This document shows, one piece after another, positions 1 to 64,000 of a DNA stretch of 64,000 nt. The stretch lies in the NCBI RefSeq assembly GCF_000466425.1, contig NZ_KE992088.1, forward strand, positions 1 through 64,000, given 5' to 3'. Position 1 is the stretch's first letter. Each line of letters opens with the position of its first letter. A program made the position numbers and the translations under genes. This DNA is from Capnocytophaga sp. oral taxon 863 str. F0517 (GTDB lineage: Bacteria > Bacteroidota > Bacteroidia > Flavobacteriales > Flavobacteriaceae). The notes under the pieces are model-generated. The model was given only the letters and a program-made list of their open reading frames with translations, was not told the DNA's origin and did no database searches.

Positions 1-1837
1 CTGGAGTAGGTTCCGGCTTGGGGGCAGGTTTTGGTTCCGGTGTAGGCACTGGAGTGGACTCTGGCTTGGGGGTTGGCTTTGGTTCCGTTGTAGGCACTGG
101 GGCAGGCTCCGGCTTGGGGGCAGGCTTTGGTTCCGGTGTAGGGGTTGGCTCCTGCTTTTTAAGATGGATCGTAATTACCTGGATATGAGTCTCCTGATTG
201 CCACAAGAGTCAGTGGCAAGCCATTGGTAAGTGATTTTTGTGAGTTTGCCCTCTTTTCTTTCCTCTGTTACTGAAGGGGTTACGGTAGGAATACTACAAG
301 GACCTACCGCGCTAAGCGTTGCTTGAGCAGGAAGCGGCTGTCCTTCTTCTATGGTTTTATCTTGGGGTAAAGGAGGTACAAAGGCAAGTGGCAAGTTTTC
401 CTCTTTTTCGAGGATAAAGCCGCCTCCTGCTTGAGGATTTTCATCTGTAACAGCAAAGGCGATATGGTCTATCACCTCTACCTTAATCACCCCTGCACCT
501 ACTTCAAGCCCTGAACTACCATAGAGCTGCTTTCTTATCGGAATATTGGGTAGGGTAAGCTCATAGCTTCCGGTATTATCCACCGCATCCGCTAAAAGGT
601 AAGGGTAGGTCTGTCCATGGTCTTCGGAGAGCAAGATCCGCACCTTGGTATCCTTGAATAGCTCCCTATCCACCGACCAAGTAAGGCTGAGTTTGCTCCC
701 CCCTTTATAAGTCTTATTCGCTGTAGCGGTAGTGATTTTAAAAGGGGTACCCTCCTTGAGTAGCAACTGGGTTTCAGCCAAGTCATATTGGGTGATATAG
801 TCAGAAGTGCCATCACTTGGGGTGTCACTCACGGCCAACCAAAAGGTAAAGTTTCCTGTTTGCTGCTGCCCTAACCAACTATTGGCAACCTCTTTGCCTG
901 TTTGCTGGCTATATTGTCGTTTGAAAGCTACCAAAGGGGAAGTCGTCGGCTGAGGAATGGTATATTGAGCTACCGAAGCCTCCTCACCCAAGCGCACATC
1001 ATGTTGTTCTGCCCTATAATGGAGCTGCCTGCTATCGGGGTCGGTAGCAGGTATGGCAAAAGCAAAATAAGTATCCTTAGGCAGGGTATATTGGGGCTTT
1101 ATTTTTGTCTTATCAATACGAGGAGGTGCTGTACCTAAGGCTATATCCTTAGCCCGATGGCCTCCCTGCTCGGCGAGATACTTGCGAATCAGGGCTATAC
1201 TGGAGAGTGAGAAGAAGTCCCGAGGGCTACCCGAACTCATGACTGATTGTCCCTTGTCGTACTCTGTTTTCTCACTGGCATAGTCAAAATTCGTACCGCT
1301 AAAGGTATGTCGCCCTCCGAAAAGGTGGCCTATCTCATGAGCAATCACCTCCTTGGTGGGTACCGCTACAGCGGCTCCTTTATGTTCATTGTGATATACA
1401 CCCCCAATATGAGAAAGTCCTCGCAATACCAGGCTTTTCCTCTTATTTGTAAAATAGGTCACACAGATGCCCACATCGTAGGCATCGCTGCCTATCAGCT
1501 CATTGATCACTTGTGTAGAGAGGCCTATGATATAGCTGGCATTATGTGCACGAGTAAAGGTCTCCTTCGCCGGATCGGTGATGATAAGTCGCTCATCGCT
1601 AACCAACTCAAAGCGCACTCCTAAGTCCCGCTCGTACATCTGGTTGAGGAAGTGCTCTGTTTGTTGCCAAAACTGCTTTACCTTTTGGGTGCCTTTATCA
1701 AAAACCCAACTACTATAGGTATTATAAGGCACATGAATTGCCAAGCGATAGACTTTTAGCGTTTGTGTATTGGCAATCGTCGGCTGTGCCCTTAGCTGGG
1801 CAATCCCCAATAATAAAATACAGATAAAAAATCTCAT
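1..1837 (-). CDS. Secreted M12-type zinc metalloprotease, C-terminus beyond the left edge
   Basis: The reading frame is open from an ATG at 1837 down to base 1, giving 612 codons with no stop. The N-terminus is a signal peptide (MRFFICILLLGIAQLRA) without the ~140-residue pro-region seen in the paralogue at 4487-7984. The catalytic site HEIGHLFGGRH lies at about residues 167-177, matching HExxHxxGxxH metzincins of the reprolysin/ADAM type, with a downstream SVMSSG Met-turn. Next comes an Ig-like region with one HYR-type module containing Cys (LATDSCGNQETH), then a Pro/Glu/Lys-rich linker that runs off the edge. The paralogue ends in a T9SS sorting domain after the same kind of linker, so this protein is probably also exported by T9SS (inference). 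The likely role is an extracellular or surface protease. Confidence 0.85.
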   Translation of the reverse strand, partial: MRFFICILLLGIAQLRAQPTIANTQTLKVYRLAIHVPYNTYSSWVFDKGTQKVKQFWQQTEHFLNQMYERDLGVRFELVSDERLIITDPAKETFTRAHNASYIIGLSTQVINELIGSDAYDVGICVTYFTNKRKSLVLRGLSHIGGVYHNEHKGAAVAVPTKEVIAHEIGHLFGGRHTFSGTNFDYASEKTEYDKGQSVMSSGSPRDFFSLSSIALIRKYLAEQGGHRAKDIALGTAPPRIDKTKIKPQYTLPKDTYFAFAIPATDPDSRQLHYRAEQHDVRLGEEASVAQYTIPQPTTSPLVAFKRQYSQQTGKEVANSWLGQQQTGNFTFWLAVSDTPSDGTSDYITQYDLAETQLLLKEGTPFKITTATANKTYKGGSKLSLTWSVDRELFKDTKVRILLSEDHGQTYPYLLADAVDNTGSYELTLPNIPIRKQLYGSSGLEVGAGVIKVEVIDHIAFAVTDENPQAGGGFILEKEENLPLAFVPPLPQDKTIEEGQPLPAQATLSAVGPCSIPTVTPSVTEERKEGKLTKITYQWLATDSCGNQETHIQVITIHLKKQEPTPTPEPKPAPKPEPAPVPTTEPKPTPKPESTPVPTPEPKPAPKPEPTP

Positions 1838-1858
1838 TTCTTAATTGTTAGTTCTCAA

Positions 1859-2293
1859 CTACTTAGGCTTATTCACACTTATCATTCCAAATCCTAACAT
1901 AGGAATATCCTTTAAAATAAAAAAATCGGTAACGGGAACTCCTTCTATGTAGTAATAGGTTTTAGCAGAGGTAAAAAGAAAACTCAAAGTAATAAGAAAA
2001 GTAATCGTACAACCTACAAAGGCTAATTTACGTACTATTGGTGAGTATATCCCTACTATCAGTGCCAGTGCTATGGCTATCTCTATTACGCCTATGAGAT
2101 TGGAAACTCCTTGCAAGCTCAGTATTTTATAAAGCCATGAGAGCAGAAAGCTATGTTCTACCAAGGGTTTAATTCCCTCTGCCTCAGTGTGTGTAAACTT
2201 GAATGCTCCTATCCAGAGTAGAATAGTTGCTACTCCAAAAAGGCTGATGTAATACCCTATTTTGTAACATAGGGCGGTACTACTATTTTTCAT
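1859..2293 (-). CDS. DUF417 (YkgB/RclC-like) inner membrane protein
   Basis: This 144-residue protein has about four hydrophobic segments. It carries the family signature near the N-terminus (WIGAFKFTHTEAEGIKPLVEHS, split here as WIGAFKFTHTEAEGI then KPLVEHS) and a C-terminal LKDIPMLGFG motif. The family includes E. coli RclC, linked to reactive chlorine resistance, but its biochemical role is unknown. It is shorter than the usual ~180-200 residues, ending soon after the LKD motif. The metalloprotease start lies 22 nt downstream on the same strand, so the two may be co-transcribed. It runs divergently from htpG. Confidence 0.75.
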   Translation of the reverse strand: MKNSSTALCYKIGYYISLFGVATILLWIGAFKFTHTEAEGIKPLVEHSFLLSWLYKILSLQGVSNLIGVIEIAIALALIVGIYSPIVRKLAFVGCTITFLITLSFLFTSAKTYYYIEGVPVTDFFILKDIPMLGFGMISVNKPK

Positions 2294-2404
2294 TTTTATA
2301 ATTTATTTCAATTGCAAAGTTACGATTTTTTAAGTAAAAAACAAATAGTAAATAATAAAATTTCTCATCCATTCAAAACTCAAGACTTAAAACTCAAAAC
2401 CTTT

Positions 2405-2444
2405 CTGCCATTTTGTCAGCCTTATGCGTACGGCATTATCTTTG
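2405..2444 (+). promoter_or_regulatory. htpG promoter with overlapping dyad
   Basis: TTTG at 2412-2415 and TATCTTTG at 2437-2444 are 21 nt apart, fitting the Bacteroidota -33/-7 consensus. The -33 box is embedded in a near-palindrome CTGCCATTTTGTCAG (2405-2419; arms CTGCCA/TGTCAG, 5 of 6 pairs), a plausible operator. Transcription would start near 2450, after the upstream ATG at 2424, so htpG must start at 2472. Confidence 0.75.
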
Positions 2445-2471
2445 CTAAGGGATAGGCAAAAAACGAATACC

Positions 2472-4361
2472 ATGAAAGGACAAATAAATGTTTCTGTGGA
2501 AAATATCTTTCCACTCATCAAAAAATTCTTATACAGTGACCACGAGATTTTCCTTCGTGAACTAATCTCCAATGCTACCGATGCTACCCTTAAGCTCAAG
2601 CACCTCTGCCAAATAGGCGAAGCGAAAATCCCTTATGGTAATCCCATCATTGAGGTAAAGGTAGATAAGGAAGATAAGAAGCTCCATATCATCGACCAAG
2701 GAATCGGGATGACCGAGGAGGAAGTAGAGAAATATATCAACCAAATCGCCTTCTCTGGAGCCGAAGAGTTCCTTAACAAATACAAGGACTCAGCCAAAGA
2801 TGCAGGTATCATTGGACATTTCGGTTTGGGCTTCTACTCCGCTTTTATGGTGGCCGACAAGGTAGAAATCTTGACCCGCTCCTATAAGGAAGGTGCCCAA
2901 GCGGTACGTTGGGAGTGTGATGGTTCGCCTGCCTATAGTATAGAACCTATCCAGAAAGAAGCACATGGTACCGAAATTATCCTCCACATAGCCGAAGATT
3001 CTGCTGAGTTCTTGCAAGAGAGCAAGATACGCCAGCTTTTGGTGAAATATAATAGGTTTATGCCCATTCCTATCAAAATGGGTATGCGCAAGGAAGCCCT
3101 TCCCCGACCTGAAAATGCCCCTGAGGACTACAAAACAGAATACAAGGAAGTGGACAACATCATCAATAACCCTACTCCGGCCTGGACCAAACAGCCTTCA
3201 GAGCTTAGCGAGGAGGATTATAAGGCGTTCTACCACGAACTCTATCCCACACAGTATGAGGATCCTATGTTCAGCATTCACCTGAATGTAGATTATCCGT
3301 TCCACCTCACTGGTATCCTCTACTTCCCTAAGCTAACCAATGACTTGCAGTTGCAAAAGGATAGAATCCAGCTCTATCAAAATCAAGTTTTCGTAACCGA
3401 CAATGTGGAAGGGATTGTCCCCGAGTTCTTGACCCTCTTGCGTGGGGTAATCGACTCCCCTGATATTCCGCTAAATGTCTCCCGCTCCTACCTACAAGCC
3501 GATGGGAATGTAAAGAAAATCTCCAGCTATGTAACCCGCAAGGTGGCCGATAAGCTCCAATCCCTTTTCAAGGAAAATCGCGAGGATTTTGAGAAAAAGT
3601 GGAACGATATCAAAATCGTCATAGAATATGGTATGCTCTCCGAAGAAAAATTCTTCGAAAAAGCCCAAAAATTCGCCCTATACCCTACTGTAAGTGGCAA
3701 ATACTACACCTTTGAGGAACTTATAGAGAAGATCAAGCCGCTACAAACTAATAAAGACGAGCAAACTGTCATCCTCTATGCTCAAAACAAAGATGCCCAA
3801 CACAGCTATATCGCTGAGGCAGAGGCCAAAGGCTATGAAGTCGTACTTTTGGATTCCCCCTTGGTATCACACCTAATTCAAAAATTAGAGACTACCCAAG
3901 AGAAAATTAGCTTTGCCCGCGTGGATGCTGATTCTATAGAGAACCTCATCAAGAAGGACGAACCCCTGCTCTCCAAGCTCTCCGAAGAGGAAACAGAAAA
4001 ACTCAAAGACTTGGTAACCAACGCGATAGAGAACACCGCCTATACCGTACAGCCTGAAGCCTTGGATAGCCAAGCAGCCCCTTTCCGTATCACCCAGCCC
4101 GAGTTCATGCGCCGTATGAAGGAGATGCAAGCTGTAGGCGGAGGTATGGGCTTCGGAGGCTTCCCTGAGATGTACAACCTGGTGGTGAATACCAACAGCC
4201 CCTTAGCCAGCCAGATCCTTTCCACTGCTGACGAAGCTGCTCGCAAGGCACTTATCAGTCAGTCTTTTGACTTAGCACGTCTCTCCCAAGGACTCTTAAA
4301 AGGTGAAGCCCTTACCACATTTGTCAAACGAAGCTTTGAGATAATGACCAATAACCAATAG
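2472..4361 (+). CDS. htpG: Molecular chaperone HtpG (Hsp90)
   Basis: The product is a 629-residue Hsp90 homologue. It has the GHKL ATPase N-domain (ELISNATDA near residue 35-43, DQGIGM, GHFGLGFYSAFMV), a middle domain (LNVSRSYLQ) and a C-terminal dimerisation region. It acts as an ATP-dependent cytosolic chaperone. The frame stays open upstream to an ATG at 2424, but the promoter's -7 box (2437-2444) lies downstream of that codon, and the family normally begins MKGQINVS, so the ATG at 2472 is chosen. Length and motifs look intact. It is monocistronic: a heptameric repeat array and a bidirectional hairpin terminator follow. Confidence 0.97.
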   Translation: MKGQINVSVENIFPLIKKFLYSDHEIFLRELISNATDATLKLKHLCQIGEAKIPYGNPIIEVKVDKEDKKLHIIDQGIGMTEEEVEKYINQIAFSGAEEFLNKYKDSAKDAGIIGHFGLGFYSAFMVADKVEILTRSYKEGAQAVRWECDGSPAYSIEPIQKEAHGTEIILHIAEDSAEFLQESKIRQLLVKYNRFMPIPIKMGMRKEALPRPENAPEDYKTEYKEVDNIINNPTPAWTKQPSELSEEDYKAFYHELYPTQYEDPMFSIHLNVDYPFHLTGILYFPKLTNDLQLQKDRIQLYQNQVFVTDNVEGIVPEFLTLLRGVIDSPDIPLNVSRSYLQADGNVKKISSYVTRKVADKLQSLFKENREDFEKKWNDIKIVIEYGMLSEEKFFEKAQKFALYPTVSGKYYTFEELIEKIKPLQTNKDEQTVILYAQNKDAQHSYIAEAEAKGYEVVLLDSPLVSHLIQKLETTQEKISFARVDADSIENLIKKDEPLLSKLSEEETEKLKDLVTNAIENTAYTVQPEALDSQAAPFRITQPEFMRRMKEMQAVGGGMGFGGFPEMYNLVVNTNSPLASQILSTADEAARKALISQSFDLARLSQGLLKGEALTTFVKRSFEIMTNNQ

Positions 4362-4402
4362 CTAGTGACTAATGACAAATGACTAGTGACTAATGATTAA
4401 CA
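4362..4402 (+). repeat. Heptameric TGACTAA-type array after htpG
   Basis: Degenerate 7-nt units (agTGACT aaTGACA aaTGACT agTGACT aaTGATT aacaatt) follow the htpG stop directly. Because 7 is 1 mod 3, successive TGA/TAA triplets fall in all three frames. Similar arrays follow carA, nrdG, nrdD and GSCFA. Confidence 0.7.
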
Positions 4403-4431
4403 ATTGGTGTCTTTATTATAATAAAGAAATA

Positions 4432-4468
4432 AACAGAGGTTATCCTTTTCGATAACCTCTGTTATTTT
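4432..4468. terminator. Bidirectional hairpin terminator, htpG / metalloprotease
   Basis: Perfect 13-bp inverted repeat AACAGAGGTTATC (4432-4444) and its complement (4451-4463) around a 6-nt loop, followed by a T-rich tract on the plus strand. It lies between convergent htpG and the 4487-7984 gene. A near-identical hairpin occurs at 8089-8119. Confidence 0.85.
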
Positions 4469-4486
4469 ATGGGGGCAGGGGCTGTT

Positions 4487-7400
4487 TTATTTTAGATAAA
4501 GAAATCCCTTCTTTGTTTCTTGTCTGCCTCCATGAACATAGGAGAGTACATAGAAATAGGTACCCGATGGAAGGCGTTGGCCACGAGCCACTACCCCTCT
4601 TACATTGGCATAGCCTGTAAAGTAGTCTCCTTGAGCTTGGTAATGGTCATTTTCGTATACAGGAATACCCATTTCATTAAAAATAAGTACTTCTATAGGA
4701 GTATTAGGATCTGTATTTTCTACTTTGAAATAGTTTTCCGAACCATCTTCTGAAGAAACTGCATTATATACCACTATAGGACGTATTTCCTCGACACTAT
4801 TAGGTAACGAGGGGATAGGGTCTGGCTTTGGTACTGGAGCTGGATCGGGCTTGGGAGTCGGCTTTGGCGCTGGGATCGGATCGGGCTTAGGCACTGGGGT
4901 CGGATCGGGCTTAGGTGTGGGAGCCGGATCAGGCTTGGGAGTCGGCTTTGGCGCTGGGATCGGATCAGGTTTAGGTACTGGAGCCGGATCGGGTTTAGGC
5001 ACTGGGGTCGGATCAAGCTTAGGTGTGGGAGTCGGCTTTGGCACTGGGATCGGATCAGGCTTGGGTGCTGGTTTGGGCACTAAGGTAATCGTTTGGGTAT
5101 GCATTACCTTGTTGCCACACGCATCGGAGGCTATCCATTGGTATAAGACCTTATCCGGAGTTCCTTTTATTTTTGTCTTTTGAAAGGCTACTGTTGCTTT
5201 TCCACAATCATCAATTGCGGTAAGAGTTACAGGCTTAGGTAGTGGTGTTCCTTCCTCTATACGCTGATCTTGAGGGAGTTGTCCCACAAAAGTTGGTGCT
5301 GTATTATCAGATACTACGATGCGTTGGGTATAGTGAATAGCCGTACCACAGTGATCGGTAGCGGTATAGGTACGCAAGAGGGTATAAGCCTCTGGACAAG
5401 AGCCCTGTTGCTTGACATCCTTATAAGTAAGTGAAATCGGTGGACATCCCCCCTCGGTATGTAATGTCATTACTTGGGGAAGTGCTGCGGTACAAGATAG
5501 TTCTACATCCTTGGGAAGGTCAGCTGTCAAAAACATAAGGGGTGCTCTGGGGGTAATGGTAATAACCTGTGTATAGGTGGTACTATTAGCACAATTGTCC
5601 GTAGCCACCCATTGGTAAATCACCTTAGCAAGCCTTCCTTCCTTAAGTTGTTGTTGCTGATTGGTCACTACCTTTACCTCTTGACAATTGTCGGTGGCTG
5701 TAAGGGTCGCCTGAGCAGGTATCGGTGTTCCCTCCTCTATGGTTAAGTCTTTAGGCAAAGGCCCTACAAAATTAGGAGATTGCTCGTCCTTGACCATGAT
5801 TGTCTGTTCAAAAGTAAGTTGGGCTTGACACTCATCTGTAAAGGTATAAGTTCGCTTAAGTGCATAACAGAACTTAGCTATGGATAGAGACTGCTGTTGC
5901 ACAGTTTTGGTAATGGCTCCACAACCACCTTGTAGGGCTATGGTAGTGGGCGAAGGAATAGCCTCTGTACAAGTGACTATGAGCTGCTGCGGTGGCAGGG
6001 AACTAGTTACAAAAGCTAAAGGAGCTTGCGCCTTATTGTTCTTCTCAAGGATAAACCCACCATCCTTATAAGGTGACTTTGTAGAAAGGGCATAAGCCAA
6101 GCCATCAATTACTTCTACCTTGATAACCCCCTGCCCTTTGGGATTTCCAAAGTACCCATGAGTGGTACCAATGGCTACATTAGGGAGTGTAATCTCACAA
6201 CTACCATTATTGGGAGCTTCCTCTACGAGGACATACTTATAGGTCTTGCCTGAATCATCAGAGAGGAGAATACGCACTTTGCTCTTTTCTTGGAAAATAT
6301 TGGTATCCACCTGCCAGTGAAGTGTAAGACGATCGCCCGCATGATACACCTTATTGGGCTTGTACTTAGCGCCATTATCAAAACCTTGGATCTCAAAGGG
6401 TTTGCCTTTTACGATTTTTACTTTAGTTTCCACCACATCATACTGAGGAACATGGTGAGGATCCTTCTTGTTATGGTCGGCTACACCCAACCAAAAAGTA
6501 AAAGTACCAGGGTGATAGGAGACCGTCCCTTTGGCCACCGCAAAGGTATTGCGTTCTACCTCGAACCATTCCTCTTGGAAACGGATATGACTGCTTGCTG
6601 TTCCCTTGTAAGTGAGGAACTGCGCATTAGACCGAGAAGAATGGAAGCGCCTATCGGCAGGATGAGCCATATAGGTAAGTGCATCCCCTTCAGGGTCAGT
6701 AGCGGTGAGATAGAACTGGAAATAAGTATTCTGAGGTATTACATATTCCTGCTTAAGGCGTGCACGCTCCAAGGATGGAGGTCTATTTTGGGTTTTCACA
6801 CCATATACTAAATTTGTCCCGGTTCCCTCTACTCGTTTTCCTCTCTCTTGGGTATAGGCTCTATCGGCATAATAGGCCATAGAATTACCCAAGAAAGCGC
6901 GAATAATTTGGACACTCACCAAGGAGAAGAAATCACGGGGATACTCATGACCATAACTCATAATGGACTGCCCCCTATCGGTTTCCGTTTTCTCGGAATA
7001 GACCCCTCCATTGGAGAAAGTATGGTCAGCCCCAAACATGTGACCTATCTCATGCGCTATGGTAGAAGGCCCCACAGGGCGAGCGGCGGCACTGGCCTTT
7101 TGGTGTTGTTGGTAGGCGGAATATACAGCAGCTAAGCCATTGTAACGCTCCCTAAAATCGGTTAGAACAACCGCCAGGTCATAGTTCTTAGGATTGTAAT
7201 ACTTGTTAAAGATCTCTGTTGCATTATTAACCACCTCATTACCACTTACTTTTTTAGGGAAGAGTGCGTTTTCTTGGGAGGTAATAATAAGTCGATCATC
7301 ATCGATTAACTCAAAGTGTACCCCTATATCATTGCCATAGAGCTCATTGAGAAAGGTTTCGGTAGCATACCAAAAAGCCTTTATCTTAGCCTTATTACCG

Positions 7401-7984
7401 TTGAAAGGTTTTTTCATGATATAGTAGCTATAATCCACTGGTAGCGCCAATCGGTAGAGTCGCCACACCCCATCGGTATGGATTAGGCTCTTGGGGTAGA
7501 GCAAGTTATATGGGGTAGGAGGGGTGATGGGAGGGTCGTTTTTATCCTCATCACTCTCGGGAAAAGCATTCCGGAACCCCACGCCACGGCTGGCTTTAGA
7601 AGTATTTTTCTTTTGAATAGCTGCTGCCCCACAACGTGTCTTCTGCTCTTGGGTGAGTTGCAGAACTCCTGCATCAGAAACAGTCAGCACATAGGACTTG
7701 CCTCCATAGAGGATTTCTCCGAAGAGCGTTTGCTCACTTAGGGTAAGTGTCCCTACAAAGGTCTCTCCATAGTAGCCCACAAAGGAACGATACCCCTTGC
7801 TGTTGAAAGTCCCTTGGCGTTCTTGCCAATGAATAGGGAGCGGCTCTTTGGTATGAGGAAGGGTAAGAGACCATACAACCGAGGAAGACTGTGCAAAGTG
7901 TTGGTTTATCGCTTGCAGATTATCCTGCGCTTGAAGCACTTGCAACCCAATGAGTAGAAACAAAAAACGAAAAATAGCTTTCAT
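4487..7984 (-). CDS. Secreted M12-type metalloprotease with HYR repeats and T9SS type-B sorting domain
   Basis: This 1165-residue protein starts with a signal peptide ([19 protein letters not shown]) and a pro-like region to about residue 160. The catalytic domain contains [11 protein letters not shown] at 311-321 and the Met-turn SIMSYG near 340. Three or four Cys-containing HYR/Ig-like modules follow (about 650-990, with ATDNCANST- and ASDACGNK-like motifs), then a Pro-rich PKPDPxPxPKP linker (about 995-1060). The C-terminal ~100 residues match the gliding-motility-type [22 protein letters not shown], then [27 protein letters not shown] and a final GFLYLK. That predicts type IX secretion and surface attachment or release. 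It is a paralogue of the gene at 1-1837. The linker is encoded by near-identical tandem units and could vary in length between strains. Confidence 0.93.
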
Positions 7985-8088
7985 TTTAGAAGATTTTTCA
8001 AAGTGCTAATTTACGATTTTTTTTCTAAACAAAAAAGTATTTTTTGATATTTTATTTAACAATTAATACCTTTCTTAAAATTATAACA

Positions 8089-8119
8089 AATAGAGATTAT
8101 CAAAAAGATAACCTCTATT
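8089..8119 (-). terminator. Hairpin terminator after the YD-repeat lipoprotein
   Basis: AATAGAGATTATC (8089-8101), AAAAA loop, GATAACCTCTATT (8107-8119): 13-bp stem with one G-T type mismatch. It lies just downstream of the 8136-9284 minus-strand gene and has almost the same sequence as the terminator at 4432. Confidence 0.75.
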
Positions 8120-8135
8120 ATGTTCTTATACTTTT

Positions 8136-9284
8136 TTAGTAATAAGTAATCTCTCTTCTTTGAACCTTACCATCAACTTCTCTTAGAGTCCAATTCCTTT
8201 TTACATCATAATTCTTATAAATTTCCTTACTTATTGAGCTATTTTGTGTACGAATCTTACTCACCAAATTACCATTTTGATAAGTATAAACTTCTTCATA
8301 TATAGTCCAACCATCATCCTTTCTTTCTACTTTTAAAAGATATCCTTTATTATTATAGGTGTTTATATACACTGTTTTTCTCTCCTGTATACCACGATCT
8401 TCCTCTATCAGATTATTTTTATCATCATATTTATAAGTTGTCCCATAGCTTTTTATTAGCAATCCCTTTTCATTATACTTTTTACTTCTTTGTGATTCTT
8501 GTCGTCCATTAAGATACCAAGTTTCCGTTACTTCTTTATTAGGTATATCATAGGTATATCTACCTACTTCTCCATTTTCACCTCCATGCATAACTGTAGT
8601 TAGGTATCCATTTCTATCATAGGTGTAAGTTGTTTCTCTACCATTCATTCGATATGTAATAATATTTCCTTCTTCATCAAAATTAATAACCTTAGAATAG
8701 CTTTGTCCATCATAGTATTGCCCCTGTTCTTTAAGAGTTTTTACTTTACCTCTTAATTCCATATCCTGTCTTTCTGTTTTTAACCACGTAATTCTATTTT
8801 GGGAGGTATCTGACCAACTATTATCTACTGGTTCGTTATTATCTGATTCATTATTGGAATTGTTATTATCAATATTATTATCTTCACTGTTATTTTTATC
8901 TCTTTTCTTTATTATATAGAATGTAATTGAGGCATATGAATTTCTCTCATGTAATACTAATATTGCATCAGTAGGGTTTTCTGTAGTAATTGAATAGTTA
9001 TCTACTTTTTCTACTTCACAAACATAATGTCCAAAAGGAATATTTGTAAATTCTGCTTCATATTTTCCTAAATTTCCTTTAAAAGCATGTTTTTCTATAT
9101 TTCCCAATTTCACCTTTAGATACTCTTTTTCTATCTTTTCTCCTATTGGAATAATTTGTACATTGACCCTTGCTGTTGTCGCTTTAGGTTCTTCTCTTTC
9201 TCTTATAGAATGCTTTGGTTCTACTTTTTGACACCCGCCTGCTATCATAGCAGTTGCTACAAGTAATAAAAAAATCTTTTTCAT
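8136..9284 (-). CDS. Lipoprotein with YD/RHS-like repeats
   Basis: The N-terminus is a lipoprotein signal with lipobox IAGGC (MKKIFLLLVATAMIAGGCQKVEP), so the protein is anchored in the envelope. Residues ~40-130 form a possible beta-rich domain. An Asn/Asp/Glu-rich linker (about 130-155) follows. From about 165 onward there are repeated strands of the form YTYDRNGYLT, RSKKYNEKGLLIKSY, YKYDDKNNLIEED and YTYQNGNLVSK, the short YD-repeat pattern of RHS-like proteins. Most of its length is repeats, with no toxin domain at the C-terminus. Two more exported relatives (14374-15126, 16520-17653) and five cytosolic ones (47-55 kb) lie in this window. Function is unknown. Confidence 0.75.
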   Translation of the reverse strand: MKKIFLLLVATAMIAGGCQKVEPKHSIREREEPKATTARVNVQIIPIGEKIEKEYLKVKLGNIEKHAFKGNLGKYEAEFTNIPFGHYVCEVEKVDNYSITTENPTDAILVLHERNSYASITFYIIKKRDKNNSEDNNIDNNNSNNESDNNEPVDNSWSDTSQNRITWLKTERQDMELRGKVKTLKEQGQYYDGQSYSKVINFDEEGNIITYRMNGRETTYTYDRNGYLTTVMHGGENGEVGRYTYDIPNKEVTETWYLNGRQESQRSKKYNEKGLLIKSYGTTYKYDDKNNLIEEDRGIQERKTVYINTYNNKGYLLKVERKDDGWTIYEEVYTYQNGNLVSKIRTQNSSISKEIYKNYDVKRNWTLREVDGKVQRREITYY

Positions 9285-9320
9285 AAGTATAGTATTTATA
9301 AAATGTTCAGTTTCTAAATT

Positions 9321-9992
9321 CTAAAAATGAATAGTAATTCCTAATCCATTAGAAAATATCACAGGATTTATTGTTATTTTTTTATTCATCTGATTCTTAT
9401 TATATGTTTCTATTGCTTCTATCTTCAATTTATTAGACTTCCTCCTTAAAAAATAAGAAGGTATAATAATTGCAAAACCTGCATAATCCATGATATTTTT
9501 ATCCATCTTCATTTTTGATTCTTGTCCAAAATTCATAATATTTTGTATCAAGGATAATGTTGCCAATGTTACACCGATTGAACCTCCAATAATGGCTCCT
9601 GTTTTATAACTTTGCGATTTCTTATATATTTTCCTAGCCTGTTCATCTTGATATAATATTTCTCCTATTTTTTTCCTTTTTATAGGTTCTCCATTAAAGA
9701 AATAGCGTTTATCAAGCACTGTAATATAATTTTTTATTTCCTTCTTTTCTATCATCTCTTCTTGATTGAAGATATCTTTTGAACCATTTTCATAACGGAT
9801 CAACAAAATATCAGATTTTGATATTGCATAGGTAGGCCCCTCTATATTTTCTGCTTTTTTATATTTCACCTCATGAAAAGTTATTTCTAATACTTTTGCT
9901 TTGATATCTTCACCTCTTTTAGTTGTGATCATGTCCTGTGAATAGCAAACTACCATTGTCAAGAAGACAGCTATTGTAGATAATTGTTTCAT
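9321..9992 (-). CDS. Secreted hypothetical protein behind a structured RNA leader
   Basis: The frame is open to 10091, but that extension would translate the structured RNA element at 10032-10191. The ATG at 9992 gives a clean signal peptide (MKQLSTIAVFLTMVVCYSQD) and a 223-residue product. The N-terminal part (MITTKRGEDIKAKVLEITFH, then IRYENGSKDIF) resembles a widespread Bacteroidota secreted family of unknown function in which a KxGxxIxAKVxEI motif is followed by a YxxGxxxxF motif. A Gly-rich hydrophobic segment (TGAIIGGSIGVTLATLSLIQ) in the middle may be membrane-associated. Function is unknown. Confidence 0.7.
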   Translation of the reverse strand: MKQLSTIAVFLTMVVCYSQDMITTKRGEDIKAKVLEITFHEVKYKKAENIEGPTYAISKSDILLIRYENGSKDIFNQEEMIEKKEIKNYITVLDKRYFFNGEPIKRKKIGEILYQDEQARKIYKKSQSYKTGAIIGGSIGVTLATLSLIQNIMNFGQESKMKMDKNIMDYAGFAIIIPSYFLRRKSNKLKIEAIETYNKNQMNKKITINPVIFSNGLGITIHF

Positions 9993-10031
9993 TATAATAT
10001 AATTTGAAATTTCTTCTAAACAATAAAAAAG

Positions 10032-10191
10032 CGCAAACATTCCTATCTGCTTGATTTCTGAAGCCCGACCAAAGGCTATACTACAAAGCAAAAGGAATGC
10101 CTACGCTATGGTAGGCATTTCCACTTCACTTTCCTGTAGTATTCAAAAATTGGTCGTTTTCAGAAATCAGGAAATGATAAAGCGAAACGCT
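10032..10191 (-). ncRNA. 160-nt structured RNA element, copy 1
   Basis: Read on the minus strand, the element begins with a conserved AGCGTTTCGCT mini-hairpin (10191-10181). It has a long outer stem (TGATTTCTGAA 10169-10159 with TTCAGAAATCA 10062-10052, plus CGACCAA with TTGGTCG), an inner stem TACTACA/TGTAGTA, and a terminal hairpin AATGCCTAC/GTAGGCATT. The same architecture and exact length recur at 46738-46897 on the plus strand with compensatory base changes. A promoter-like TAAATTTG lies ~50 nt upstream (10246-10239), and the 9321-9992 ORF starts ~40 nt downstream, so it may be a 5' leader RNA. No known family is recognised. Confidence 0.7.
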
Positions 10192-10238
10192 GTATGTCTT
10201 TTATATTATGTTCTCTTAATTCACTCTTTGAGAGGGTA

Positions 10239-10267
10239 CAAATTTACAAAAAATTTTATTGTTACAA
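10239..10267 (-). promoter_or_regulatory. Putative promoter of the RNA leader, copy 1
   Basis: On the minus strand, TAAATTTG (10246-10239) matches the -7 box, with TTG (10267-10265) 18 nt upstream. Transcription from here would give a leader of ~240 nt ahead of the ATG at 9992. The stretch from 10268 to 10393 shows only an imperfect inverted repeat (about 10337-10404) near the M23 gene's end. Confidence 0.5.
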
Positions 10268-10393
10268 TTTTTTTTGAATATTTTTTTATTCTACCTTACT
10301 AATTTACATGAGCTACAAGCTCTTCTGATGTAGACACTAGCTAAAGTCACTGAATACCTGCAAGCGAGTATGTGACTCGTCGTTAGTTGCTAT

Positions 10394-12118
10394 CTACGGT
10401 TTGTAGACCAATGGAATGGTAAAGGTGCTTTCATTCCCCACTTTGTCGGCAACGGTAAGGGTAAAGGTATAGTCTTCCTCGGGAGTGAAGTAGCGATCGG
10501 CGAGGGTAAAGAAGAGCATCTTCTGCTTGTGTTCGTACTCCATCAGTACCCACTTGCCGTTGAGGGTGGCAGAGAAACTACCTATACCACTGAAGTCATC
10601 GGTAATGTTGAACTTGAGTTTGTCGAGCTTGGCTACATTATTCTTCGTCTTGGAGATATTCAGGGGCTTTATCTCTGGGGCTTTGGTGTCAGTGGTTAGG
10701 ACAAAGCGGCCTAAGGTCTTGATCTTAGCCGAAAGGATATTATCCTTGCGGTAGGTATATTGGTAATATTTCTTAGGTGTTTTCCCCTTTACGGAAGCGA
10801 TACATACATATGGGAGTTGTGCCTGGGTATATCGGGAGGCATCAAAGACGATATTGTACTGCTTCTGAAGGGGTTGGGTCGGTGCCATAACCAAGAGGGT
10901 GTCTCCTTTTTGCTTTACATCCACAAAAGTATCATGAAAGAAGGTATCTTCAGGGATATAGACGGTCATATTGTCCGTTTTGTACATATTATCTCGCTTG
11001 GCAACCAAGGGAGTACCCTTATTTACAGGGCGAAGGCCAGTGATAGGTTCCTTTTTCCCATCTATTGTCAGGTTAAGAGTGGTTACATTCTGGTTGAAGT
11101 CCTCTATTTTAACCTCTACAAGGTAAGTCATCCCATCCTCCACTTGGATGATGCCATCACTCTCGGGAGGTGTGGTATAGATAGAGAGCTTGTTATGAGG
11201 TTCGCGGTAAAGGTGCTGTACACGTGCTCCTGTCTTGATATAGAGCGGGAAGTCGATCAAGGTATTAAGGTAAGGATCCTCCCCTTTGACCAGCTCATCA
11301 AAGGTATAAGAAAGCTTTTCGGAGCCATTGACCCAAAGGGAAATACGATACACCCCATAGGTATTGCGAGTACCATTCATCTTATCCAAGGTATATACCC
11401 CCAGGCCTATACGCCCTTGGGCATTGATTTTGGAAGTGAGGTAACCCTCCCCTTTTTTATCCTTTCCTAAGAGTACATCGCGTTCCTCTTGCACCCCTTC
11501 GATCGCCGATTCCTCTCCAATGGGATAGGCTACGAGCTTGTACACTTGGGGGGCAATATCATCCTGAGAGGGATAGCCGAAGAGCAAAGGATTGAAGGCA
11601 TTGGTGGTTTGGGTATCGCGAATTTCAAAATGCAGATGCGGGCCTCCGCTGCCACCTGTATTCCCACTAAGGGCTACCCAATCCCCTTTTTTGACAGGAA
11701 AATCAGTGGGCTTGAACTCTATATCCACATCGAATTTCTCCAAAAGGTATTGGCGTTGCTTGACAAATTTTTCTATCTCGGGAGCAAACTTCTGCAAGTG
11801 CGCGTAGACGGTGGTATAGCCATTGGGGTGGTCTATATACATGACCTTTCCATAGCCGTAGGTACTCACCTTGATACAAGAGACAAAACCCTCCGCAGCG
11901 GCATATACCTTAAGCCCCTCCTTACCATCGGTTTTGATATCCAAGCCACCATGGAAGTGGTTAGGGCGCAATTCGCAGAAATTCCCTGCATAGGAGAGGG
12001 GAATATCCAGGGGCGAACCGAAATAATCCTTAGGAAACTCCCTTTGTGAGGCTACCTGCTGCTGGGCATACAAAAGAGAAAAAGAGAAAGAAAAAAATGC
12101 AATAAGAAACCTTAGCAT
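10394..12118 (-). CDS. M23 family metallopeptidase (peptidoglycan hydrolase type)
   Basis: This 574-residue protein starts with a signal peptide (MLRFLIAFFSFSFSLLYAQ). The LytM/M23 domain occupies about residues 35-170, with HxxxD zinc ligands in HFHGGLDIK (H56, D60) and the HLH motif in GGPHLHFEIRD (H161, H163). An insertion of ~35 residues separates the two halves. The ~400-residue C-terminal part is beta-rich and ends in Ig-like strands (FRSGIGSF-like, YTFTLTVADKVGNEST). This architecture is common in Bacteroidota and implies a periplasmic or outer-membrane peptidoglycan endopeptidase. The lipoprotein gene at 12124-13059 ends 6 nt upstream, so the two probably form an operon. Confidence 0.9.
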   Translation of the reverse strand: MLRFLIAFFSFSFSLLYAQQQVASQREFPKDYFGSPLDIPLSYAGNFCELRPNHFHGGLDIKTDGKEGLKVYAAAEGFVSCIKVSTYGYGKVMYIDHPNGYTTVYAHLQKFAPEIEKFVKQRQYLLEKFDVDIEFKPTDFPVKKGDWVALSGNTGGSGGPHLHFEIRDTQTTNAFNPLLFGYPSQDDIAPQVYKLVAYPIGEESAIEGVQEERDVLLGKDKKGEGYLTSKINAQGRIGLGVYTLDKMNGTRNTYGVYRISLWVNGSEKLSYTFDELVKGEDPYLNTLIDFPLYIKTGARVQHLYREPHNKLSIYTTPPESDGIIQVEDGMTYLVEVKIEDFNQNVTTLNLTIDGKKEPITGLRPVNKGTPLVAKRDNMYKTDNMTVYIPEDTFFHDTFVDVKQKGDTLLVMAPTQPLQKQYNIVFDASRYTQAQLPYVCIASVKGKTPKKYYQYTYRKDNILSAKIKTLGRFVLTTDTKAPEIKPLNISKTKNNVAKLDKLKFNITDDFSGIGSFSATLNGKWVLMEYEHKQKMLFFTLADRYFTPEEDYTFTLTVADKVGNESTFTIPLVYKP

Positions 12119-12123
12119 AATTG

Positions 12124-13059
12124 TTAGTTGTTAGTCGTTAGTTGTTTAAGAGAATCTATATGTTTTTCAAGGGTTTTACTATTATAGAAGTCTATACACT
12201 TCATGATAATAAGATAGGTTTTTGCTGTATCTCCTTCTAAGGGTTTAGCTTCATATGGTTTTTGATGCCACTTCTCTACAAGCATGCTCAGCGCTGGAAT
12301 TTCCTTTGTAAGGCTACTATCCAAAGCACTACTATAAGCGGCTATGCTATTATCAAAAGCCAAATGATATTGGTCAGGCGCTTGCTGGCTGATTTGTTCC
12401 GCTTCATACTCCATACAATTACAAAAGGCTATATTTTTAAGCAGCGACCCTTTGTCCTCTATTGTTTTATGTTTTTTCTGTAAGAGAGGTCTCTTGTAAT
12501 AAGGAGCAGGCGCTGTTTTTGTATCAGGAGTTATATACTGCTGATTGTCTGCATATCGCTCTTTTAGCTCTTTTCTTACCGAATCCAAATACTTCTTTAG
12601 CCCCTCACTATTGTAGAAATCCAAGCACTTCATATAAGTAGGATATGCTTTTTGTGGTGTATTCTTTTGATAAATATTGTAATAAGGCTTGTCTAACCAT
12701 TGGCTTACGAGCCTATCAAGGGTAGGATTTGCTACGATCCACTCCAAATCTAAATTACTACACTGTACATACCCCCCTAAAGTGCCATCTGGTATCCAAG
12801 TATAGGTATGAGGGTTTTGCTTTTTTATACGTTCGTGTTCTTGCCCTAAGCACTTACAGAAAGCCACATTTTTAAGCATCAGGATATCATCCTCTAAGGT
12901 CTTATAGGGCTTCATGGTAAGTATCTCCTGCTGATCTATAGCTTCAGGCGGGGTAAAACTCTCTTGAGGAGGTGTTTTTTGAATCCTCTGCTCATTACTT
13001 TTTCTATCAGAACAACTTAATAAGCCAATAAAGAGCAATATAAACAAACTATTTTTCAT
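12124..13059 (-). CDS. Lipoprotein with a duplicated Cys-containing domain
   Basis: The frame opens at 13092, but the -7 box TACCTTTG (13097-13090) overlaps that start. The ATG at 13059 gives a proper lipoprotein signal (MKNSLFILLFIGLLSCSDR, lipobox LLSC) and 311 residues. Two tandem copies of one domain are visible: YKTLEDDILMLKNVAFCKCL...MKCLDFYNSEGLKKYLDS (about 60-170) and HKTIEDKGSLLKNIAFCNCM...MKCIDFYNSKTLEKHIDS (about 200-305). Each has CxC plus a later Cys, so disulfides are likely. The C-x(n)-C-x-D-x-Y pattern recalls Tai4-type T6SS immunity proteins, but only weakly. It sits directly upstream of the M23 peptidase, so it may modulate or protect against it (inference). Confidence 0.7.
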   Translation of the reverse strand: MKNSLFILLFIGLLSCSDRKSNEQRIQKTPPQESFTPPEAIDQQEILTMKPYKTLEDDILMLKNVAFCKCLGQEHERIKKQNPHTYTWIPDGTLGGYVQCSNLDLEWIVANPTLDRLVSQWLDKPYYNIYQKNTPQKAYPTYMKCLDFYNSEGLKKYLDSVRKELKERYADNQQYITPDTKTAPAPYYKRPLLQKKHKTIEDKGSLLKNIAFCNCMEYEAEQISQQAPDQYHLAFDNSIAAYSSALDSSLTKEIPALSMLVEKWHQKPYEAKPLEGDTAKTYLIIMKCIDFYNSKTLEKHIDSLKQLTTNN

Positions 13060-13089
13060 ACATTGTAACTCATAGTTCAGAATTTTCTG

Positions 13090-13097
13090 CAAAGGTA
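13090..13097 (-). promoter_or_regulatory. -7 box upstream of the duplicated-domain lipoprotein
   Basis: TACCTTTG on the minus strand (13097-13090) matches TAnnTTTG. Transcription would start near 13083, which decides in favour of the ATG at 13059 over the upstream start at 13092. Confidence 0.6.
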
Positions 13098-13201
13098 CTA
13101 ATTATTTTTCAGAACCGAGCGTATTACTATCAAAAAAATCTATAGATTTATGAGTTATAATTCCTTTTTTTGTAGTAATTTTGCTCTCAAAAAAAAGACT
13201 T

Positions 13202-13663
13202 ATGAAAATCAGTTGGGGTACCGGCATATTGCTGGCTATACTGGCCTTTTCGGGCTTTATCATGTACTTTTTTGTCATCACCTTGGTGGATAAGAAATAC
13301 GACCACGAGCTGGTTACGGAGAACTATTATGCTCAGGAGCTAGACTTTCAAAAGAATATAGATGCTGAAAAGGCAACCCTTGAAGCTCATATGCAGGTGG
13401 ATCTCTCCTACAGAGAGGGTGCCAAGGAGGGTATCCGCTTGGATTTTCCTACCGTGGTAACTGGTAAGGAGGTCATTGGGGTGATTTTCTGCTATCGCCC
13501 CTCGGATAGCAAGTTAGATTTTACGCTCCCTATCACTACCCTTGATGGTTGTTCGCTGGTCATTCCGGACAACTTACTAAAGGCTGGGCGCTGGAATATC
13601 CGTGTGGAATATGCCTTTGAAGGGAAGAACTACCTAAGCCTATCAGACAAAGTCAATTATTAG
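13202..13663 (+). CDS. fixH: FixH family protein (cytochrome cbb3 oxidase maturation)
   Basis: The product is a 153-residue protein with one N-terminal transmembrane segment (WGTGILLAILAFSGFIMYFF). The family signature VDKKYDHELVTENYYAQELDFQ follows (seen as KKYDHELVTENYYAQEL), then a periplasmic beta-domain. The frame extends to a TTG at 13181, but that codon lies inside the -7 box TAATTTTG (13176-13183), so ATG 13202 is used. FixH helps assemble cbb3-type oxidase, probably through copper loading. The SafE-like gene follows with no spacing. The oxidase genes themselves are not next to it: the upstream neighbour is on the other strand. Confidence 0.85.
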   Translation: MKISWGTGILLAILAFSGFIMYFFVITLVDKKYDHELVTENYYAQELDFQKNIDAEKATLEAHMQVDLSYREGAKEGIRLDFPTVVTGKEVIGVIFCYRPSDSKLDFTLPITTLDGCSLVIPDNLLKAGRWNIRVEYAFEGKNYLSLSDKVNY

Positions 13664-14362
13664 ATGTATCTGCTTGCTTTCACCTTAGGGTTATTGGGCA
13701 GCCTGCACTGCGTGGGTATGTGTGGGCCCATTGCCCTTCTTGTCCCTATGCAAAGACAACGCAAGGGGTACCGCTACTTGCAGTTAGCCATTTATTTCAC
13801 AGGTAAGACTCTGGCTTATAGCCTAATAGGATTGCTTTTCGGAGTGGTCGGAGAAGGGCTTTTTATAGCCGAATACCAGCAGGAGTTCTCCATCTTGGCT
13901 GGTATTATCATGATAGGAATGGGGATTTTTTCGCTCTTTCATATCTCCATAGAAGGCGTAGGGAACCCATTGCTCAAAGGGTTTGCCCTCTTGAAGCAGG
14001 CCTTAGGTAAGCAACTCACCAAAAAGACCCTTATCAGTTCCCTCCTTATTGGTTTTCTCAATGGCTTATTGCCCTGCGGCTTGGTCTATACAGCTCTTTT
14101 TGGGGCTTTGGCTATGGGCAGCCTATGGGGTAGTATGGGCTATATGACTGCTTTTGGGCTGGGTACCATTCCGCTGCTACTGCTTTTGGTACTTTTGGGA
14201 GATTTCTTACCCATAGCCCTACGTCGTCGGCTTAACCAATGGTTGCCGATGGTCGTAATTATAGTTGGTATCCTTTTTATATTGCGTGGCTTAGGATTAG
14301 GAATCCCTTACCTCTCCCCTTCGGATATGCATCTGCTACTACATCCTAAAGCAGATTGTTAG
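13664..14362 (+). CDS. SafE/TauE-like (UreH domain) membrane protein, cbb3 maturation context
   Basis: The 232-residue protein has six or so transmembrane helices. Its N-terminus is typical of the DsbD_2/UreH-domain family found next to fixH in Bacteroidota (AFTLGLLGSLHCVGMCGPIAL, key residues HCVGMCGP). A second internal LLPCGLVYTAL motif mirrors the first. The CGMCGP/LPCG cysteines suggest metal or thiol transport, and relatives are annotated as sulfite exporter-like or copper-related. The ATG directly follows the fixH stop codon (TAG ATG), so the two are translationally linked. It probably serves the same oxidase maturation pathway (inference). Confidence 0.8.
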   Translation: MYLLAFTLGLLGSLHCVGMCGPIALLVPMQRQRKGYRYLQLAIYFTGKTLAYSLIGLLFGVVGEGLFIAEYQQEFSILAGIIMIGMGIFSLFHISIEGVGNPLLKGFALLKQALGKQLTKKTLISSLLIGFLNGLLPCGLVYTALFGALAMGSLWGSMGYMTAFGLGTIPLLLLLVLLGDFLPIALRRRLNQWLPMVVIIVGILFILRGLGLGIPYLSPSDMHLLLHPKADC

Positions 14363-14373
14363 GCAAAGAGGGC

Positions 14374-15126
14374 TTAGAAATATTCTATCTGTCTTTCGAT
14401 AATCGTTATTGGCTTACCATCTTGGTATTCGAAGCGGCCTATCCAGTTTCCTTTCTTATCGTACTTATACTCAAAGCTATTTTTCTGTGCGTAATTTCGG
14501 TTGAGTAAGGAGAGTATTCTATCATAGTCTCCATGGCTGTTGTAGCGATATCGGGCTTTGTTTTGGGTGGTTTGTTGCTGGTCGATAATATGCTGTTCCT
14601 CTTCAAAAAGTCGGCCTTTGGAATCGTAAGTGGAGGTAATCTTGGCCGAAAAATCCTCTCGAAGCAAGCTACTTTCTATCTGTCTTCCCTCCTGGTCATA
14701 CACATAAAAAGCCGCATATTGTAGTGTTCCCTCCTGATTATAAGCCTCTTCCTTGGTCACGTTGCCACTCCCATCACAGTTGAAGACGGTCACCCCGATA
14801 CGCTTTCTATCGGGAGCTATATGCAGCTTATATTTCTTTAGTTTCTGCTTGTCATACACATATTCATAACGCAGGGTTTCGGCATTGTGCTCGTCGAAGA
14901 AGATTTCTTTGATAATATTCCCCTGTGCATCGAAAGTCTTTTCGATATTCATCTCGGCTATAAGTCCTCCCTTTTGAGCTAACTGACCCATTTCCTTAAC
15001 ATAATACCCCCTGATACGGAGTGTTCTGACACCTTTTTGAAGGTGTTCCCGCTGCCAATCCGTGATATCTTGCCCATAGGAGTAAGCCGCTAATAAGAAA
15101 AGTAGGTACCACCCAAGCCTATTCAT
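14374..15126 (-). CDS. Secreted short YD-repeat protein
   Basis: This 250-residue protein has a signal peptide (MNRLGWYLLFLLAAYSYGQD) and no lipobox. From about residue 60, strands such as KTFDAQGNIIKE, YEYVYDKQKLKK, YVYDQEGRQIES, STYDSKGRLFEEE, YRYNSHGDYDR and FEYKYDKKGNWIGR repeat every ~25-35 residues. That is the RHS-like YD pattern. It ends in IIERQIEYF, similar to the ends of the 8136 and 16520 proteins (RREITYY, YRYEIAYY), so the three exported proteins form one family. It is convergent with the SafE-like gene (11-nt gap). Function is unknown. Confidence 0.75.
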   Translation of the reverse strand: MNRLGWYLLFLLAAYSYGQDITDWQREHLQKGVRTLRIRGYYVKEMGQLAQKGGLIAEMNIEKTFDAQGNIIKEIFFDEHNAETLRYEYVYDKQKLKKYKLHIAPDRKRIGVTVFNCDGSGNVTKEEAYNQEGTLQYAAFYVYDQEGRQIESSLLREDFSAKITSTYDSKGRLFEEEQHIIDQQQTTQNKARYRYNSHGDYDRILSLLNRNYAQKNSFEYKYDKKGNWIGRFEYQDGKPITIIERQIEYF

Positions 15127-15140
15127 AATAGAAACCGAGT

Positions 15141-16448
15141 TTATCTATTTTGTTTGCGTAGTTGAGCTGCCTTAATACGTTTGAGCCGATGCATTACCTC
15201 ATCTCTATACAAGGCGTTTTTGGCTACCTTACCCACCGTAAGTCCCTGAACGAGGATAGAGAAGAGTACCACTATATAAGTAACCTGTAAGAGGGTTTCC
15301 TTCATCGCCCCTTGATCTTGAGGGATAGAAAGTACCAAAGCAATGGAGACCCCTCCACGCACGCCCCCCCACACCATGGTAATAAGGGAACCTCGCGAAT
15401 AGGAGCTAACCTTGCGCAAGATGGTTTGTGCAGGAATATAGATGGCCAAGGCACGCCCTAACAGACATACCACTATAGCTATAGCACCCAAAAGGAACTG
15501 TTTGTCCAAATTATCAATCAGTAGCATCTCGAAGCCGATAAAAAGGAAGAGGATCGCATTCATGATCTCATCCACGATTGCCCAAAACTTACTTAGGTAA
15601 TCCCTGTTCTCCTCACTACTGGCTTTTTTGCCTATATTTCCTACAAAAAGACCGGCAATCACCATAGCCAAAGGCGAAGACACATGAGAAGCCTTCGCTA
15701 TCAAGAAACCTCCCATCACCACCGCAAGGGTTACCAATACACTTACGTGGTAGTCATCCGCTTTTTTCATCATCTCAGAGGCCAGCCAACCGAGGATTAC
15801 CCCTAAGAAGATACCCCCACCCGCCTCTAAGAGGAAGAGCTTGGTAATGGCATTGAACGACGGCTCGAAAGAAGCATCAGTTGCCAGCTTGAGCACTACG
15901 GCAAACATTACTACCGCTACCCCATCGTTGAAGAGAGACTCACCGGTAATCTTCGTCTCGATACGTTTAGGCACATTGGCCTGCTTGAGAACCCCCAAGA
16001 CCACAATGGGATCCGTAGGGGAGATAAGTGTACCGAAGAGCAAGCAATATACATAAGGAATGTCAATCCCTATCCAATGCGCAATATAATAAAGTAGTGC
16101 AGAAACAAAAAAAGCAGAAAGTACCACACTCACTGTAGCATAGGTAAAAATAGGGAGCTTATATTCCTTCAAATCCGAGACATTGATATGTAGTGCCGCT
16201 GCAAAAAGTAGGAAATTAAGCATAGCCCCCATAAGGATTTCTGTAAAGTCAAATCCCTGTAAGAGACTCTCCAATTTATGAGAAAGTCCTGCAAAAATGG
16301 TCTCTCCAAAAAGGCGTATCCCAACAGAAACAATCATGGCAACCACCATAATTCCAATGGTCATCGGAAGCTTTATATAACGGACATTCACATAAGAGAA
16401 TATGGCAGCCAAGACTATAATTACTGAAAAAGCGTAGTATAATTCCAT
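15141..16448 (-). CDS. CPA1-family Na+/H+ (cation:proton) antiporter
   Basis: This 435-residue inner membrane protein has about 12 hydrophobic segments. The family core is clear: [18 protein letters not shown] and [17 protein letters not shown] in the ion-binding region (the ND pair), a conserved GGFL helix, and [18 protein letters not shown] near the C-terminus. These identify an NhaP-type antiporter that exchanges Na+ or K+ for H+ to control pH and salt. It lies between two YD-repeat genes on the same strand. No regulatory domain is attached. Confidence 0.93.
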
Positions 16449-16519
16449 AGTATTTTTTTATTTGGGCAAAAATACGAAAATAATGACAAACGACAAAAGA
16501 CTAAAGCCAATTTTATTAC

Positions 16520-17653
16520 TTAATAATACGCTATCTCGTATCTATATAATTCTATAGGAACCTCATTTATGACAAGTCTTTCTATAGGATTATGATAGAT
16601 ATCCTCCTGGTAATAATACGCTCTGCTCTGGATTTCTCCTTCTTGACTGACAAAAACCTCTTTTACAAGATACTGACACTCATCATAATATTCGCTCCAA
16701 GAAAGCCTTCCATCTATAAAACCAGTCTTGCTTAGAAGATTCCCCTTTGAATTATACACATAAGAAGTATGCCCTTCTGTAGCTCCTTGTGCTATTATGC
16801 TATCACTGCTAAGATACTTATCTCTTATTTCAATGATTTTTCCATTAGTATCATATCTATAATATCTTATAGCATTATTATATATAAGTGTTCCTTCTTC
16901 ATACTGCGTTGTGCTCAATTCATAAATATATTCTTCAATGACATTACCCGATTTATCATATTTCCATGTGTTTTCTTTTTTTATATCTTTATATTTGTCT
17001 ATTACATATTCTTTTTTACAACTAATTTTACGATTTTCAGCATTGTATTCATACATTTCTTTATAAAAAAATTTATTTTTATCATTAAATGAAATTTTTT
17101 CTATAATATTACCATACTCATCATAAGTATATATAACTTTTTCCCCTTTGAGCAAATCCGAATCGCATTCTTCTTCCTCTATTAACCTATTTTTATCATC
17201 ATAAATATAATTCGTATAATATATATACTTATATTGATTATTATCTTTTTGAGGAAAATCCCCTTCTTTGAAGATTTTTTGCATCAATTTTCCTTTTTCA
17301 TTATACAAATATTTACGCTCGGATATATAATACAAAGAATCCGTTTGTCCTTTCACTTGCTGATATTCCTTTACTATATTTCCTTTAGAATCAAAGAGGT
17401 ATTCTATCTCAAAGTAAGGTATCTCACTCCATTGGGAAAAAATAGAATCCTTTTGAGATAGCTTTTGGAAGACAGGGGTATAACTACGCTCCTTATAACG
17501 CTTTACCTGCCCTTTGAGTGAGGGCTTATTAGGGATTTTTGTGATGACCTCTTCTTGGTGCGACAAAGCCTCTTTTTTGTAGGAGGTCACTATCTGTGGG
17601 GAAGCACAACCCAAAAGGGAAAGATAAATCACTATAAAGGCAGCCTTTTTCAT
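16520..17653 (-). CDS. YD/RHS-like repeat lipoprotein
   Basis: The frame opens at 17689, but ATG 17653 begins a lipoprotein signal (MKKAAFIVIYLSLLGCASPQ, lipobox LLGC), and a TATCTTTG -7 box lies at 17677-17670. The 377-residue product is almost entirely repeats: YLFDSKGNIVKEYQ, YLYNEKGKLMQKI, YIYDDKNRLIEEEE, YTYDEYGNIIEKI, WKYDKSGNVIEEY, YRYDTNGKIIEIR and YVYNSKGNLLSKT. It ends LYRYEIAYY. It belongs with the genes at 8136 and 14374. Envelope location is predicted; function is unknown. Confidence 0.78.
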   Translation of the reverse strand: MKKAAFIVIYLSLLGCASPQIVTSYKKEALSHQEEVITKIPNKPSLKGQVKRYKERSYTPVFQKLSQKDSIFSQWSEIPYFEIEYLFDSKGNIVKEYQQVKGQTDSLYYISERKYLYNEKGKLMQKIFKEGDFPQKDNNQYKYIYYTNYIYDDKNRLIEEEECDSDLLKGEKVIYTYDEYGNIIEKISFNDKNKFFYKEMYEYNAENRKISCKKEYVIDKYKDIKKENTWKYDKSGNVIEEYIYELSTTQYEEGTLIYNNAIRYYRYDTNGKIIEIRDKYLSSDSIIAQGATEGHTSYVYNSKGNLLSKTGFIDGRLSWSEYYDECQYLVKEVFVSQEGEIQSRAYYYQEDIYHNPIERLVINEVPIELYRYEIAYY

Positions 17654-17860
17654 AATTTGCTTTTTTGGGCAAAGATAATAAAAAAACAAGCTCTAGTTTC
17701 ACAAATTATACAACTATGTTTCCTATACAGAAGAGGCAGGTGATACACTTTTTAGACTTCGTCATCTTGAACAATTCGGCTTGTATTTTCTGAGGTTGCC
17801 ATTGGCCACTGCCCAAAGGGCTTGAATAAGTTGTTTTTTTCACAAGTTATAAGGTTATAG

Positions 17861-17896
17861 AACTTAAGCGTTATAGCTGGCTATAACGCTTAAGTT
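17861..17896. repeat. Perfect 17-bp inverted repeat in the 17654-18110 gap
   Basis: AACTTAAGCGTTATAGC (17861-17877), a 2-nt TG spacer, and its exact complement (17880-17896). There is no T-run right after it. It lies between the divergent YD-repeat lipoprotein and the restriction endonuclease. The rest of the gap is AT-rich; apart from the lipoprotein -7 box and the restriction promoter nothing else is recognised. Confidence 0.8.
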
Positions 17897-18048
17897 TTAG
17901 AATGCAAAATCACAACATTACAGAAGTAAAAGCAATACGTTTCAACAATAAAGTAATGTTAATTAACAATAACACATTACTTATCGTTCGTCGTTAATAA
18001 TTTGAGTGCAAACTAATCGTTAATCATTCAAAACTAAGTATTGAAGTG

Positions 18049-18079
18049 TTTGCCAATTGCTTTTATTTTCGTACTTTTG
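18049..18079 (+). promoter_or_regulatory. Promoter of the EcoRI-type restriction operon
   Basis: TTTG at 18049-18052, a 19-nt spacer, then TACTTTTG at 18072-18079: an exact match to the Bacteroidota promoter layout. Transcription would start near 18086, so the ATG at 18111 is the start, not the codon at 18057. Confidence 0.8.
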
Positions 18080-18110
18080 CCCCATAGGAGAATTATATTC
18101 CCTTCCAAGT

Positions 18111-18956
18111 ATGTCTAAGAAAAATCAATCTAAAAGGCTCGCTACCCAACACAAAGAAACTAAGGGTGCTATAGGGATATTTGGCAATGAAGCTAAGCTA
18201 CATGATCTATCTGTTCGTGAGATTTCTCTTCTTGTTATGCAACAGCTTAAGATAACATTCCCCTTGTTGTCTTTCCGACATAGAACGGAGGTAAAGAAAG
18301 AGGAGATCAATGAAGCCTTGAAAAGAGTAGATCCTGAGTTGGGGCAAACCCTTTTTGTTCCCAATGCAAGTGTGTTACCTGATGGTGGGCTTATAGAAGT
18401 AAAGGACGACTATGAGAACTGGAGAGTTATTTTAGTAACAGAGGCCAAACATCAGGGGAAAGACATAGAAAATATCAAAGCTGGAAAGTTGGTAGGGACG
18501 AAAGATAATCAAGACCTTATGGTAGGAGGAAATGCTATAGAAAGAGCTCATAAAAATATAGCTGAAATGGCCAATTTCATGTTAGCAGAATCTCATTTTC
18601 CTTATATAATATTCTTAGAAGGCTCTAATTTTCTTACTGAGACTATTTGCGTAGAGCGACCGGATGGAAGAAAGGTTACACTCGAATATAATTCGGGAAT
18701 GCTCAACAGGTTGGACAGGCTTACAGCTGCTAATTATGGCATGCCTATTAACACTAACTTGTGCAAGAATAAATTTGTAAAGTACAAAGATAAAACCATT
18801 ATGCTACAGGCCGCTTCTATATATACTCAGGGACATGGAAAGGCTTGGGAAAAACAAAAAATGATGAATATCATGCTTGAAGTAGCTAAAACCTCTCTTA
18901 GAGTATTAGGCAGTGATTTATTTGTTCAGCTTACTCAACAAGTAAAAAAAGATTAG
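18111..18956 (+). CDS. ecoRIR: EcoRI-like type II restriction endonuclease (GAATTC)
   Basis: The 281-residue product aligns with E. coli EcoRI from the first residues (MSKKNQSKRLATQHK versus MSNKKQSNRLTEQHK) with no numbering offset. Catalytic residues D91 (PDGG), E111 and K113 (EAKHQGKD) are present. So are DNA-contact positions N141, R145 (GNAIER), R200 and R203, and the specificity-related H114 and E192. Position 138 is Val instead of Ala and 139 is Gly instead of Ala. EcoRI cuts G^AATTC as a dimer. The ATG at 18111 fits both the family and the promoter. The methyltransferase starts 1 nt after the stop. The pair is visibly AT-richer than ccsBA, consistent with horizontal transfer. GAATTC sites occur in this window (for example near 27267 and 31127), so host protection is needed. 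Confidence 0.95.
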   Translation: MSKKNQSKRLATQHKETKGAIGIFGNEAKLHDLSVREISLLVMQQLKITFPLLSFRHRTEVKKEEINEALKRVDPELGQTLFVPNASVLPDGGLIEVKDDYENWRVILVTEAKHQGKDIENIKAGKLVGTKDNQDLMVGGNAIERAHKNIAEMANFMLAESHFPYIIFLEGSNFLTETICVERPDGRKVTLEYNSGMLNRLDRLTAANYGMPINTNLCKNKFVKYKDKTIMLQAASIYTQGHGKAWEKQKMMNIMLEVAKTSLRVLGSDLFVQLTQQVKKD

Positions 18957-18957
18957 C

Positions 18958-19941
18958 ATGGCACGAAAAGCAACCAATGAGCTATTGCAGAAGGCTAAGA
19001 AATCGAAAAATGACGAATTTTACACTCAACTTTCCGATATAGAACGTGAATTACAGTATTATAAAAATCATTTCAGAGATAAAATAGTCTATTGTAATTG
19101 TGATGACCCTAAAACAAGTAATTTTTTTAAGTACTTTGTTTCCAATTTTAAAGCATTGGGTCTTAAAAAACTTATAACGGCTTGTTATAAGGAGGTAGCC
19201 TCCGATTTGTTTTCCAACAAGGAGAATGAAAAGGGCTTTTTCGTGGAATATACAGGTGCTGATGATGAATATAATACTCTTAATATCAAATATTTCAGAG
19301 AAGATGGGGATTTCCGCAGTTCAGAGAGTATTGAACTACTCAAACAATCGGATATCGTAGTTACCAATCCGCCTTTTTCTCTGTTCAGGGAGTATGTAGC
19401 TCAACTGATGAAATACAACAAAAAGTTCCTTATCATAGGCAATATCAATGCCATTACCTATAAGGAGATTTTTAGGCTTATACAAGAGAATAGCGTATGG
19501 CTGGGGATACACTTAGGCAGAGGAATTTCAGGCTTTATCGTACCTGAACACTATCCGCTCTATGGCACAGAAACCCAAGTAGATGCTTTAGGCAATAGGA
19601 TTATATCTCCTAATAACTGCTTATGGCTAACCAACTTAGACAATTATAAACGCCATGAGAACATCACCCTTACCAAGAAGTACATAGGTAATGAATACCA
19701 ATACCCCAAATATGACAATTATGATGGTATTCATATAGATAAAACTCAAAATATTCCTTTGGACTATGAGGGAGCTATGGGAGTTCCTATCACTTTTTTA
19801 CACAAATTCAACCCTAACCAATTTGAAATCATAAAGTTTAGAAAAGGAAACAATGACAAGGACTTATCTATAAATGGAAAATGTCCTTATTTTAGGATTC
19901 TTATCAAAAACAAACGGCTACAAAGCCTTTCAATACACTAA
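18958..19941 (+). CDS. ecoRIM: EcoRI-like adenine-N6 DNA methyltransferase (GAATTC)
   Basis: The 327-residue product matches M.EcoRI along its length: N-terminal KKSKNDEFYTQ, YCNCDDPKTSNFFKYF, the catalytic motif IV NPPFSLF (in SDIVVTNPPFSLFREY), LIIGNINAITYKEIF, GIHLGRGISGFIVPEHY, SPNNCLWLTNL, KYDNYD, GVPITFLHKFNP and the C-terminal LSINGKCPYFRIL. It methylates adenine in GAATTC and protects host DNA. Gene order R-then-M with one nucleotide between them is the EcoRI arrangement. It ends only 3 nt before ccsBA, so the downstream gene may be read through from this operon. Confidence 0.95.
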   Translation: MARKATNELLQKAKKSKNDEFYTQLSDIERELQYYKNHFRDKIVYCNCDDPKTSNFFKYFVSNFKALGLKKLITACYKEVASDLFSNKENEKGFFVEYTGADDEYNTLNIKYFREDGDFRSSESIELLKQSDIVVTNPPFSLFREYVAQLMKYNKKFLIIGNINAITYKEIFRLIQENSVWLGIHLGRGISGFIVPEHYPLYGTETQVDALGNRIISPNNCLWLTNLDNYKRHENITLTKKYIGNEYQYPKYDNYDGIHIDKTQNIPLDYEGAMGVPITFLHKFNPNQFEIIKFRKGNNDKDLSINGKCPYFRILIKNKRLQSLSIH

Positions 19942-19944
19942 AAA

Positions 19945-22900
19945 ATGCTTAAACAACTCACGAAAATCCTTATTTCTACACGTCTGATGGCGGTGCTTTT
20001 CTTAGCCTATGGGGCTGCCCTTGCTATGGGCACTTTTGTGGAAACCTGGTATGATACCGACACGGCCAAAATCTGGATCTATAACGCTTGGTGGTTCGAA
20101 CTCATCATGGTGCTTTTTGTTATCAACTTTATTGGGAATATAGGCCGCTATCGCCTCCTGAAGCGGGAGAACTGGGCGGTATTCCTCCTACATGCCTCTT
20201 GGATCTTTATCATCGTGGGAGCTGGGGTGACCCGCTATATCAGCGATGAGGGAAAGCTCGCCCTACGCGAGGGAGAGGAAGCCGACTTCTACACCTCGGA
20301 ACTGACCTATATCACCGCTCAGGTAGATGGCACCTATGAAGGACAACCCTTGCGAAAGGCCAAGCAAACCCAAGTGCTTTTCTCCCAGCATACCTCCAAC
20401 TCCTATAGTTGGGCTTCGGACTTCAAAGGAAAAGATTTCCGTATACACCTCAAGCGCTTTATCGCCCATGCAGAGGCTACCTTCGTGGAGGATCCCCAAG
20501 GAGAAGCCTATCTGAAAATTGTAGAAGCCTCTGGCGGAGAGGGACACGAGCACTATCTCAAGAGTGGCACAACGGAAAACTTCCACGGCCTTCCCATCTC
20601 GCTGAACAACCCTACCCAAGGAGCCATCAACCTACAAGTAACCCCCGAAGGGAGCTATATCCGTAGTCCCTATATGGGGAGCTATATGACCATGGGCGAT
20701 CAAAAAGTATTTGAGGTAGCCCAAGATAGCCTACAACCGCTCCAGTATCGATGCTTGTACAACATAGGTGGCATGCGCTTTGTCCTTCCTGAGCCCATGC
20801 AAAAAGGGAAAATGGTAATGGCCGCTATCGAAGAGAAAAAACGAAATGCAGGCGATCGCAGCGCCCTTGTGATGAGCCTTAGCTGCGGGGGCGAAACCCA
20901 AGAGGTGGAGGTCATCGGTAGGCGTGACGAGATCAATCCTCCCACCTCGGTAGAGGTAGGTGGCCTGACCTTCCATCTGAGCTATGGTTCGGTACGTACC
21001 CCCCTGCCTTTCAAGGTAAAGTTGGACGACTTCATTGCCGACAAATACCCTGGTACCGAGCGTAGTTACTCCTCCTTCAAGAGTAAAGTGACCGTCACCT
21101 CTGCTGAGGAGACCTTCAAATATGATATCTACATGAATAATATCCTCAACTATAAGGGCTATCGCTTCTTCCAAGCCAACTTCTTCCCTGATGAGAAAGG
21201 AACCATTCTTTCTGTCAATCACGATTTCTGGGGTACCTTGCTCACTTACATAGGTTATACCCTCCTCTATATAGGCCTTATTGCCAGCATGTTTTTCGGA
21301 AAAACACGCTTTGTCCAACTGAGTCAAAAACTCAAAAAATTATATGACAAACGCCGAGGTGCCCTCACCCTCTTGGTGCTGCTCTTTTCAGTAGGTGCCT
21401 ATGCCCAACATGATTCTTTTGAACTGACTCCCAAGCAGATAGATTCCCTTATTAAGGCCACTACTGTTAAGCAATCACATGCGGACCGCTTTGGGCGCTT
21501 GGTGATCCAAGACGAAGATGGCCGTATGAAACCCATCAACACCTTTGCCTCCGAGCTTCTACGCAAGGTCAGCAAGGCTGACTCTTTCCGTGGCCTGGAT
21601 GCCAACCAGGTGTTCCTCTCCATGCTACTGAATCGTCAGCTATGGTACAATATAGATTTTTTCTATATCAAAAAGGACAACGATAGCCTACATAAGATTT
21701 TAGGCGTAGAAAAAGGCCTAAAGCGAGTACGTGCCTTGGACTTCTTGGACAAGGAGTATAACAACAAACTTAACCCCTACTTGGTGGAGGCCTATTCGAC
21801 CAACAACCCCAACCAATTCCAAAAGGAGTTCAAGGAAGTAGACACCAAGATGCACCTCTTAGAGCGTGCCCTTTCCGGAAGTATGCTCCGTGTATTCCCA
21901 CTCAAGGACAGTCCTAATAACAAGTGGATTTCCCCATTGGACATCTACGAGAATCCTACCTATACACAGGACACCCTCGAAGCGGGCTTTATCAAGCACG
22001 CTTTCCGCTGGTATCTCTCCTCGGTAAAGGATGCCGTCGAGACAGGAAATTACAGTGAGGCTGATAAGATCCTGACCGTACTCCAGCAGAACCAGCGCGC
22101 CGTAGGTAAGGCGGTAATTCCTTCCGAAAAACAGATAGAAGCCGAGCTACTTTACAACAAGTATGATGTCTTCAAGAGCCTCTTTAGCTGGTACTTATAT
22201 GTAGGTACGATCATGTTTGTTGTACTCATCGCACGTATCTTTAAGGAGCGCAAGGCGCTGCGTATCACCACCCAGGTATGTACCGGATTGCTCTTTTTCC
22301 TTTTTGCCTTACATACCGCTGGGCTTGCTTTCCGCTGGTATATCTCTGGCCATGCCCCTTGGAGTGATGCGTATGAGAGTATGATTTATGTTGCCTGGGC
22401 TACCATGGGAATCGGTTTGTGTTTCGCCCGTCGCTCCCCATTGAGCCTCGCCTCCACTGCCTTTGTAACCTCCATGATTCTGATGATTGCCCACTGGAAC
22501 TGGCTTGACCCTTCCATTGGCAACCTACAGCCTGTACTGAATAGTTACTGGCTGATGCTGCATGTGGCGGTGATTGTAGGTAGCTATGGCCCTTTCACCT
22601 TGGGAATGATCTTAGGGGCTATTAACCTCTTACTGATGATTCTTACCACAGCGAAGAACCGAGAAAAAATCAAGGGCGTAGTAGATGAACTGACCATCGT
22701 CAATGAGTTAGCCCTTACCGTGGGGCTTATCATGCTCACCATTGGAAACTTCTTAGGTGCCCAATGGGCTAATGAGAGCTGGGGACGCTACTGGGGCTGG
22801 GATCCGAAGGAGACTTGGGCGCTGGTGAGTATCATGGTCTATGCCTTTGTCATTCACATGCGTATTGTTCCTTCCTTACGTGGGGTGTGGGGCTTTAACT

Positions 22901-23088
22901 TTGCCAGTGTGGTAGCCTTTGCCAGTATCCTGATGACCTATTTCGGGGTTAATTTCTACCTTTCAGGACTACATAGCTACGCCAGCGGAGAAAAAGTGAT
23001 TACTCCAAACTTTGTCTATTATGCGGCGGTGTTTGTCCTAATTTTAGGGATTGTGTCTTTTATCAGAAGGAAAAATCTAAAGGAATAA
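19945..23088 (+). CDS. ccsBA: Fused ResB-CcsA cytochrome c maturation (System II) heme lyase
   Basis: This 1047-residue protein combines both System II components. The N-terminal ~470 residues are ResB-like: transmembrane segments near the start, a large periplasmic domain and another helix near 435-455. The C-terminal ~330 residues form CcsA, with the Trp-rich heme-handling WWD motif (GAQWANESWGRYWGWDPKE) near residues 940-960 and conserved His between helices. It exports heme and attaches it to CXXCH apocytochromes on the periplasmic side. The fused form is normal in Bacteroidota. The start is 3 nt after the methyltransferase stop and no TAnnTTTG box is seen in the preceding 50 nt. The 23093 gene follows after 4 nt. 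Confidence 0.95.
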   Translation: MLKQLTKILISTRLMAVLFLAYGAALAMGTFVETWYDTDTAKIWIYNAWWFELIMVLFVINFIGNIGRYRLLKRENWAVFLLHASWIFIIVGAGVTRYISDEGKLALREGEEADFYTSELTYITAQVDGTYEGQPLRKAKQTQVLFSQHTSNSYSWASDFKGKDFRIHLKRFIAHAEATFVEDPQGEAYLKIVEASGGEGHEHYLKSGTTENFHGLPISLNNPTQGAINLQVTPEGSYIRSPYMGSYMTMGDQKVFEVAQDSLQPLQYRCLYNIGGMRFVLPEPMQKGKMVMAAIEEKKRNAGDRSALVMSLSCGGETQEVEVIGRRDEINPPTSVEVGGLTFHLSYGSVRTPLPFKVKLDDFIADKYPGTERSYSSFKSKVTVTSAEETFKYDIYMNNILNYKGYRFFQANFFPDEKGTILSVNHDFWGTLLTYIGYTLLYIGLIASMFFGKTRFVQLSQKLKKLYDKRRGALTLLVLLFSVGAYAQHDSFELTPKQIDSLIKATTVKQSHADRFGRLVIQDEDGRMKPINTFASELLRKVSKADSFRGLDANQVFLSMLLNRQLWYNIDFFYIKKDNDSLHKILGVEKGLKRVRALDFLDKEYNNKLNPYLVEAYSTNNPNQFQKEFKEVDTKMHLLERALSGSMLRVFPLKDSPNNKWISPLDIYENPTYTQDTLEAGFIKHAFRWYLSSVKDAVETGNYSEADKILTVLQQNQRAVGKAVIPSEKQIEAELLYNKYDVFKSLFSWYLYVGTIMFVVLIARIFKERKALRITTQVCTGLLFFLFALHTAGLAFRWYISGHAPWSDAYESMIYVAWATMGIGLCFARRSPLSLASTAFVTSMILMIAHWNWLDPSIGNLQPVLNSYWLMLHVAVIVGSYGPFTLGMILGAINLLLMILTTAKNREKIKGVVDELTIVNELALTVGLIMLTIGNFLGAQWANESWGRYWGWDPKETWALVSIMVYAFVIHMRIVPSLRGVWGFNFASVVAFASILMTYFGVNFYLSGLHSYASGEKVITPNFVYYAAVFVLILGIVSFIRRKNLKE

Positions 23089-23092
23089 AAGT

Positions 23093-24955
23093 ATGAAAAA
23101 GTGGTTGCTCCTCTTGTTTATAATGCTCCCCTATTATGGCCTTTGGGCACAAGAACCCCTAACCCTCAAGGGCTATATAGATAACGACCACTCCTACTAT
23201 GGAGAGGATCAAATGATCCAAAACAGACTCTTTGTCTTGGAAAAAGCAGACATCACCCCGCCGAGGAATATCGTATTTGTGAACCTCTCCAAGGAATCCG
23301 CCCAGCGGGTAGGACAATCCACGATCTTATTAGTGCCTGTGTTCAAGGATATTTATAATGATTTTCTCAAATGCGGAGGAGAAATCACCTTTGACGCCAT
23401 TGCTTTCCCCAACCATAAAGCACTTTATTATACCAAAAAAGCCACCTGTCTTGACTCTGACGGACAGGTGGCTACCTTTGAATATCAGGTAGAAACAGAC
23501 GGGCTATATGAGCATATTATAAGTAAAAACCTCTTTACTGGTTCTTGGGAATACCGCGATATCCCTAAGTGGATCGCAGAATTGGACAATCGCAAAACTA
23601 TCCAGCATCGCTATGAGTTAGATACCAGTGCTGGAAGCATTTATGTACAAGAAGAAACGAGTTCCATAGCCGAGCTTGCACTTCGTATCCTAAATGAGGC
23701 GCATGATACTTTTGATTTTATTCCTATAAAGAAGAACGCCAAAAAAAAGCAATGGCAAGCATGGTGGCAAAAGGTTATCCATACCGACCTTAGCTTATGT
23801 AACGCCCCTGCGATAGTCCCCCTTACAGAGACCCCTACAAGCTACTATGAGCAACTCGAATATTTAGGAGAAATTACCAGTGACCAAAGTCGCCTATATG
23901 CTTATGATACAGTAGCTAAAAAGCACCTTTATCTAAGCCGTTATGTTTCCATAGAAAGCGAACAATTGCCCCTAATCACCCTTGATACCGAAAGGCGTAA
24001 GTTCCTAAAACAAGCCTTAGAAATTCCTGTGAAAACCTATATCAATCATTTCTATGCCAAGAATGACACCCTCTATACTATAGATAATCGTGTCCATTGG
24101 AAAAAATATGCTCCCGTAGCTATTACAAAAGATAGCTTAGCCTATAGAGTCGCCGAAGAAAAAACACTCCTACCTGAAGCACTAAAAGAAGCCTATATTG
24201 CAAGTGCCTTTACCACTTCTGGGTATATGTATGCGATCTATAGCAGCAGGCGATCTCGTACTGATTTTAGCCTGCTTTGTATAGACCCCACCAGTGGCAA
24301 AGTCCTCGGTAACCAATCCTTAGCCGCCTTACTCCCCTCACCTATAATAGCTATCACTACGCCTCTGCTGGGGGATGACCTTACAGCTCGCACCTTGGAG
24401 GAACCTGTTTTTATCGTTTATACAGAAGCTCGAAAGACTTATCATCTAAAATTTCACAAAGATACTTGTATAGAGAAATATCTCTTGGAGGAAAAGGAAG
24501 ATGAAGACTTTCAATTTGATAGCTTTTCCTATATAAATAATGATAATAAAAGCAGCTATATAGGTTATCAGTATGCAAGAAAGGGCTTTGATTTTTGGTG
24601 TTATGATCCAAAGAATTTTCCTAAAGGAAAGCAATTTTTCCACTGTAATGATTTTACAAGTTACTTTAGAGATACCTTTGTATGGGCTACTTTAGGGGAT
24701 AAGAGTTACCTTATTTATGTATTCCAAGATGGGCTTTCCCAAGGGATCAAAGCACAGCGATTTGACCGAAAGACCCTCAAGCCCATAGGTGCCCCCAGCT
24801 GTGTGTTCTCAGAAATAGGTATAGTCCCCTATCGTAGTTCTGGCCTATCGGATATTATGAAAATTAGTGATTTACACGCCCTTTATAGTGACAACCAATG
24901 GCATATTACCTTTTCGCTACGCGGGCAATTATACTGGTACGCTTTAGATCTCTAA
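23093..24955 (+). CDS. Secreted hypothetical protein downstream of ccsBA
   Basis: The 620-residue product has a signal peptide (MKKWLLLLFIMLPYYGLWAQ). The rest is soluble and mixed alpha/beta. Lysine-rich KKNAKKKQWQAWWQK sits in the middle, and several Y-x-Y strands near the C-terminus (SYIGYQYARKGFDFWCYD) are propeller-like. It contains few Cys and no CXXCH, so it is not a cytochrome. I do not recognise a family. It lies 4 nt after ccsBA on the same strand, so it is probably co-transcribed, but there is no evidence that it acts in cytochrome maturation. Confidence 0.6.
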   Translation: MKKWLLLLFIMLPYYGLWAQEPLTLKGYIDNDHSYYGEDQMIQNRLFVLEKADITPPRNIVFVNLSKESAQRVGQSTILLVPVFKDIYNDFLKCGGEITFDAIAFPNHKALYYTKKATCLDSDGQVATFEYQVETDGLYEHIISKNLFTGSWEYRDIPKWIAELDNRKTIQHRYELDTSAGSIYVQEETSSIAELALRILNEAHDTFDFIPIKKNAKKKQWQAWWQKVIHTDLSLCNAPAIVPLTETPTSYYEQLEYLGEITSDQSRLYAYDTVAKKHLYLSRYVSIESEQLPLITLDTERRKFLKQALEIPVKTYINHFYAKNDTLYTIDNRVHWKKYAPVAITKDSLAYRVAEEKTLLPEALKEAYIASAFTTSGYMYAIYSSRRSRTDFSLLCIDPTSGKVLGNQSLAALLPSPIIAITTPLLGDDLTARTLEEPVFIVYTEARKTYHLKFHKDTCIEKYLLEEKEDEDFQFDSFSYINNDNKSSYIGYQYARKGFDFWCYDPKNFPKGKQFFHCNDFTSYFRDTFVWATLGDKSYLIYVFQDGLSQGIKAQRFDRKTLKPIGAPSCVFSEIGIVPYRSSGLSDIMKISDLHALYSDNQWHITFSLRGQLYWYALDL

Positions 24956-25012
24956 AATAGGACAGGCTATCAAAATTTAATTAAAAAACCAAGTATAGTC
25001 AGAAAAATGACG

Positions 25013-25038
25013 TATATTTGCAGCATAGAATTATGCTG
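25013..25038 (+). promoter_or_regulatory. carA -7 box and adjoining inverted repeat
   Basis: TATATTTG (25013-25020) matches the -7 box. It is followed at once by CAGCATA-GAAT-TATGCTG (25021-25038), a perfect 7-bp inverted repeat that covers the expected transcription start. It could be an operator or a 5'-end hairpin in the leader. Confidence 0.55.
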
Positions 25039-25046
25039 ATTATCCA

Positions 25047-26153
25047 ATGAAATATACACAAAAAAAACCAGCAATTGTCCTCTTGGAGGACGGCACTGTT
25101 TTCTATGGAAAAGCCGTAGGAAAAGAAGGTAGTGCTTTTGGTGAAATCTGCTTTAATACAGGGATGACTGGCTATCAGGAAATCTTTACCGATCCCTCCT
25201 ACTTCGGGCAAATCATGGTAGCAGCTACCGTTCATATAGGCAATTACGGGGCTTTCTCCGAGGAAAACGAATCCGATGGGGTGAAGATTGCAGGCCTGGT
25301 ATGTCGCAACTTTAGCGAATATGGCTCCCGCCCTATCAGTGAAGAATCCTTAGGCGCTTTCCTTGAAAGACAAAACCTCTTTGTGGTGAGCGAGGTAGAT
25401 ACCCGTGCCTTAGTGTCCTACATACGCGATAATGGAAGTATGAATGCGGTGCTCTCCACCGAAGTGGACAACATAGAAGGACTTAAAGCCCAGCTCAAGG
25501 GGCAACCGTCCATGAAGGGCTTGGCCTTAGCCCCAGAAGTATCCACCAAGGAGGCTTATTTCGTAGGAGATGAAAACGCCCCCTATCGTGTGGCAGCTCT
25601 GGATTTGGGTATCAAGCGCAATATATTGCGCAACTTGGCGGCTCGTGGCGCTTATATCAAGGTATTCCCACATACCGCTACCTTTGAAGAACTCAGTGCT
25701 TTTGCCCCTGATGGCTTCTTCCTATCCAATGGCCCTGGTGACCCTGAACCACTAACCGAGGCTATTACACTTACTCAGCAAGTTATTGAGAGTGGCAAGC
25801 CCGTTTTTGGTATTTGCCTCGGCCACCAGCTCATTGCCCTCTCCCAAGGAGTACCTACCTATAAGATGCGCAATGGTCACAGAGGAATCAACCACCCTGT
25901 AAAGAACCTCCTTACAGGAAAGAGTGAGATTACCTCCCAAAATCATGGTTTTGCTGTTAATAAGGAATTAGCGGAGAAGAACTCGAATATAGAGATTACC
26001 CACCTACACCTCAATGACGGTACAGTAGCGGGTATTCGCCTGAAGAACCGCCCTGTATTCAGCGTACAATACCACCCTGAAGCAGCTCCAGGCCCTCATG
26101 ATGCGAGCTACCTCTTTGACCAGTTCATTGAGTTAATGACAAGTAACAAGTGA
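25047..26153 (+). CDS. carA: Carbamoyl-phosphate synthase small subunit
   Basis: The product is 368 residues, the usual length. The N-terminal CarA domain includes the FGEICFNTGMTGYQE and DPSYFGQI motifs. The C-terminal class I glutamine amidotransferase domain has the nucleophile in PVFGICLGHQL and the His/Glu pair in VQYHPEAAPGPHD. It hydrolyses glutamine and channels ammonia to CarB for arginine and pyrimidine synthesis. carB is not in the window. A heptamer array and a strong hairpin terminator follow. Confidence 0.97.
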   Translation: MKYTQKKPAIVLLEDGTVFYGKAVGKEGSAFGEICFNTGMTGYQEIFTDPSYFGQIMVAATVHIGNYGAFSEENESDGVKIAGLVCRNFSEYGSRPISEESLGAFLERQNLFVVSEVDTRALVSYIRDNGSMNAVLSTEVDNIEGLKAQLKGQPSMKGLALAPEVSTKEAYFVGDENAPYRVAALDLGIKRNILRNLAARGAYIKVFPHTATFEELSAFAPDGFFLSNGPGDPEPLTEAITLTQQVIESGKPVFGICLGHQLIALSQGVPTYKMRNGHRGINHPVKNLLTGKSEITSQNHGFAVNKELAEKNSNIEITHLHLNDGTVAGIRLKNRPVFSVQYHPEAAPGPHDASYLFDQFIELMTSNK

Positions 26154-26186
26154 CTAATGACGAGTGACAAGTGACTAATAACTAAC
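26141..26186 (+). repeat. Heptameric array at the carA 3' end
   Basis: Units aaTGACA agTAACA agTGACT aaTGACG agTGACA agTGACT aaTAACT run from the last carA codons to the terminator hairpin, with a strict 7-nt period. Confidence 0.7.
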
Positions 26187-26191
26187 GTATA

Positions 26192-26228
26192 AAAAATATT
26201 GCCTTACGATGTGTAAGGCAATATTTTT
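26192..26228. terminator. Bidirectional terminator between carA and atpA
   Basis: AAAAATATTGCCTTAC (26192-26207), GATGT loop, and its perfect 16-bp complement (26213-26228) ending in a T-run. A-run and T-run on either side allow use from both strands, fitting the convergent genes. Confidence 0.9.
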
Positions 26229-26254
26229 GTATAACATTAAAATAAATAAAATGA

Positions 26255-27838
26255 CTATTTCACTACATAATTTTGAGCTACTTCCTTAGCTACGCTTTCC
26301 AAGACAGAGGTAATCTCATCATTGATTTTTCCGGCTTTGAGCTGGGCAAGGGTATCTTGGTGGGCGGTACGAAGGTTATCCAAGTATTCTTTTTCGAACT
26401 CACGTACACGCTCTACAGGGACTTGGCGCAATAGGTTTTTAGACCCTACATAGATAATCGCTACTTGATCTTCTACCTTGTATGGAGTATTAGAAGATTG
26501 CTTAAGGATTTCCACATTGCGTTTCCCTTTCTCAATCACGTTGCTGGTAGCCGCATCAAGGTCAGAACCGAACTTAGCAAAAGCAGCCAATTCGCGGAAC
26601 TGTGCTTGGTCGAGCTTTAGGGTACCAGCTACCTTCTTCATGGACTTGATCTGAGCCGATCCTCCTACACGGGATACAGAGATACCCACGTTGATCGCAG
26701 GGCGCACCCCTGAGTTGAAGAGGTCAGATTCGAGGAAGATCTGTCCGTCGGTGATAGAAATCACGTTGGTTGGGATATAGGCTGAAACGTCCCCTGCTTG
26801 GGTTTCGATTACCGGTAGTGCGGTAAGGGAACCACCACCCTTTACAAGGTGTTTGATAGAATCAGGGAGGTCATTCATATTGCGGGCTACCTTATCGTCT
26901 TTGATTACCTTAGCAGCACGTTCCAAAAGGCGGGAGTGTAGGTAGAATACGTCTCCTGGATAGGCTTCACGTCCAGGTGGGCGACGAAGTAAGAGGGATA
27001 CCTCACGGTAAGCCATCGCTTGCTTGGAGAGGTCATCATAGATAATAAGTGCTGGACGACCTGTATCACGGAAGTACTCACCTATGGCTACCCCTGCAAA
27101 AGGAGCATATACCTGCATAGGAGCCGGATCGGAGGCATTGGCCGCTACGATGGTTGTATAAGCAAGCGCTCCAGCATCCTCCAAAGTCTTAGCGATACCC
27201 GCTACTGTAGAGGCTTTCTGACCAATGGCTACATAGATACAATATACAGGATTACCTGCATCGTAGAATTCCTTTTGGTTAAGGATGGTATCGATACATA
27301 CGGTAGTTTTACCGGTTTGTCGGTCACCGATAACCAACTCACGCTGACCACGTCCTATAGGAATCATGGCATCGATCGCCTTGATACCTGTTTGTAGCGG
27401 CTCATTTACCGGCTGACGGTAGATAACCCCTGGTGCCTTACGCTCGAAAGGCATTTCGTATAGCTCGCCTAAGATAGGACCTTTGCCATCGATAGCTTCG
27501 CCTAAGGTATTGATTACACGACCTACAATCCCCTCCCCTACCTTGATAGAGGCAATGGTTTTGGTACGTTTTACGGTATCTCCTTCTTTTATTTGAGTAG
27601 AAGACCCAAGGAGTACCACCCCTACATGATCTTCTTCGAGGTTGAGCACCATTCCTTCTTGTCCTGATTCGAAATGGACAAGCTCTCCGTTTTCCACTTT
27701 GGAGAGACCGAAAATGCGAGCAATCCCATCTCCTACTTCTAATACCGTCCCTACCTCTTCTAAGGATACAGACGCATCGAAGTTTGCTAATTGTTTCTTT
27801 AGAATCGCTGAAACTTCAGCCGCCTTTATTTGTGCCAT
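26255..27838 (-). CDS. atpA: F1F0 ATP synthase subunit alpha
   Basis: The 527-residue product has the F1-alpha beta-barrel N-domain, the Walker A motif GDRQTGKT near residue 170, [21 protein letters not shown], and the [14 protein letters not shown] signature. It forms the non-catalytic alpha subunit of F1. It stands alone: the upstream neighbour is a DUF2339 gene on the same strand and the downstream neighbour is convergent carA. So atpH and atpG, which normally flank it, are elsewhere. It has its own promoter (27949-27919) and a terminator. Confidence 0.97.
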
Positions 27839-27918
27839 TATTTTGATGTATGAATATTCTTCTTTGCTTTATTTATAACTGAGTAAACCCATAGGCCATT
27901 ATCCTATAAGCAACCGCG

Positions 27919-27949
27919 CAAAGATACGAAAAAAAATCAACATACCAAA
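27919..27949 (-). promoter_or_regulatory. atpA promoter
   Basis: On the minus strand TTTG (27949-27946), a 19-nt spacer and TATCTTTG (27926-27919) form a consensus promoter. The leader is ~75 nt. It confirms that atpA is an independent transcription unit. Confidence 0.8.
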
Positions 27950-28029
27950 ACAATTTTTAAATTGTTAATTGTTAATTATCACCCTGAAATTAGTCTTTGA
28001 TTACTTTCCCTTCGGGGAAGGAGGATTCG

Positions 28030-30405
28030 TTACTTGTCACTATTCTGTATTTTCTTATCATACTTGGCATAGAGGAAGGAGGCTATCATGAGCAGTACCC
28101 CTAATATAACCAATACCACTACCTTGGAGAGGGTGCTTAGGTGCGCTATATCATAGAAGAATAGCTTGAGCAAGGTAAAGAGAATCAAGCCTATACTGGC
28201 TATACGAAGATACTTCTTACTTTGGCGTATGCCCTGCACCAGCATGACAACCCCATAGAGTACCCATAAGATGCTTAGTCCCAGCTTATAATTAGCCGTT
28301 GTACTGAGCAGTTCCGACCAGTGAAGCCACTCGCTACTGGCCACCCATAGGATTACCCCACAGAGCACCAATTCTTGTGACTTTTTGTTTTTAAAACTGA
28401 TAGCCTCCGATTGGAGCAACTTATAAGTCTGCCAAGACAACAAGCCGAAAGCCGAGAGGGCGATATAGCGAATGGCTACAGGCATTAGTGTATGGGGGGT
28501 ATCGCTTAAGAAAAATTCTCTGAGTTCACTTAGCAGATAAAGCCCTCCGGTGAGCATCAAAAAAATAAGTACTAAGTTGGATATCAAGTTATAAAACATG
28601 ATTTTCTCCTTTTGAACATAGCGCCTATCTATCCAGGAGAAAAGTGCCATATAGGCCATGGTATAGACCAAGAGCCACATATGTTGGAAACACTCCAAGT
28701 TATAGAGCGGCATGCTTTCAAGTGTATCCTCTCTGTAGGTAAGGTTAATCCTTATCTGCCAATAATCATATATTTCTATATAAAAAGTTGCGTATAGGAT
28801 TACAAATAAGAGTATATTGATGATATAATCAAACTTTTCATTAGCTTTTTCCCTATGATGGCTATTGATATAAGAAATTCCGGCTACAATAGCGGAATAG
28901 ACCACCGAATTGAGAAAGGTCATATTCAGAAAGGCCTTTACCTGCTCAGGTTCATAGCTGACTTGTTCTTCCATTTCTGCCCAGTTATCCCAAAGGCTTA
29001 GGGTCGCCAAGGGCAGCAGTACATAGGAGATAAGCTCATAGAGACGAATTTGCTTGACACGCCCGACCCAAAAGAGTCCCCCTGCCTCCATCGCCCAAAG
29101 GAAGGTCGTCCAGTTCCCTTCAAAATAGATAGGAATGGTAAGGGTAGCAAAGGATATGGAGAGGATCAGGCTAAGATATTTCAACTGCTGCGAGGCCTTT
29201 CTACTGCGGGTATAGTAATAGATTGCAAAGTGGAAAAGCGCATTGGCCAGGGTAAACAAAGTGGGATAGCTACGAAAATCGGTAAAAACCTTCTCGAAGC
29301 TAAAAGAAAGCCCCAAGCCATAGAATAGCAAGGTATTGGAAAGCAAAATCAGAATATCTCTGGTGGAAAAAATATCTTGAGAGAACCATTTGCGCGCTAT
29401 AAAGGCAAAATGGAAGATCAAGAAATAGAGACATAGGAAAGAGAAATACATCCCTTGGTCTTGCTCATGGTTCATCACATGGAGGGAGAGGTAGAGCAGC
29501 CAAGTAAAGAAATAGGCCGAATGATAGAGCCACCGCCATTGCTTGTAGAAGGAGAGGATCAGAATCCCTACATTGATAAAAGCAACATAGGTCAGCAACA
29601 CCCATACATGTCCGCCTCCAGTACTAAGCAAAAAAGGCACCGCATAGCCACCAACCATCCCAATAAGGGCTATCACTTGCTGATTGTAGCTTAAGGCAAA
29701 GCGAATGGTAGCCCCTGTGATACCCACCATCAGGGCAAAGGCTACCCCTATGGGAAACATCCCATAGAAGTCATAGGCCACATAGGTCAGGAAATAGAAG
29801 GCAGCCATCGCCCCACTGACCAGTACCGCACTGAATTTCTCATACTTAGGCTTAAGGTAATAGCCTACGCCAAAGAGCACTCCTGCGGTGAGGTACCCCA
29901 AGAGAATACGCATAACAGGGCTAATGAGGTCGTGATCGATAGAATACTTCACTCCGATAAACATCCCTATCAAGATAATGCCTATTCCTATCTTGTTAAA
30001 GAGATTACCCCCTATGAAGCGTTCCCAATCGGATTTCTTAGCCCACAGAGGAGGTTCTGTAGGCTTTTCCATAGCCACCACAGGAGTGGGTTTGGCCTCA
30101 GGCATGGGAGGAGCAGCCTTGGAATTTGGCATTTCAGGCTCGGGAGTAGAAGTTTCTATCTTAGGAGTAGAGATCGCTACCTTAGGAGTAGGGATTTCTA
30201 CAATTCTTTCCTCTTTTTTATCTTCTATAGGAGCCACAATAGGTTCGGCGATAGGAGGGGCTATCACCTTCGGCGCCTCTGTAGCGGGAGAGAGGCGTTC
30301 CAATTGGCTTTGTATTTGTAAGACTTTTTGGTTGAGATAAGACTGATTGCGGAGGATGCCATCCAATTTATCATTCAACGAAGCCCATTGTTCGTCTGTA
30401 ATCAT
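28030..30405 (-). CDS. DUF2339 multi-spanning membrane protein
   Basis: This 791-residue protein starts with a short coiled coil (LNQKVLQIQSQLERL), then a Pro/Glu-rich linker (about 40-120, repeated IPTPKVAISTPKIETSTPE). The family motif WERFIGGNLFNKIGIGIILIG (key FIGGNLFNKIG) follows, and then some 20 or more hydrophobic helices to the end. DUF2339 proteins are large bacterial inner membrane proteins of unknown function. The gene lies between hicAB and atpA on the same strand without an obvious functional link. Confidence 0.88.
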   Translation of the reverse strand: MITDEQWASLNDKLDGILRNQSYLNQKVLQIQSQLERLSPATEAPKVIAPPIAEPIVAPIEDKKEERIVEIPTPKVAISTPKIETSTPEPEMPNSKAAPPMPEAKPTPVVAMEKPTEPPLWAKKSDWERFIGGNLFNKIGIGIILIGMFIGVKYSIDHDLISPVMRILLGYLTAGVLFGVGYYLKPKYEKFSAVLVSGAMAAFYFLTYVAYDFYGMFPIGVAFALMVGITGATIRFALSYNQQVIALIGMVGGYAVPFLLSTGGGHVWVLLTYVAFINVGILILSFYKQWRWLYHSAYFFTWLLYLSLHVMNHEQDQGMYFSFLCLYFLIFHFAFIARKWFSQDIFSTRDILILLSNTLLFYGLGLSFSFEKVFTDFRSYPTLFTLANALFHFAIYYYTRSRKASQQLKYLSLILSISFATLTIPIYFEGNWTTFLWAMEAGGLFWVGRVKQIRLYELISYVLLPLATLSLWDNWAEMEEQVSYEPEQVKAFLNMTFLNSVVYSAIVAGISYINSHHREKANEKFDYIINILLFVILYATFYIEIYDYWQIRINLTYREDTLESMPLYNLECFQHMWLLVYTMAYMALFSWIDRRYVQKEKIMFYNLISNLVLIFLMLTGGLYLLSELREFFLSDTPHTLMPVAIRYIALSAFGLLSWQTYKLLQSEAISFKNKKSQELVLCGVILWVASSEWLHWSELLSTTANYKLGLSILWVLYGVVMLVQGIRQSKKYLRIASIGLILFTLLKLFFYDIAHLSTLSKVVVLVILGVLLMIASFLYAKYDKKIQNSDK

Positions 30406-30431
30406 ACTTGCTAATTTGTCAATGAAATCAT

Positions 30432-30704
30432 TTAAGCAAATTCCAACTGAGGAGATGTCTTGGAAGTGCTCTGTGACGTATTTTCGGTCTCTTCAGCCAG
30501 TTGGAAAACAAATTCCAATTCAGGGAATATTTTACCGGTTTCTTCGTAGTATTCCCTCATCTCATCCTTACAAAGATAAAAATCATCTATAGCCTCCTCT
30601 ATAGTATTTCCATCGCCTATAAGTAAGAGATCTAATTCATTTTCATCCAAATAAACACCATAAGTACCATCTGTTCCTTTTTCTATAAATGCGGTCAATT
30701 TCAT
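30432..30704 (-). CDS. hicB: HicB-family antitoxin
   Basis: The 90-residue protein has the HicB partial RNase-H-like fold: MKLTAFIEKGTDGTYGVYL, then the IEEAIDDFYLCKDEMREYYEE helix. It neutralises HicA and usually represses the operon. The C-terminal tail (TENTSQSTSKTSPQLEFA) is low-complexity and has no obvious helix-turn-helix or ribbon-helix-helix, so DNA binding is uncertain. It follows hicA by 35 nt on the same strand. Confidence 0.85.
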   Translation of the reverse strand: MKLTAFIEKGTDGTYGVYLDENELDLLLIGDGNTIEEAIDDFYLCKDEMREYYEETGKIFPELEFVFQLAEETENTSQSTSKTSPQLEFA

Positions 30705-30739
30705 AATTCTATATTTTAATGATTACTTCTAAAACTATT

Positions 30740-30925
30740 TTATTTAAGTCCTGCTTTTTTTAAGATTCTATTGAGTGTTCCTACTTTCACTTCTTGGCTT
30801 TCATGGCGACTTGTAGGAAAGCTATCCTCACTAATGGGGCTATACCATATAGGGTGGCCTCCACCCTGTCTAATAACATAACAACCCGCTTCTCTTAATT
30901 TTTTATGCAGTTCTGAATATTTCAT
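30740..30925 (-). CDS. hicA: HicA-family mRNA interferase toxin
   Basis: The 61-residue toxin has the HicA dsRBD-like fold: MKYSELHKKLREAGCYVIRQ, the catalytic His in GGGHPIWYSP, and a C-terminal VKVGTLNRILKKAGLK helix. It cleaves mRNA when HicB is lost. Toxin-first order is typical of hicAB. A truncated second copy of the same gene lies at 36449-36547. Confidence 0.88.
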   Translation of the reverse strand: MKYSELHKKLREAGCYVIRQGGGHPIWYSPISEDSFPTSRHESQEVKVGTLNRILKKAGLK

Positions 30926-30949
30926 CTCTTATGACTTAGATAGGTGATG

Positions 30950-30981
30950 CAAAGTTACAATTTTTAATTCTTCCAAGCAAA
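30950..30981 (-). promoter_or_regulatory. hicAB promoter
   Basis: Minus strand TTTG (30981-30978), 20-nt spacer, TAACTTTG (30957-30950), 25 nt before hicA. The same TAACTTTG box is preserved upstream of the hicA remnant (36579-36572). Confidence 0.7.
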
Positions 30982-31003
30982 TATTCTCTTTTATTTTTAG
31001 AGA

Positions 31004-31039
31004 TATAAGGGGCTGCCCGCAAGTGGGCAGCCCCTTATA
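31004..31039 (-). terminator. Hairpin terminator after susD
   Basis: TATAAGGGGCTGCCC (31004-31018), 6-nt loop, and its perfect 15-bp complement (31025-31039). It lies 24 nt after the SusD stop and between it and the hicAB promoter. Confidence 0.85.
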
Positions 31040-31063
31040 AGGAGATAAAGAATTAAGGAAACA

Positions 31064-32782
31064 TTATCGCCTTGGGAGGGCAGGTCTCTTTTGAGCAAAG
31101 ATAAGCCTATGTGTCCTTGAATCAGAATTCATTCCCATGTTTCTAACCGCTTGCTGATAGTTAGCCACATTAAGCCCTGTATAAGTCAATGGATAGCCAA
31201 TACGATCCGGAATTTCGTTAATATCCGCCTCCAAAGAGGTAAAGGTATAAGTGGTTCGTGTAGTACCATTCTCGTCTCTCTCTGGTATATTAAGATTTAC
31301 CACATCTCCTACTTGGATCAAAGTTTTAGGATAACCAGTACGACGATATTCAGCCCAAGCCTCATTAGGATCCAAATATAAGGCAATATACTTTTGAGTC
31401 AGTACAGTAGCCTTGGAAGCCTCAGGTAGGGTCTCCATATAATCTGCTATTCTTGCATCACTTACTTTCCACTTTTTCATAGAAGCACGTACTCCTTCTT
31501 CGTATTTAGCCTGGTTCCAACCTCTGATTTCAGAAAGGATAAAGCATACTTCTGCATATTCCATAACAGGTTCTTTAGTATCCTTTTTAAGAATACTTGA
31601 GGCAAAATGAGAGATATTACTTCCACTTCCAAACTGTTCTCCTGTGGTTCCTTCTGCCATTCCATAAGGCATACCTGCATATCTTGACACATTGATAGGA
31701 TCCGCTGGTGCTGCATTTTGGTAATACCCATCTAGAACCCACCATTTATTAAGTCCTGTTGGAGAAAAATATTTCTCTATACGAGGATCTACACCAGCAG
31801 TTACATGAGTGTCATTCGCTTTTTGGTTACGTCCTGCAAGGAGATCTACAAAACTATTGGAAGGCGTATAGTCTAAACGATTGTCTATAAAATAATCTTG
31901 ATGAATAGGGCCACAATAGTCATAAGAATTTTCATAAGGAAATTCTATATTTTCATCAGATTGTAATAGTTCATCATCATATCCTGCTGCATAATAATCA
32001 ATAACCTCTTTAGCAGCCGCTTCCAGATCAGCATCATTGACATAAGTACCATCTATATATCTTAGGTGGTTGGCAATACGCAAGCGTAAGGAGTTGGTAA
32101 AGTGTTTCAATGTACCTATACTTTTGAATAGGAAATCTCCTTCTGGAAAAACTCCCGAATCATCTGTTAAAGTATTAGCCTCTGTTGCTTCGTTTAAATC
32201 ATTGGACACCTGTTTTAGGGTTTGGAGCAAATCCAAATAAATATCCTTTTGAGAAGCATATACTGGAGTGATATACTTATCAGTCTGTAAGGCTTGGAAT
32301 TTAGGGTTATTTCTCTGAATATCAGAATAATAAGGTACATCCCCAAAGGTTGCTACTAATATACTAAAAATATAGGCCATATAGGTACGGGCAGCAGCTA
32401 TTTGCGCTATATTGCTTCCTCCTTCTTCTTCGATCACATAACCTGTTTTGGGATCCCTATTCAGGTCTATGATTTTCTTTAGGTTATGGGCTCTTTTGTA
32501 GCTCTGTTGCCATATACCCTCCCCTACAGAGGGAGTATTTATAAAGCGGCTTTCCTTGGTATAGGTAGTTTGGGCTGAATATTGCATCCAGGTACGTGCT
32601 GTAGTGGCTGAATTTTGCTGTTTGTGTAGGTTATACATAAAGCCATAAGTAGCATTGGCAAACAGCGGCCCAGTTAGGAATTCTTCCGGATCGTTGGGAC
32701 TAGTATTGATCTTTTCAAAGTCCTTAGTACAGCCCCCCAATAGCATTCCAGCTGTTAATAAAGATATTATAATTCGTTTCAT
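31064..32782 (-). CDS. SusD/RagB-type nutrient-binding lipoprotein
   Basis: The 572-residue protein has a lipobox (LLTAGMLLGGC) followed by TKDFEKINTSPNDPEEF, the usual mature start of SusD-like_2 proteins. TPR-like helices follow (YMAYIFSILVATFGDVPYY near residue 130). It is an outer-surface lipoprotein that binds ligand and caps the SusC transporter. The SusC gene lies 21 nt upstream in the same operon. The substrate cannot be told; no glycosidase is linked, so a peptide or glycan is possible. SusD itself is intact although SusC is frameshifted. Confidence 0.92.
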   Translation of the reverse strand: MKRIIISLLTAGMLLGGCTKDFEKINTSPNDPEEFLTGPLFANATYGFMYNLHKQQNSATTARTWMQYSAQTTYTKESRFINTPSVGEGIWQQSYKRAHNLKKIIDLNRDPKTGYVIEEEGGSNIAQIAAARTYMAYIFSILVATFGDVPYYSDIQRNNPKFQALQTDKYITPVYASQKDIYLDLLQTLKQVSNDLNEATEANTLTDDSGVFPEGDFLFKSIGTLKHFTNSLRLRIANHLRYIDGTYVNDADLEAAAKEVIDYYAAGYDDELLQSDENIEFPYENSYDYCGPIHQDYFIDNRLDYTPSNSFVDLLAGRNQKANDTHVTAGVDPRIEKYFSPTGLNKWWVLDGYYQNAAPADPINVSRYAGMPYGMAEGTTGEQFGSGSNISHFASSILKKDTKEPVMEYAEVCFILSEIRGWNQAKYEEGVRASMKKWKVSDARIADYMETLPEASKATVLTQKYIALYLDPNEAWAEYRRTGYPKTLIQVGDVVNLNIPERDENGTTRTTYTFTSLEADINEIPDRIGYPLTYTGLNVANYQQAVRNMGMNSDSRTHRLIFAQKRPALPRR

Positions 32783-32803
32783 ACTTTTTCTTTGTTTAGA
32801 TTA

Positions 32804-35800
32804 TTATAATTGTATTCCCACAGAGAGGGTATAGCTTTTGGTGGTAGGAAGAGAGGAGTCACCGATACCATAATTGTAAGCGGCGGTTTCCGGATCCATA
32901 CCATCCCAGTCAAGACCTCCTGTCCAAAGGTTATAGCCAGAGAGGGTAAAGTTCAAGCCTTTGATATGTTTTGTTTCAGGTAGGGGCACTGAATAAGAAA
33001 GGGATAGACTACGGAGCTTAATATAGGAAGCATCGAATACCCCTTGTTCAGCTATTTGTTGATAGAAAGACGTTCCATACTTCTTAGCGGAGATCCACTT
33101 GTCATTAGGAAGTCCAGCCTTTGGCGTGCCTGGTGCAAATACCCCAGGAAGGAGTACCCCTCTTTGTCCTAATCCTTCAGGGCCATTAGGATCCGGTTCT
33201 CGGCTACCATTGGATACTGATTCTCGAAGAGAACCGGCATTCATACCCAGCATATAAGCTCCTGAAAAGTACTTACCTCCATGTTGGTGATCGAAGGTAA
33301 AGGAAAGACTAAAGTTGCCATAGGTAAAGGTATTGGTAAGCCCTGTGGTAAAGTCAGGATTGATATTCCCTAATAGTTTTTCTTCGGAACGTAGGTAAGT
33401 ACCTTCTTGATCTACCAAACGGTTTCCTTTGTCGTCATACTTATAACCTTGTCCGTAGATTTCTCCAAAAGGACGACCTTCCATAGCATAAAGATTTACA
33501 TTTCCAAAGGCATCCCAACTTACTTTGTAGCGAGAGATCCCAGGGGCTAACTTGATAAGTTTATTCACGTTTCTAGAAAAGTTCCAGTCGATATACCAGC
33601 CAAATTTTTCAGTTTGTATAGGGGTAGCCGAAAGGGTGATTTCGAAACCTTTGTTGGACATTTCTCCAGTATTTACCTTTTTAGAGGTATGTCCGTTAGC
33701 TGGGTCTACTGGCATAGAGATAATCAGGTCTTTGGAAAGTGCATCATAGAGGGAAAGCCCTAAAGTAAGACGGCTATCGAAGAATTGGAGGTCAAGCCCT
33801 GCTTCCCAAGTTTCCTTTAGCTCTGGCAATAGGTCTGGGTTGTTGATCTCATCGTTGATACCATAGTTAGGTACCCCATGCAAAGGTTGGTTAACCACAG
33901 GATAATTCTTAAGTACATAAGGGTCGGCATCGTTTCCTACTTGAGCCCAACCGGCACGTACCTTACCATAAGTAAACCATGAAGGTAAGTTCTTAAAAGA
34001 ATTGGTAAACACATAAGAGAAGGTAGCGGAAGGATAGAAGATGGGTTTGGAAACAGTAGAGAACCAGTCATTACGTCCAGTAAGTTCCAAAAAGGCGGTA
34101 CTTTTATATCCTAAAGAAGCCATCCCATAGACACTGTTGGTACGTTTCCATGTAGATTTGGAATAAGCAGTTGATTTTTGTCGGCTATTAGTTACGGAAT
34201 AGAAGTTAGGTACCACCAAACCCCCATTGGTAAACCCTCCAGCTACTTCATATCTGTTTTCTGCACGAGCTGTTCCTATAAAAGTATTGAGCGTAAGGAT
34301 ATCCTTGAGTGTTTCCCCAAAATCAGGATTATAGTGCAAGCGCGCTTCATAGTTGAATCCTGAGTTATAAGAGTTGTATTTACTATATTTTGATTCTTCC
34401 ATAGAACCCACTGCTATCCTTTCTTCAGTCATAAGGCTATACACATCCCCATATATCTTTCCGATAAGGTATAATTGATTGGTAAAGTTATAGGTAAAAC
34501 CTATATTCCCGAAAAAGCGGTGGGTCTTATCATTATTCGTTTGCTTATTGATAATCCAATAAGGGTTATCTGTAAATCGAGGACTTGCATTATCCCAAGC
34601 ACCACGGTTCCAGGTACGAGGTTTTCCATCGGGATCCATATAGTACTCTTTCAGTTTTTTGTAATCCAACTGTACCTGAGTATTTCCATATAGAATACGA
34701 GCCAAAGTATTTTGGGTATAGCTGTATTGAGGATTGAAACGGGTCGTGATGGAGTAGTTCAAGCCTCCTTCTACTTTGAGTTTAGAAGAAAGATCTGAGG
34801 TAAAGCTGAAAGACATATTGGTTTTGTCCATTTCGGTAGTAGGGACAATACCAGTGGTTTCACTATTAGCTAAGGAGAAACGCAAGTTGGTTCCGGAGAG
34901 GGAACGCGTAATTGAGATGGAGTTATTGGTTGTAATCCCTGTTTGGAAGAAGGTCGTTACATCGTTTTTAGGCTTTTCCCATGGTACCAATTTGTGGTAG
35001 TGTTGGGGAAGATATTTTTGATCAAAGGCATACCAAGGGAGATACATCGTTCCATCCAATTTAGGTCCATAGTTCTCATCTTCATCATATCTTGCTACCT
35101 TTTGATCGACACCATCTATTTCTGCTGTTTTCCAAGTAGGAGCAAACCCCCCTCCGTATTCATTTTGTAGCTTAGGTGCTATGTCGGGTCTTTCGAAAGT
35201 CACATAGGAGTTAAAGTCGATAGAGGTTTTCCCCCCTTACCGGATTTGGTAGTATAGAGGATTACCCCATTAGCACCACGGCTTCCATAGAGAGCAGTAG
35301 CAGCACCACCAGTGAGTACGGTTACAGACTCGATATCATCTTGGTTGATTTCGGAGGCCGCATTTCCATATTTTTCACCCATTTCGGCCATAGGTACCCC
35401 ATCAATCACTACAAGCGGTTGGCTACTACCGGCTACGGAGCTAGTCCCACGAAGGGTCATTTTAGTTTGCCCCATACCACTACCAGCGGCAGCCAATCCT
35501 GCGGTTTTTCCTTTGAGGTCATCCCCTCCTTCCAGGGTAGTATCGGAGTAGCCTTTGGCGTTGGCATCACGCTCAATACCGAGGGCACCGACGGTTTTGG
35601 CATCTTCGGAGACAAGGGCGAGCACTACATCAATAGTAGTTTCCAATCCTACTTTCCTTTGAACATTCTGATAGCCCTGAGCGGAGAATTGTAGGGTTTC
35701 TTCGGCTAGGGCCTCAATGGAGTAAGCTCCCTCGGCTGAGGTAGTGGCCGTACGGCTAGTACCCACCACAAGGACAGAGGCACCGGCCACTGGCTTCCCT

Positions 35801-35895
35801 TTGCTGTCCTTCACACTCCCGATGACGGTCTGCTGTGCAAAGGCCATTGTCGTAAAGACAAGGGAACAGATCAAGAATAATTTTTTTAAGTTCAT
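32804..35895 (-). pseudogene. SusC/RagA TonB-dependent outer membrane transporter, frameshifted at a G6 tract
   Basis: Two adjacent reading frames make one SusC. The first (35895-35200) has a signal peptide, a carboxypeptidase-like N-domain (GSVKDSKGKPVAGASVLVVG) and the plug (PLVVIDGVP, YGSRGANGVILYTTKSGKGG). The second (35203-32804) carries the beta-barrel from VTFERPDIAPKLQNEYGG to the C-terminal aromatic strand (SYTLSVGIQL). The break is a run of six G (C at 35231-35236 on the plus strand). One extra G restores TTKSGKGGKTSIDFNSYVTF, the expected SusC sequence. The defect could be phase variation by slippage, a true mutation, or a base-call error. A -7 box TATCTTTG is at 35931-35924. Everything else looks conserved, which argues for a recent or reversible change. 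The 224-nt gap upstream holds only this promoter. Confidence 0.88.
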
Positions 35896-36119
35896 ATCTC
35901 TTTATGAATTTTGATTAGCGGTTCAAAGATACGAAATCTTTTCCATACCACAAGGACAAAAGCAGTGATTTTTTGTGGTTTTTTGTGTTAAATTTGCGTT
36001 TTTATTCCTATGACACACTAAATCAATTCTTTCGAAGAGAGCAGGAAATAAGGGTGTTTTTATCCTTTTGACTTATGGTTAAATCTAAATATTTAAGAAG
36101 TCTGCTTGAGGTGTCCATT

Positions 36120-36335
36120 CTAATTCCCACATAATATTTCACGAGCTTTTTTCCTTACTTCTGTATAGGGAATTAATAGTCCATTATCGGCTTGTTCTAT
36201 ACCTTTTTTTATAGTATCTATCTGAGCTTTTGTAAAATACGTCTCATCCTCCTGAGAGAAGATTTGCTTTTCATCACACCCTTTTTCAGTCAAAAGTGTA
36301 TCTTTAGCACTGGGAGATTTTATTAATGTATCCAT
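36120..36335 (-). CDS. Small orphan antitoxin-like protein
   Basis: The 71-residue acidic protein has an amphipathic C-terminal half (KAQIDTIKKGIEQADNGLLI then PYTEVRKKAREIL). That resembles the C-terminal motif of type II antitoxins partnered with RelE/ParE toxins (IxxGIxQxxxGxxIPxxEV). No toxin ORF lies beside it; the neighbouring sequence upstream is a hicA remnant. It may be an orphan antitoxin or a decayed module. The family call is tentative. Confidence 0.5.
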   Translation of the reverse strand: MDTLIKSPSAKDTLLTEKGCDEKQIFSQEDETYFTKAQIDTIKKGIEQADNGLLIPYTEVRKKAREILCGN

Positions 36336-36419
36336 AGTATAGTTATTTTTTCTGCAAAGATACGACTTTAATTATAAATAACAAATTACAGAACTGGCCT
36401 CTGACCTTTAGTTGTTGTC

Positions 36420-36448
36420 TTGTTGAAAACTCGGTTGAAAACTTATCA
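36420..36448. repeat. 29-bp direct repeat, left copy
   Basis: 27 of 29 bases match 37606-37634. The core is TTGTTGAAAACTCGG followed by TTGAAAACTTATCA; the right copy has GATAAC where this has GAAAAC, twice. It abuts the hicA remnant exactly at 36449. Confidence 0.75.
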
Positions 36449-36547
36449 TCAGTGGGCAGCTATACCATAATTAGGATGGCCTCCTCCTTGTCTAATGATA
36501 TAACACCCTACAGCTCTTAGTTTTTTATGTAGTTCCGAATATTTCAT
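36449..36547 (-). pseudogene. hicA: Truncated hicA remnant
   Basis: From ATG 36547 the sequence encodes MKYSELHKKLRAVGCYIIRQ then GGGHPNYGIAAH and a stop, 32 codons. The first 25 residues match the intact hicA at 30740-30925 with three differences, and its -7 box (36579-36572) is kept. Similarity ends right after the catalytic His-Pro at the edge of the 29-bp repeat, so the 3' half was lost by deletion or insertion. No hicB follows. The rest of 36336-36649 holds nothing else I recognise. Confidence 0.75.
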
Positions 36548-36649
36548 CTTGTAGCACTTAGATAAGTACTGCAAAGTTACTATTTTTTTGCCGAGACACA
36601 AAATAAATTTGATATAGTAGGATTTTTTTCTATAAAGTGCCCCTGTACT

Positions 36650-37606
36650 TTATTCCTTGATAAGTACTTCTAATTTCTTGGCTATATCCTCGGATGTAGG
36701 CAATAATTCCTTATACACATCGGGTAGTTCGGGGGAGAGCTTATATGTTGCTACTCCTATGGGCATTGTCGAGGTCTTGAGGGCATATTCTACAATTGTC
36801 CTGTTTTTGGATTTGCAAATGATGATGCCTATAGCAGGGTTCTCATGTGGCAATTTAACCGTCTCATTCAGCACATTGAGATAGAACTCCATCTTTCCCT
36901 TATATTCAGGCTTAAATTCTCCTATTTTTAGTTCCACAGCTATCATTGCCTGCAGGCGGCGATTGTAAAGCAATAGGTCGATAAAGTATTCTCTGCCATC
37001 CACCTCCAATCGGAACTGATTACCAATGAACGAGAAATCCGTACCAAATTCCATTAGAAAAGCACGAATATTCTGAATGACTGCTTGTTCCAACTCATAT
37101 TCTGAATGCCCCTCGTTTAATCCTATAAAGTTCAATATATACTCATCCTTTACAGCAAGGACTGCTTGATTGCGAATATTTTCGGGTAGCGTAGTATCGA
37201 AGTTAGTTTGTCCAAGCAAAAAACTCTCATACGTTTTCAGTTCGATCTTATGTATCAGTACATCTTTTGTCCAACCATATTTCTTAGTTGCCAAGATATA
37301 AAACTGTCTTTGTTGTGTTTGCTTACACTTGGTTAGAATAACAATATGCTTTGACCAGCTAATTTCTGCGACTAATGGTTGCAGAATTTCATTTGACTGA
37401 TATTCAGTATAAAAGCGAGCCATATCCCACATGTTTCTTGCACTAAACCCTTGTATGCCAGGAAACTCCTTTTGAATATCTTCAGAAAGGCTTTCCACAA
37501 CAGACCTACCCCATCCAAGTGCTTTTTGTTGTTCGGTAATACGCCTACCAATTTCCCAATAAAGAGCTATCATCTCTTTATTGACTGCATGAATGATTTC
37601 CACCAT
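36650..37606 (-). CDS. YhcG/DUF1016 family PD-(D/E)XK nuclease
   Basis: The 318-residue protein has the DUF1016 N-domain (VNKEMIALYWEIGRRI, FSARNMWDMARFYTEY) and a C-terminal nuclease domain: VDGREYFIDLLLYNRRLQA with D, then IAVELKIGEFKPEYKGKMEF with the E-x-K pair. YhcG-type proteins occur in restriction-modification and defence loci and beside transposases. The N-terminus starts about 20-25 residues later than the family usually does; the frame is open upstream but lacks ATG/GTG/TTG starts. It runs divergently from nrdG. No methylase or other subunit is adjacent, so any defence role is inference. Confidence 0.85.
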   Translation of the reverse strand: MVEIIHAVNKEMIALYWEIGRRITEQQKALGWGRSVVESLSEDIQKEFPGIQGFSARNMWDMARFYTEYQSNEILQPLVAEISWSKHIVILTKCKQTQQRQFYILATKKYGWTKDVLIHKIELKTYESFLLGQTNFDTTLPENIRNQAVLAVKDEYILNFIGLNEGHSEYELEQAVIQNIRAFLMEFGTDFSFIGNQFRLEVDGREYFIDLLLYNRRLQAMIAVELKIGEFKPEYKGKMEFYLNVLNETVKLPHENPAIGIIICKSKNRTIVEYALKTSTMPIGVATYKLSPELPDVYKELLPTSEDIAKKLEVLIKE

Positions 37607-37634
37607 TGTTGATAACTCGGTTGATAACTTATCA
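37606..37634. repeat. 29-bp direct repeat, right copy, with DnaA-box-like words
   Basis: TTGTTGATAACTCGG followed by TTGATAACTTATCA. It contains TGTTGATAA and GGTTGATAA (complements TTATCAACA and TTATCAACC), and TGTGGAAAA follows at 37640-37648. The three DnaA-box-like words lie just upstream of the nrdG -7 box. Confidence 0.6.
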
Positions 37635-37665
37635 AGGCTGTGGAAAAAGCCCTTCTTTTTCTCCT

Positions 37666-37673
37666 TACCTTTG
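37666..37673 (+). promoter_or_regulatory. nrdG -7 box
   Basis: TACCTTTG matches TAnnTTTG. Transcription would begin near 37680, so the GTG at 37699 is the likely nrdG start. No good TTTG lies at the -33 distance; the DnaA-box-like words cover that area. Confidence 0.6.
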
Positions 37674-37698
37674 TCTTACCACAAAAAAAGATATAGCC

Positions 37699-38154
37699 GT
37701 GATTTATTATTCTGACCTACAAATAGTTCTGCAAGAAGTCCCCGGACAGATTAGCTTGTGCATTAGCGTGACGGGCTGTCCACTGCGCTGCAAGGGCTGT
37801 CATTCGCCCTTCCTATGGAAAAAGGGGTCGGGTACGCCACTAACGGATGAGGTCTTCCTCGCTGCCTTAGAGCGTTATCGGGATATGATCTCCTGTGTGC
37901 TCTTTATGGGAGGCGAATGGGAAACAGAAGCTCTTATCCACAAACTACAAATTGCCCGCGCCTATGGGCTGCATACCTGTCTCTACACCGGACTTACCGA
38001 AGCACAGGTTCCCTCCCCTATCAAAGAGCAACTTACTTGGCTGAAGGCCGGCCCATGGATCGAAGCCTTGGGGGGCTTGTCGGCTCCTACTACCAACCAA
38101 CGCTTTATAGAGGTAAGTAGTGGAAAAGTACTTAATGAAATGTTTCGACAATGA
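37699..38154 (+). CDS. nrdG: Anaerobic ribonucleotide reductase activating protein
   Basis: The product from GTG 37699 is 151 residues, close to the ~154 of E. coli NrdG. The radical-SAM cluster motif CPLRCKGCHSP (CxxxCxxC) follows VPGQISLCISVTG. The frame extends to 37606, but the extra 31 codons precede the transcription start. NrdG uses S-adenosylmethionine and a [4Fe-4S] cluster to make the glycyl radical on NrdD. It lies upstream of nrdD here, separated by a heptamer array of about 60 nt, and is likely co-transcribed. Confidence 0.92.
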   Translation: MIYYSDLQIVLQEVPGQISLCISVTGCPLRCKGCHSPFLWKKGSGTPLTDEVFLAALERYRDMISCVLFMGGEWETEALIHKLQIARAYGLHTCLYTGLTEAQVPSPIKEQLTWLKAGPWIEALGGLSAPTTNQRFIEVSSGKVLNEMFRQ

Positions 38155-38204
38155 CCAATGACTAATGACTAGTGACTAATAACTAACCACTAATCACTAA
38201 AAAC
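38148..38204 (+). repeat. Heptameric array between nrdG and nrdD
   Basis: aaTGACC aaTGACT aaTGACT agTGACT aaTAACT aaCCACT aaTCACT aaaaact: eight 7-nt units. They fill the intergenic space between two genes of one operon, so this array cannot simply be a terminator. Confidence 0.7.
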
Positions 38205-38221
38205 TTATAAATCAACTTTTT

Positions 38222-39997
38222 ATGATTCGACTTACACAAAATCAAATTCAGCAGAAGATTGACTTCATTAATCAATATCTGCATGCGGTAAATGCCGCCA
38301 CAGCCTCTCAAGTGGATGCCAATGCGAATGTTACAAGCAAAAACATTGCTACCATGGAGGCGGAAATCAACAAGGATATCAACATCCAAATCAATCGGGA
38401 GCTGGTACGCCGCAAGATCTCAGAACTCTTCGGAGAGGAGCTCGCTGGGGAGTACATTCGCCAAATAGAGGCGCATGAAATCTATGTGCATGATGAGACT
38501 TCTCTCAAGCCTTATTGCGTATCCATCAGTATGTATCCCTTCCTCTTGGATGGGCTGATGAAGCTGGGTGGGGAGAGCCGTGCCCCTAAGCACTTGGAGA
38601 GCTTCTGCGGGGAGTTTGTGAATTTAGTTTTTGCCATCAGCTCGCAGTTTGCCGGGGCTTTGGCTACGGTGGAGTTTCTCCTTTATTTTGATCACTTTGC
38701 CGCCAAGGACTATGGAGAAGATTACTTGGAGACACATCCCAAGGTAATAGAGAACCACCTTCAGCATGTGGTCTATGCCATCAACCAGCCAGCAGCAGCC
38801 AGAGGCTACCAGTCTGTATTTTGGAATATCTCCCTCTATGATGAGCCTTATTTTGAGAGCATGTTTGGGGAGTTTGTTTTCCCAGATATGAGCCGTCCGA
38901 GCTATGACCGCCTCTTCAAGTTACAGCACTTCTTCCTTAAGTGGTTCAATGCCGAGCGCCTCAAGGCGATCCTTACTTTCCCTGTGGTGACTGCCGCTAT
39001 GCTTACGGCCAAAGGCAAACCGGTGGATCAGGACTTTGCCCATATGTGTGCAGGAGAGCTGAGCGAAGGGAACTCCTTCTTCGTGTATCAGTCCGAGAGT
39101 GCCGATAGCTTGGCCTCCTGCTGCCGCTTGCGCAATGAGATTTCTGACCATACCTTCAGTTATTCCTTAGGAGCAGGAGGGGTAGCCACTGGGTCTATCA
39201 ATGTGATTACGCTCAATATGAACCGCTTGGTACAGCAAAAACGCAATTTGGCAGAGGAGGTACGTAAGATCCATAAGTATCAGGTAGCTTTCCGCAAACT
39301 CATAGAGGAATACAAGGAAGCCGGCCTTCTACCGGTCTATGATGCGGGCTTTATCTCTCTTGACAAGCAGTTCTTGACCATAGGGATCAATGGTATGGTA
39401 GAGGCCGCTGAGTACTTGGACATTGCTCCTACCAATAATGAGCAGTATAAGGAGTTTGTGCGCCACCACCTGAAGATCATCTATGATGAGAACCGCAAGG
39501 CGCGTGAGCTGTATGGTTATATGTTCAACACCGAGTTTGTCCCTGCGGAGAACTTAGGGGTGAAGAATGCACTATGGGACAAGAAAGCAGGGCTTTTCTC
39601 TCCTCGTGAATGCTATAACTCCTATTTCTATGCAGTGGAAGATGAGCATGTGAATGTCTTGGACAAAATTATCCTCCATGGCAAGGAGTTTATCGAGTAC
39701 TTGGATGGTGGCTCCGCTCTACACCTAAATTTGGAAGAGACTCCGAACAAGGAGGGCTTCCTAAAACTGCTCAATGCAACGGCCTTAGCTGGCTGTAACT
39801 ACTTCTGTTTCAATATACGTATTACAATTTGTAACGAATGTAACCACATTGATAAGCGTACCCTCTTTGAGTGTCCTCATTGCCACAGCGAGAATGTGGA
39901 TCACGCTACCCGTGTGATTGGCTACCTTAAGCGCGTGTCCTGCTTTAGCACTGCAAGGCAAAAAGAACACAAACTCAGACATTATCACGTTAAATAG
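38222..39997 (+). CDS. nrdD: Anaerobic (class III) ribonucleoside-triphosphate reductase
   Basis: The 591-residue product has the class III core (SISMYPFLLDG, SGGxxG-free barrel, SLGAGGVATGSINVITLNMNR, split as SLGAGGVATGS and INVITLNMNR), the zinc site CNECNHIDK then CPHCHSENV, and the C-terminal glycyl-radical loop RVIGYLKRVSCFS. It reduces ribonucleotides without oxygen, matching a capnophilic or facultatively anaerobic lifestyle. It lacks the ~100-residue N-terminal ATP-cone of E. coli NrdD (712 residues), so dATP inhibition may be absent. It is preceded by its activase nrdG. Confidence 0.95.
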   Translation: MIRLTQNQIQQKIDFINQYLHAVNAATASQVDANANVTSKNIATMEAEINKDINIQINRELVRRKISELFGEELAGEYIRQIEAHEIYVHDETSLKPYCVSISMYPFLLDGLMKLGGESRAPKHLESFCGEFVNLVFAISSQFAGALATVEFLLYFDHFAAKDYGEDYLETHPKVIENHLQHVVYAINQPAAARGYQSVFWNISLYDEPYFESMFGEFVFPDMSRPSYDRLFKLQHFFLKWFNAERLKAILTFPVVTAAMLTAKGKPVDQDFAHMCAGELSEGNSFFVYQSESADSLASCCRLRNEISDHTFSYSLGAGGVATGSINVITLNMNRLVQQKRNLAEEVRKIHKYQVAFRKLIEEYKEAGLLPVYDAGFISLDKQFLTIGINGMVEAAEYLDIAPTNNEQYKEFVRHHLKIIYDENRKARELYGYMFNTEFVPAENLGVKNALWDKKAGLFSPRECYNSYFYAVEDEHVNVLDKIILHGKEFIEYLDGGSALHLNLEETPNKEGFLKLLNATALAGCNYFCFNIRITICNECNHIDKRTLFECPHCHSENVDHATRVIGYLKRVSCFSTARQKEHKLRHYHVK

Positions 39998-40006
39998 TGA
40001 CTAATA

Positions 40007-40058
40007 ACAAATGACGAGTGACTAACCCTAATAGAGGTATTAGTCACTCGTCATTTGT
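40007..40058. terminator. Inverted heptamer array forming a 19-bp hairpin between nrdD and DedA gene
   Basis: acaaatgacgagtgactaa (40007-40025) pairs perfectly with its complement at 40040-40058 around a 14-nt loop. Here the heptamer-type array is present in opposite orientations, so the arms fold into a convergent terminator. The right array continues to 40078. Confidence 0.8.
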
Positions 40059-40074
40059 CATTTGTCGTTTGTCA

Positions 40075-40728
40075 TTATCTCTTAAATAGTTTGATAATCA
40101 CCGGAGCGGTAGTAATCAGTACGATAAAGAGAACGATTAGCTCCAAGTGTTTTTTGAGGTCAATGCCGAATTGGTCGATAAAGATCTTATCCAAATAGTG
40201 TCCCATGAAGACCAGAGAGAACGACCAGGCGACGGCTCCTATAATATTGTATACCATGAACTGACCTCGTCGCATGCCTACGATTCCGGCTACGATAGGG
40301 GCAAAAGTACGTACAATAGGGAGGAAACGCGCGGCGATCACCGCTACCGCACCATGCTGCTTGTAGAAGACATCGGCCTTGAGGAGGTATTTTCGCTTGA
40401 AAAAAAAGGAATCCTTTCGCTCATAGAGGGCATGCCCACTGCGACGGCCAAACCAATAGCTGACCATATTCCCTATGATGGCTGCCAGAGCGATGGAGGA
40501 GGCTATGATGGTGGTATCGAGCAGGTCACTACCGGTAATACCAAAGGTATCCTTGACCATAGGAACCGCATAGATGCCAGAGATGAACAAAAGACTATCC
40601 CCGGGGAGGAAAAAGCCTATGAAAAGTCCTGTCTCAGCAAAGATGATGAATAATACGAGCCAATATCCGCCCAACTTTATATAAAACTCTGGATTAACAA
40701 GATCAGTCCAGCTATTAAAATGTTCCAT
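40075..40728 (-). CDS. DedA family membrane protein (VTT domain)
   Basis: The 217-residue protein shows the DedA/VTT signature: FIIFAETGLFIGFFLPGDSLLF near residue 30, GNMVSYWFGRRSG, and RFLPIVRTFAPIVAGIVGM with the conserved R-F-x-P-x-x-R. Four to five transmembrane or re-entrant helices. Family members are lipid scramblases or flippases, for example for undecaprenyl phosphate or phospholipids. It follows the TPR gene by 39 nt on the same strand. Confidence 0.92.
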   Translation of the reverse strand: MEHFNSWTDLVNPEFYIKLGGYWLVLFIIFAETGLFIGFFLPGDSLLFISGIYAVPMVKDTFGITGSDLLDTTIIASSIALAAIIGNMVSYWFGRRSGHALYERKDSFFFKRKYLLKADVFYKQHGAVAVIAARFLPIVRTFAPIVAGIVGMRRGQFMVYNIIGAVAWSFSLVFMGHYLDKIFIDQFGIDLKKHLELIVLFIVLITTAPVIIKLFKR

Positions 40729-40767
40729 AATGTCTGATTCTTCTTTTAGTATTTCAATTCTATTAGG

Positions 40768-41901
40768 TTATTCTGCCAGGTCGGTGTGTATGTCATAAGA
40801 ATAGTCCACCAAGTCCATTGCCTGTTCGTATATTTGTTTGGCTTCTTCGGTACGTCCGATATGGTTGTATATATCAGCACAGCGGCGCAAGAAGATAGGG
40901 TTGTCCCCTTCGTTAAGCAATACCTTTGCGACGTATTTTTCCGCTTTTTCATAGTCATTTTCTCTGGCATAATACTCTACCAAAGCCAGCCAGGCCTTGC
41001 TGGACTGGGGGTCTTCATGTACCGCCTTGAAATAATACTGTTCGGCCATCGCTCTTTCCCCTAATTTCTCATAACAATGCCCTATGCGTAGGTATGCAAA
41101 GGAAGAAGGATCGTCCAGAGAGAGGGTCACCTTGTAGTTTTCAATAGCCGCCTTGTAGTTTTTAAGGCGTTCGAGTACCTTTCCTTTTTCGAAATAAGCC
41201 CCAGTGAAAGTGTTGTCGCTTATGATTGCAAAATCGAAAGCACGGAGTGCCTCCTGATAGTTTTTCTGTAGGATATATTGCCTTCCCAAGCTATGCCAAG
41301 CCACCTCACAATAAGGATTGTTGTCTAAGAAAGCGGTAAGGAACTGTATGGCCTGCTGGTGCTCGCCCAAGAAGTCGAAGCAGTGCATCAGGTGCTGCAA
41401 GGCGAAGTAGTCTTCAGGGTTGCGTGCTATGCAACGCTTAAAATATTTCTTAGCCAAGGCATGTTGCTCCATATATACATATTCCATGGCGATCAGAGCA
41501 TCGATTTCGGAAGGGGTATCGGAATAAGCGGCTGCATATTGCAGGAGTTCTATAGCCTTATGATGGTCATTTTTCTTGGAATAAAGGTGGGCGCGTTGTA
41601 CATATATATCTGCATTATAGGGCTCCTGAGGGATCACCTCATCGAGGATTTCTCCGGCCTGTTGCAGGTTGTCCTCTTGGATCAGCATCTCGGCTTGTAG
41701 AAGCCTCAGGGCAGTGACAAAAGGGAATTGGCTTAGGGCAATTTCTAAGGCTTGCTTGGCCTTGGCATATTTGGCATTTTCGAAGTAATAGAGGATAATT
41801 TCCTCATACTGATAGCTATCGAAAAATCCTACTTTATGCTGGTCGAGTAAGGATTCGTACCGAGAAATCACCTCCTTGCGTTCATTATTCTTTGAATACA
41901 T
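40768..41901 (-). CDS. Tetratricopeptide-repeat protein
   Basis: The frame opens at 41946, but the ATG at 41901 (MYSKNNERKEVISRYESLL) is the more likely start, giving 377 residues. About ten TPR units cover almost the whole chain, for example AEQYYFKAVHEDPQSSKAWL and AYLRIGHCYEKLGERAMAEQ. There is no signal peptide, so it is a cytosolic scaffold. It probably forms an operon with the DedA gene. The partner is unknown. Confidence 0.85.
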   Translation of the reverse strand: MYSKNNERKEVISRYESLLDQHKVGFFDSYQYEEIILYYFENAKYAKAKQALEIALSQFPFVTALRLLQAEMLIQEDNLQQAGEILDEVIPQEPYNADIYVQRAHLYSKKNDHHKAIELLQYAAAYSDTPSEIDALIAMEYVYMEQHALAKKYFKRCIARNPEDYFALQHLMHCFDFLGEHQQAIQFLTAFLDNNPYCEVAWHSLGRQYILQKNYQEALRAFDFAIISDNTFTGAYFEKGKVLERLKNYKAAIENYKVTLSLDDPSSFAYLRIGHCYEKLGERAMAEQYYFKAVHEDPQSSKAWLALVEYYARENDYEKAEKYVAKVLLNEGDNPIFLRRCADIYNHIGRTEEAKQIYEQAMDLVDYSYDIHTDLAE

Positions 41902-42054
41902 TGTTTTCCTTAAGTAATTATCTTGTAGCAAGCACCTCATTACCAAAAGGTTAGGCGCTTTATAAAGTGTATTTTTTCAAGGAGCTAAAATACTACTTTT
42001 TATCCTATCTTCGACAAAGTTGGTTATAACTTTCTCATTTTGTTGATAACTTTA

Positions 42055-42082
42055 AAAAGGCTGCCCCGAAGGACAGCCTTTT
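42055..42082 (-). terminator. Hairpin terminator after the glycogen fusion gene
   Basis: AAAAGGCTG (42055-42063) pairs with CAGCCTTTT (42074-42082) with extra CC/GG pairs inside, giving a hairpin with A- and T-runs on either side. An additional array of CAAAACT-type heptamers with dyad symmetry fills 42084-42152. Confidence 0.75.
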
Positions 42083-42083
42083 A

Positions 42084-42152
42084 GTTCTTAGTTTTGAGTT
42101 TTTAGTTTTGAGTTACTCAAACTAAAAATTCAAAACTCAAAACTCAAAACTC
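42084..42152. repeat. CAAAACT-type heptamer array with dyad symmetry
   Basis: Left half reads TTAGTTTTGAGTT-like and right half AACTCAAAACTAAAA-like, joined near 42113; the right half has three exact AAAACTC units. A related stretch (AAAACTC, AAGACTT) lies at 2375-2400 before htpG. Confidence 0.6.
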
Positions 42153-42154
42153 TT

Positions 42155-45100
42155 TTAGAGCCACTTAACCAATGGGAAATCCTGACGGTGAGGCAATAGC
42201 TCATGCTTAGGATAGAGGCGTAGGGCGATCATAAAGAGGCCTGCATCCTCGGTAAGCGCGGAGAGCTTATAGGTAGCCACACGCCCAGAGAAGGAGATGA
42301 GTTCGGCTTGGATAAGTTCCACCACCTTCACCTGTCCGTCTTCCTTGCGTGTAACGACCAATTCCAAGCCTACATCCTCAGGGGAGAGTTCGCTTAGGTA
42401 GAGCTCGATGGTTGCCTCATAGCGATTGCCCAAGGTGATGAGTTCACGATCACGCCTAGGAGCCACTACTTTTTCCACACGCAAGTGCGCCCATTCTTGG
42501 CTTACCTTCTTCTTCCATTGGGAGAGGGCAATAGCCTTTTCGAAGTGATTGCCACGGAGGAGCTTAGAGCGTTTTTGTTGTGGATAATAGTATTGGTTCT
42601 CATAATCGGTAAGCATACGATAGGTGGTGAACTGAGGGGCTACCTTTCCTATGGTATTTTTGATAAAGCTACACCACTCTATAGAGATTCCTTTGCTATC
42701 CTTATTATAGAAAGTAGGTGCGATTTGGTCTTCTATGATGTTGTAGATCATCTCTGCATCGAGTTCATCTTGGTACTTTTGGTTCTCGTAGGTACGTTCT
42801 TGAGGAAGCATCCAACCGGCATCCTTACGATAACCTTCTACCCACCAGCCATCGAGTACGCTAAAGTGCATTACCCCATTCATAGCGGCCTTTTCCCCAC
42901 TGGTACCGGAGGCTTCGAGCGGACGTGTAGGGGTATTCATCCATACATCCACCCCTTGGATAAGGGTACGCGCTAAGTCCATATCGTAGTTGGAAAGGAA
43001 GATGATTTTCCCTAAGAAACGCGGTTGCTTGGATATTTCCACGATATGTTTGATGAGGTCTTGGCCAGCCTTATCGGCAGGGTGTGCCTTTCCGGCAAAG
43101 ATAAACTGCACGGGGCGTTCTGGGTTGTTGACAATCGCATCGAGCCTATCGAGGTTGGTAAAGAGCAAGTGGGCACGCTTGTAGGTGGCAAAACGACGGG
43201 CAAACCCGATGGTCAGTACATCATCGCGGAGGGTATCGAAGACCTGTACTACCTCACGAGGTGTAAAGTAGGTAACGTTCTGACTATCTGTTAGGTTATG
43301 CTTTACCCGACGTACGAGCTTGGTGCGGAGTTCCTGCTTGATTTGAGCTACTTTCTCATCCGGTACATTATAGATTCCCTCAAAAGAGGCTGCCGTATAG
43401 GCGCCCGCTTCCTTTCTAAAATATTTTTCTTCTATTTCCTTCCACAGAGGCGAAGTCCAGGTAGGACGGTGTACCCCATTGGTTACATAACTGATATGGA
43501 GTTCTTCCGGCAAGTAACCCTTCCACATATCCTTGAAGATATCTCGGCTCACTTCACCATGGAGCATGCTCACTCCATTGACCTCTTGAGAGAGATTGGC
43601 CGCCAAGAAGCTCATGGAGAATTTCTCGTGCGGATCGTTTACATTAATTTTACCAAGAGCCAAAATCTGTTGCCAGTCCACATGGAGCTTTTCGGCATAG
43701 TCGCCGATAAAGGCACGTAGCATCGTTTCCTCAAAGGCATCATGCCCCGCAGGTACTGGAGTATGGGTGGTAAAGAGCGAGGAGGCTCGTACCACTTCCA
43801 CCGCTTCGGAGAAGGAAAGGTGGTATTCGTTGATGAACTTATTGAGGCGTTCCAGACCGATCAAGGCGGCATGCCCTTCGTTGCAATGGTAGATATCGAA
43901 AGAGAGGCCTAAGCTGCGGAGAATCTTGATACCTCCCAAGCCCAAGAGCATCTCCTGTTTGAGTCGGTTTTCCCAATTACCTCCATAGAGGTGATGGGTG
44001 ATGGTACGATCTTCATCGTTGTTATCCTCATAATCGGTATCGAGCAAGTAAAGTTCGATACGACCTACATCCACGCGCCATACACGGGCATAGAGCGTAC
44101 GACCGGGCAGGTCGAGACTGATCTTAAGCCATTTGCCTTCCTTGTCCAATACTGGGGAGACCGGAATTTTAGTAAAGTCCTGCGCCTCATACTCGGATTC
44201 TTGGTTTCCGAAGGCAGATATTTTTTGAGTGAAATAACCATAACGATAGAGCAAGCCCACCCCTGTAATCTTGGTAGCCTTGTCACTGGCCTCCTTAAGG
44301 TAGTCCCCTGCCAAGATACCCAAGCCCCCTGAATAAATCTTTAAGGAAGAGTGCAAGCCAAATTCCATACTGAAGTAAGCGATGGCCGGATCGGTCATTT
44401 CCTTCTTCTTCTCCATATAGTTAAGGAAGTTGGTATATACCTTATTGAGGCGTTCCATGAAGTCCGGATCATTTTCCAAGGCCTTGAACTGACTCACAGA
44501 GATAGAGTCGAGCAAGAGGATAGGGTTCTTATGAACGCGGTGCCACTCTTCGGGGTCAATACTCTTGAAGAGCTGTTCGGCCTCTTCGTTCCAGCACCAC
44601 CAAAGGTTTTTGGCCAATTCCTCGAGGGCTTTGAACTTCTCAGGAGTGGAGCGGTGTACGATCACACTACGCCAGAAAGGCGTATTGACCACACGAGACT
44701 GCTCCCATACGGCTGTATCGGTATCCACTACAGGAAGGTCGGCCAATCGAGGTTCTAACTTATTAAGGGTCAGTTCATAAGCTTTTTGATAGAACGCATA
44801 GAACTTATCCCAAAGGGCTGCCCTGCCTATCTGCTGTGCATCTTCCCATAGCGCTTCGTAAGCGGTAGGCGAAAGGCGTGCTATCTTCTCTATTTGGCTC
44901 ACCACTCCTGTGACTACCTCTTGGTAGTTGCTATCATCGCGACGAAGTACCCTCAAGGCTAAGTTTTCATTAGGAAAATGAGTCAAAGCCCAAGTACCGA
45001 AGCCCGCTAAGGTGGTGGTTATGGTAGGCACCCCGAAGCACAAGCTCTCAAAAGGTGTATAGCCCCAAGGCTCGTAGTAGGAAGGGAATACGGTAAGGTC

Positions 45101-46327
45101 GATTCCGGTAAGCAGCTCATAGTAAGAAAGGTCGAACACCCCATCATTGCCCAAGAGATAGCTGGGGCAATAGACTACCTTCACCTTGTCCTGTAGCTGG
45201 TTGAAGAGCTGCGCCTCACGGAGCTTGGAGACGATGATATTCTGATACTCATCCTTCACCAAATGGGTTGTATAGGTCTGCCCAATAGTATTAAGCCCCT
45301 CATAAGCAGCGGGAATAAGGATAAAGGCCACCACTTGCTGATCGAAGGTGGCATCCTGATTGAGGTATCTTAAGGCATCGATGAAGACATCTATTCCTTT
45401 GTTTCTGAACTCATTGCGCCCGCTGATAGCTACAAAGAAAGGTTTTTTCTCAAAAGTAGCCCCTGTCACGCTCTGGGCAACCTCTTGGAGCTTAGCGGCT
45501 GCTTTCTTTCGTTTTTCAAGGAAGCTGGTACGGTCGCTTAGGTGTCCTTCGTCGAAGCCATTAGGGGTCACCACCTCAGGGATACGGCCTAAGAAGTGGG
45601 CTGCCTCACGAGCCGTAATATCACTTACTGTAGTAAAGACATCGGCTGCCAAAGCGGCCTTGGCCTCCAAGCCGTGCTTGTGTTGTACAGAGAAGCGGGC
45701 TGCCAGCTCAGAAGGCTTGTACTCTTCCAAGTAGTTATAAAGTGCCCAACCATTGCCCGCTATACTGCGGCCTAAGACAGTGGCATGGGTGGTGAAGACC
45801 GTTCCCACATGAGGGAGTTCCTGCTTGAGATAGAGTAAGGCGGTACCCGTCATCCATTCGTGGAAATGAGCAATCGCACGCTCACGCACCCCTACTTGGA
45901 AATGTACAAAACTCTCCAAAACCTTTCCCACGGCATAGCCAAAGAGGGCAGATTCGGTAAAGTCCCAGGAAGCATCGAGCGAATCGAGCTGTTGGGTGTT
46001 CCAGTAGTAGGTAAGAATTTCATTTTTTTCACTGATATAATGGGAGAAATCCACTAAAATAGCAATTGGTTTCCCTTTTATATTCCAATAACCCGTCCTT
46101 ACCCTTAGGCCTTCCTCACGAGTACGCGCCAGCCATGAAGGGAAAAGGGATTGATCTTCGATAAATTCAGGGGTTTCCCTGTGTTGCCATAGGTCTGGGC
46201 CTATAGTGATATACTTGTCGGCAAACTTCTCACGTACCAAAGTAGCACGTGTAGCCAATACGGTATGTATGCCCCCAATCTTGTTGCATACTTCCCAGCT
46301 AACTTCAAATAAATAATTCGGATTCAT
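42155..46327 (-). CDS. Glycogen synthase (GT3-like)-alpha-glucan phosphorylase (GT35) fusion
   Basis: The 1390-residue protein joins two opposing activities. Residues ~1-545 match eukaryote-like GT3 glycogen synthase (NYLFEVSWEVCNKIGGIHTV, and FPSYYEPWGYTPFESLCFGV with the E-x7-E pattern). Residues ~560-650 are DUF3417 (LEELAKNLWWCWNEEAEQLF). The rest is GT35 alpha-glucan phosphorylase (AYFSMEFGLHSSLKIYSGGL, NEGHAALIGLERL, GTSGEKAAMNGVMHFSVLDG). The ATG at 46327 (MNPNYLFE) fits the family better than 46345. A TATATTTG -7 box lies at 46375-46368. The fusion is common in Bacteroidota. It implies glycogen or similar glucan storage in the cytosol. Confidence 0.93.
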   Translation of the reverse strand: MNPNYLFEVSWEVCNKIGGIHTVLATRATLVREKFADKYITIGPDLWQHRETPEFIEDQSLFPSWLARTREEGLRVRTGYWNIKGKPIAILVDFSHYISEKNEILTYYWNTQQLDSLDASWDFTESALFGYAVGKVLESFVHFQVGVRERAIAHFHEWMTGTALLYLKQELPHVGTVFTTHATVLGRSIAGNGWALYNYLEEYKPSELAARFSVQHKHGLEAKAALAADVFTTVSDITAREAAHFLGRIPEVVTPNGFDEGHLSDRTSFLEKRKKAAAKLQEVAQSVTGATFEKKPFFVAISGRNEFRNKGIDVFIDALRYLNQDATFDQQVVAFILIPAAYEGLNTIGQTYTTHLVKDEYQNIIVSKLREAQLFNQLQDKVKVVYCPSYLLGNDGVFDLSYYELLTGIDLTVFPSYYEPWGYTPFESLCFGVPTITTTLAGFGTWALTHFPNENLALRVLRRDDSNYQEVVTGVVSQIEKIARLSPTAYEALWEDAQQIGRAALWDKFYAFYQKAYELTLNKLEPRLADLPVVDTDTAVWEQSRVVNTPFWRSVIVHRSTPEKFKALEELAKNLWWCWNEEAEQLFKSIDPEEWHRVHKNPILLLDSISVSQFKALENDPDFMERLNKVYTNFLNYMEKKKEMTDPAIAYFSMEFGLHSSLKIYSGGLGILAGDYLKEASDKATKITGVGLLYRYGYFTQKISAFGNQESEYEAQDFTKIPVSPVLDKEGKWLKISLDLPGRTLYARVWRVDVGRIELYLLDTDYEDNNDEDRTITHHLYGGNWENRLKQEMLLGLGGIKILRSLGLSFDIYHCNEGHAALIGLERLNKFINEYHLSFSEAVEVVRASSLFTTHTPVPAGHDAFEETMLRAFIGDYAEKLHVDWQQILALGKINVNDPHEKFSMSFLAANLSQEVNGVSMLHGEVSRDIFKDMWKGYLPEELHISYVTNGVHRPTWTSPLWKEIEEKYFRKEAGAYTAASFEGIYNVPDEKVAQIKQELRTKLVRRVKHNLTDSQNVTYFTPREVVQVFDTLRDDVLTIGFARRFATYKRAHLLFTNLDRLDAIVNNPERPVQFIFAGKAHPADKAGQDLIKHIVEISKQPRFLGKIIFLSNYDMDLARTLIQGVDVWMNTPTRPLEASGTSGEKAAMNGVMHFSVLDGWWVEGYRKDAGWMLPQERTYENQKYQDELDAEMIYNIIEDQIAPTFYNKDSKGISIEWCSFIKNTIGKVAPQFTTYRMLTDYENQYYYPQQKRSKLLRGNHFEKAIALSQWKKKVSQEWAHLRVEKVVAPRRDRELITLGNRYEATIELYLSELSPEDVGLELVVTRKEDGQVKVVELIQAELISFSGRVATYKLSALTEDAGLFMIALRLYPKHELLPHRQDFPLVKWL

Positions 46328-46439
46328 TGTTATTTCTTCTTTCATGAATTATGGTTGTATCACCTTGCAAATATAATCATTTTTAAGGGAGGAAAAAAGA
46401 AAAACGACTGATTTTTAATTGTCTTTTTTCAATAAACTG

Positions 46440-46558
46440 ATTATCAATGATTAATGATCAATGGCTAATGGTTAATGATTAATGGTTAATGATTAATGGT
46501 TAATGATTAATGACTAAGTTCTAATAATTAACAATTAACCATTAATAATTAACAATTA
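46440..46558. repeat. Long heptamer array (ATTAATG-type)
   Basis: About 16 units of 7 nt: atgatta, atgatca, atggcta, atggtta, atgatta and so on, turning into ataatta/acaatta near the end. It is the longest array in the window and marks the left edge of the accessory island. No gene overlaps it. Confidence 0.75.
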
Positions 46559-46561
46559 TGG

Positions 46562-46595
46562 CGACTTATCCTGTCCAGCTTGGCATCTATCTTTG
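46562..46595 (+). promoter_or_regulatory. Relic or diverged island promoter without a gene
   Basis: TGTCC at 46572-46576, exactly 11 nt, then TATCTTTG (46588-46595): same geometry as three other island promoters, but the left half-site has decayed (CGACT instead of GGTCA). An ATG follows at 46598 but the frame closes after 7 codons (MWKRKSI). A gene may have been lost here. Confidence 0.5.
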
Positions 46596-46737
46596 CCATG
46601 TGGAAGAGAAAAAGTATATAAATCCATAGATTTTTATAGGCAAAAAGGAAATACATGTCATAAAAATTTGTATATTTGTCGCAAATTTTAAAACACTTAA
46701 ATATTTGAGATAAACATACCCAAAAATATAATGATAT

Positions 46738-46897
46738 AGCGTTTCGCTTTGATTTCCTCGCTCCGGAATACGACCAAACATTTCAATAGCACAAGGAAAG
46801 CAGAGGACGAAATGCCTGCCTTATAAGCGCAGGTATTCCTTTTTGCTTTTGTGTTAGCCTTTGGTCGGGCTCCGGACGAAGTAAAAGGAAGCCTGCG
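46738..46897 (+). ncRNA. 160-nt structured RNA element, copy 2
   Basis: It has the same order of parts as 10032-10191: AGCGTTTCGCT mini-hairpin; outer stem TCCGGA (46762-46767) and CGACCAAA (46771-46778) with TTTGGTCG (46860-46867) and TCCGGA (46871-46876); inner stem TAGCACA/TGTGTTA; terminal hairpin AATGCCTGC/GCAGGTATT. Compared with copy 1, paired bases change together in all three stems while loops such as GCGTTTCGC and GGTCGGGC are kept. A -7 box TATATTTG lies at 46671-46678, and the Asp-box gene starts 45 nt downstream. It is probably a transcribed leader or a small RNA. Confidence 0.72.
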
Positions 46898-46942
46898 TTT
46901 GATACATTTTTACTAGATAAATCAATTTAATCTTTTAATTAT

Positions 46943-47293
46943 ATGGCAAATTTAATTAACTTAGGGGACGAATTGTTGAGAATTTGTCCTACTAATGCAA
47001 AGAAGATAGAAGTTTCCATTAATAATGGTAAAACTTGGTCTACACGCTGTACTAGTATTTCATATGGTGATTTTTATGATCTAACCATCTTTGGAACAGA
47101 ACTTTTAGCTACAACTTCTAAAGGAGTTTATGCATCTATAAATCAAGGAAAATCGTGGACATCTCGCTGTGTAAATTCAAACTATGGGAGCTTTCAATCT
47201 ATTCAGGTAAATGGCAATGAACTTTTAGCTACTACCTCTAAAGGGTTATATGTTTCTAAAAATAAGGGAGCTAGTTGGACAAAACGTAGCTAA
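46943..47293 (+). CDS. Small Asp-box (BNR-like) repeat protein
   Basis: The 116-residue protein is built of three repeats of about 35-40 residues, each ending in an Asp-box: SINNGKTWSTRC, SINQGKSWTSRC and SKNKGASWTKRS (S-x-N-x-G-x-x-W). Between them, ELLATTSKGVY and ELLATTSKGLY are almost identical. Asp-boxes normally form beta-propeller blades; three alone cannot close a ring, so it may oligomerise or be a fragment. There is no signal peptide. It sits behind the structured RNA leader and 30 nt before the first island YD-repeat protein. Function is unknown. Confidence 0.65.
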   Translation: MANLINLGDELLRICPTNAKKIEVSINNGKTWSTRCTSISYGDFYDLTIFGTELLATTSKGVYASINQGKSWTSRCVNSNYGSFQSIQVNGNELLATTSKGLYVSKNKGASWTKRS

Positions 47294-47323
47294 GAATTGT
47301 TTAATTTTAAAACTTGTATAAAT

Positions 47324-48517
47324 ATGTTATTAATTGAAGACTATTTCATTAAGGCAAATTATAATGCTAGACAATGTGATTTTTATGAACCTAAATTGGT
47401 ATCAGAAAGTAATCTCAATAGATTCTTCCCTCGAGAATATCTCGGAAAAGAATGTCTTAAACGCGGAAATCTGAACCGTTTTTTCTTGATGAGAGATAGA
47501 AATAGAAGAGAAACATCTTCTTTACATTCACCTGATGTTTACAAAAAGACCGACGAGAAAGGAAATATTGTACAAATAAAATGGCTTAATGGTGATTTAG
47601 AAACTTTCTGTTACGATGAAAAAGGCTATGTTATTCAATACGAGTATTATATAGGAGGGGAATTTCTATGCCGAAAGGAAACAACTTCTTATCTCTATAG
47701 TTCTGATAGTGTTCGTATAGCAGAGGTTACTAATACTTTTTATCCCTATAAACAACAATATTGCGGTGATAAACTTAGATATATACAAGGCCAAGAATAT
47801 AAGGTTGTCAGAGATGTTTATGAGTATCATGATAATGGGAAAGCTTTCAAGTCTCAACGTTTCTTTACTAATATTCCTTTTGAGATTCGTGAGTATTATA
47901 ACGAAATCGATGAAGCGTATGAAAAATACACTTGCGAAGAATACTTGGCATATGAACAATTCTATGATGGTAAGTGGGACATATTAAAAAAGAGGCTTTC
48001 TTACAATCAAGAAGGAGAAATAGTAGAAGTGGCTCTTTATACTCAAAGCGGCAATGACAACAACAATGAAACAATAGAAACGCTTCTTGAAGAGGAATAT
48101 AACAAAGAAGCGCACCAAGGAGTTTGGTACAGCTTCTTCTACTCTCCCCAAAAATTGGATATAGACTATCAAACGCTAAGTACTTTTGAAAATCTCAACA
48201 TTGTAAATCGCTGGGGAGATATTAGGTTAGGTAGTGTAATATTCGACCAAGAAGGGAATATAGACAATGGCTATATATTGAGCTATGAAGGTTCGAATTT
48301 TGAAGACTCTGGCGACTGGATAACATTTGAATCAGGAAGAGAGAATGCAGAGGGCGAAATAGAATGGGGTTGCGAATACGATTGGCGAGGGTATAACTGG
48401 GAATTGAGCTTATTTGAAAATGGTGAACTCCGTGAAAGAATAACATCGGAAGTCCATCTGTCTATCAATGAAGCAGTAAGTGTATTTATGCCTTTGAAGT
48501 GTTATAGAAAAGATTAA
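47324..48517 (+). CDS. Cytosolic YD-repeat-like protein
   Basis: The frame opens at a TTG (47297), but ATG 47324 (MLLIEDYFIKANYN) is preferred, giving 397 residues. It lacks a signal peptide. A repeat region contains KKTDEKGNIVQIKW, ETFCYDEKGYVIQYEY, VYEYHDNGKAFKSQ and RLSYNQEGEIVEVALY. An acidic C-terminal region (IFDQEGNIDNGYILSYEG and onward, about 310-395) follows and may be a separate domain. It differs from the exported YD proteins in location. Its N-terminus differs from the 50117/51379 pair. Function is unknown; polymorphic-toxin immunity or effector roles are guesses. Confidence 0.65.
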   Translation: MLLIEDYFIKANYNARQCDFYEPKLVSESNLNRFFPREYLGKECLKRGNLNRFFLMRDRNRRETSSLHSPDVYKKTDEKGNIVQIKWLNGDLETFCYDEKGYVIQYEYYIGGEFLCRKETTSYLYSSDSVRIAEVTNTFYPYKQQYCGDKLRYIQGQEYKVVRDVYEYHDNGKAFKSQRFFTNIPFEIREYYNEIDEAYEKYTCEEYLAYEQFYDGKWDILKKRLSYNQEGEIVEVALYTQSGNDNNNETIETLLEEEYNKEAHQGVWYSFFYSPQKLDIDYQTLSTFENLNIVNRWGDIRLGSVIFDQEGNIDNGYILSYEGSNFEDSGDWITFESGRENAEGEIEWGCEYDWRGYNWELSLFENGELRERITSEVHLSINEAVSVFMPLKCYRKD

Positions 48518-48578
48518 AAAGTTAATATTATATTAAAATAAATTTTATATTTTCAATGTCAAACAAAAATATATTTTT

Positions 48579-49595
48579 ATGAAACCAAATATTTTTAACA
48601 TCGCTACCAAAGAACTTAGTCAGGATGCTTTTATCACTTGGCTATTGGCTTTTGCTGATAATGACAATCAGCAATATGACAAGGAATTAAACCTATGTGC
48701 AAAAGAATTTGTTTCTATGCTCATAAAAAAACAAATTCCAAATTTTAATGAGCCCATACTTACAGTTGAAGCAGGGCGTCAGTGGGAAAACATTGATGTA
48801 TGGGCGGAAGTAAATGGTAAATATCTTATTATAATAGAGGATAAAACCATTAGTTCAGAACATTCTAATCAATTAGAACGTTATAAGGAAATAGCAGAAA
48901 AATGGTGTTCAGAAAACAAATATGAAACACCTATTTGTATTTACCTTAAAACAGGGAATGAAAGTTTAAGCATTTTTAATGCAATAAAAGACAAAGGATA
49001 CGCTATCTTTGACAGAACTGACTTCATAACTTTACTTAATAATCATAAAGATATTAAAAACAATATCTTTATTGATTTTTACGAACGTATGACCAACTTA
49101 GAAAAGTTAAGTACAGCCTTTGAGCATAAACCTTTAGACGAATGGAATGGTAATGATTGGCAAGGTTTTTTCAAACTTATTGAAACTAAAATCAATATAC
49201 TAAAATGGCATTATGTAAATAATCCAAATGGAGGATTTTGGAATGCCATTCTTAATTGGGAGTATTGGGGAGATTATCCCGTATACATACAACTTGAAGA
49301 AGGGAAATTGTGCTTTAAATTATCAACAGACCCTGACGATATTGATTTGCCTGATAATTTCGACAGGACAAACACTCGTAATGAGCTTTACAATTTAATT
49401 ATTGAGAAAGCAACCGCTTTAGGATTAAACGAAATCAGAAAACCAGATAGGTTTGGTAATGGTAAGTATATGACAGTTGCTATTGTTGATAAAGAGAACT
49501 GGTTAGCTAATGAAAAAGGGTTTGTAAATGCTCAAAAAGTAGTTGAAAATCTAGCTAAATATCTAGATTTCTTACGAAAAGAGATTTTAGGATAG
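48579..49595 (+). CDS. PD-(D/E)XK nuclease superfamily protein (PDDEXK_4-like)
   Basis: The 338-residue protein starts with MKPNIFNIATKELSQDAFITWLLAFAD, typical of PDDEXK_4 family members. The nuclease core is the sequence ENIDVWAEVNGKYLIIIEDKT (key D in NIDVW and E-D-K in IIIEDKT) around residues 72-93, followed by HSNQLERYKEIAE. The C-terminal half (about 190-338) is a family-specific extension with WNGNDWQGFFKLIE and FRNGKYMTVAIV-type strands. Such proteins are frequent in defence islands and act on nucleic acid. It has no methylase partner. A hairpin terminator follows. Confidence 0.82.
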   Translation: MKPNIFNIATKELSQDAFITWLLAFADNDNQQYDKELNLCAKEFVSMLIKKQIPNFNEPILTVEAGRQWENIDVWAEVNGKYLIIIEDKTISSEHSNQLERYKEIAEKWCSENKYETPICIYLKTGNESLSIFNAIKDKGYAIFDRTDFITLLNNHKDIKNNIFIDFYERMTNLEKLSTAFEHKPLDEWNGNDWQGFFKLIETKINILKWHYVNNPNGGFWNAILNWEYWGDYPVYIQLEEGKLCFKLSTDPDDIDLPDNFDRTNTRNELYNLIIEKATALGLNEIRKPDRFGNGKYMTVAIVDKENWLANEKGFVNAQKVVENLAKYLDFLRKEILG

Positions 49596-49607
49596 TCTGT
49601 TATAATC

Positions 49608-49637
49608 TCCCCACTCCTAAGAAAAGTGGGGATATTT
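49608..49637 (+). terminator. Terminator after the PDDEXK gene
   Basis: TCCCCACT (49608-49615), 9-nt loop, AGTGGGGA (49625-49632), then TATTTTTC: a classic intrinsic terminator. Confidence 0.8.
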
Positions 49638-49658
49638 TTCCCAAAAAATATTGCACAT

Positions 49659-49692
49659 GGTCATAGTTTGTCCATTTAATATCCTATCTTTG
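49659..49692 (+). promoter_or_regulatory. Island operator-promoter upstream of the cREC gene
   Basis: GGTCATAGTTTGTCC (49659-49673; dyad GGTCA-N5-TGTCC), 11 nt, TATCTTTG (49685-49692). No TTTG lies at the usual -33 distance, so the dyad occupies the -33 region. The architecture matches the sites at 50063 and 59951. Confidence 0.75.
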
Positions 49693-49716
49693 CGGTGTAA
49701 TTTTTAAAGTAATACA

Positions 49717-50004
49717 ATGAATCTTTATTTAGATGACCTCCGCCCTACTCCAGAGGGTTTTGACCGTGTATATAGCTACGAGGAGTTTGTGGCCTATCTT
49801 GAGAGAAAGGGACTACCTGATTTTATTTCCTTTGACCATGACTTAGGGGAAGATCTATCAGGCTATGACTGTGCTAAGTACTTAGTAGCATACTGCTTGG
49901 AACACCAACGCTCCCTACCCAACTACCAAGTACATAGCCAAAACCCTGTGGGTAGGGAAAATATAGAACGCTTGTTGGAGAATTTTAAAAATTTTGAGTC
50001 TTAA
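49717..50004 (+). CDS. Cyclic-phosphate-processing receiver (cREC) domain protein
   Basis: The 95-residue protein is a stand-alone receiver-like domain: MNLYLDDLRPTPEGF with the acidic pair D6-D7, FDHDLGEDLSGYD (D40, D42) and a C-terminal VHSQNPVGRENI with His. This set (LDDxRxTP, FDHDLG, HSxNPxGxxNI) is the cREC family, predicted from sequence to act on cyclic phosphates, possibly in RNA repair or conflict systems. Its own promoter with the shared dyad suggests co-regulation with the WYL operon. Function of this protein has not been shown. Confidence 0.78.
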   Translation: MNLYLDDLRPTPEGFDRVYSYEEFVAYLERKGLPDFISFDHDLGEDLSGYDCAKYLVAYCLEHQRSLPNYQVHSQNPVGRENIERLLENFKNFES

Positions 50005-50062
50005 GTTTAGGTGACAACAAGTCAATAATTAACAATTAACCCTCAATAATTAACATTTGCAA

Positions 50063-50096
50063 GGTCACAGTCTGTCCGGTTAGGCAACTATCTTTG
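50063..50096 (+). promoter_or_regulatory. Island operator-promoter upstream of the YD-repeat trio
   Basis: GGTCACAGTCTGTCC (50063-50077), 11 nt, TATCTTTG (50089-50096), 20 nt before ATG 50117. It has the same dyad and the same spacing as the cREC and FtsZ-like promoters. Confidence 0.75.
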
Positions 50097-50116
50097 CACC
50101 GAAAAAATTACTTCTT

Positions 50117-51367
50117 ATGATACTCTTAGATAACTTTACCGACAAACTAAACATTGCTTATGCGGATATACTCGAGGCTATGCTCTGCCAAAATACCCGT
50201 GAAGAAAAGGATTTTGATGAACAAGAGAGACTTTCTGAAAGACGGTTATACAATGGTAAAAGAATTATTTTCAGAGAGCTATATGATTATAAGCGTAATT
50301 GTGTATATAAGAAGCTATACCCTTATGGAGGGCAGGAAATGGTACGCCTTATCTATCCTATCTATACAGAACAGGCACAAAGAACACTCTATCTGCCTAT
50401 TAAGGAACGCGTGCTGGCTTTAGGCTTTCAGCCCGAAGCTATCACTAAGATAAGCGTACGTCTGAAAAACTACAATGAAAAAGGGCAGAAACTACAAGAA
50501 ACCTATAATTGGTGTAAGGGATTTTTTGCTGAAAGAGGAAGTATGGGGATTGATAATATCCGCTATGATGATAGGCGAAATATCTATTCCAGTGAAGGAT
50601 TTAACGCCTATTGGAACGAGAAACGAAACATACTGCGTACCATTGATTTAAATGGAAGAACCCTTATCAAACAAAGTTCTTGGGACGCAGATGCTTTCAA
50701 TACAGTGGAGGTCTATGGTTATGATGATGATAAAAATCTTGATCGAAAAATCATTAGTAACAGAGATGGAATCACTAATATTATAGATTATTCTAAGGGC
50801 AAAAGTAGAGTGAGAATAGTAAAACTCAATCCTAAAAAACCTTTTGAATACAAAGAAGAAGGCTATACCCAGACTATAAAAAAAGGAGCTTATACCTACA
50901 AAGTAGAAAGATATTATTATGGGGATAGTACGGATCTTAGAAAAAGTCTTATCGTATTGGATAATGAAGAGAGAATCGTAAGAGAGAAAAAGACAAACTA
51001 TATCACCAAACGTAAGAAAAACAAAGAAGGGAAGCAAACCTTCCGAAATATCAAAACAGACGAGCATATTAGTAGATATTATTATAATGAGCAAGGCGTA
51101 CTTACCAAGGAAATACACCTTAGCACAGACCGCTCTGTAGAACTTGAAGTATTGCTTTACAATTCACAAGGACAGAAAACAGTACGTATTTATAGGAGTA
51201 AAGACCTCAAGCAAGAAGTCAAGTGCTTAGAAAAAACGGTTTATACCTATGATGACAAAGGGAGACTTCTGTTAGAGAGTAGTCCTACTCACCTTACCCA
51301 TCATTTTTATACCTTAGCAGAAGACTATGATGAACACATGGAAATCACTATAAAAACCGAATTATAA
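50117..51367 (+). CDS. Cytosolic YD-repeat-like protein, trio member 1
   Basis: The 416-residue protein has no signal peptide. Its N-terminal ~150 residues are shared with the next gene: IAYADILEAMLCQ, EKDFDEQERLSERRLYNGKR, LYDYKRNCVYKKLYPYG, PIYTEQ and LPIKERVLALGFQPEAITKI. YD-like strands follow: IRYDDRRNIYSSEGF, EVYGYDDDKNLDRKI, SRYYYNEQGVLTKEI and TVYTYDDKGRLLLES. The C-terminus THHFYTLAEDYDEHMEITIK also recurs in member 2. It heads a three-gene operon under the shared dyad promoter (next gene 11 nt away). Function is unknown. Confidence 0.7.
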   Translation: MILLDNFTDKLNIAYADILEAMLCQNTREEKDFDEQERLSERRLYNGKRIIFRELYDYKRNCVYKKLYPYGGQEMVRLIYPIYTEQAQRTLYLPIKERVLALGFQPEAITKISVRLKNYNEKGQKLQETYNWCKGFFAERGSMGIDNIRYDDRRNIYSSEGFNAYWNEKRNILRTIDLNGRTLIKQSSWDADAFNTVEVYGYDDDKNLDRKIISNRDGITNIIDYSKGKSRVRIVKLNPKKPFEYKEEGYTQTIKKGAYTYKVERYYYGDSTDLRKSLIVLDNEERIVREKKTNYITKRKKNKEGKQTFRNIKTDEHISRYYYNEQGVLTKEIHLSTDRSVELEVLLYNSQGQKTVRIYRSKDLKQEVKCLEKTVYTYDDKGRLLLESSPTHLTHHFYTLAEDYDEHMEITIKTEL

Positions 51368-51378
51368 AACTACTTGTT

Positions 51379-52689
51379 ATGACCTTATCCTATATTTCAG
51401 AGAAACACAAAATAGCCTTTGCCGATGCTTTTGAGGCGATGACCTGCAATGTCCCTAGCAGTATAGAAACTGACTACAACGAGCCTGCTTTGGAAGAGAA
51501 GAATTTTGACAAAAATGGACGCCTATTAGAAAGACGCTTTGTACATTATGGAAAACCCAGATTAGTAGAACACTATGATTACAACGAAGGGATAGTACAT
51601 AAATCATTCTATGAATTTGGTTGTGAGATTCTTCAATTTAGTTTGCCTTTATACAGTGAGCAGGAGTTAAGAGCCAAACATATGCCTATCAAAGAGTGGG
51701 TACAACGTTTGGGTTTTACACCTGAGCAAGTGACAGAAATTAACCTTAATATAAAAAGTACAGACAAAATTGGAGGTATACAGCAAGAAACTATACATGG
51801 TTGCGAGGGGTATTTTAAAAAAGCGTATAGGACACATATAAGAAAAAGCGCTTATGATGAAAAAGGTAATATATATGCTATAGAAGAATTTGTATCTTCT
51901 TGGGGAGAGCGACGTATTGAGAGCCGTACTTTTGATGTCCGAGGCAATCTGATCTTTCGAGGAGATGCTTGGAATGGAGATGCCATAGACTGTATAAAAG
52001 TATCACTATATGACCGTAAAAGCCGAGCTATACAACATATAGATATAGGCGGTAATGGTTGTATAACACATTACACCTACAAAAAAAATGAGGTGATTTG
52101 CAATGAAATAGGTCCACTTGCAGATAAAATAAGCCACAAAATTATAGAAAAAATAGGTAATAACACTTGTGAAACGATTCGTACGGAAAGTATTTCAGAG
52201 AATAATGAGACGATCAGTATCCTCGATCCTAAAGGTAGACTCTTAAAGAAAACAGAGATTCATTATGAAAATGAATATGAATATGAAAATGAAAATGAAA
52301 AAACATATGAAAGGGAAGAAGAATACACTTATAACGAATCAGGAGTACTCATAAAGAAAACGGAAAACTATGTTTATTTTCGTGCTAATAGTTATGGCTC
52401 TGAAACCATTCTCTACAATGATCAAGGTCAAAAGATAGAGCATAGTAAAAAAGAAGCACCTAAAAGGAAATTAATATCCTTAGATCCTATTATATTCGAA
52501 GATGAAAATAACTTAGAGAAATCTCTTTATTATTACAATGAGCAAGGTGACCTTATTCGTGAAGAATTAAAAAAATGGCGTGTTGATGAAGGTATTGAAA
52601 CCAATGTTGAACTTCTTACTACTCATCATTTTTACGAAAGGGAGGAAGAATACGAGGCTCATTTAGAGGTTACTGTAAAAAGTAATTAA
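51379..52689 (+). CDS. Cytosolic YD-repeat-like protein, trio member 2
   Basis: The 436-residue protein is a paralogue of the preceding gene: KIAFADAFEAMTC, EEKNFDKNGRLLERRFVHYG, MPIKEWVQRLGFTPEQVTEI at the N-terminus and TTHHFYEREEEYEAHLEVTV at the end. Between residues ~290 and ~315 a TGAAWA hexamer repeat (about 52266-52301) encodes alternating Glu-Asn/Glu-Tyr, which can change length without a frameshift. YD strands include SAYDEKGNIYAIEEF, EYTYNESGVLIKKTEN and SLYYYNEQGDLIREEL. It is followed after 1 nt by member 3. Confidence 0.7.
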   Translation: MTLSYISEKHKIAFADAFEAMTCNVPSSIETDYNEPALEEKNFDKNGRLLERRFVHYGKPRLVEHYDYNEGIVHKSFYEFGCEILQFSLPLYSEQELRAKHMPIKEWVQRLGFTPEQVTEINLNIKSTDKIGGIQQETIHGCEGYFKKAYRTHIRKSAYDEKGNIYAIEEFVSSWGERRIESRTFDVRGNLIFRGDAWNGDAIDCIKVSLYDRKSRAIQHIDIGGNGCITHYTYKKNEVICNEIGPLADKISHKIIEKIGNNTCETIRTESISENNETISILDPKGRLLKKTEIHYENEYEYENENEKTYEREEEYTYNESGVLIKKTENYVYFRANSYGSETILYNDQGQKIEHSKKEAPKRKLISLDPIIFEDENNLEKSLYYYNEQGDLIREELKKWRVDEGIETNVELLTTHHFYEREEEYEAHLEVTVKSN

Positions 52690-52690
52690 T

Positions 52691-53554
52691 ATGTACACAA
52701 CTCTTAAAGAAAAAATCATCAACTCAGGATTGGTTGATATTTCTAAAATTCTTTTTATAAACATTGATACTACTTATTTGAACGACCAAAAACAAGTGGT
52801 AAAACGCATACATAGCGAGTTTACTAATTTCTTTGAAGAACGTCTTTGGGAAGATAGCATAATATGCTATGAATACGATGCTCATGGTAATTGCACTACC
52901 CAAACGGAGGAGGCGGGAGAAGGTAATATACGGAGTAAGATACAACGTTTGTACGACCTTCAAGGCAAGTTAATAGTAGAAAACCTCTGTTGGGGTAAGA
53001 AAGATATATTTAAAACCGACTCTATAATGACATTTGCTTACGATAAAAAAGGAAGAGTTATAGAACAAACTCATATGGAGAATGGTAAATTAGAGTCTAT
53101 TAGTAAATATTCTTACGAGAAAAACAAAGAGCGATGCGTTACTCGCAATCGTGCTTATCGCTTTTTAGAAGAATCTTATACAATTTTTGATGAGCAAGGT
53201 CGGGAAATTGAGTATTATTATTCTGGTGAGACAGATTCTGAAGAAAGAATTTTTACTACTTATGAGAAAAATAAAATCATAAAACGATTTACCTATCCTA
53301 ACGGAATGGGAAAACCATTTGATAGTGTTACCTTGTTGGATGATAAAGGTCGTACTACCGAAACCTACATAGAAAGTGAAAATGGAGAAATTTCCGATCA
53401 TTGTATACTTAAATGCGATGATGAAAAACAAGTAACTTATGGCAAAGGTCCTGCTAATAGCTATTTTCTCAATACAGAACACGGTTCTTTAATCTTTTAC
53501 GAGAAAGGAGAAAACTACAAACAGCAAGTTATTATAGATTATAGTTTAGAATAA
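52691..53554 (+). CDS. Cytosolic YD-repeat-like protein, trio member 3
   Basis: The 287-residue protein begins 1 nt after member 2. It lacks the ~150-residue N-domain of the other two and is mostly repeats: CYEYDAHGNCTTQTEE, RLYDLQGKLIVENL, MTFAYDKKGRVIEQTH, SKYSYEKNKERCV, TIFDEQGREIEYYY and TLLDDKGRTTETYI. No signal peptide and no C-terminal toxin-like domain is visible. It may work in a complex with members 1 and 2. Function is unknown. Confidence 0.7.
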   Translation: MYTTLKEKIINSGLVDISKILFINIDTTYLNDQKQVVKRIHSEFTNFFEERLWEDSIICYEYDAHGNCTTQTEEAGEGNIRSKIQRLYDLQGKLIVENLCWGKKDIFKTDSIMTFAYDKKGRVIEQTHMENGKLESISKYSYEKNKERCVTRNRAYRFLEESYTIFDEQGREIEYYYSGETDSEERIFTTYEKNKIIKRFTYPNGMGKPFDSVTLLDDKGRTTETYIESENGEISDHCILKCDDEKQVTYGKGPANSYFLNTEHGSLIFYEKGENYKQQVIIDYSLE

Positions 53555-53625
53555 AACAATGTTTAACCACCATTTAAATCAAGATTAATTATTATATTTG
53601 CAGTATAAAATAAAAACAAACCAAT

Positions 53626-54678
53626 ATGAATACATTCACCCCAGAATTACAGCAATGGGCAGCCGAAGTGATCGAGAAAATCACCCCTATTGCCGAACAA
53701 ATTAATTTAGCTTACTATCCCTTACAGTCAGAAGCTAAAATGAACCCTGAACTCTTGATTATTGGATTAAATCCAGGGTCAGAGGCAAGTTATAAGAATC
53801 AACAAGAAAATCCTAATTGGGAATTCAAAGATGGTAAGATGACCACTGAACGCTTACTAAAGGGTAATCCTTTTATTGCTGAAAAGGATGAATGGAAAAT
53901 CTTTAGAGGACTGAATAGAATTCCATTTATCAAAGATGCAATAGATAGTAATAACTACTGCTTTATGAATTATGTGTATTTTGGCACTTCTGATTTCAAT
54001 AAAATCAAAGGACACGCTAAAGCAGTTGAAACCTGTACAGCTCTTACCAAAAAGTTTATTGAGATTATCAAGCCTAAACATATTATCGTTTTAGGGTTAG
54101 AGGGTATAGAAAGCATTTCTAAGATTGAAAAAACTTTGCTAAAAGGTAAAAGCAAACGTCTTCTTGTACAAGGAGGTGATTTGTTTGAAAAACAAGTACT
54201 TGCCATTTCTCATCCTTCTTACGCCGTGTCAGCAGCAGAATACGAGGCTATCGATACTAATATAAAAGAGTTCTATGAGGAAAAACCTCTAACTCCCTTC
54301 ACTTTCAAGCCTAATGTAACAACTATTGATGTTGATAAACTTAATAATCTCTTGGCGGGAGCACTTAACTTTAAGTTGCGTGGCAAAGATACGCAAGTAT
54401 ATGAAGCACAAGTAAAAGGCGTTGGTGATGATATTTTGGATTTTAGAATTGATCTAAGAAAACCACCTGTTTATCTTTCTTTCCGTTCTTTAGACCGTTC
54501 TAAAAAGCTAGAAAACGAAGAGGTGTATAAAAATACCTTTAAAGAACCTTTTAGTCTTGAGGTAAACGCTTGGTTTGTAGAGAAATTCTTAAATAACTAT
54601 CCTCAAGAAAAGGAGATTGAACAGGAAATGGCTGACGACCTCCTATCCTTATTAAAGGCTATTAAAGCTCAACAATAA
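53626..54678 (+). CDS. Uracil-DNA-glycosylase-fold protein with C-terminal extension
   Basis: The 350-residue protein has the UDG-superfamily core in its N-terminal ~220 residues: LLIIGLNPGSEASY (G47-L-N-P-G51, motif 1) and LAISHPSYAVS (HPS motif 2) near residue 195. The middle IIVLGLEGIESI matches the central strand. The C-terminal ~120 residues (LNNLLAGALNFKLRGKDTQV, then VYLSFRSLDRSKKLENEEVY) are not part of the UDG fold and are not recognised. UDG-like proteins in defence loci can target modified or phage DNA. It has its own TATATTTG -7 box (53593-53600) and a terminator. Confidence 0.72.
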   Translation: MNTFTPELQQWAAEVIEKITPIAEQINLAYYPLQSEAKMNPELLIIGLNPGSEASYKNQQENPNWEFKDGKMTTERLLKGNPFIAEKDEWKIFRGLNRIPFIKDAIDSNNYCFMNYVYFGTSDFNKIKGHAKAVETCTALTKKFIEIIKPKHIIVLGLEGIESISKIEKTLLKGKSKRLLVQGGDLFEKQVLAISHPSYAVSAAEYEAIDTNIKEFYEEKPLTPFTFKPNVTTIDVDKLNNLLAGALNFKLRGKDTQVYEAQVKGVGDDILDFRIDLRKPPVYLSFRSLDRSKKLENEEVYKNTFKEPFSLEVNAWFVEKFLNNYPQEKEIEQEMADDLLSLLKAIKAQQ

Positions 54679-54696
54679 TCGCCTTTGAGTTCTTTT

Positions 54697-54735
54697 ACAA
54701 ACTGTCTAAAACCTTTTAGGCAGTTTGTATTTTTT
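54697..54735 (+). terminator. Terminator after the UDG-fold gene
   Basis: ACAAACTGTCTAAAA (54697-54711), CC loop, TTTTAGGCAGTTTGT (54714-54728), one G-T mismatch, then a T-run. Confidence 0.85.
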
Positions 54736-54787
54736 ATCTCTTTTAAGGATAGATAATCCCATCATTTACAGATAATTTTAATCTTAT

Positions 54788-55081
54788 ATGAAGTATAAAC
54801 ACTTTTCTCCCACCCAAGGTGCAACGCTATTCACTGGCATGAAATGCTATTTTCGTATGGCTAATAGTACCGTAGAAGAAGATTTTGACAGTAATGGAAA
54901 TCTCTTAGAACGTCGTTATTACTATCCAGATACAGGGTATCTTGCCCTAAGAGAAACGGTCTTTCCTGAGAGAAACGCCATCTATTTATTCTATTACGGA
55001 TATTGCTTGGGACAATGTATGTACTTTACCCTCCCCTACGATGAACATTTTGATAGGTTAAACTATAAAACAGAAGACTAA
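54788..55081 (+). CDS. Truncated member of the YD-trio N-domain family
   Basis: The 97-residue protein matches the first ~100 residues of the 50117 and 51379 proteins: EEDFDSNGNLLERRYYYPDT aligns with EEKNFDKNGRLLERRFVHYG, and MYFTLPYDEH with LQFSLPLYSEQ. It then stops, without repeats. No continuation is found downstream before the phosphoesterase gene, so it is either a free-standing N-domain or a remnant. Confidence 0.6.
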   Translation: MKYKHFSPTQGATLFTGMKCYFRMANSTVEEDFDSNGNLLERRYYYPDTGYLALRETVFPERNAIYLFYYGYCLGQCMYFTLPYDEHFDRLNYKTED

Positions 55082-55136
55082 CCCCTAAAACTCCTCCCAA
55101 AAAAGAGAAAACTAACTCCTAAACCCCTACACTTTC

Positions 55137-55985
55137 ATGAAAATACAATACTTTTCCGACTTACACCTTGAGTTCGAGGACAATCTCAACTGGATTGACA
55201 ACAACGCTATAGAGCGCGTGGGCGATATCCTAATCATCGCAGGCGACTTGTGCCCCTTCGTACAGCTCTCTCGTATGCTCTTCAAAAGCGAGATTGCCGA
55301 CCTATGTAGGGGCTACAAAAAGGTATTTTGGATCCCTGGCAACCACGAGTACTATATCTTTACCCACTCCTACGCCACTACTCGCTACGAACAACCGCTG
55401 AAGGAGATACGAAATCTCTTTTTAGTGGACAACTATATGGAGCGTATCGGGCGTACCCAACTGATTCTCTGTACGATGTGGAGCCATATCGGTAGGAAGA
55501 ATGCCGCTAAAATTAAGTATGGCATGAGTGACTTCCACTATATCACTGTACAGAACCCCGAAAAGGGAGAGGAGATAGACTCCCTACAGGTGGCTGACTT
55601 CAACGCTTTCAACAAGACGGCGGTTAAGTTCCTCAAAAAAGCCGTCAAAGCAGCTACTCAAGCCAAAAAGGCTGGAGAGATAGACCATATTATTGTAGCT
55701 ACCCACTACGTCCCTACCCTCAAGTACTACCCTGAGATGTATTTGGGCAGTGCCCTGAACGATGCCTTTGTCCTTGACCTGACTGATTTTATCGAGAAGA
55801 GCGCCATTGACTACTGGATCTATGGGCATCACCACTTCAACCAACCCGATTTCAGGATCGGTAACACCATACTGACCACCAATCAGCTCGGCTATGTGAT
55901 GCGCGAGGAACATGAAGCATTTGATTGGGGGCGATATATAGAGGTAGGGACGAATGGCAATTCGCTCATAAGTAACGAAAAGTGA
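55137..55985 (+). CDS. Calcineurin-like metallophosphoesterase
   Basis: The 282-residue protein has all five family motifs: FSDLHLE (D8, H10), IAGDLCPF (D37), IPGNHEYY (N69, H70), ATHYVPT and IYGHHHFN. It is expected to bind two metal ions and cleave phosphodiester or phosphomonoester bonds. There is no signal peptide. Substrate is unknown; cyclic nucleotides or nucleic-acid ends are plausible in this setting, with cREC and nuclease genes nearby. G+C is higher than in the flanking island genes, so it may have a different origin. Confidence 0.88.
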   Translation: MKIQYFSDLHLEFEDNLNWIDNNAIERVGDILIIAGDLCPFVQLSRMLFKSEIADLCRGYKKVFWIPGNHEYYIFTHSYATTRYEQPLKEIRNLFLVDNYMERIGRTQLILCTMWSHIGRKNAAKIKYGMSDFHYITVQNPEKGEEIDSLQVADFNAFNKTAVKFLKKAVKAATQAKKAGEIDHIIVATHYVPTLKYYPEMYLGSALNDAFVLDLTDFIEKSAIDYWIYGHHHFNQPDFRIGNTILTTNQLGYVMREEHEAFDWGRYIEVGTNGNSLISNEK

Positions 55986-56029
55986 AAAATTATATACAGA
56001 ATAAATAACCCATTAAAAATAAATTATTT

Positions 56030-57778
56030 ATGGCCAATCTAATATTAAAGCCTATTAAAGACTTCCAAAATTTCCATTTTTGGGTAAAGAATTACCAACG
56101 AGGCTACAAGTGGACAAAAGAGGAAGTTACACAGTTGTTAAACGACATCTACGAGTTTGAGCCTCAAAACGAAAATGAATTTTATTGCTTACAACCTATT
56201 GTCATCAAGGAGGATTCAGGCAAAAAAGAACTCATTGATGGGCAACAGCGTTGTACTACCATCTATCTTATCCTAAAATATTTAGGGAAAGATACATTTG
56301 AGTTAGATTACCAGACACGCGAGAAAAGTGCTGAGTTTATAAAAGAAATTGATTCTTTAGCTATTGCTGGAGAATGGAAAGACTGGGTGGAAGCCCTTCC
56401 TGATAAAGATAAAGATAAAGATAATGTAGATAACTATCACTTCTTTGAGGCTTACCGAACTATACAAGACTAGTTTGCTGATGAAAGTAGAGATAAAAAG
56501 CGTTTTTTAGATAAACTACTGAATAAAACTCAAGTCATTTGGTATGAAGTAGAGGGAAATATAGATAGTATAGAACTCTTTACACGTATCAATAGCCATA
56601 AAATACCGCTCACAGAAGCTGAACTTATCAAGGCTCTTTTCTTAATCAACTTAAAGAAAGGAACAAAACAATCAGAGGTATTACAACTTCAACAAAATGA
56701 GATAGCACAGCAATGGGATAGAATAGAAAATGAATTACAAAACAAAAACTTTTGGTATTTTATCTCCCATACAGCTCCTGGAGCAACTCGCATAGACAAA
56801 CTACTATCACTCTCTACTATTTTCAAAGATCCTGACAAAATTGGAGAACATGCCTTATTTTTTGCTTTTGAAAAAGATTTCAAAGACTCTCAAAAAGAGG
56901 CTTCCCAATGGGTAACTAACCGCTGGGGAGAGATAAAACATATTTTTCAAACATTCAAGGAATGGTATCATGATTTTGAACTCTATCACCTTATAGGATT
57001 ACTAATTCATTTAGGAGAAGATATAGATGATATTTTATCTGTAAAAGAAAAAAGTACTTCTAAAAAGGATTTCAAAAACCATATCAAAGAAAAAATTTGT
57101 AAAAAAATAGAAGATATAGGAGATATAAGAAAGGTTAGTTATAGTGAAAGTAGAGATAAAGCTAAAAATACTTTACTTATATTTAATATTATCTCTATTT
57201 TAAATTCAAAAGATGAAGTAAATCGTTTTCCTTTTTATCAATATCAAAACATAAATTGGGATATAGAACATATCCATGCTAAGGCAGATAATACTAAAGA
57301 GCAAAAAGATTGGTTAAAAGAATTTAAAGATTGGTTGTTACAAAGTCGAAATAATGAACTTATTGAAAAATATAGTGCTCAAATAGATGAGGCCTTAGCT
57401 GTTGAAAAGAATGATAATAAAGAGGAAGATCTTAAAGAAGAGGAAGATAAAATAGGAACACTTATTGAAGATATATATAACTATTTCTCTAATACTAAAG
57501 AAGAGGGAGAAGCATTCGATATTGATAATCTTTCTAACCTTGCTCTTTTAGATAGTAGTACCAACAGAGGTTATGGAAAAGCTCCTTTCCCTCAAAAAAG
57601 AACAACTATTATAAAAAAAGATGAGGAAGGTACCTTCATTCCACTATGTACCCGAAACGTTTTCTTAAAGTATTATTCGCCTCATACTAATAGCTTGCTC
57701 TTTTGGAGTGCTACAGATAGAAAAAATTACCTCGACAAAATAGAAGAAACCCTTAAAAATTTCAAAAGACATGAGTAA
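56030..57778 (+). pseudogene. DUF262-DUF1524 (GmrSD-like) protein interrupted by one amber codon
   Basis: The frame from ATG 56030 to the stop at 57776-57778 is continuous for 583 codons except for a single TAG at 56471-56473 (after YRTIQD). I followed every codon between 56474 and 57335 and found no other stop and no frameshift. The N-part has the DUF262 motifs NYQRGYKWT and LIDGQQRCTTIYL. The C-part has the DUF1524 His-Me-finger motif DIEHIHA and the family ending NLSNLALLDSSTNRGYG. GmrSD-type proteins are NTP-dependent nucleases, often against modified phage DNA. The break may be a point mutation, a base-call error or suppression. The next gene overlaps its end by 8 nt. Confidence 0.85.
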
Positions 57779-59936
57779 TAAAACAACATTTTTGAGCTTT
57801 GCACAAAACAAAAAAATAGAAATTCCAATCTTTCAAAGAGATTATGCCCAAGGACGAAATGACGAGACAACTGATAAAATTCGTAAGGATTTTGTTAGTA
57901 GCTTAATCGAAGCATTAGATAAAAATACACCTATTGAATTAGACTTTATCTATGGGAGAGAGGTAGATAATACCATTACATTAATAGATGGGCAACAACG
58001 CCTGACAACTTTGTTTCTGTTACATTGGTATCTTGCCCAACGAATTGGAAAAATAGATGCTTTTAAGAATATCAAGTTTAGCTATGCCACTCGTGATTAT
58101 GCCAAGGACTTTACCGCTAAACTTACTACAGGGGAAGATTTTAAAATAGATTTTACCCAAGTTACTTCCCAAGCTACTTTATCTACTGAACTAAAGGACA
58201 AAAATTGGTTCTATGACGATTGGCAACATGACCCTACTGTAAGTGGTATGCTCAATACACTTGATGAAATTCATAAGCAATTAAGAGACAAAACAATAGA
58301 ACATTATTGGTCTTTACTTGAGCAAGGTATCATTACTTTCTATTGGCTTGACTTAGAAGAACACCAACTTACCGATGAGCTTTACCTCAAAATGAATGCT
58401 CGTGGCAAACAGCTCTCTAAGTTCGAAAACTTCAAAGCCAGTCTGATAAAGCGTATTAATGATGAGCAATGGGAAAGTAAAGAGAAGGATGAAGAAACAT
58501 TCTCTTATAAAATGGACACTACCTATACTGATCTTTTTTGGAAATATAGAGGAGATGTGAATGTTATCGACTATGAGGTAACCAATTTCTTTGCAGGTAT
58601 GGCTATGATAGGTTATGTACTCAAAGAGAAAAATAGTGAAGCTCAACAAAAAAGAGCCCAAGAACTATTTAGTAATCCTCTTAGTGTAGTTGCAAGTGAT
58701 TTTTCAAAAGAAGATTTTGAACGTCTTGAAGAATTTTTAGATTTCTATAGTACAGTAGAAAATATTTCAATAAAGACAGATCTATGGAAATATTACAATA
58801 CAAATAACAAAAGAGGCTTTTTTGAAGAATTTATCAAAGATGAAAATAAAGGCACACAGAAAGCATATCGGGGAGCTACCTATAAGCAACGCGTTTTCTT
58901 TTATGCTATCACTAATCTTTTTATAAAGGTTAAGGATAATAAAGCAAAAGTAGAAGAGTTTATTCAGGTAGTCCGTAATATTATTGAAAATGAAGCTATT
59001 GATAGTGCAGAAACTTTTGCAGGAGCAATCAAGCTAATGCGAGAACTTTTGGAAGGTTCTCAGGATATTTATAGTTACCTTAGTAAAACTGCTATCCAAT
59101 CTAAGTTTGCTTCTTATCAAGTAGCACAAGAAAGACAAAAAGCAAAACGTATTGTTGCTGACAGTGAATGGAAAGAGACTATTTGGAAAGCGGAAAATCA
59201 CCCTATGTTCAAGGGGGATATTGGCTTTTTACTTCTTGAGACAGAAAATAACTTAGACCTCTTCAAAAAACGCTATGAAGTAGCCAAAGAAATGTTTGAT
59301 GAAAATGGTGTAAAAGGTAAATATCGAGAGAATGCACTCCTTTTACGAGCTCTGATTAGTAGACTTGATCATTGGAGCTTAGTTTGGAACTTAAACTTTG
59401 ATTCAAGTAGAGATAATTGGAAAGCATATATTCTAAAGACGGTGTATAAAGAAAAGGAAAATCGTATAACCAAACACTTTTTAACTTTATTAGACAATGA
59501 AGATAAGTTAGATGTATTTATTACAGAAGAACCTTCTTTACAGAAAAACAATGAAAACTTTGAATTATATAAGAAAACACTTAAAAACCTATATCAAACA
59601 GAGTTATTAATTGCTATTTGTGAAAAATGTTATCTACGATGGGAATCTGAAAATTATATTCTATATCCATACAATGGTCGCAAAGAACAGTTTAAGTATA
59701 TTGTTACTCATGAACGAAATGATAAATTAGCAAAAGCCATAGAGAAAGGTATCATTACCACAAAACAGCAGTTAGAAGTCAATGGAAAGAAAATTCCTTT
59801 CTTCTGGGGGTGGTCTGTTAGTTTTATCTATGATAATGAAGAATATTGGTACTATTACAATACAGATAAACCTAAAATCACCAAAAACGGACAGGATTGC
59901 ACCGAAGAAGCCATGCAGAAAATTTTCCTCCTCTAA
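57771..59936 (+). CDS. DUF262 domain protein, second of a tandem pair
   Basis: The 721-residue protein begins in an ATGAGTAA overlap with the preceding gene. DUF262 motifs are IPIFQRDYAQGR (about residues 18-29), LIDGQQRLTTLFLLHWYLA and LYLKMNARGKQLSKFENFKA. I do not see the DUF1524 EHI motif near the C-terminus, so it may lack the nuclease and act as the NTP-sensing partner. Overlapping DUF262 genes occur in defence islands as two-gene units. If the first gene is dead, this one may be inactive or work alone. Confidence 0.85.
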   Translation: MSNKTTFLSFAQNKKIEIPIFQRDYAQGRNDETTDKIRKDFVSSLIEALDKNTPIELDFIYGREVDNTITLIDGQQRLTTLFLLHWYLAQRIGKIDAFKNIKFSYATRDYAKDFTAKLTTGEDFKIDFTQVTSQATLSTELKDKNWFYDDWQHDPTVSGMLNTLDEIHKQLRDKTIEHYWSLLEQGIITFYWLDLEEHQLTDELYLKMNARGKQLSKFENFKASLIKRINDEQWESKEKDEETFSYKMDTTYTDLFWKYRGDVNVIDYEVTNFFAGMAMIGYVLKEKNSEAQQKRAQELFSNPLSVVASDFSKEDFERLEEFLDFYSTVENISIKTDLWKYYNTNNKRGFFEEFIKDENKGTQKAYRGATYKQRVFFYAITNLFIKVKDNKAKVEEFIQVVRNIIENEAIDSAETFAGAIKLMRELLEGSQDIYSYLSKTAIQSKFASYQVAQERQKAKRIVADSEWKETIWKAENHPMFKGDIGFLLLETENNLDLFKKRYEVAKEMFDENGVKGKYRENALLLRALISRLDHWSLVWNLNFDSSRDNWKAYILKTVYKEKENRITKHFLTLLDNEDKLDVFITEEPSLQKNNENFELYKKTLKNLYQTELLIAICEKCYLRWESENYILYPYNGRKEQFKYIVTHERNDKLAKAIEKGIITTKQQLEVNGKKIPFFWGWSVSFIYDNEEYWYYYNTDKPKITKNGQDCTEEAMQKIFLL

Positions 59937-59950
59937 ATTTTTTCTTAGTC

Positions 59951-59984
59951 GGTCATAGCTTGTCCAACATGAGCATTACCTTTG
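59951..59984 (+). promoter_or_regulatory. Island operator-promoter of the FtsZ-like/WYL operon
   Basis: GGTCATAGCTTGTCC (59951-59965), 11 nt, TACCTTTG (59977-59984), 24 nt before ATG 60009. The dyad differs from the cREC site at one base. Placement in front of a WYL regulator suggests autoregulation. Confidence 0.75.
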
Positions 59985-60008
59985 CACCGTAATCAAAAAT
60001 TAAAAACC

Positions 60009-60242
60009 ATGAATACGGTAAAAACAAACACTCTTAATGAGCAACTCCCCAAAGGGACGCTTATTTTAGGTATAGGCGGTGGAGGAGCTAATTTCTTGGA
60101 CTATGTACAGAAAAATAGCCCCCAGCCTATCCACTGTATCGCTTGTGATATAGGCAAAGGTTTTGCTGAGATTGACAAACGCATATGGGGACACCTATTA
60201 GAATCATTAACGACTAAAAACGAAGAATTATGGCAAAAGTAG
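60009..60242 (+). CDS. Short FtsZ/tubulin-like nucleotide-binding fragment
   Basis: From ATG 60009 (the frame opens upstream at 59982, inside the promoter) the product is 77 residues. LILGIGGGGANFLDYVQKN resembles the first strand, glycine loop and helix of FtsZ (VIGVGGGGGNAVNRM), followed by IHCIACDIGKGFAEID, which corresponds to the FtsZ strand IAVNTDAQAL. The G-box and T7 loop of a full FtsZ are absent, so it cannot be a complete GTPase. It overlaps the WYL gene by 13 nt. It may be a nucleotide sensor or a modulator; function is unknown. Confidence 0.55.
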   Translation: MNTVKTNTLNEQLPKGTLILGIGGGGANFLDYVQKNSPQPIHCIACDIGKGFAEIDKRIWGHLLESLTTKNEELWQK

Positions 60243-61153
60243 ATCAAATATTCCGTTTGGTACGGATTATCAAGGAATTAGAAAGAAACAAAGAGAATGG
60301 AGGACTTACCTATGAAGAACTTAGAGACCGCTTAGAGAAAACCCATGAGGGGGAATATGATGCAGGAAATTTGAGAAATGAAGAGGTCAACTTCAGTGAG
60401 AGGACTTTTCAGCGCGATCGAAAACTCTTAGAAGGACTATTCGAGGTGAACTTTGTCTATGAAAACAAAAAATGGCGCTTGGAAGAAAATGATTTTGCCA
60501 ACCGATATGCTTTCTTTGACAATATTCTCTTGGTGGATGCCTATCGCCGTACCCGCGAGCTTTCCAATATCCTCCTTTTCGAGCGACAACAGCACAGCTC
60601 GATGCGCTTTTTGGAGGATATCATCGAGGGTATTCAGCAGAATGTAACCATACGCTTTGTCTATACCAAATTTTGGGAGGGTACCCCTCACCAGCGCGAG
60701 GTAATCCCCTATGCAGTAAAGGAATACAAGCGCCGTTGGTACCTTATCGCCGAGGATTACCAAGGAAACGGACAGCTTAAGTCCTTTGGACTGGATCGTG
60801 TCTCCCAATTGGAGGTAACCGACACGAAAGTAGTACACCAAAATGTAGCTATTGGCACGCTTTTTGACAATGCTTTTGGGATTACCATCGCTCCCATGCA
60901 GGAGCCTGAAACGATTATCCTTTCCTTTGACCCTGATCAAGGGCAATATGTAAAGACCCTACCGCTGCACCACAGCCAACAAATTCTTGTGGATTGCGAC
61001 AAGGAAATACGCATCGGCCTAAGAATGGTACCTACCTATGACTTTGTAATGGAGATCTGTTCCCGAAGCCGTTATGTAAAAGTACTCGCCCCTGATCACT
61101 TAGCCCAACAGGTTAAGGAACTGCTCAAAGCAGGATACGAACAATATAATTAG
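60230..61153 (+). CDS. WYL-domain transcriptional regulator
   Basis: The 307-residue protein has an N-terminal winged-helix-like region (VDQIFRLVRIIKELE, FSERTFQRDRKLLEGLF) and a WYL domain near residues 135-215 (VIPYAVKEYKRRWYLIAED, FGLDRVSQLEV), with a C-terminal WCX-like extension (AQQVKELLKAGYEQY). WYL proteins bind nucleotides or nucleic acid and often control phage-defence loci. It starts inside the preceding short gene, so they are translated together. The operon promoter carries the dyad also found upstream of the cREC gene and the YD trio. Confidence 0.9.
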   Translation: MAKVDQIFRLVRIIKELERNKENGGLTYEELRDRLEKTHEGEYDAGNLRNEEVNFSERTFQRDRKLLEGLFEVNFVYENKKWRLEENDFANRYAFFDNILLVDAYRRTRELSNILLFERQQHSSMRFLEDIIEGIQQNVTIRFVYTKFWEGTPHQREVIPYAVKEYKRRWYLIAEDYQGNGQLKSFGLDRVSQLEVTDTKVVHQNVAIGTLFDNAFGITIAPMQEPETIILSFDPDQGQYVKTLPLHHSQQILVDCDKEIRIGLRMVPTYDFVMEICSRSRYVKVLAPDHLAQQVKELLKAGYEQYN

Positions 61154-61235
61154 ATAATTTGCCAATTTGTCAATTTGCCAATTATCTCATTGACTAATTG
61201 ACTCATTGACTCATTAGCTAATTGTCTCATTAACC
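61153..61235. repeat. Octamer-type array at the right edge of the island
   Basis: Units aatttgcc, aatttgtc, aatttgcc, aattatct, cattgact, aattgact, cattgact, cattagct, aattgtct: an 8-nt period instead of 7. It separates the WYL gene from the GSCFA gene. Confidence 0.65.
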
Positions 61236-61237
61236 CT

Positions 61238-62200
61238 ATGGATTTTACCACTAAAATAACGATTCCTCCCCTACCGGAGGCATGCCAACTTTCCTACAAG
61301 ACCCCTGTGATGAGCATGGGGTCTTGCTTTGCGGCACACCTACAGGAGAAGTTTGTCTACCACAAGCTACCTTTTTTCTCCCATCCTTTCGGCACGCTCT
61401 TTCACCCCTTGGCCATTGAGCGTAGCCTGGAGCGGGTATGCAAGGGGCAGACCTTTACCGAGGCGGATTTCTTCCTACAGGACGACCTATGGCTGTCCTT
61501 TGAGCTACATTCCCAATGGGCGAACCCCTCGCTTCCCGCACTCTTAGCCCAACTAAATCAGCAGATGGCCTCCCTACAAGAGGCACTTTCCCAGACGTCC
61601 CTTATAGTGATAACCTTGGGAACGGCTTGGGTATATGAGCATTTGGATACGGGCAATATCGTGGCCAACTGTCATAAGCAACCCCAAAAGATTTTCAGGA
61701 AAAAACTGCTCTCTTTGGCTGAGATAAAGACTTCTTTGGAGCACATCGTAGCCTTGGTACGAGAAAAACAGCCCGATATGAAGGTACTCTTTACTGTTTC
61801 CCCTGTACGGCACCTCAAGGATGGCGCCATGGAGAACCAGCTCAGTAAGTCGCTGCTTCTCTGTGCGATCCATGAGCTCTTGGGAACAGGCTACCCAAAG
61901 AAGGGGGATAACCTCTTCTACTTCCCCTCCTATGAGCTACTTATGGACGAGCTGCGAGATTATCGCTTCTACAAAGAGGATATGCTCCACCCCACCGAAC
62001 AGGCCGTACAGTATGTATGGGAGCGCTTCACCGAGACTTGTTTTACCTCTGAGGCACAGGCTCTTATGCAGGAAATAGCCAGTATTCAGCGCGCACTGGC
62101 GCATCGCCCCTTTAATCCCGAAGGGGAAAAACACCAACAGTTCCTCTCCAAACTCCAAGAGAGAATAAAAGCTGTGGAAGCGAAGATTAGTAACCAATGA
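61238..62200 (+). CDS. GSCFA domain protein
   Basis: The 320-residue protein carries the eponymous motif in VMSMGSCFAAH (G28-S-C-F-A32) and continues with FFSHPFGTLFHP, LIVITLGTAWVYEH and a C-terminal DMLHPTEQAVQYVWE, which resembles the catalytic Asp-His block of SGNH hydrolases. Many GSCFA proteins occur in Bacteroidota without known substrate. There is no signal peptide. G+C is clearly higher than in the island, so housekeeping sequence resumes here. Confidence 0.9.
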   Translation: MDFTTKITIPPLPEACQLSYKTPVMSMGSCFAAHLQEKFVYHKLPFFSHPFGTLFHPLAIERSLERVCKGQTFTEADFFLQDDLWLSFELHSQWANPSLPALLAQLNQQMASLQEALSQTSLIVITLGTAWVYEHLDTGNIVANCHKQPQKIFRKKLLSLAEIKTSLEHIVALVREKQPDMKVLFTVSPVRHLKDGAMENQLSKSLLLCAIHELLGTGYPKKGDNLFYFPSYELLMDELRDYRFYKEDMLHPTEQAVQYVWERFTETCFTSEAQALMQEIASIQRALAHRPFNPEGEKHQQFLSKLQERIKAVEAKISNQ

Positions 62201-62301
62201 TTAATGACTAATATATTGGCACATTTTTTGCGGTCATATCAATCAAAAAACATATACTCATCTCTCTTTTTATATTTTTTGCCCGAAAAAAAGTAAGAAG
62301 A

Positions 62302-62333
62302 TTTGCATAATTACAAGTTTATTCTTATTTTTG
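62302..62333 (+). promoter_or_regulatory. Promoter of the small ORF/DUF4230 unit
   Basis: TTTG (62302-62305), 20-nt spacer, TATTTTTG (62326-62333): consensus spacing, 23 nt before ATG 62356. From 62201 to 62301 nothing else is seen except a short heptamer tail. Confidence 0.75.
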
Positions 62334-62355
62334 CTCTATTAATTAAAAGAGTCTT

Positions 62356-62490
62356 ATGGATAAAGACAAAAGGATAGAGGATACTCAAAGTGATAAACTT
62401 AGAAGATTGGGAAATGTACCCAACCATGGGGACTTAGCTCTTAGCCTCCCTCCCTCATTCTGTAGCGCTCTAACCGATTATAACCCATGA
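62356..62490 (+). CDS. Small ORF overlapping the DUF4230 gene start
   Basis: ATG 62356 gives 44 codons (MDKDKRIEDTQSDKLRRLGN to the end FCSALTDYNP). Its TGA overlaps the ATG of the next gene as ATGA. It starts just after a consensus promoter. The overlap suggests translational coupling, and the ORF may be a leader or a genuine small protein. No family is recognised, and it may be non-coding. Confidence 0.4.
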   Translation: MDKDKRIEDTQSDKLRRLGNVPNHGDLALSLPPSFCSALTDYNP

Positions 62491-63104
62491 AAAAACTATT
62501 ATTAGGTTTGGCAATAGGTATTGTTGCCATGTTTGTACTACAATATTTCTTTAAAAAAGAAAAAGACGAGAGTGTGCTTACTGAAAACAGCTCCTTAATC
62601 GTCCAAGAGATCAAAAATGTAGGCAAGTTAGTCGTTACCGAAGGCTATTTCTCTGAGGTAATGACCTACCAAGATGCTAAGAAATACCTCAACAACTGGG
62701 TTTCCTTTGACAAAAAAGCTTTGGTGGTTATCAATGCCGAGGCTACTATCTCCTATGACCTACACCAGCTGCGCTATGAGATAGATGAGGCCAATAAGGT
62801 GGTACGCCTCTTGTATATCCCCCAAGAGGAACTCAAGATATACCCTAAGATACAATACTACAACCTTGAGGAAAGTTCCTTCAATCCCTTCACTGCGGAG
62901 GATCACAACAAGATCCAAAAGCGTGTCACAGAGGTCATTTCCAAGAAGATAGACCAGTCCTCCTTCCGCAGCAATGCCCGGGATCGCCTCCTTACCGAAC
63001 TCTCTAAAATCCTGATTCTCACCCACTCCATGGGCTGGAGGCTCGAATATACCGATACTGAGATAGAGACGGAAAGTGACCTGTTGTTACCACTTAAAAA
63101 ATAA
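62487..63104 (+). CDS. DUF4230 family membrane-anchored protein
   Basis: The 205-residue protein has one N-terminal transmembrane segment (LLLGLAIGIVAMFVLQYFF) and then the DUF4230 domain: LIVQEIKNVGKLVVTEGYFSE (key IKNVGKLV), SFDKKALVVINAEATISYDL and LYIPQEELKIYPKIQYYNL. The domain ends in a helical region (INAR DRLLTELSKIL). Topology suggests the domain lies outside the cytoplasm. Function of the family is unknown. The start codon overlaps the small ORF's stop. Confidence 0.85.
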   Translation: MKKLLLGLAIGIVAMFVLQYFFKKEKDESVLTENSSLIVQEIKNVGKLVVTEGYFSEVMTYQDAKKYLNNWVSFDKKALVVINAEATISYDLHQLRYEIDEANKVVRLLYIPQEELKIYPKIQYYNLEESSFNPFTAEDHNKIQKRVTEVISKKIDQSSFRSNARDRLLTELSKILILTHSMGWRLEYTDTEIETESDLLLPLKK

Positions 63105-63173
63105 TTTGCAATTTGCGTTATGTTCTAATTTTTTTTTCTATCTTTGCACCGTATTACATAAATTATTTTTACG

Positions 63174-64000
63174 ATGTCAACAGAATCAAAAAAAGCGAAT
63201 GGTATTGCACTTTTGCCATTGATTATTTTTGTGACCGTTTTCCTCTGGAGCGGCATCCAGTATGGGAGCTTTTATGAGTTTCCTGCCCCTATTGCCGTAC
63301 TAATAGGAACCATTACGGCCTTTGCGATTTTTTATCGCAATGGTATCAATGAGAATGTAAATGGGTTTATCCGAGGAGCTGGCAATCCTAATATACTGAT
63401 CATGTGCCTCATTGCCTTGTTCTCAGGAGCTTTTAGTGTTGTCACTAAGAGCATTGGGGCTACCGATACCTTTGTGGAAATCACCAAGAACTACCTTTCC
63501 TTACAGTTTTTGTATGCTGGGGTCTTCGTTATTGCCTCTTTCCTCTCCTTCGCTTCTGGTACTTCCGTAGGGGCAGTGGTGAGCTTGGCGCCTATTGCAG
63601 CAGGCTTTGTGAGCTTGCCCAATGTGAATGTGGAGCTTATCGCGGGCTCGCTCTTAGGAGGTGCTATGTTCGGCGACAACCTCTCTTTTATCTCCGACAC
63701 CACCATTGCGGCTACCCAATCACAAGGTTGTCAGATGAAGGATAAGTTCCGTATGAATGGAAAAATTGCTTTTCCTGCTTCTATCCTTACCACCATCCTA
63801 CTCATTATCATAGGAGTTTCTATTCACCCTAGTGGACATTCTCTCAGTACAGGAGACACACCTATCCAATGGATTAACCTACTTCCGTATATCTCTGTTA
63901 TCGTATTGGCCACCGCTGGTCTTAATGTTTTTGTCACCTTCCTTATTGGTACCATCCTTTCAGGTATATTAGGCTTCTGGTATGGCACTTTTGATTTCTT
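63174..64000 (+). CDS. NhaC-type Na+/H+ antiporter, C-terminus beyond the right edge
   Basis: From ATG 63174 the frame is open to the window end (275 codons). The protein begins MSTESKKANGIALLPLIIF and has at least seven hydrophobic helices. Conserved parts are the ASFLSFASGTSVGAVVSLAP helix, LLGGAMFGDNLSFISDTTIA, and a following CQMKDKFRMNGK loop: GDNLSFISDTT is the NhaC-family signature. It exchanges Na+ for H+ across the inner membrane. A TATCTTTG -7 box lies at 63139-63146. Confidence 0.9.
   Translation, partial: MSTESKKANGIALLPLIIFVTVFLWSGIQYGSFYEFPAPIAVLIGTITAFAIFYRNGINENVNGFIRGAGNPNILIMCLIALFSGAFSVVTKSIGATDTFVEITKNYLSLQFLYAGVFVIASFLSFASGTSVGAVVSLAPIAAGFVSLPNVNVELIAGSLLGGAMFGDNLSFISDTTIAATQSQGCQMKDKFRMNGKIAFPASILTTILLIIIGVSIHPSGHSLSTGDTPIQWINLLPYISVIVLATAGLNVFVTFLIGTILSGILGFWYGTFDF

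Follow-up and report, generated by a model that had tools for sequence, protein, structure and literature searches.

Results

Our comparative analysis suggests that two structured elements in the window (the whole 64,000-nucleotide stretch of Capnocytophaga sp. oral taxon 863 str. F0517 DNA analysed here) are transcription attenuators in the 5′ leaders of unrelated genes, operating without a leader peptide; we put the probability of this reading at roughly 0.78. Judged from sequence, we read their logic as trp-like, with hairpins 1:2 and 3:4 opposed to the pairing 2:3. Comparison of copies reveals two folds that exclude each other, a position in the leader and, in most copies, a T-run beside stem 3:4, and it strongly supports the assignment of the two copies to one covarying, structured RNA family.

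Extent of the element

An earlier note, made from the letters alone, described two elements of exactly 160 nt at 10032–10191 (minus strand) and 46738–46897 (plus strand). Both are present there, with the shared blocks that it listed; the length, however, has to be corrected to 167–174 nt including the T-run, because the unit extends to that run (10030–10025 in copy 1; 46907–46911 in copy 2). Both window copies fold more stably than their shuffled sequences (z −7.10 and −4.07; 0/200 shuffles equal), and the same genome holds two further copies beyond this pair. The parts of each copy are as follows.

10025..10191, minus: copy 1, whole bistable leader element including the U-tract (sequence, folding, covariation)
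10167..10191, minus: copy 1, segment 1, partner of segment 2 in the two-hairpin state
10150..10156, minus: copy 1, CGACCAA, 5′ strand of P2 in the rod and loop of hairpin 1:2
10114..10135, minus: copy 1, segment 2
10086..10107, minus: copy 1, segment 3, partner of segment 2 in the rod and of segment 4 in the terminator-like stem
10063..10076, minus: copy 1, GCC-TTTGGTCG-GGC hairpin within the 3:4 loop, its own loop carrying the 3′ strand of P2
10031..10052, minus: copy 1, segment 4, 3′ strand of the terminator-like stem
10025..10030, minus: copy 1, U-tract, immediately 3′ of segment 4
46738..46911, plus: copy 2, whole element including the T-run (sequence, folding, covariation)
46738..46760, plus: copy 2, segment 1
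46771..46777, plus: copy 2, CGACCAA, 5′ strand of P2 or loop 1
46794..46816, plus: copy 2, segment 2
46825..46848, plus: copy 2, segment 3
46857..46870, plus: copy 2, GCC-TTTGGTCG-GGC hairpin or 3′ strand of P2
46879..46900, plus: copy 2, segment 4
46907..46911, plus: copy 2, T-run, 5 nt after segment 4 by duplex calculation

A rod supported by covariation

The observation that paired positions change together in the two window copies extends to the family: on 31 and again on 45 copies, the signal lies far above shuffled and slid controls. In the 45-copy alignment, which was fitted to the rod, 96.4% of pairs are standard, G-U pairs are numerous, 42 of the 49 pairs show changes on both sides, and the covariation score is 0.493, as against 0.168 for shuffles (0/500 as high) and 0.047–0.091 for slid partners. 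The stem of the GCC-TTTGGTCG-GGC hairpin also varies (GGTT/AACC in L018; other variants in distant copies), and the apical stem P4 alone gives a weaker own-partner signal (z −2.9). RNA model R1, built from a plain alignment, gave a poor structure, and R2 and R3 were used instead; the source set for one later model step was without L011, L012 (for which the reverse strand also passed), L031, L055, L088 and L089.

Inside the genus, P2 and its flanks are much less variable than P1 and P3. Such constancy would fit a ligand-binding riboswitch, in which the core around P2 (GAAAWA-CGACCAA-UUUUU; AGCC-UUUGGUCG-GGCU) binds a small molecule and stabilises the rod or hairpin 1:2, and unrelated genes under one leader would suit a signalling molecule. 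However, both strands of P2 change among distant copies, so that no one sequence is strictly required; moreover, the downstream genes have no visible pathway in common, and in the stretches that were scanned the element reached the cut-off of no Rfam riboswitch. We regard ligand control as possible but doubtful. Among the three options that the earlier note had left (riboswitch-like leader, processed small RNA or mobile structured element), a riboswitch-like leader is nonetheless the best, because of the leader position, the promoter-like box, the covarying structure and the competing terminator-like stem; its ligand-sensing part stays putative.

An alternative two-hairpin fold

The two hairpins 1:2 and 3:4 make up another fold encoded in the same sequence, one that cannot coexist with the rod. 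The structure first drawn from the window had its covarying stems right but missed this alternative; the small hairpin at AGCGTTTCGCT is not the only role of that sequence, which also begins an alternative helix of 17–23 pairs. In 39 non-redundant copies (23 from Capnocytophaga and 16 others, cut from 48 by similarity), own partners were favoured over swapped ones for 1:2 (z −9.3), 2:3 (z −11.2) and 3:4 (z −8.7), as well as for P1 (z −17.3) and P3 (z −15.2); the control pairings 2:4 and 1:4 gave z −0.3 and 0.2. These swap tests are blind to the tree, and the control pairings have the same relatedness as the tested ones. A simple outer pairing 1:4 was rejected, its own partners being no better than swapped ones at that z of 0.2 (1.2 for a narrower version). 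A planned control in which the entire 5′ part was paired with the entire 3′ part reached z −6.7 because it includes the P1 arms; the other, segment 2 against the 3′ part, gave −0.2.

Ten copies found later (L134 excluded) repeated the pattern, with z −5.2 for 1:2, −5.4 for 2:3 and −5.5 for 3:4 and controls at −1.2 and 0.1; only 1:2 and 3:4 are independent here, because the search model was rod-only. For the outermost part of 1:2 (the first 13 nt and the end of segment 2), own partners were no better than swapped ones within Capnocytophaga (z 0.1), where it is nearly invariant and hence just compatible with pairing, and weakly better elsewhere (z −2.3, p 0.023). The 48-copy set omits L085, L088, L089 and L055/L056 (of a type or locus already represented by L075/L079), together with one batch of Capnocytophaga contigs that largely duplicate genomes already included.

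Stem 3:4 runs up to a U-tract in most cases and resembles an intrinsic terminator: the gap between stem and T-run is 0–2 nt in 47/48 copies, against 5 nt in copy 2, if broken runs (TTGTTT, TTTGTC, CTCTTTTA) are allowed as T-runs and weak distal pairs are included in the stem. In two groups, L030/L025 and L035/L036/L031, inspection by eye puts ~6 nt between the T-run and the GC portion of the stem; the run is broken in L018, L072, L086 and L093, and broken or weak in L132, L133, L135 and L138. Termination at copy 2 may be weaker, because its T-run begins only after the gap. The pairing 2:3 excludes 3:4 and is conserved by covariation, as expected of the anti-terminator in an attenuator with an intrinsic terminator.

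The rod is predicted to be the more stable fold in 45/48 copies, a count in which the forced 3:4 pairs may handicap the two-hairpin state. In folding of growing prefixes of six copies, 1:2 is predicted to form first and to be replaced by 2:3 at about nt 120–130, with at most about one expected pair of 3:4 at equilibrium. Because the rod is more stable and 3:4 barely forms in this calculation, the terminator would need kinetics or a helper.

Leader position and downstream genes

The TAnnTTTG box that had been reported upstream of each copy is found in both places, and so is a downstream ORF in the same orientation.

10239..10246, minus: copy 1, TAnnTTTG promoter-like box TAAATTTG (sequence)
9321..9992, minus: copy 1, downstream ORF starting at 9992, 223 aa, no match in Pfam (E 0.01) or PADLOC (E 0.001)
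46671..46678, plus: copy 2, TAnnTTTG promoter-like box TATATTTG (sequence)
46943..47293, plus: copy 2, downstream ORF starting at 46943, 116 aa, BNR/Asp-box repeats (PF02012)
48579-49595: PDDEXK_4 / PDC-S26-like ORF, further downstream of copy 2

Across the family, such a box lies within 140 nt upstream of 34/48 copies (mean 4.6 and maximum 12 in 200 shuffles), and a same-strand ORF begins no more than 172 nt from the T-run in 45/48 copies, which places the element in a leader; an antisense ORF of at least 100 aa occupies that place in 1/48. A leader ORF over segment 1 was found, counting ATG starts only, in none of the 48 copies except L017 and, with two codons, L041; thus the short ORF with control codons that a ribosome-mediated attenuator would carry is not seen.

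Termination could yield a processed small RNA. Were the terminated leader of ~220–260 nt (a length taken from the promoter-like boxes) the main product, it would act in trans and the downstream gene would be incidental; a promoter-like box of its own and a 3′ end resembling a terminator would suit this, and complementary loops common to the copies of one genome could act between copies. Yet nearly all copies stand directly ahead of a same-strand ORF (the 45/48 above), and the anti-terminator fold, needless for a plain small RNA, is kept by covariation, so we consider this unlikely.

As the earlier note had seen for its two copies, the downstream genes are unrelated; they include restriction-modification methylases, a retron-type RT and secreted proteins. 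At some loci the downstream gene is exchanged behind a common upstream flank; at most loci the upstream flanks differ, and no gene was seen to accompany the element. These observations bear on protein-controlled attenuation or antitermination, in which a trans factor comparable to PyrR, TRAP or LoaP would bind the rod or hairpin 1:2. The recognition surface might be the 5′ block AGCGTTTCGCTTT, which is nearly invariant, together with segment 2, and one leader could serve unrelated genes. LoaP offers a precedent, as the excerpt of PMC12691694 describes a leader hairpin required for read-through of a leader terminator. The missing linked gene and the differing upstream flanks argue against such a factor, which we hold to be conceivable, though not probable.

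Kinship with IscB/TnpB guide RNAs or retron RNAs was rejected: no linked nuclease gene is seen and the downstream genes differ; in L134 the RT-like frame opens ~566 nt after the element start, leaving room for an RNA of its own.

Distribution

Within Capnocytophaga, 34 copies occur in 11/20 genomes (0–7 per genome; 30/34 loci examined), and across the phylum the model matches in 18/395 sampled Bacteroidota genomes, its own included (11 loci examined; those of G523, G361, G913, G979, G693 and G377 left out). The contig pattern under-samples variants, because it requires CGACCA and TTTGGTCG. Seven family-search matches fell at E 0.0025–0.009; the two that were examined, L042 (tRNA-like by eye) and L043, look like chance. 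L085, from Burkholderia, is a chance pattern match.

Patchy distribution and exchanged neighbouring genes might point to mobility: a structured MITE, REP-like element or recombination site with hairpins that function at the DNA level. However, neither the target-site duplications nor the terminal repeats of a MITE were found: the longest word shared by the flanks averages 4.19 against 4.16 in swapped flanks (p 0.44; with AGCG and the T-run taken as boundaries), and any terminal inverted repeat is unclear, with at most 8/14 terminal bases matching in a count made without a shuffle control. The many G-U pairs and the strong association with same-strand ORFs also speak against mobility, and searches of viral contigs (exact pattern) and of phages and plasmids (one query, blastn) gave no match. 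We judge this explanation very improbable.

To our knowledge, few leader switches have been characterised in Bacteroidota. In the stretches scanned (L019, L081 and L083, for example, are not included), no Rfam family, T-box or other leader reached gathering score on the element, and E-value scans gave only sub-cut-off matches. Our literature search met no description of this RNA among the papers listed: words in Bacteroid-, Flavobact- or Capnocytophaga are absent from the main texts of PMC11109978, PMC2965389 and PMC8632094, the single mention of Bacteroidetes in PMC6429828 concerns an endosymbiont, and the excerpt of PMC7366714 deals with riboswitches in 5′ UTRs and potential leader peptides of Bacteroides thetaiotaomicron, not this element. 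Apparently, then, this is a so far undescribed family of leader RNAs ahead of unrelated genes across Bacteroidota.

Discussion

We propose that attenuation would proceed as follows: in the nascent RNA, segment 1 would pair first with segment 2 (hairpin 1:2); once segment 3 emerges, segment 2 could shift to it, and P1, P2 and P3 would zip up the long rod (2:3). As the rod holds segment 3 off segment 4, no terminator would form and the gene would be read, whereas a persisting hairpin 1:2 would let segment 3 pair with segment 4 immediately ahead of the U-tract and stop transcription. Termination at 3:4 is our inference, as are default read-through and the setting of the switch by some influence that keeps hairpin 1:2 in place or releases it: a protein, a ligand or the speed of RNA polymerase.

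The loops of hairpins 1:2 and 3:4 are complementary (CGACCAA / UUGGUCG), and a loop-loop contact may therefore start strand exchange. A speculative and rather unlikely extension is a self-contained RNA timer, a portable front end for acquired genes, in which read-through is set by RNA polymerase speed against loop-loop-seeded strand exchange; if true, any gene behind it would follow the physiological or infection state of the cell and need no regulator of its own. In multi-copy genomes, the common complementary loops could let terminated leaders act on one another.

The strongly supported RNA family, spread over Bacteroidota without an Rfam match found, has both switch states legible from covariation, and tests of mechanism are therefore direct. 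Since genes for restriction-modification methylases, a retron-type RT and secreted proteins stand behind the element, it may show how Bacteroidota control acquired genes.

Relation to known systems

In trp-type transcription attenuators, segments pair as 1:2 and 3:4 or as 2:3. The element has the same four-segment alternation ending in a terminator-like stem, but differs in that no leader peptide was found, 2:3 lies within a long rod with three further helices, and unrelated genes follow.

The DUF805b RNA, reportedly from a 2017 paper by Weinberg, is a neighbour rather than a relative. This 35-nt motif (Rfam RF02914) lies 10–106 nt downstream of the rod in 19/34 genus copies (16 over the cut-off; at gathering score in 14/27 genus loci scanned), but it is separate, occurs also without the rod (47/66 matches), is absent from the window by Rfam scan, and has no match on the rod itself. 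At L125 only the terminator-like half of the element is kept, beside DUF805b.

The leader of the dfn operon controlled by LoaP shares a leader hairpin and a leader terminator with our element; as far as the excerpt of PMC12691694 goes, its hairpin is a small UNCG one with no bistable rod described, and a LoaP link of our element would be hypothetical. Unlike yxjA-type riboswitches, the element has no known aptamer or ligand, and its P2 core can covary; what it would have in common with the B. subtilis yxjA riboswitch, going by the excerpt of PMC9756952, is co-transcriptional strand exchange, in which a nascent helix yields and thereby decides termination.

Results

The element and its distribution

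Re-reading of both sites bore out the positions that the earlier note gives for two copies of a structured leader RNA. With the unit taken here to run from AGCG to the T-run, they span:

10025–10191, minus strand: copy 1
46738–46911, plus strand: copy 2

Their folds have z-scores of −7.10 and −4.07, respectively. Rfam at gathering scores gave no match anywhere in the window, and weak matches at copy 1 lie far under their cut-offs. The genome itself (2.7 Mb, 103 contigs) holds four copies: two in the window and one on each of the contigs C10 and C35; four more rows (E 0.13–0.84) look like chance. Upstream of copy 2, near-repeats of the form AATGGTTAATGATTAATGG follow one another at 46456–46560; downstream, at 47297–53554, lie several ORFs with repetitive YD-like text, which look like a family of paralogues and two of which (47297–48517 and 50117–51367) had no Pfam match.

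A DNA search found the element in 10 of 20 genomes of the genus; with covariance model R2 the number of genomes rose to 11, holding 34 copies between them (0–7 per genome over the 20; a 35th row, the reverse-strand match of one copy, is left out). Beyond the genus, a family search (299 genomes) gave one convincing match (E 2e-8) and an order search (395 genomes) placed the element in 5 genomes; the search of Bacteroidota that the earlier note had proposed, made with model R3 at E up to 0.001 on a phylum sample, matched 18 of 395 genomes, our own included. A pattern scan of named genomes returned 39 stretches, from Capnocytophaga, Epilithonimonas, Chryseobacterium lathyri, Paenimyroides, Avrilella and MAGs of Flavobacteriaceae/Flavobacterium, Bacteroidales and Chitinophagales; a Burkholderia stretch is a chance match.

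Two mutually exclusive folds

The first fold is a rod, composed of an apical stem (segments 2:3) and helices P1, P2 and P3: in 45 copies aligned to R2, 42 of 49 rod pairs change on both sides, 96.4% of cells hold standard pairs, and the covariation score is 0.493 vs. 0.168 for shuffled controls and no more than 0.091 when the partners are slid. G-U pairs are common, and the three best copies score 35–40 bits on the reverse strand vs. 215–219 bits on the element strand, as expected for an RNA read from the latter. Because this alignment was fitted to the rod and is biased towards it, alignment-free tests of own vs. swapped partner strands matter more.

Reading of the alignment suggests a second fold, as each strand of the apical stem has another complement in the element: the 5′ block for its 5′ strand, and the 3′ end before the T-run for its 3′ strand. 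Constrained folding gives two hairpins, 1:2 (17–23 pairs) and a terminator-like 3:4 (18–29 pairs), the latter 0–2 nt from the T-run in 47 of 48 copies, a count that takes in broken T-runs and weak distal pairs, and 5 nt from it in copy 2; by eye, about 6 nt separate the GC part of the stem from the T-run in the groups L030/L025 and L035/L036/L031.

Swap tests favoured own partners in the pairings listed below.

Swap-test z-scores (controls: pairings 2:4 and 1:4)
39 non-redundant copies: 1:2, −9.3; 2:3, −11.2; 3:4, −8.7; controls, −0.3 and 0.2
23 Capnocytophaga copies: 1:2, −4.6; 3:4, −4.5
16 other copies: 1:2, −6.6; 3:4, −5.9
10 later copies, found by R3: 1:2, −5.2; 2:3, −5.4; 3:4, −5.5; controls, −1.2 and 0.1

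An own-partner advantage was not shown for the outermost part of 1:2 (z 0.1 in Capnocytophaga, −2.3 in others), because it is nearly invariant. The 10 later copies keep the same helices with different letters; as R3 contains rod pairs only, the way in which these copies were found bears on 2:3, P1 and P3 but not on 1:2 and 3:4. One of them, L138, already has the two-hairpin state as its unconstrained minimum-energy fold.

The loops of the two hairpins, CGACCAA and UUUGGUCG, are complementary, and the same bases form P2 of the rod. Nearly invariant in Capnocytophaga, they change together elsewhere: CTGGAA/TTCCAG (L057), CTGCCA/TGGCAG (L058, L139), CGGCAAA/TTTGCCG (L059), CTGGTA/TACCAG (L135, L137, L138) and CGGGAAA/TTTCCCG (L131). 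Strand exchange may start by loop-loop contact.

Folding energies favour the rod in 45 of 48 copies, with a margin of up to 16.9 kcal/mol, and the two-hairpin state in L014, L017 and L092. In equilibrium folding of growing prefixes (six copies), 1:2 forms first and is replaced by 2:3 at about nt 120–130; 3:4 reaches at most about one expected pair. Given both results, a terminator made of 3:4 would need a helper or a hairpin 1:2 that persists for kinetic reasons.

Promoter-like box and downstream genes

The upstream TAnnTTTG box, which corresponds to the −7 motif reported for Bacteroidetes (PMC7366714), generalizes to 34 of 48 copies (shuffles: mean 4.6, maximum 12), 55–99 nt before AGCG in 31 of 38 instances. 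So does the downstream ORF: 45 of 48 copies have a same-strand ATG ORF of at least 50 aa within 172 nt of the T-run, the exceptions being L017, L025 and L033 (contig end).

A Pfam scan of downstream proteins (31 entries, one entered twice, some not first genes) identified, among others, type III Mod methylases (L075, L086), TssD/Hcp barely above cut-off (L041), an AHH-nuclease domain (L081), DUF805 (L027), DUF6140 (the C10 copy), lipocalin- and LRR-type proteins, and, in our own genome:

L004 (C35), 291–1382, minus strand: IIGP-like GTPase (interferon-inducible GTPase family, PF05049) with weak LeoBC similarity, directly behind one copy

Four more proteins (L055, L070, L072, L089) resemble type III Mod methylases by eye, a methylase match at L099 is under cut-off, and several proteins had no match. 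Behind L134 lies a reverse transcriptase matching PADLOC retron-type models.

Among 30 loci of ~3 kb, some share the upstream flank with a different gene (L010/L011, L024/L026, L031/L035) and others the gene with a different flank (L011/L022, L021/L026, L014/L023, L030/L034); the leader position therefore stays while the gene behind it swaps. Origin as a MITE lacks support: a target-site duplication signal was looked for and not found. The element was also absent from viral contigs (exact pattern) and from phages and plasmids (one query). By eye, some rods look mosaic (L024 vs. L013 and L037/L038): the P1 arms are of one type and the P3/P4 interior that they enclose is of another, as though recombination had occurred at the conserved P2 blocks.

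Modules behind the rod

The known Rfam RNA DUF805b (RF02914) follows the rod by 10–106 nt in 19 of 34 genus copies, 16 above its cut-off; the window copies had no match at gathering scores. Of 66 DUF805b matches (50 above cut-off), 47 have no rod within 200 nt, and DUF805b can then lie a short way downstream of a promoter-like box, by eye (e.g. L129). As each occurs with and without the other, the leader is modular.

At L125 (minus strand), a terminator-like half alone (segments 3 and 4 with a U-tract) lies upstream of DUF805b; its 5′ half is lost or has decayed, leaving a natural terminator-only control. About 20–50 nt downstream of the rods L132, L133, L135 and L138, we noticed by eye a small hairpin whose loop contains GGRAC and whose stem letters vary among copies, in the place that DUF805b takes in Capnocytophaga; Rfam gave no match there, and a pattern scan for the hairpin returned none of the four.

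Discussion

Sequence comparison supports the fold logic of both states well; we infer termination, the default state and the signal of the switch. The most probable reading of this bistable leader RNA is a transcription attenuator that would work without a leader peptide.
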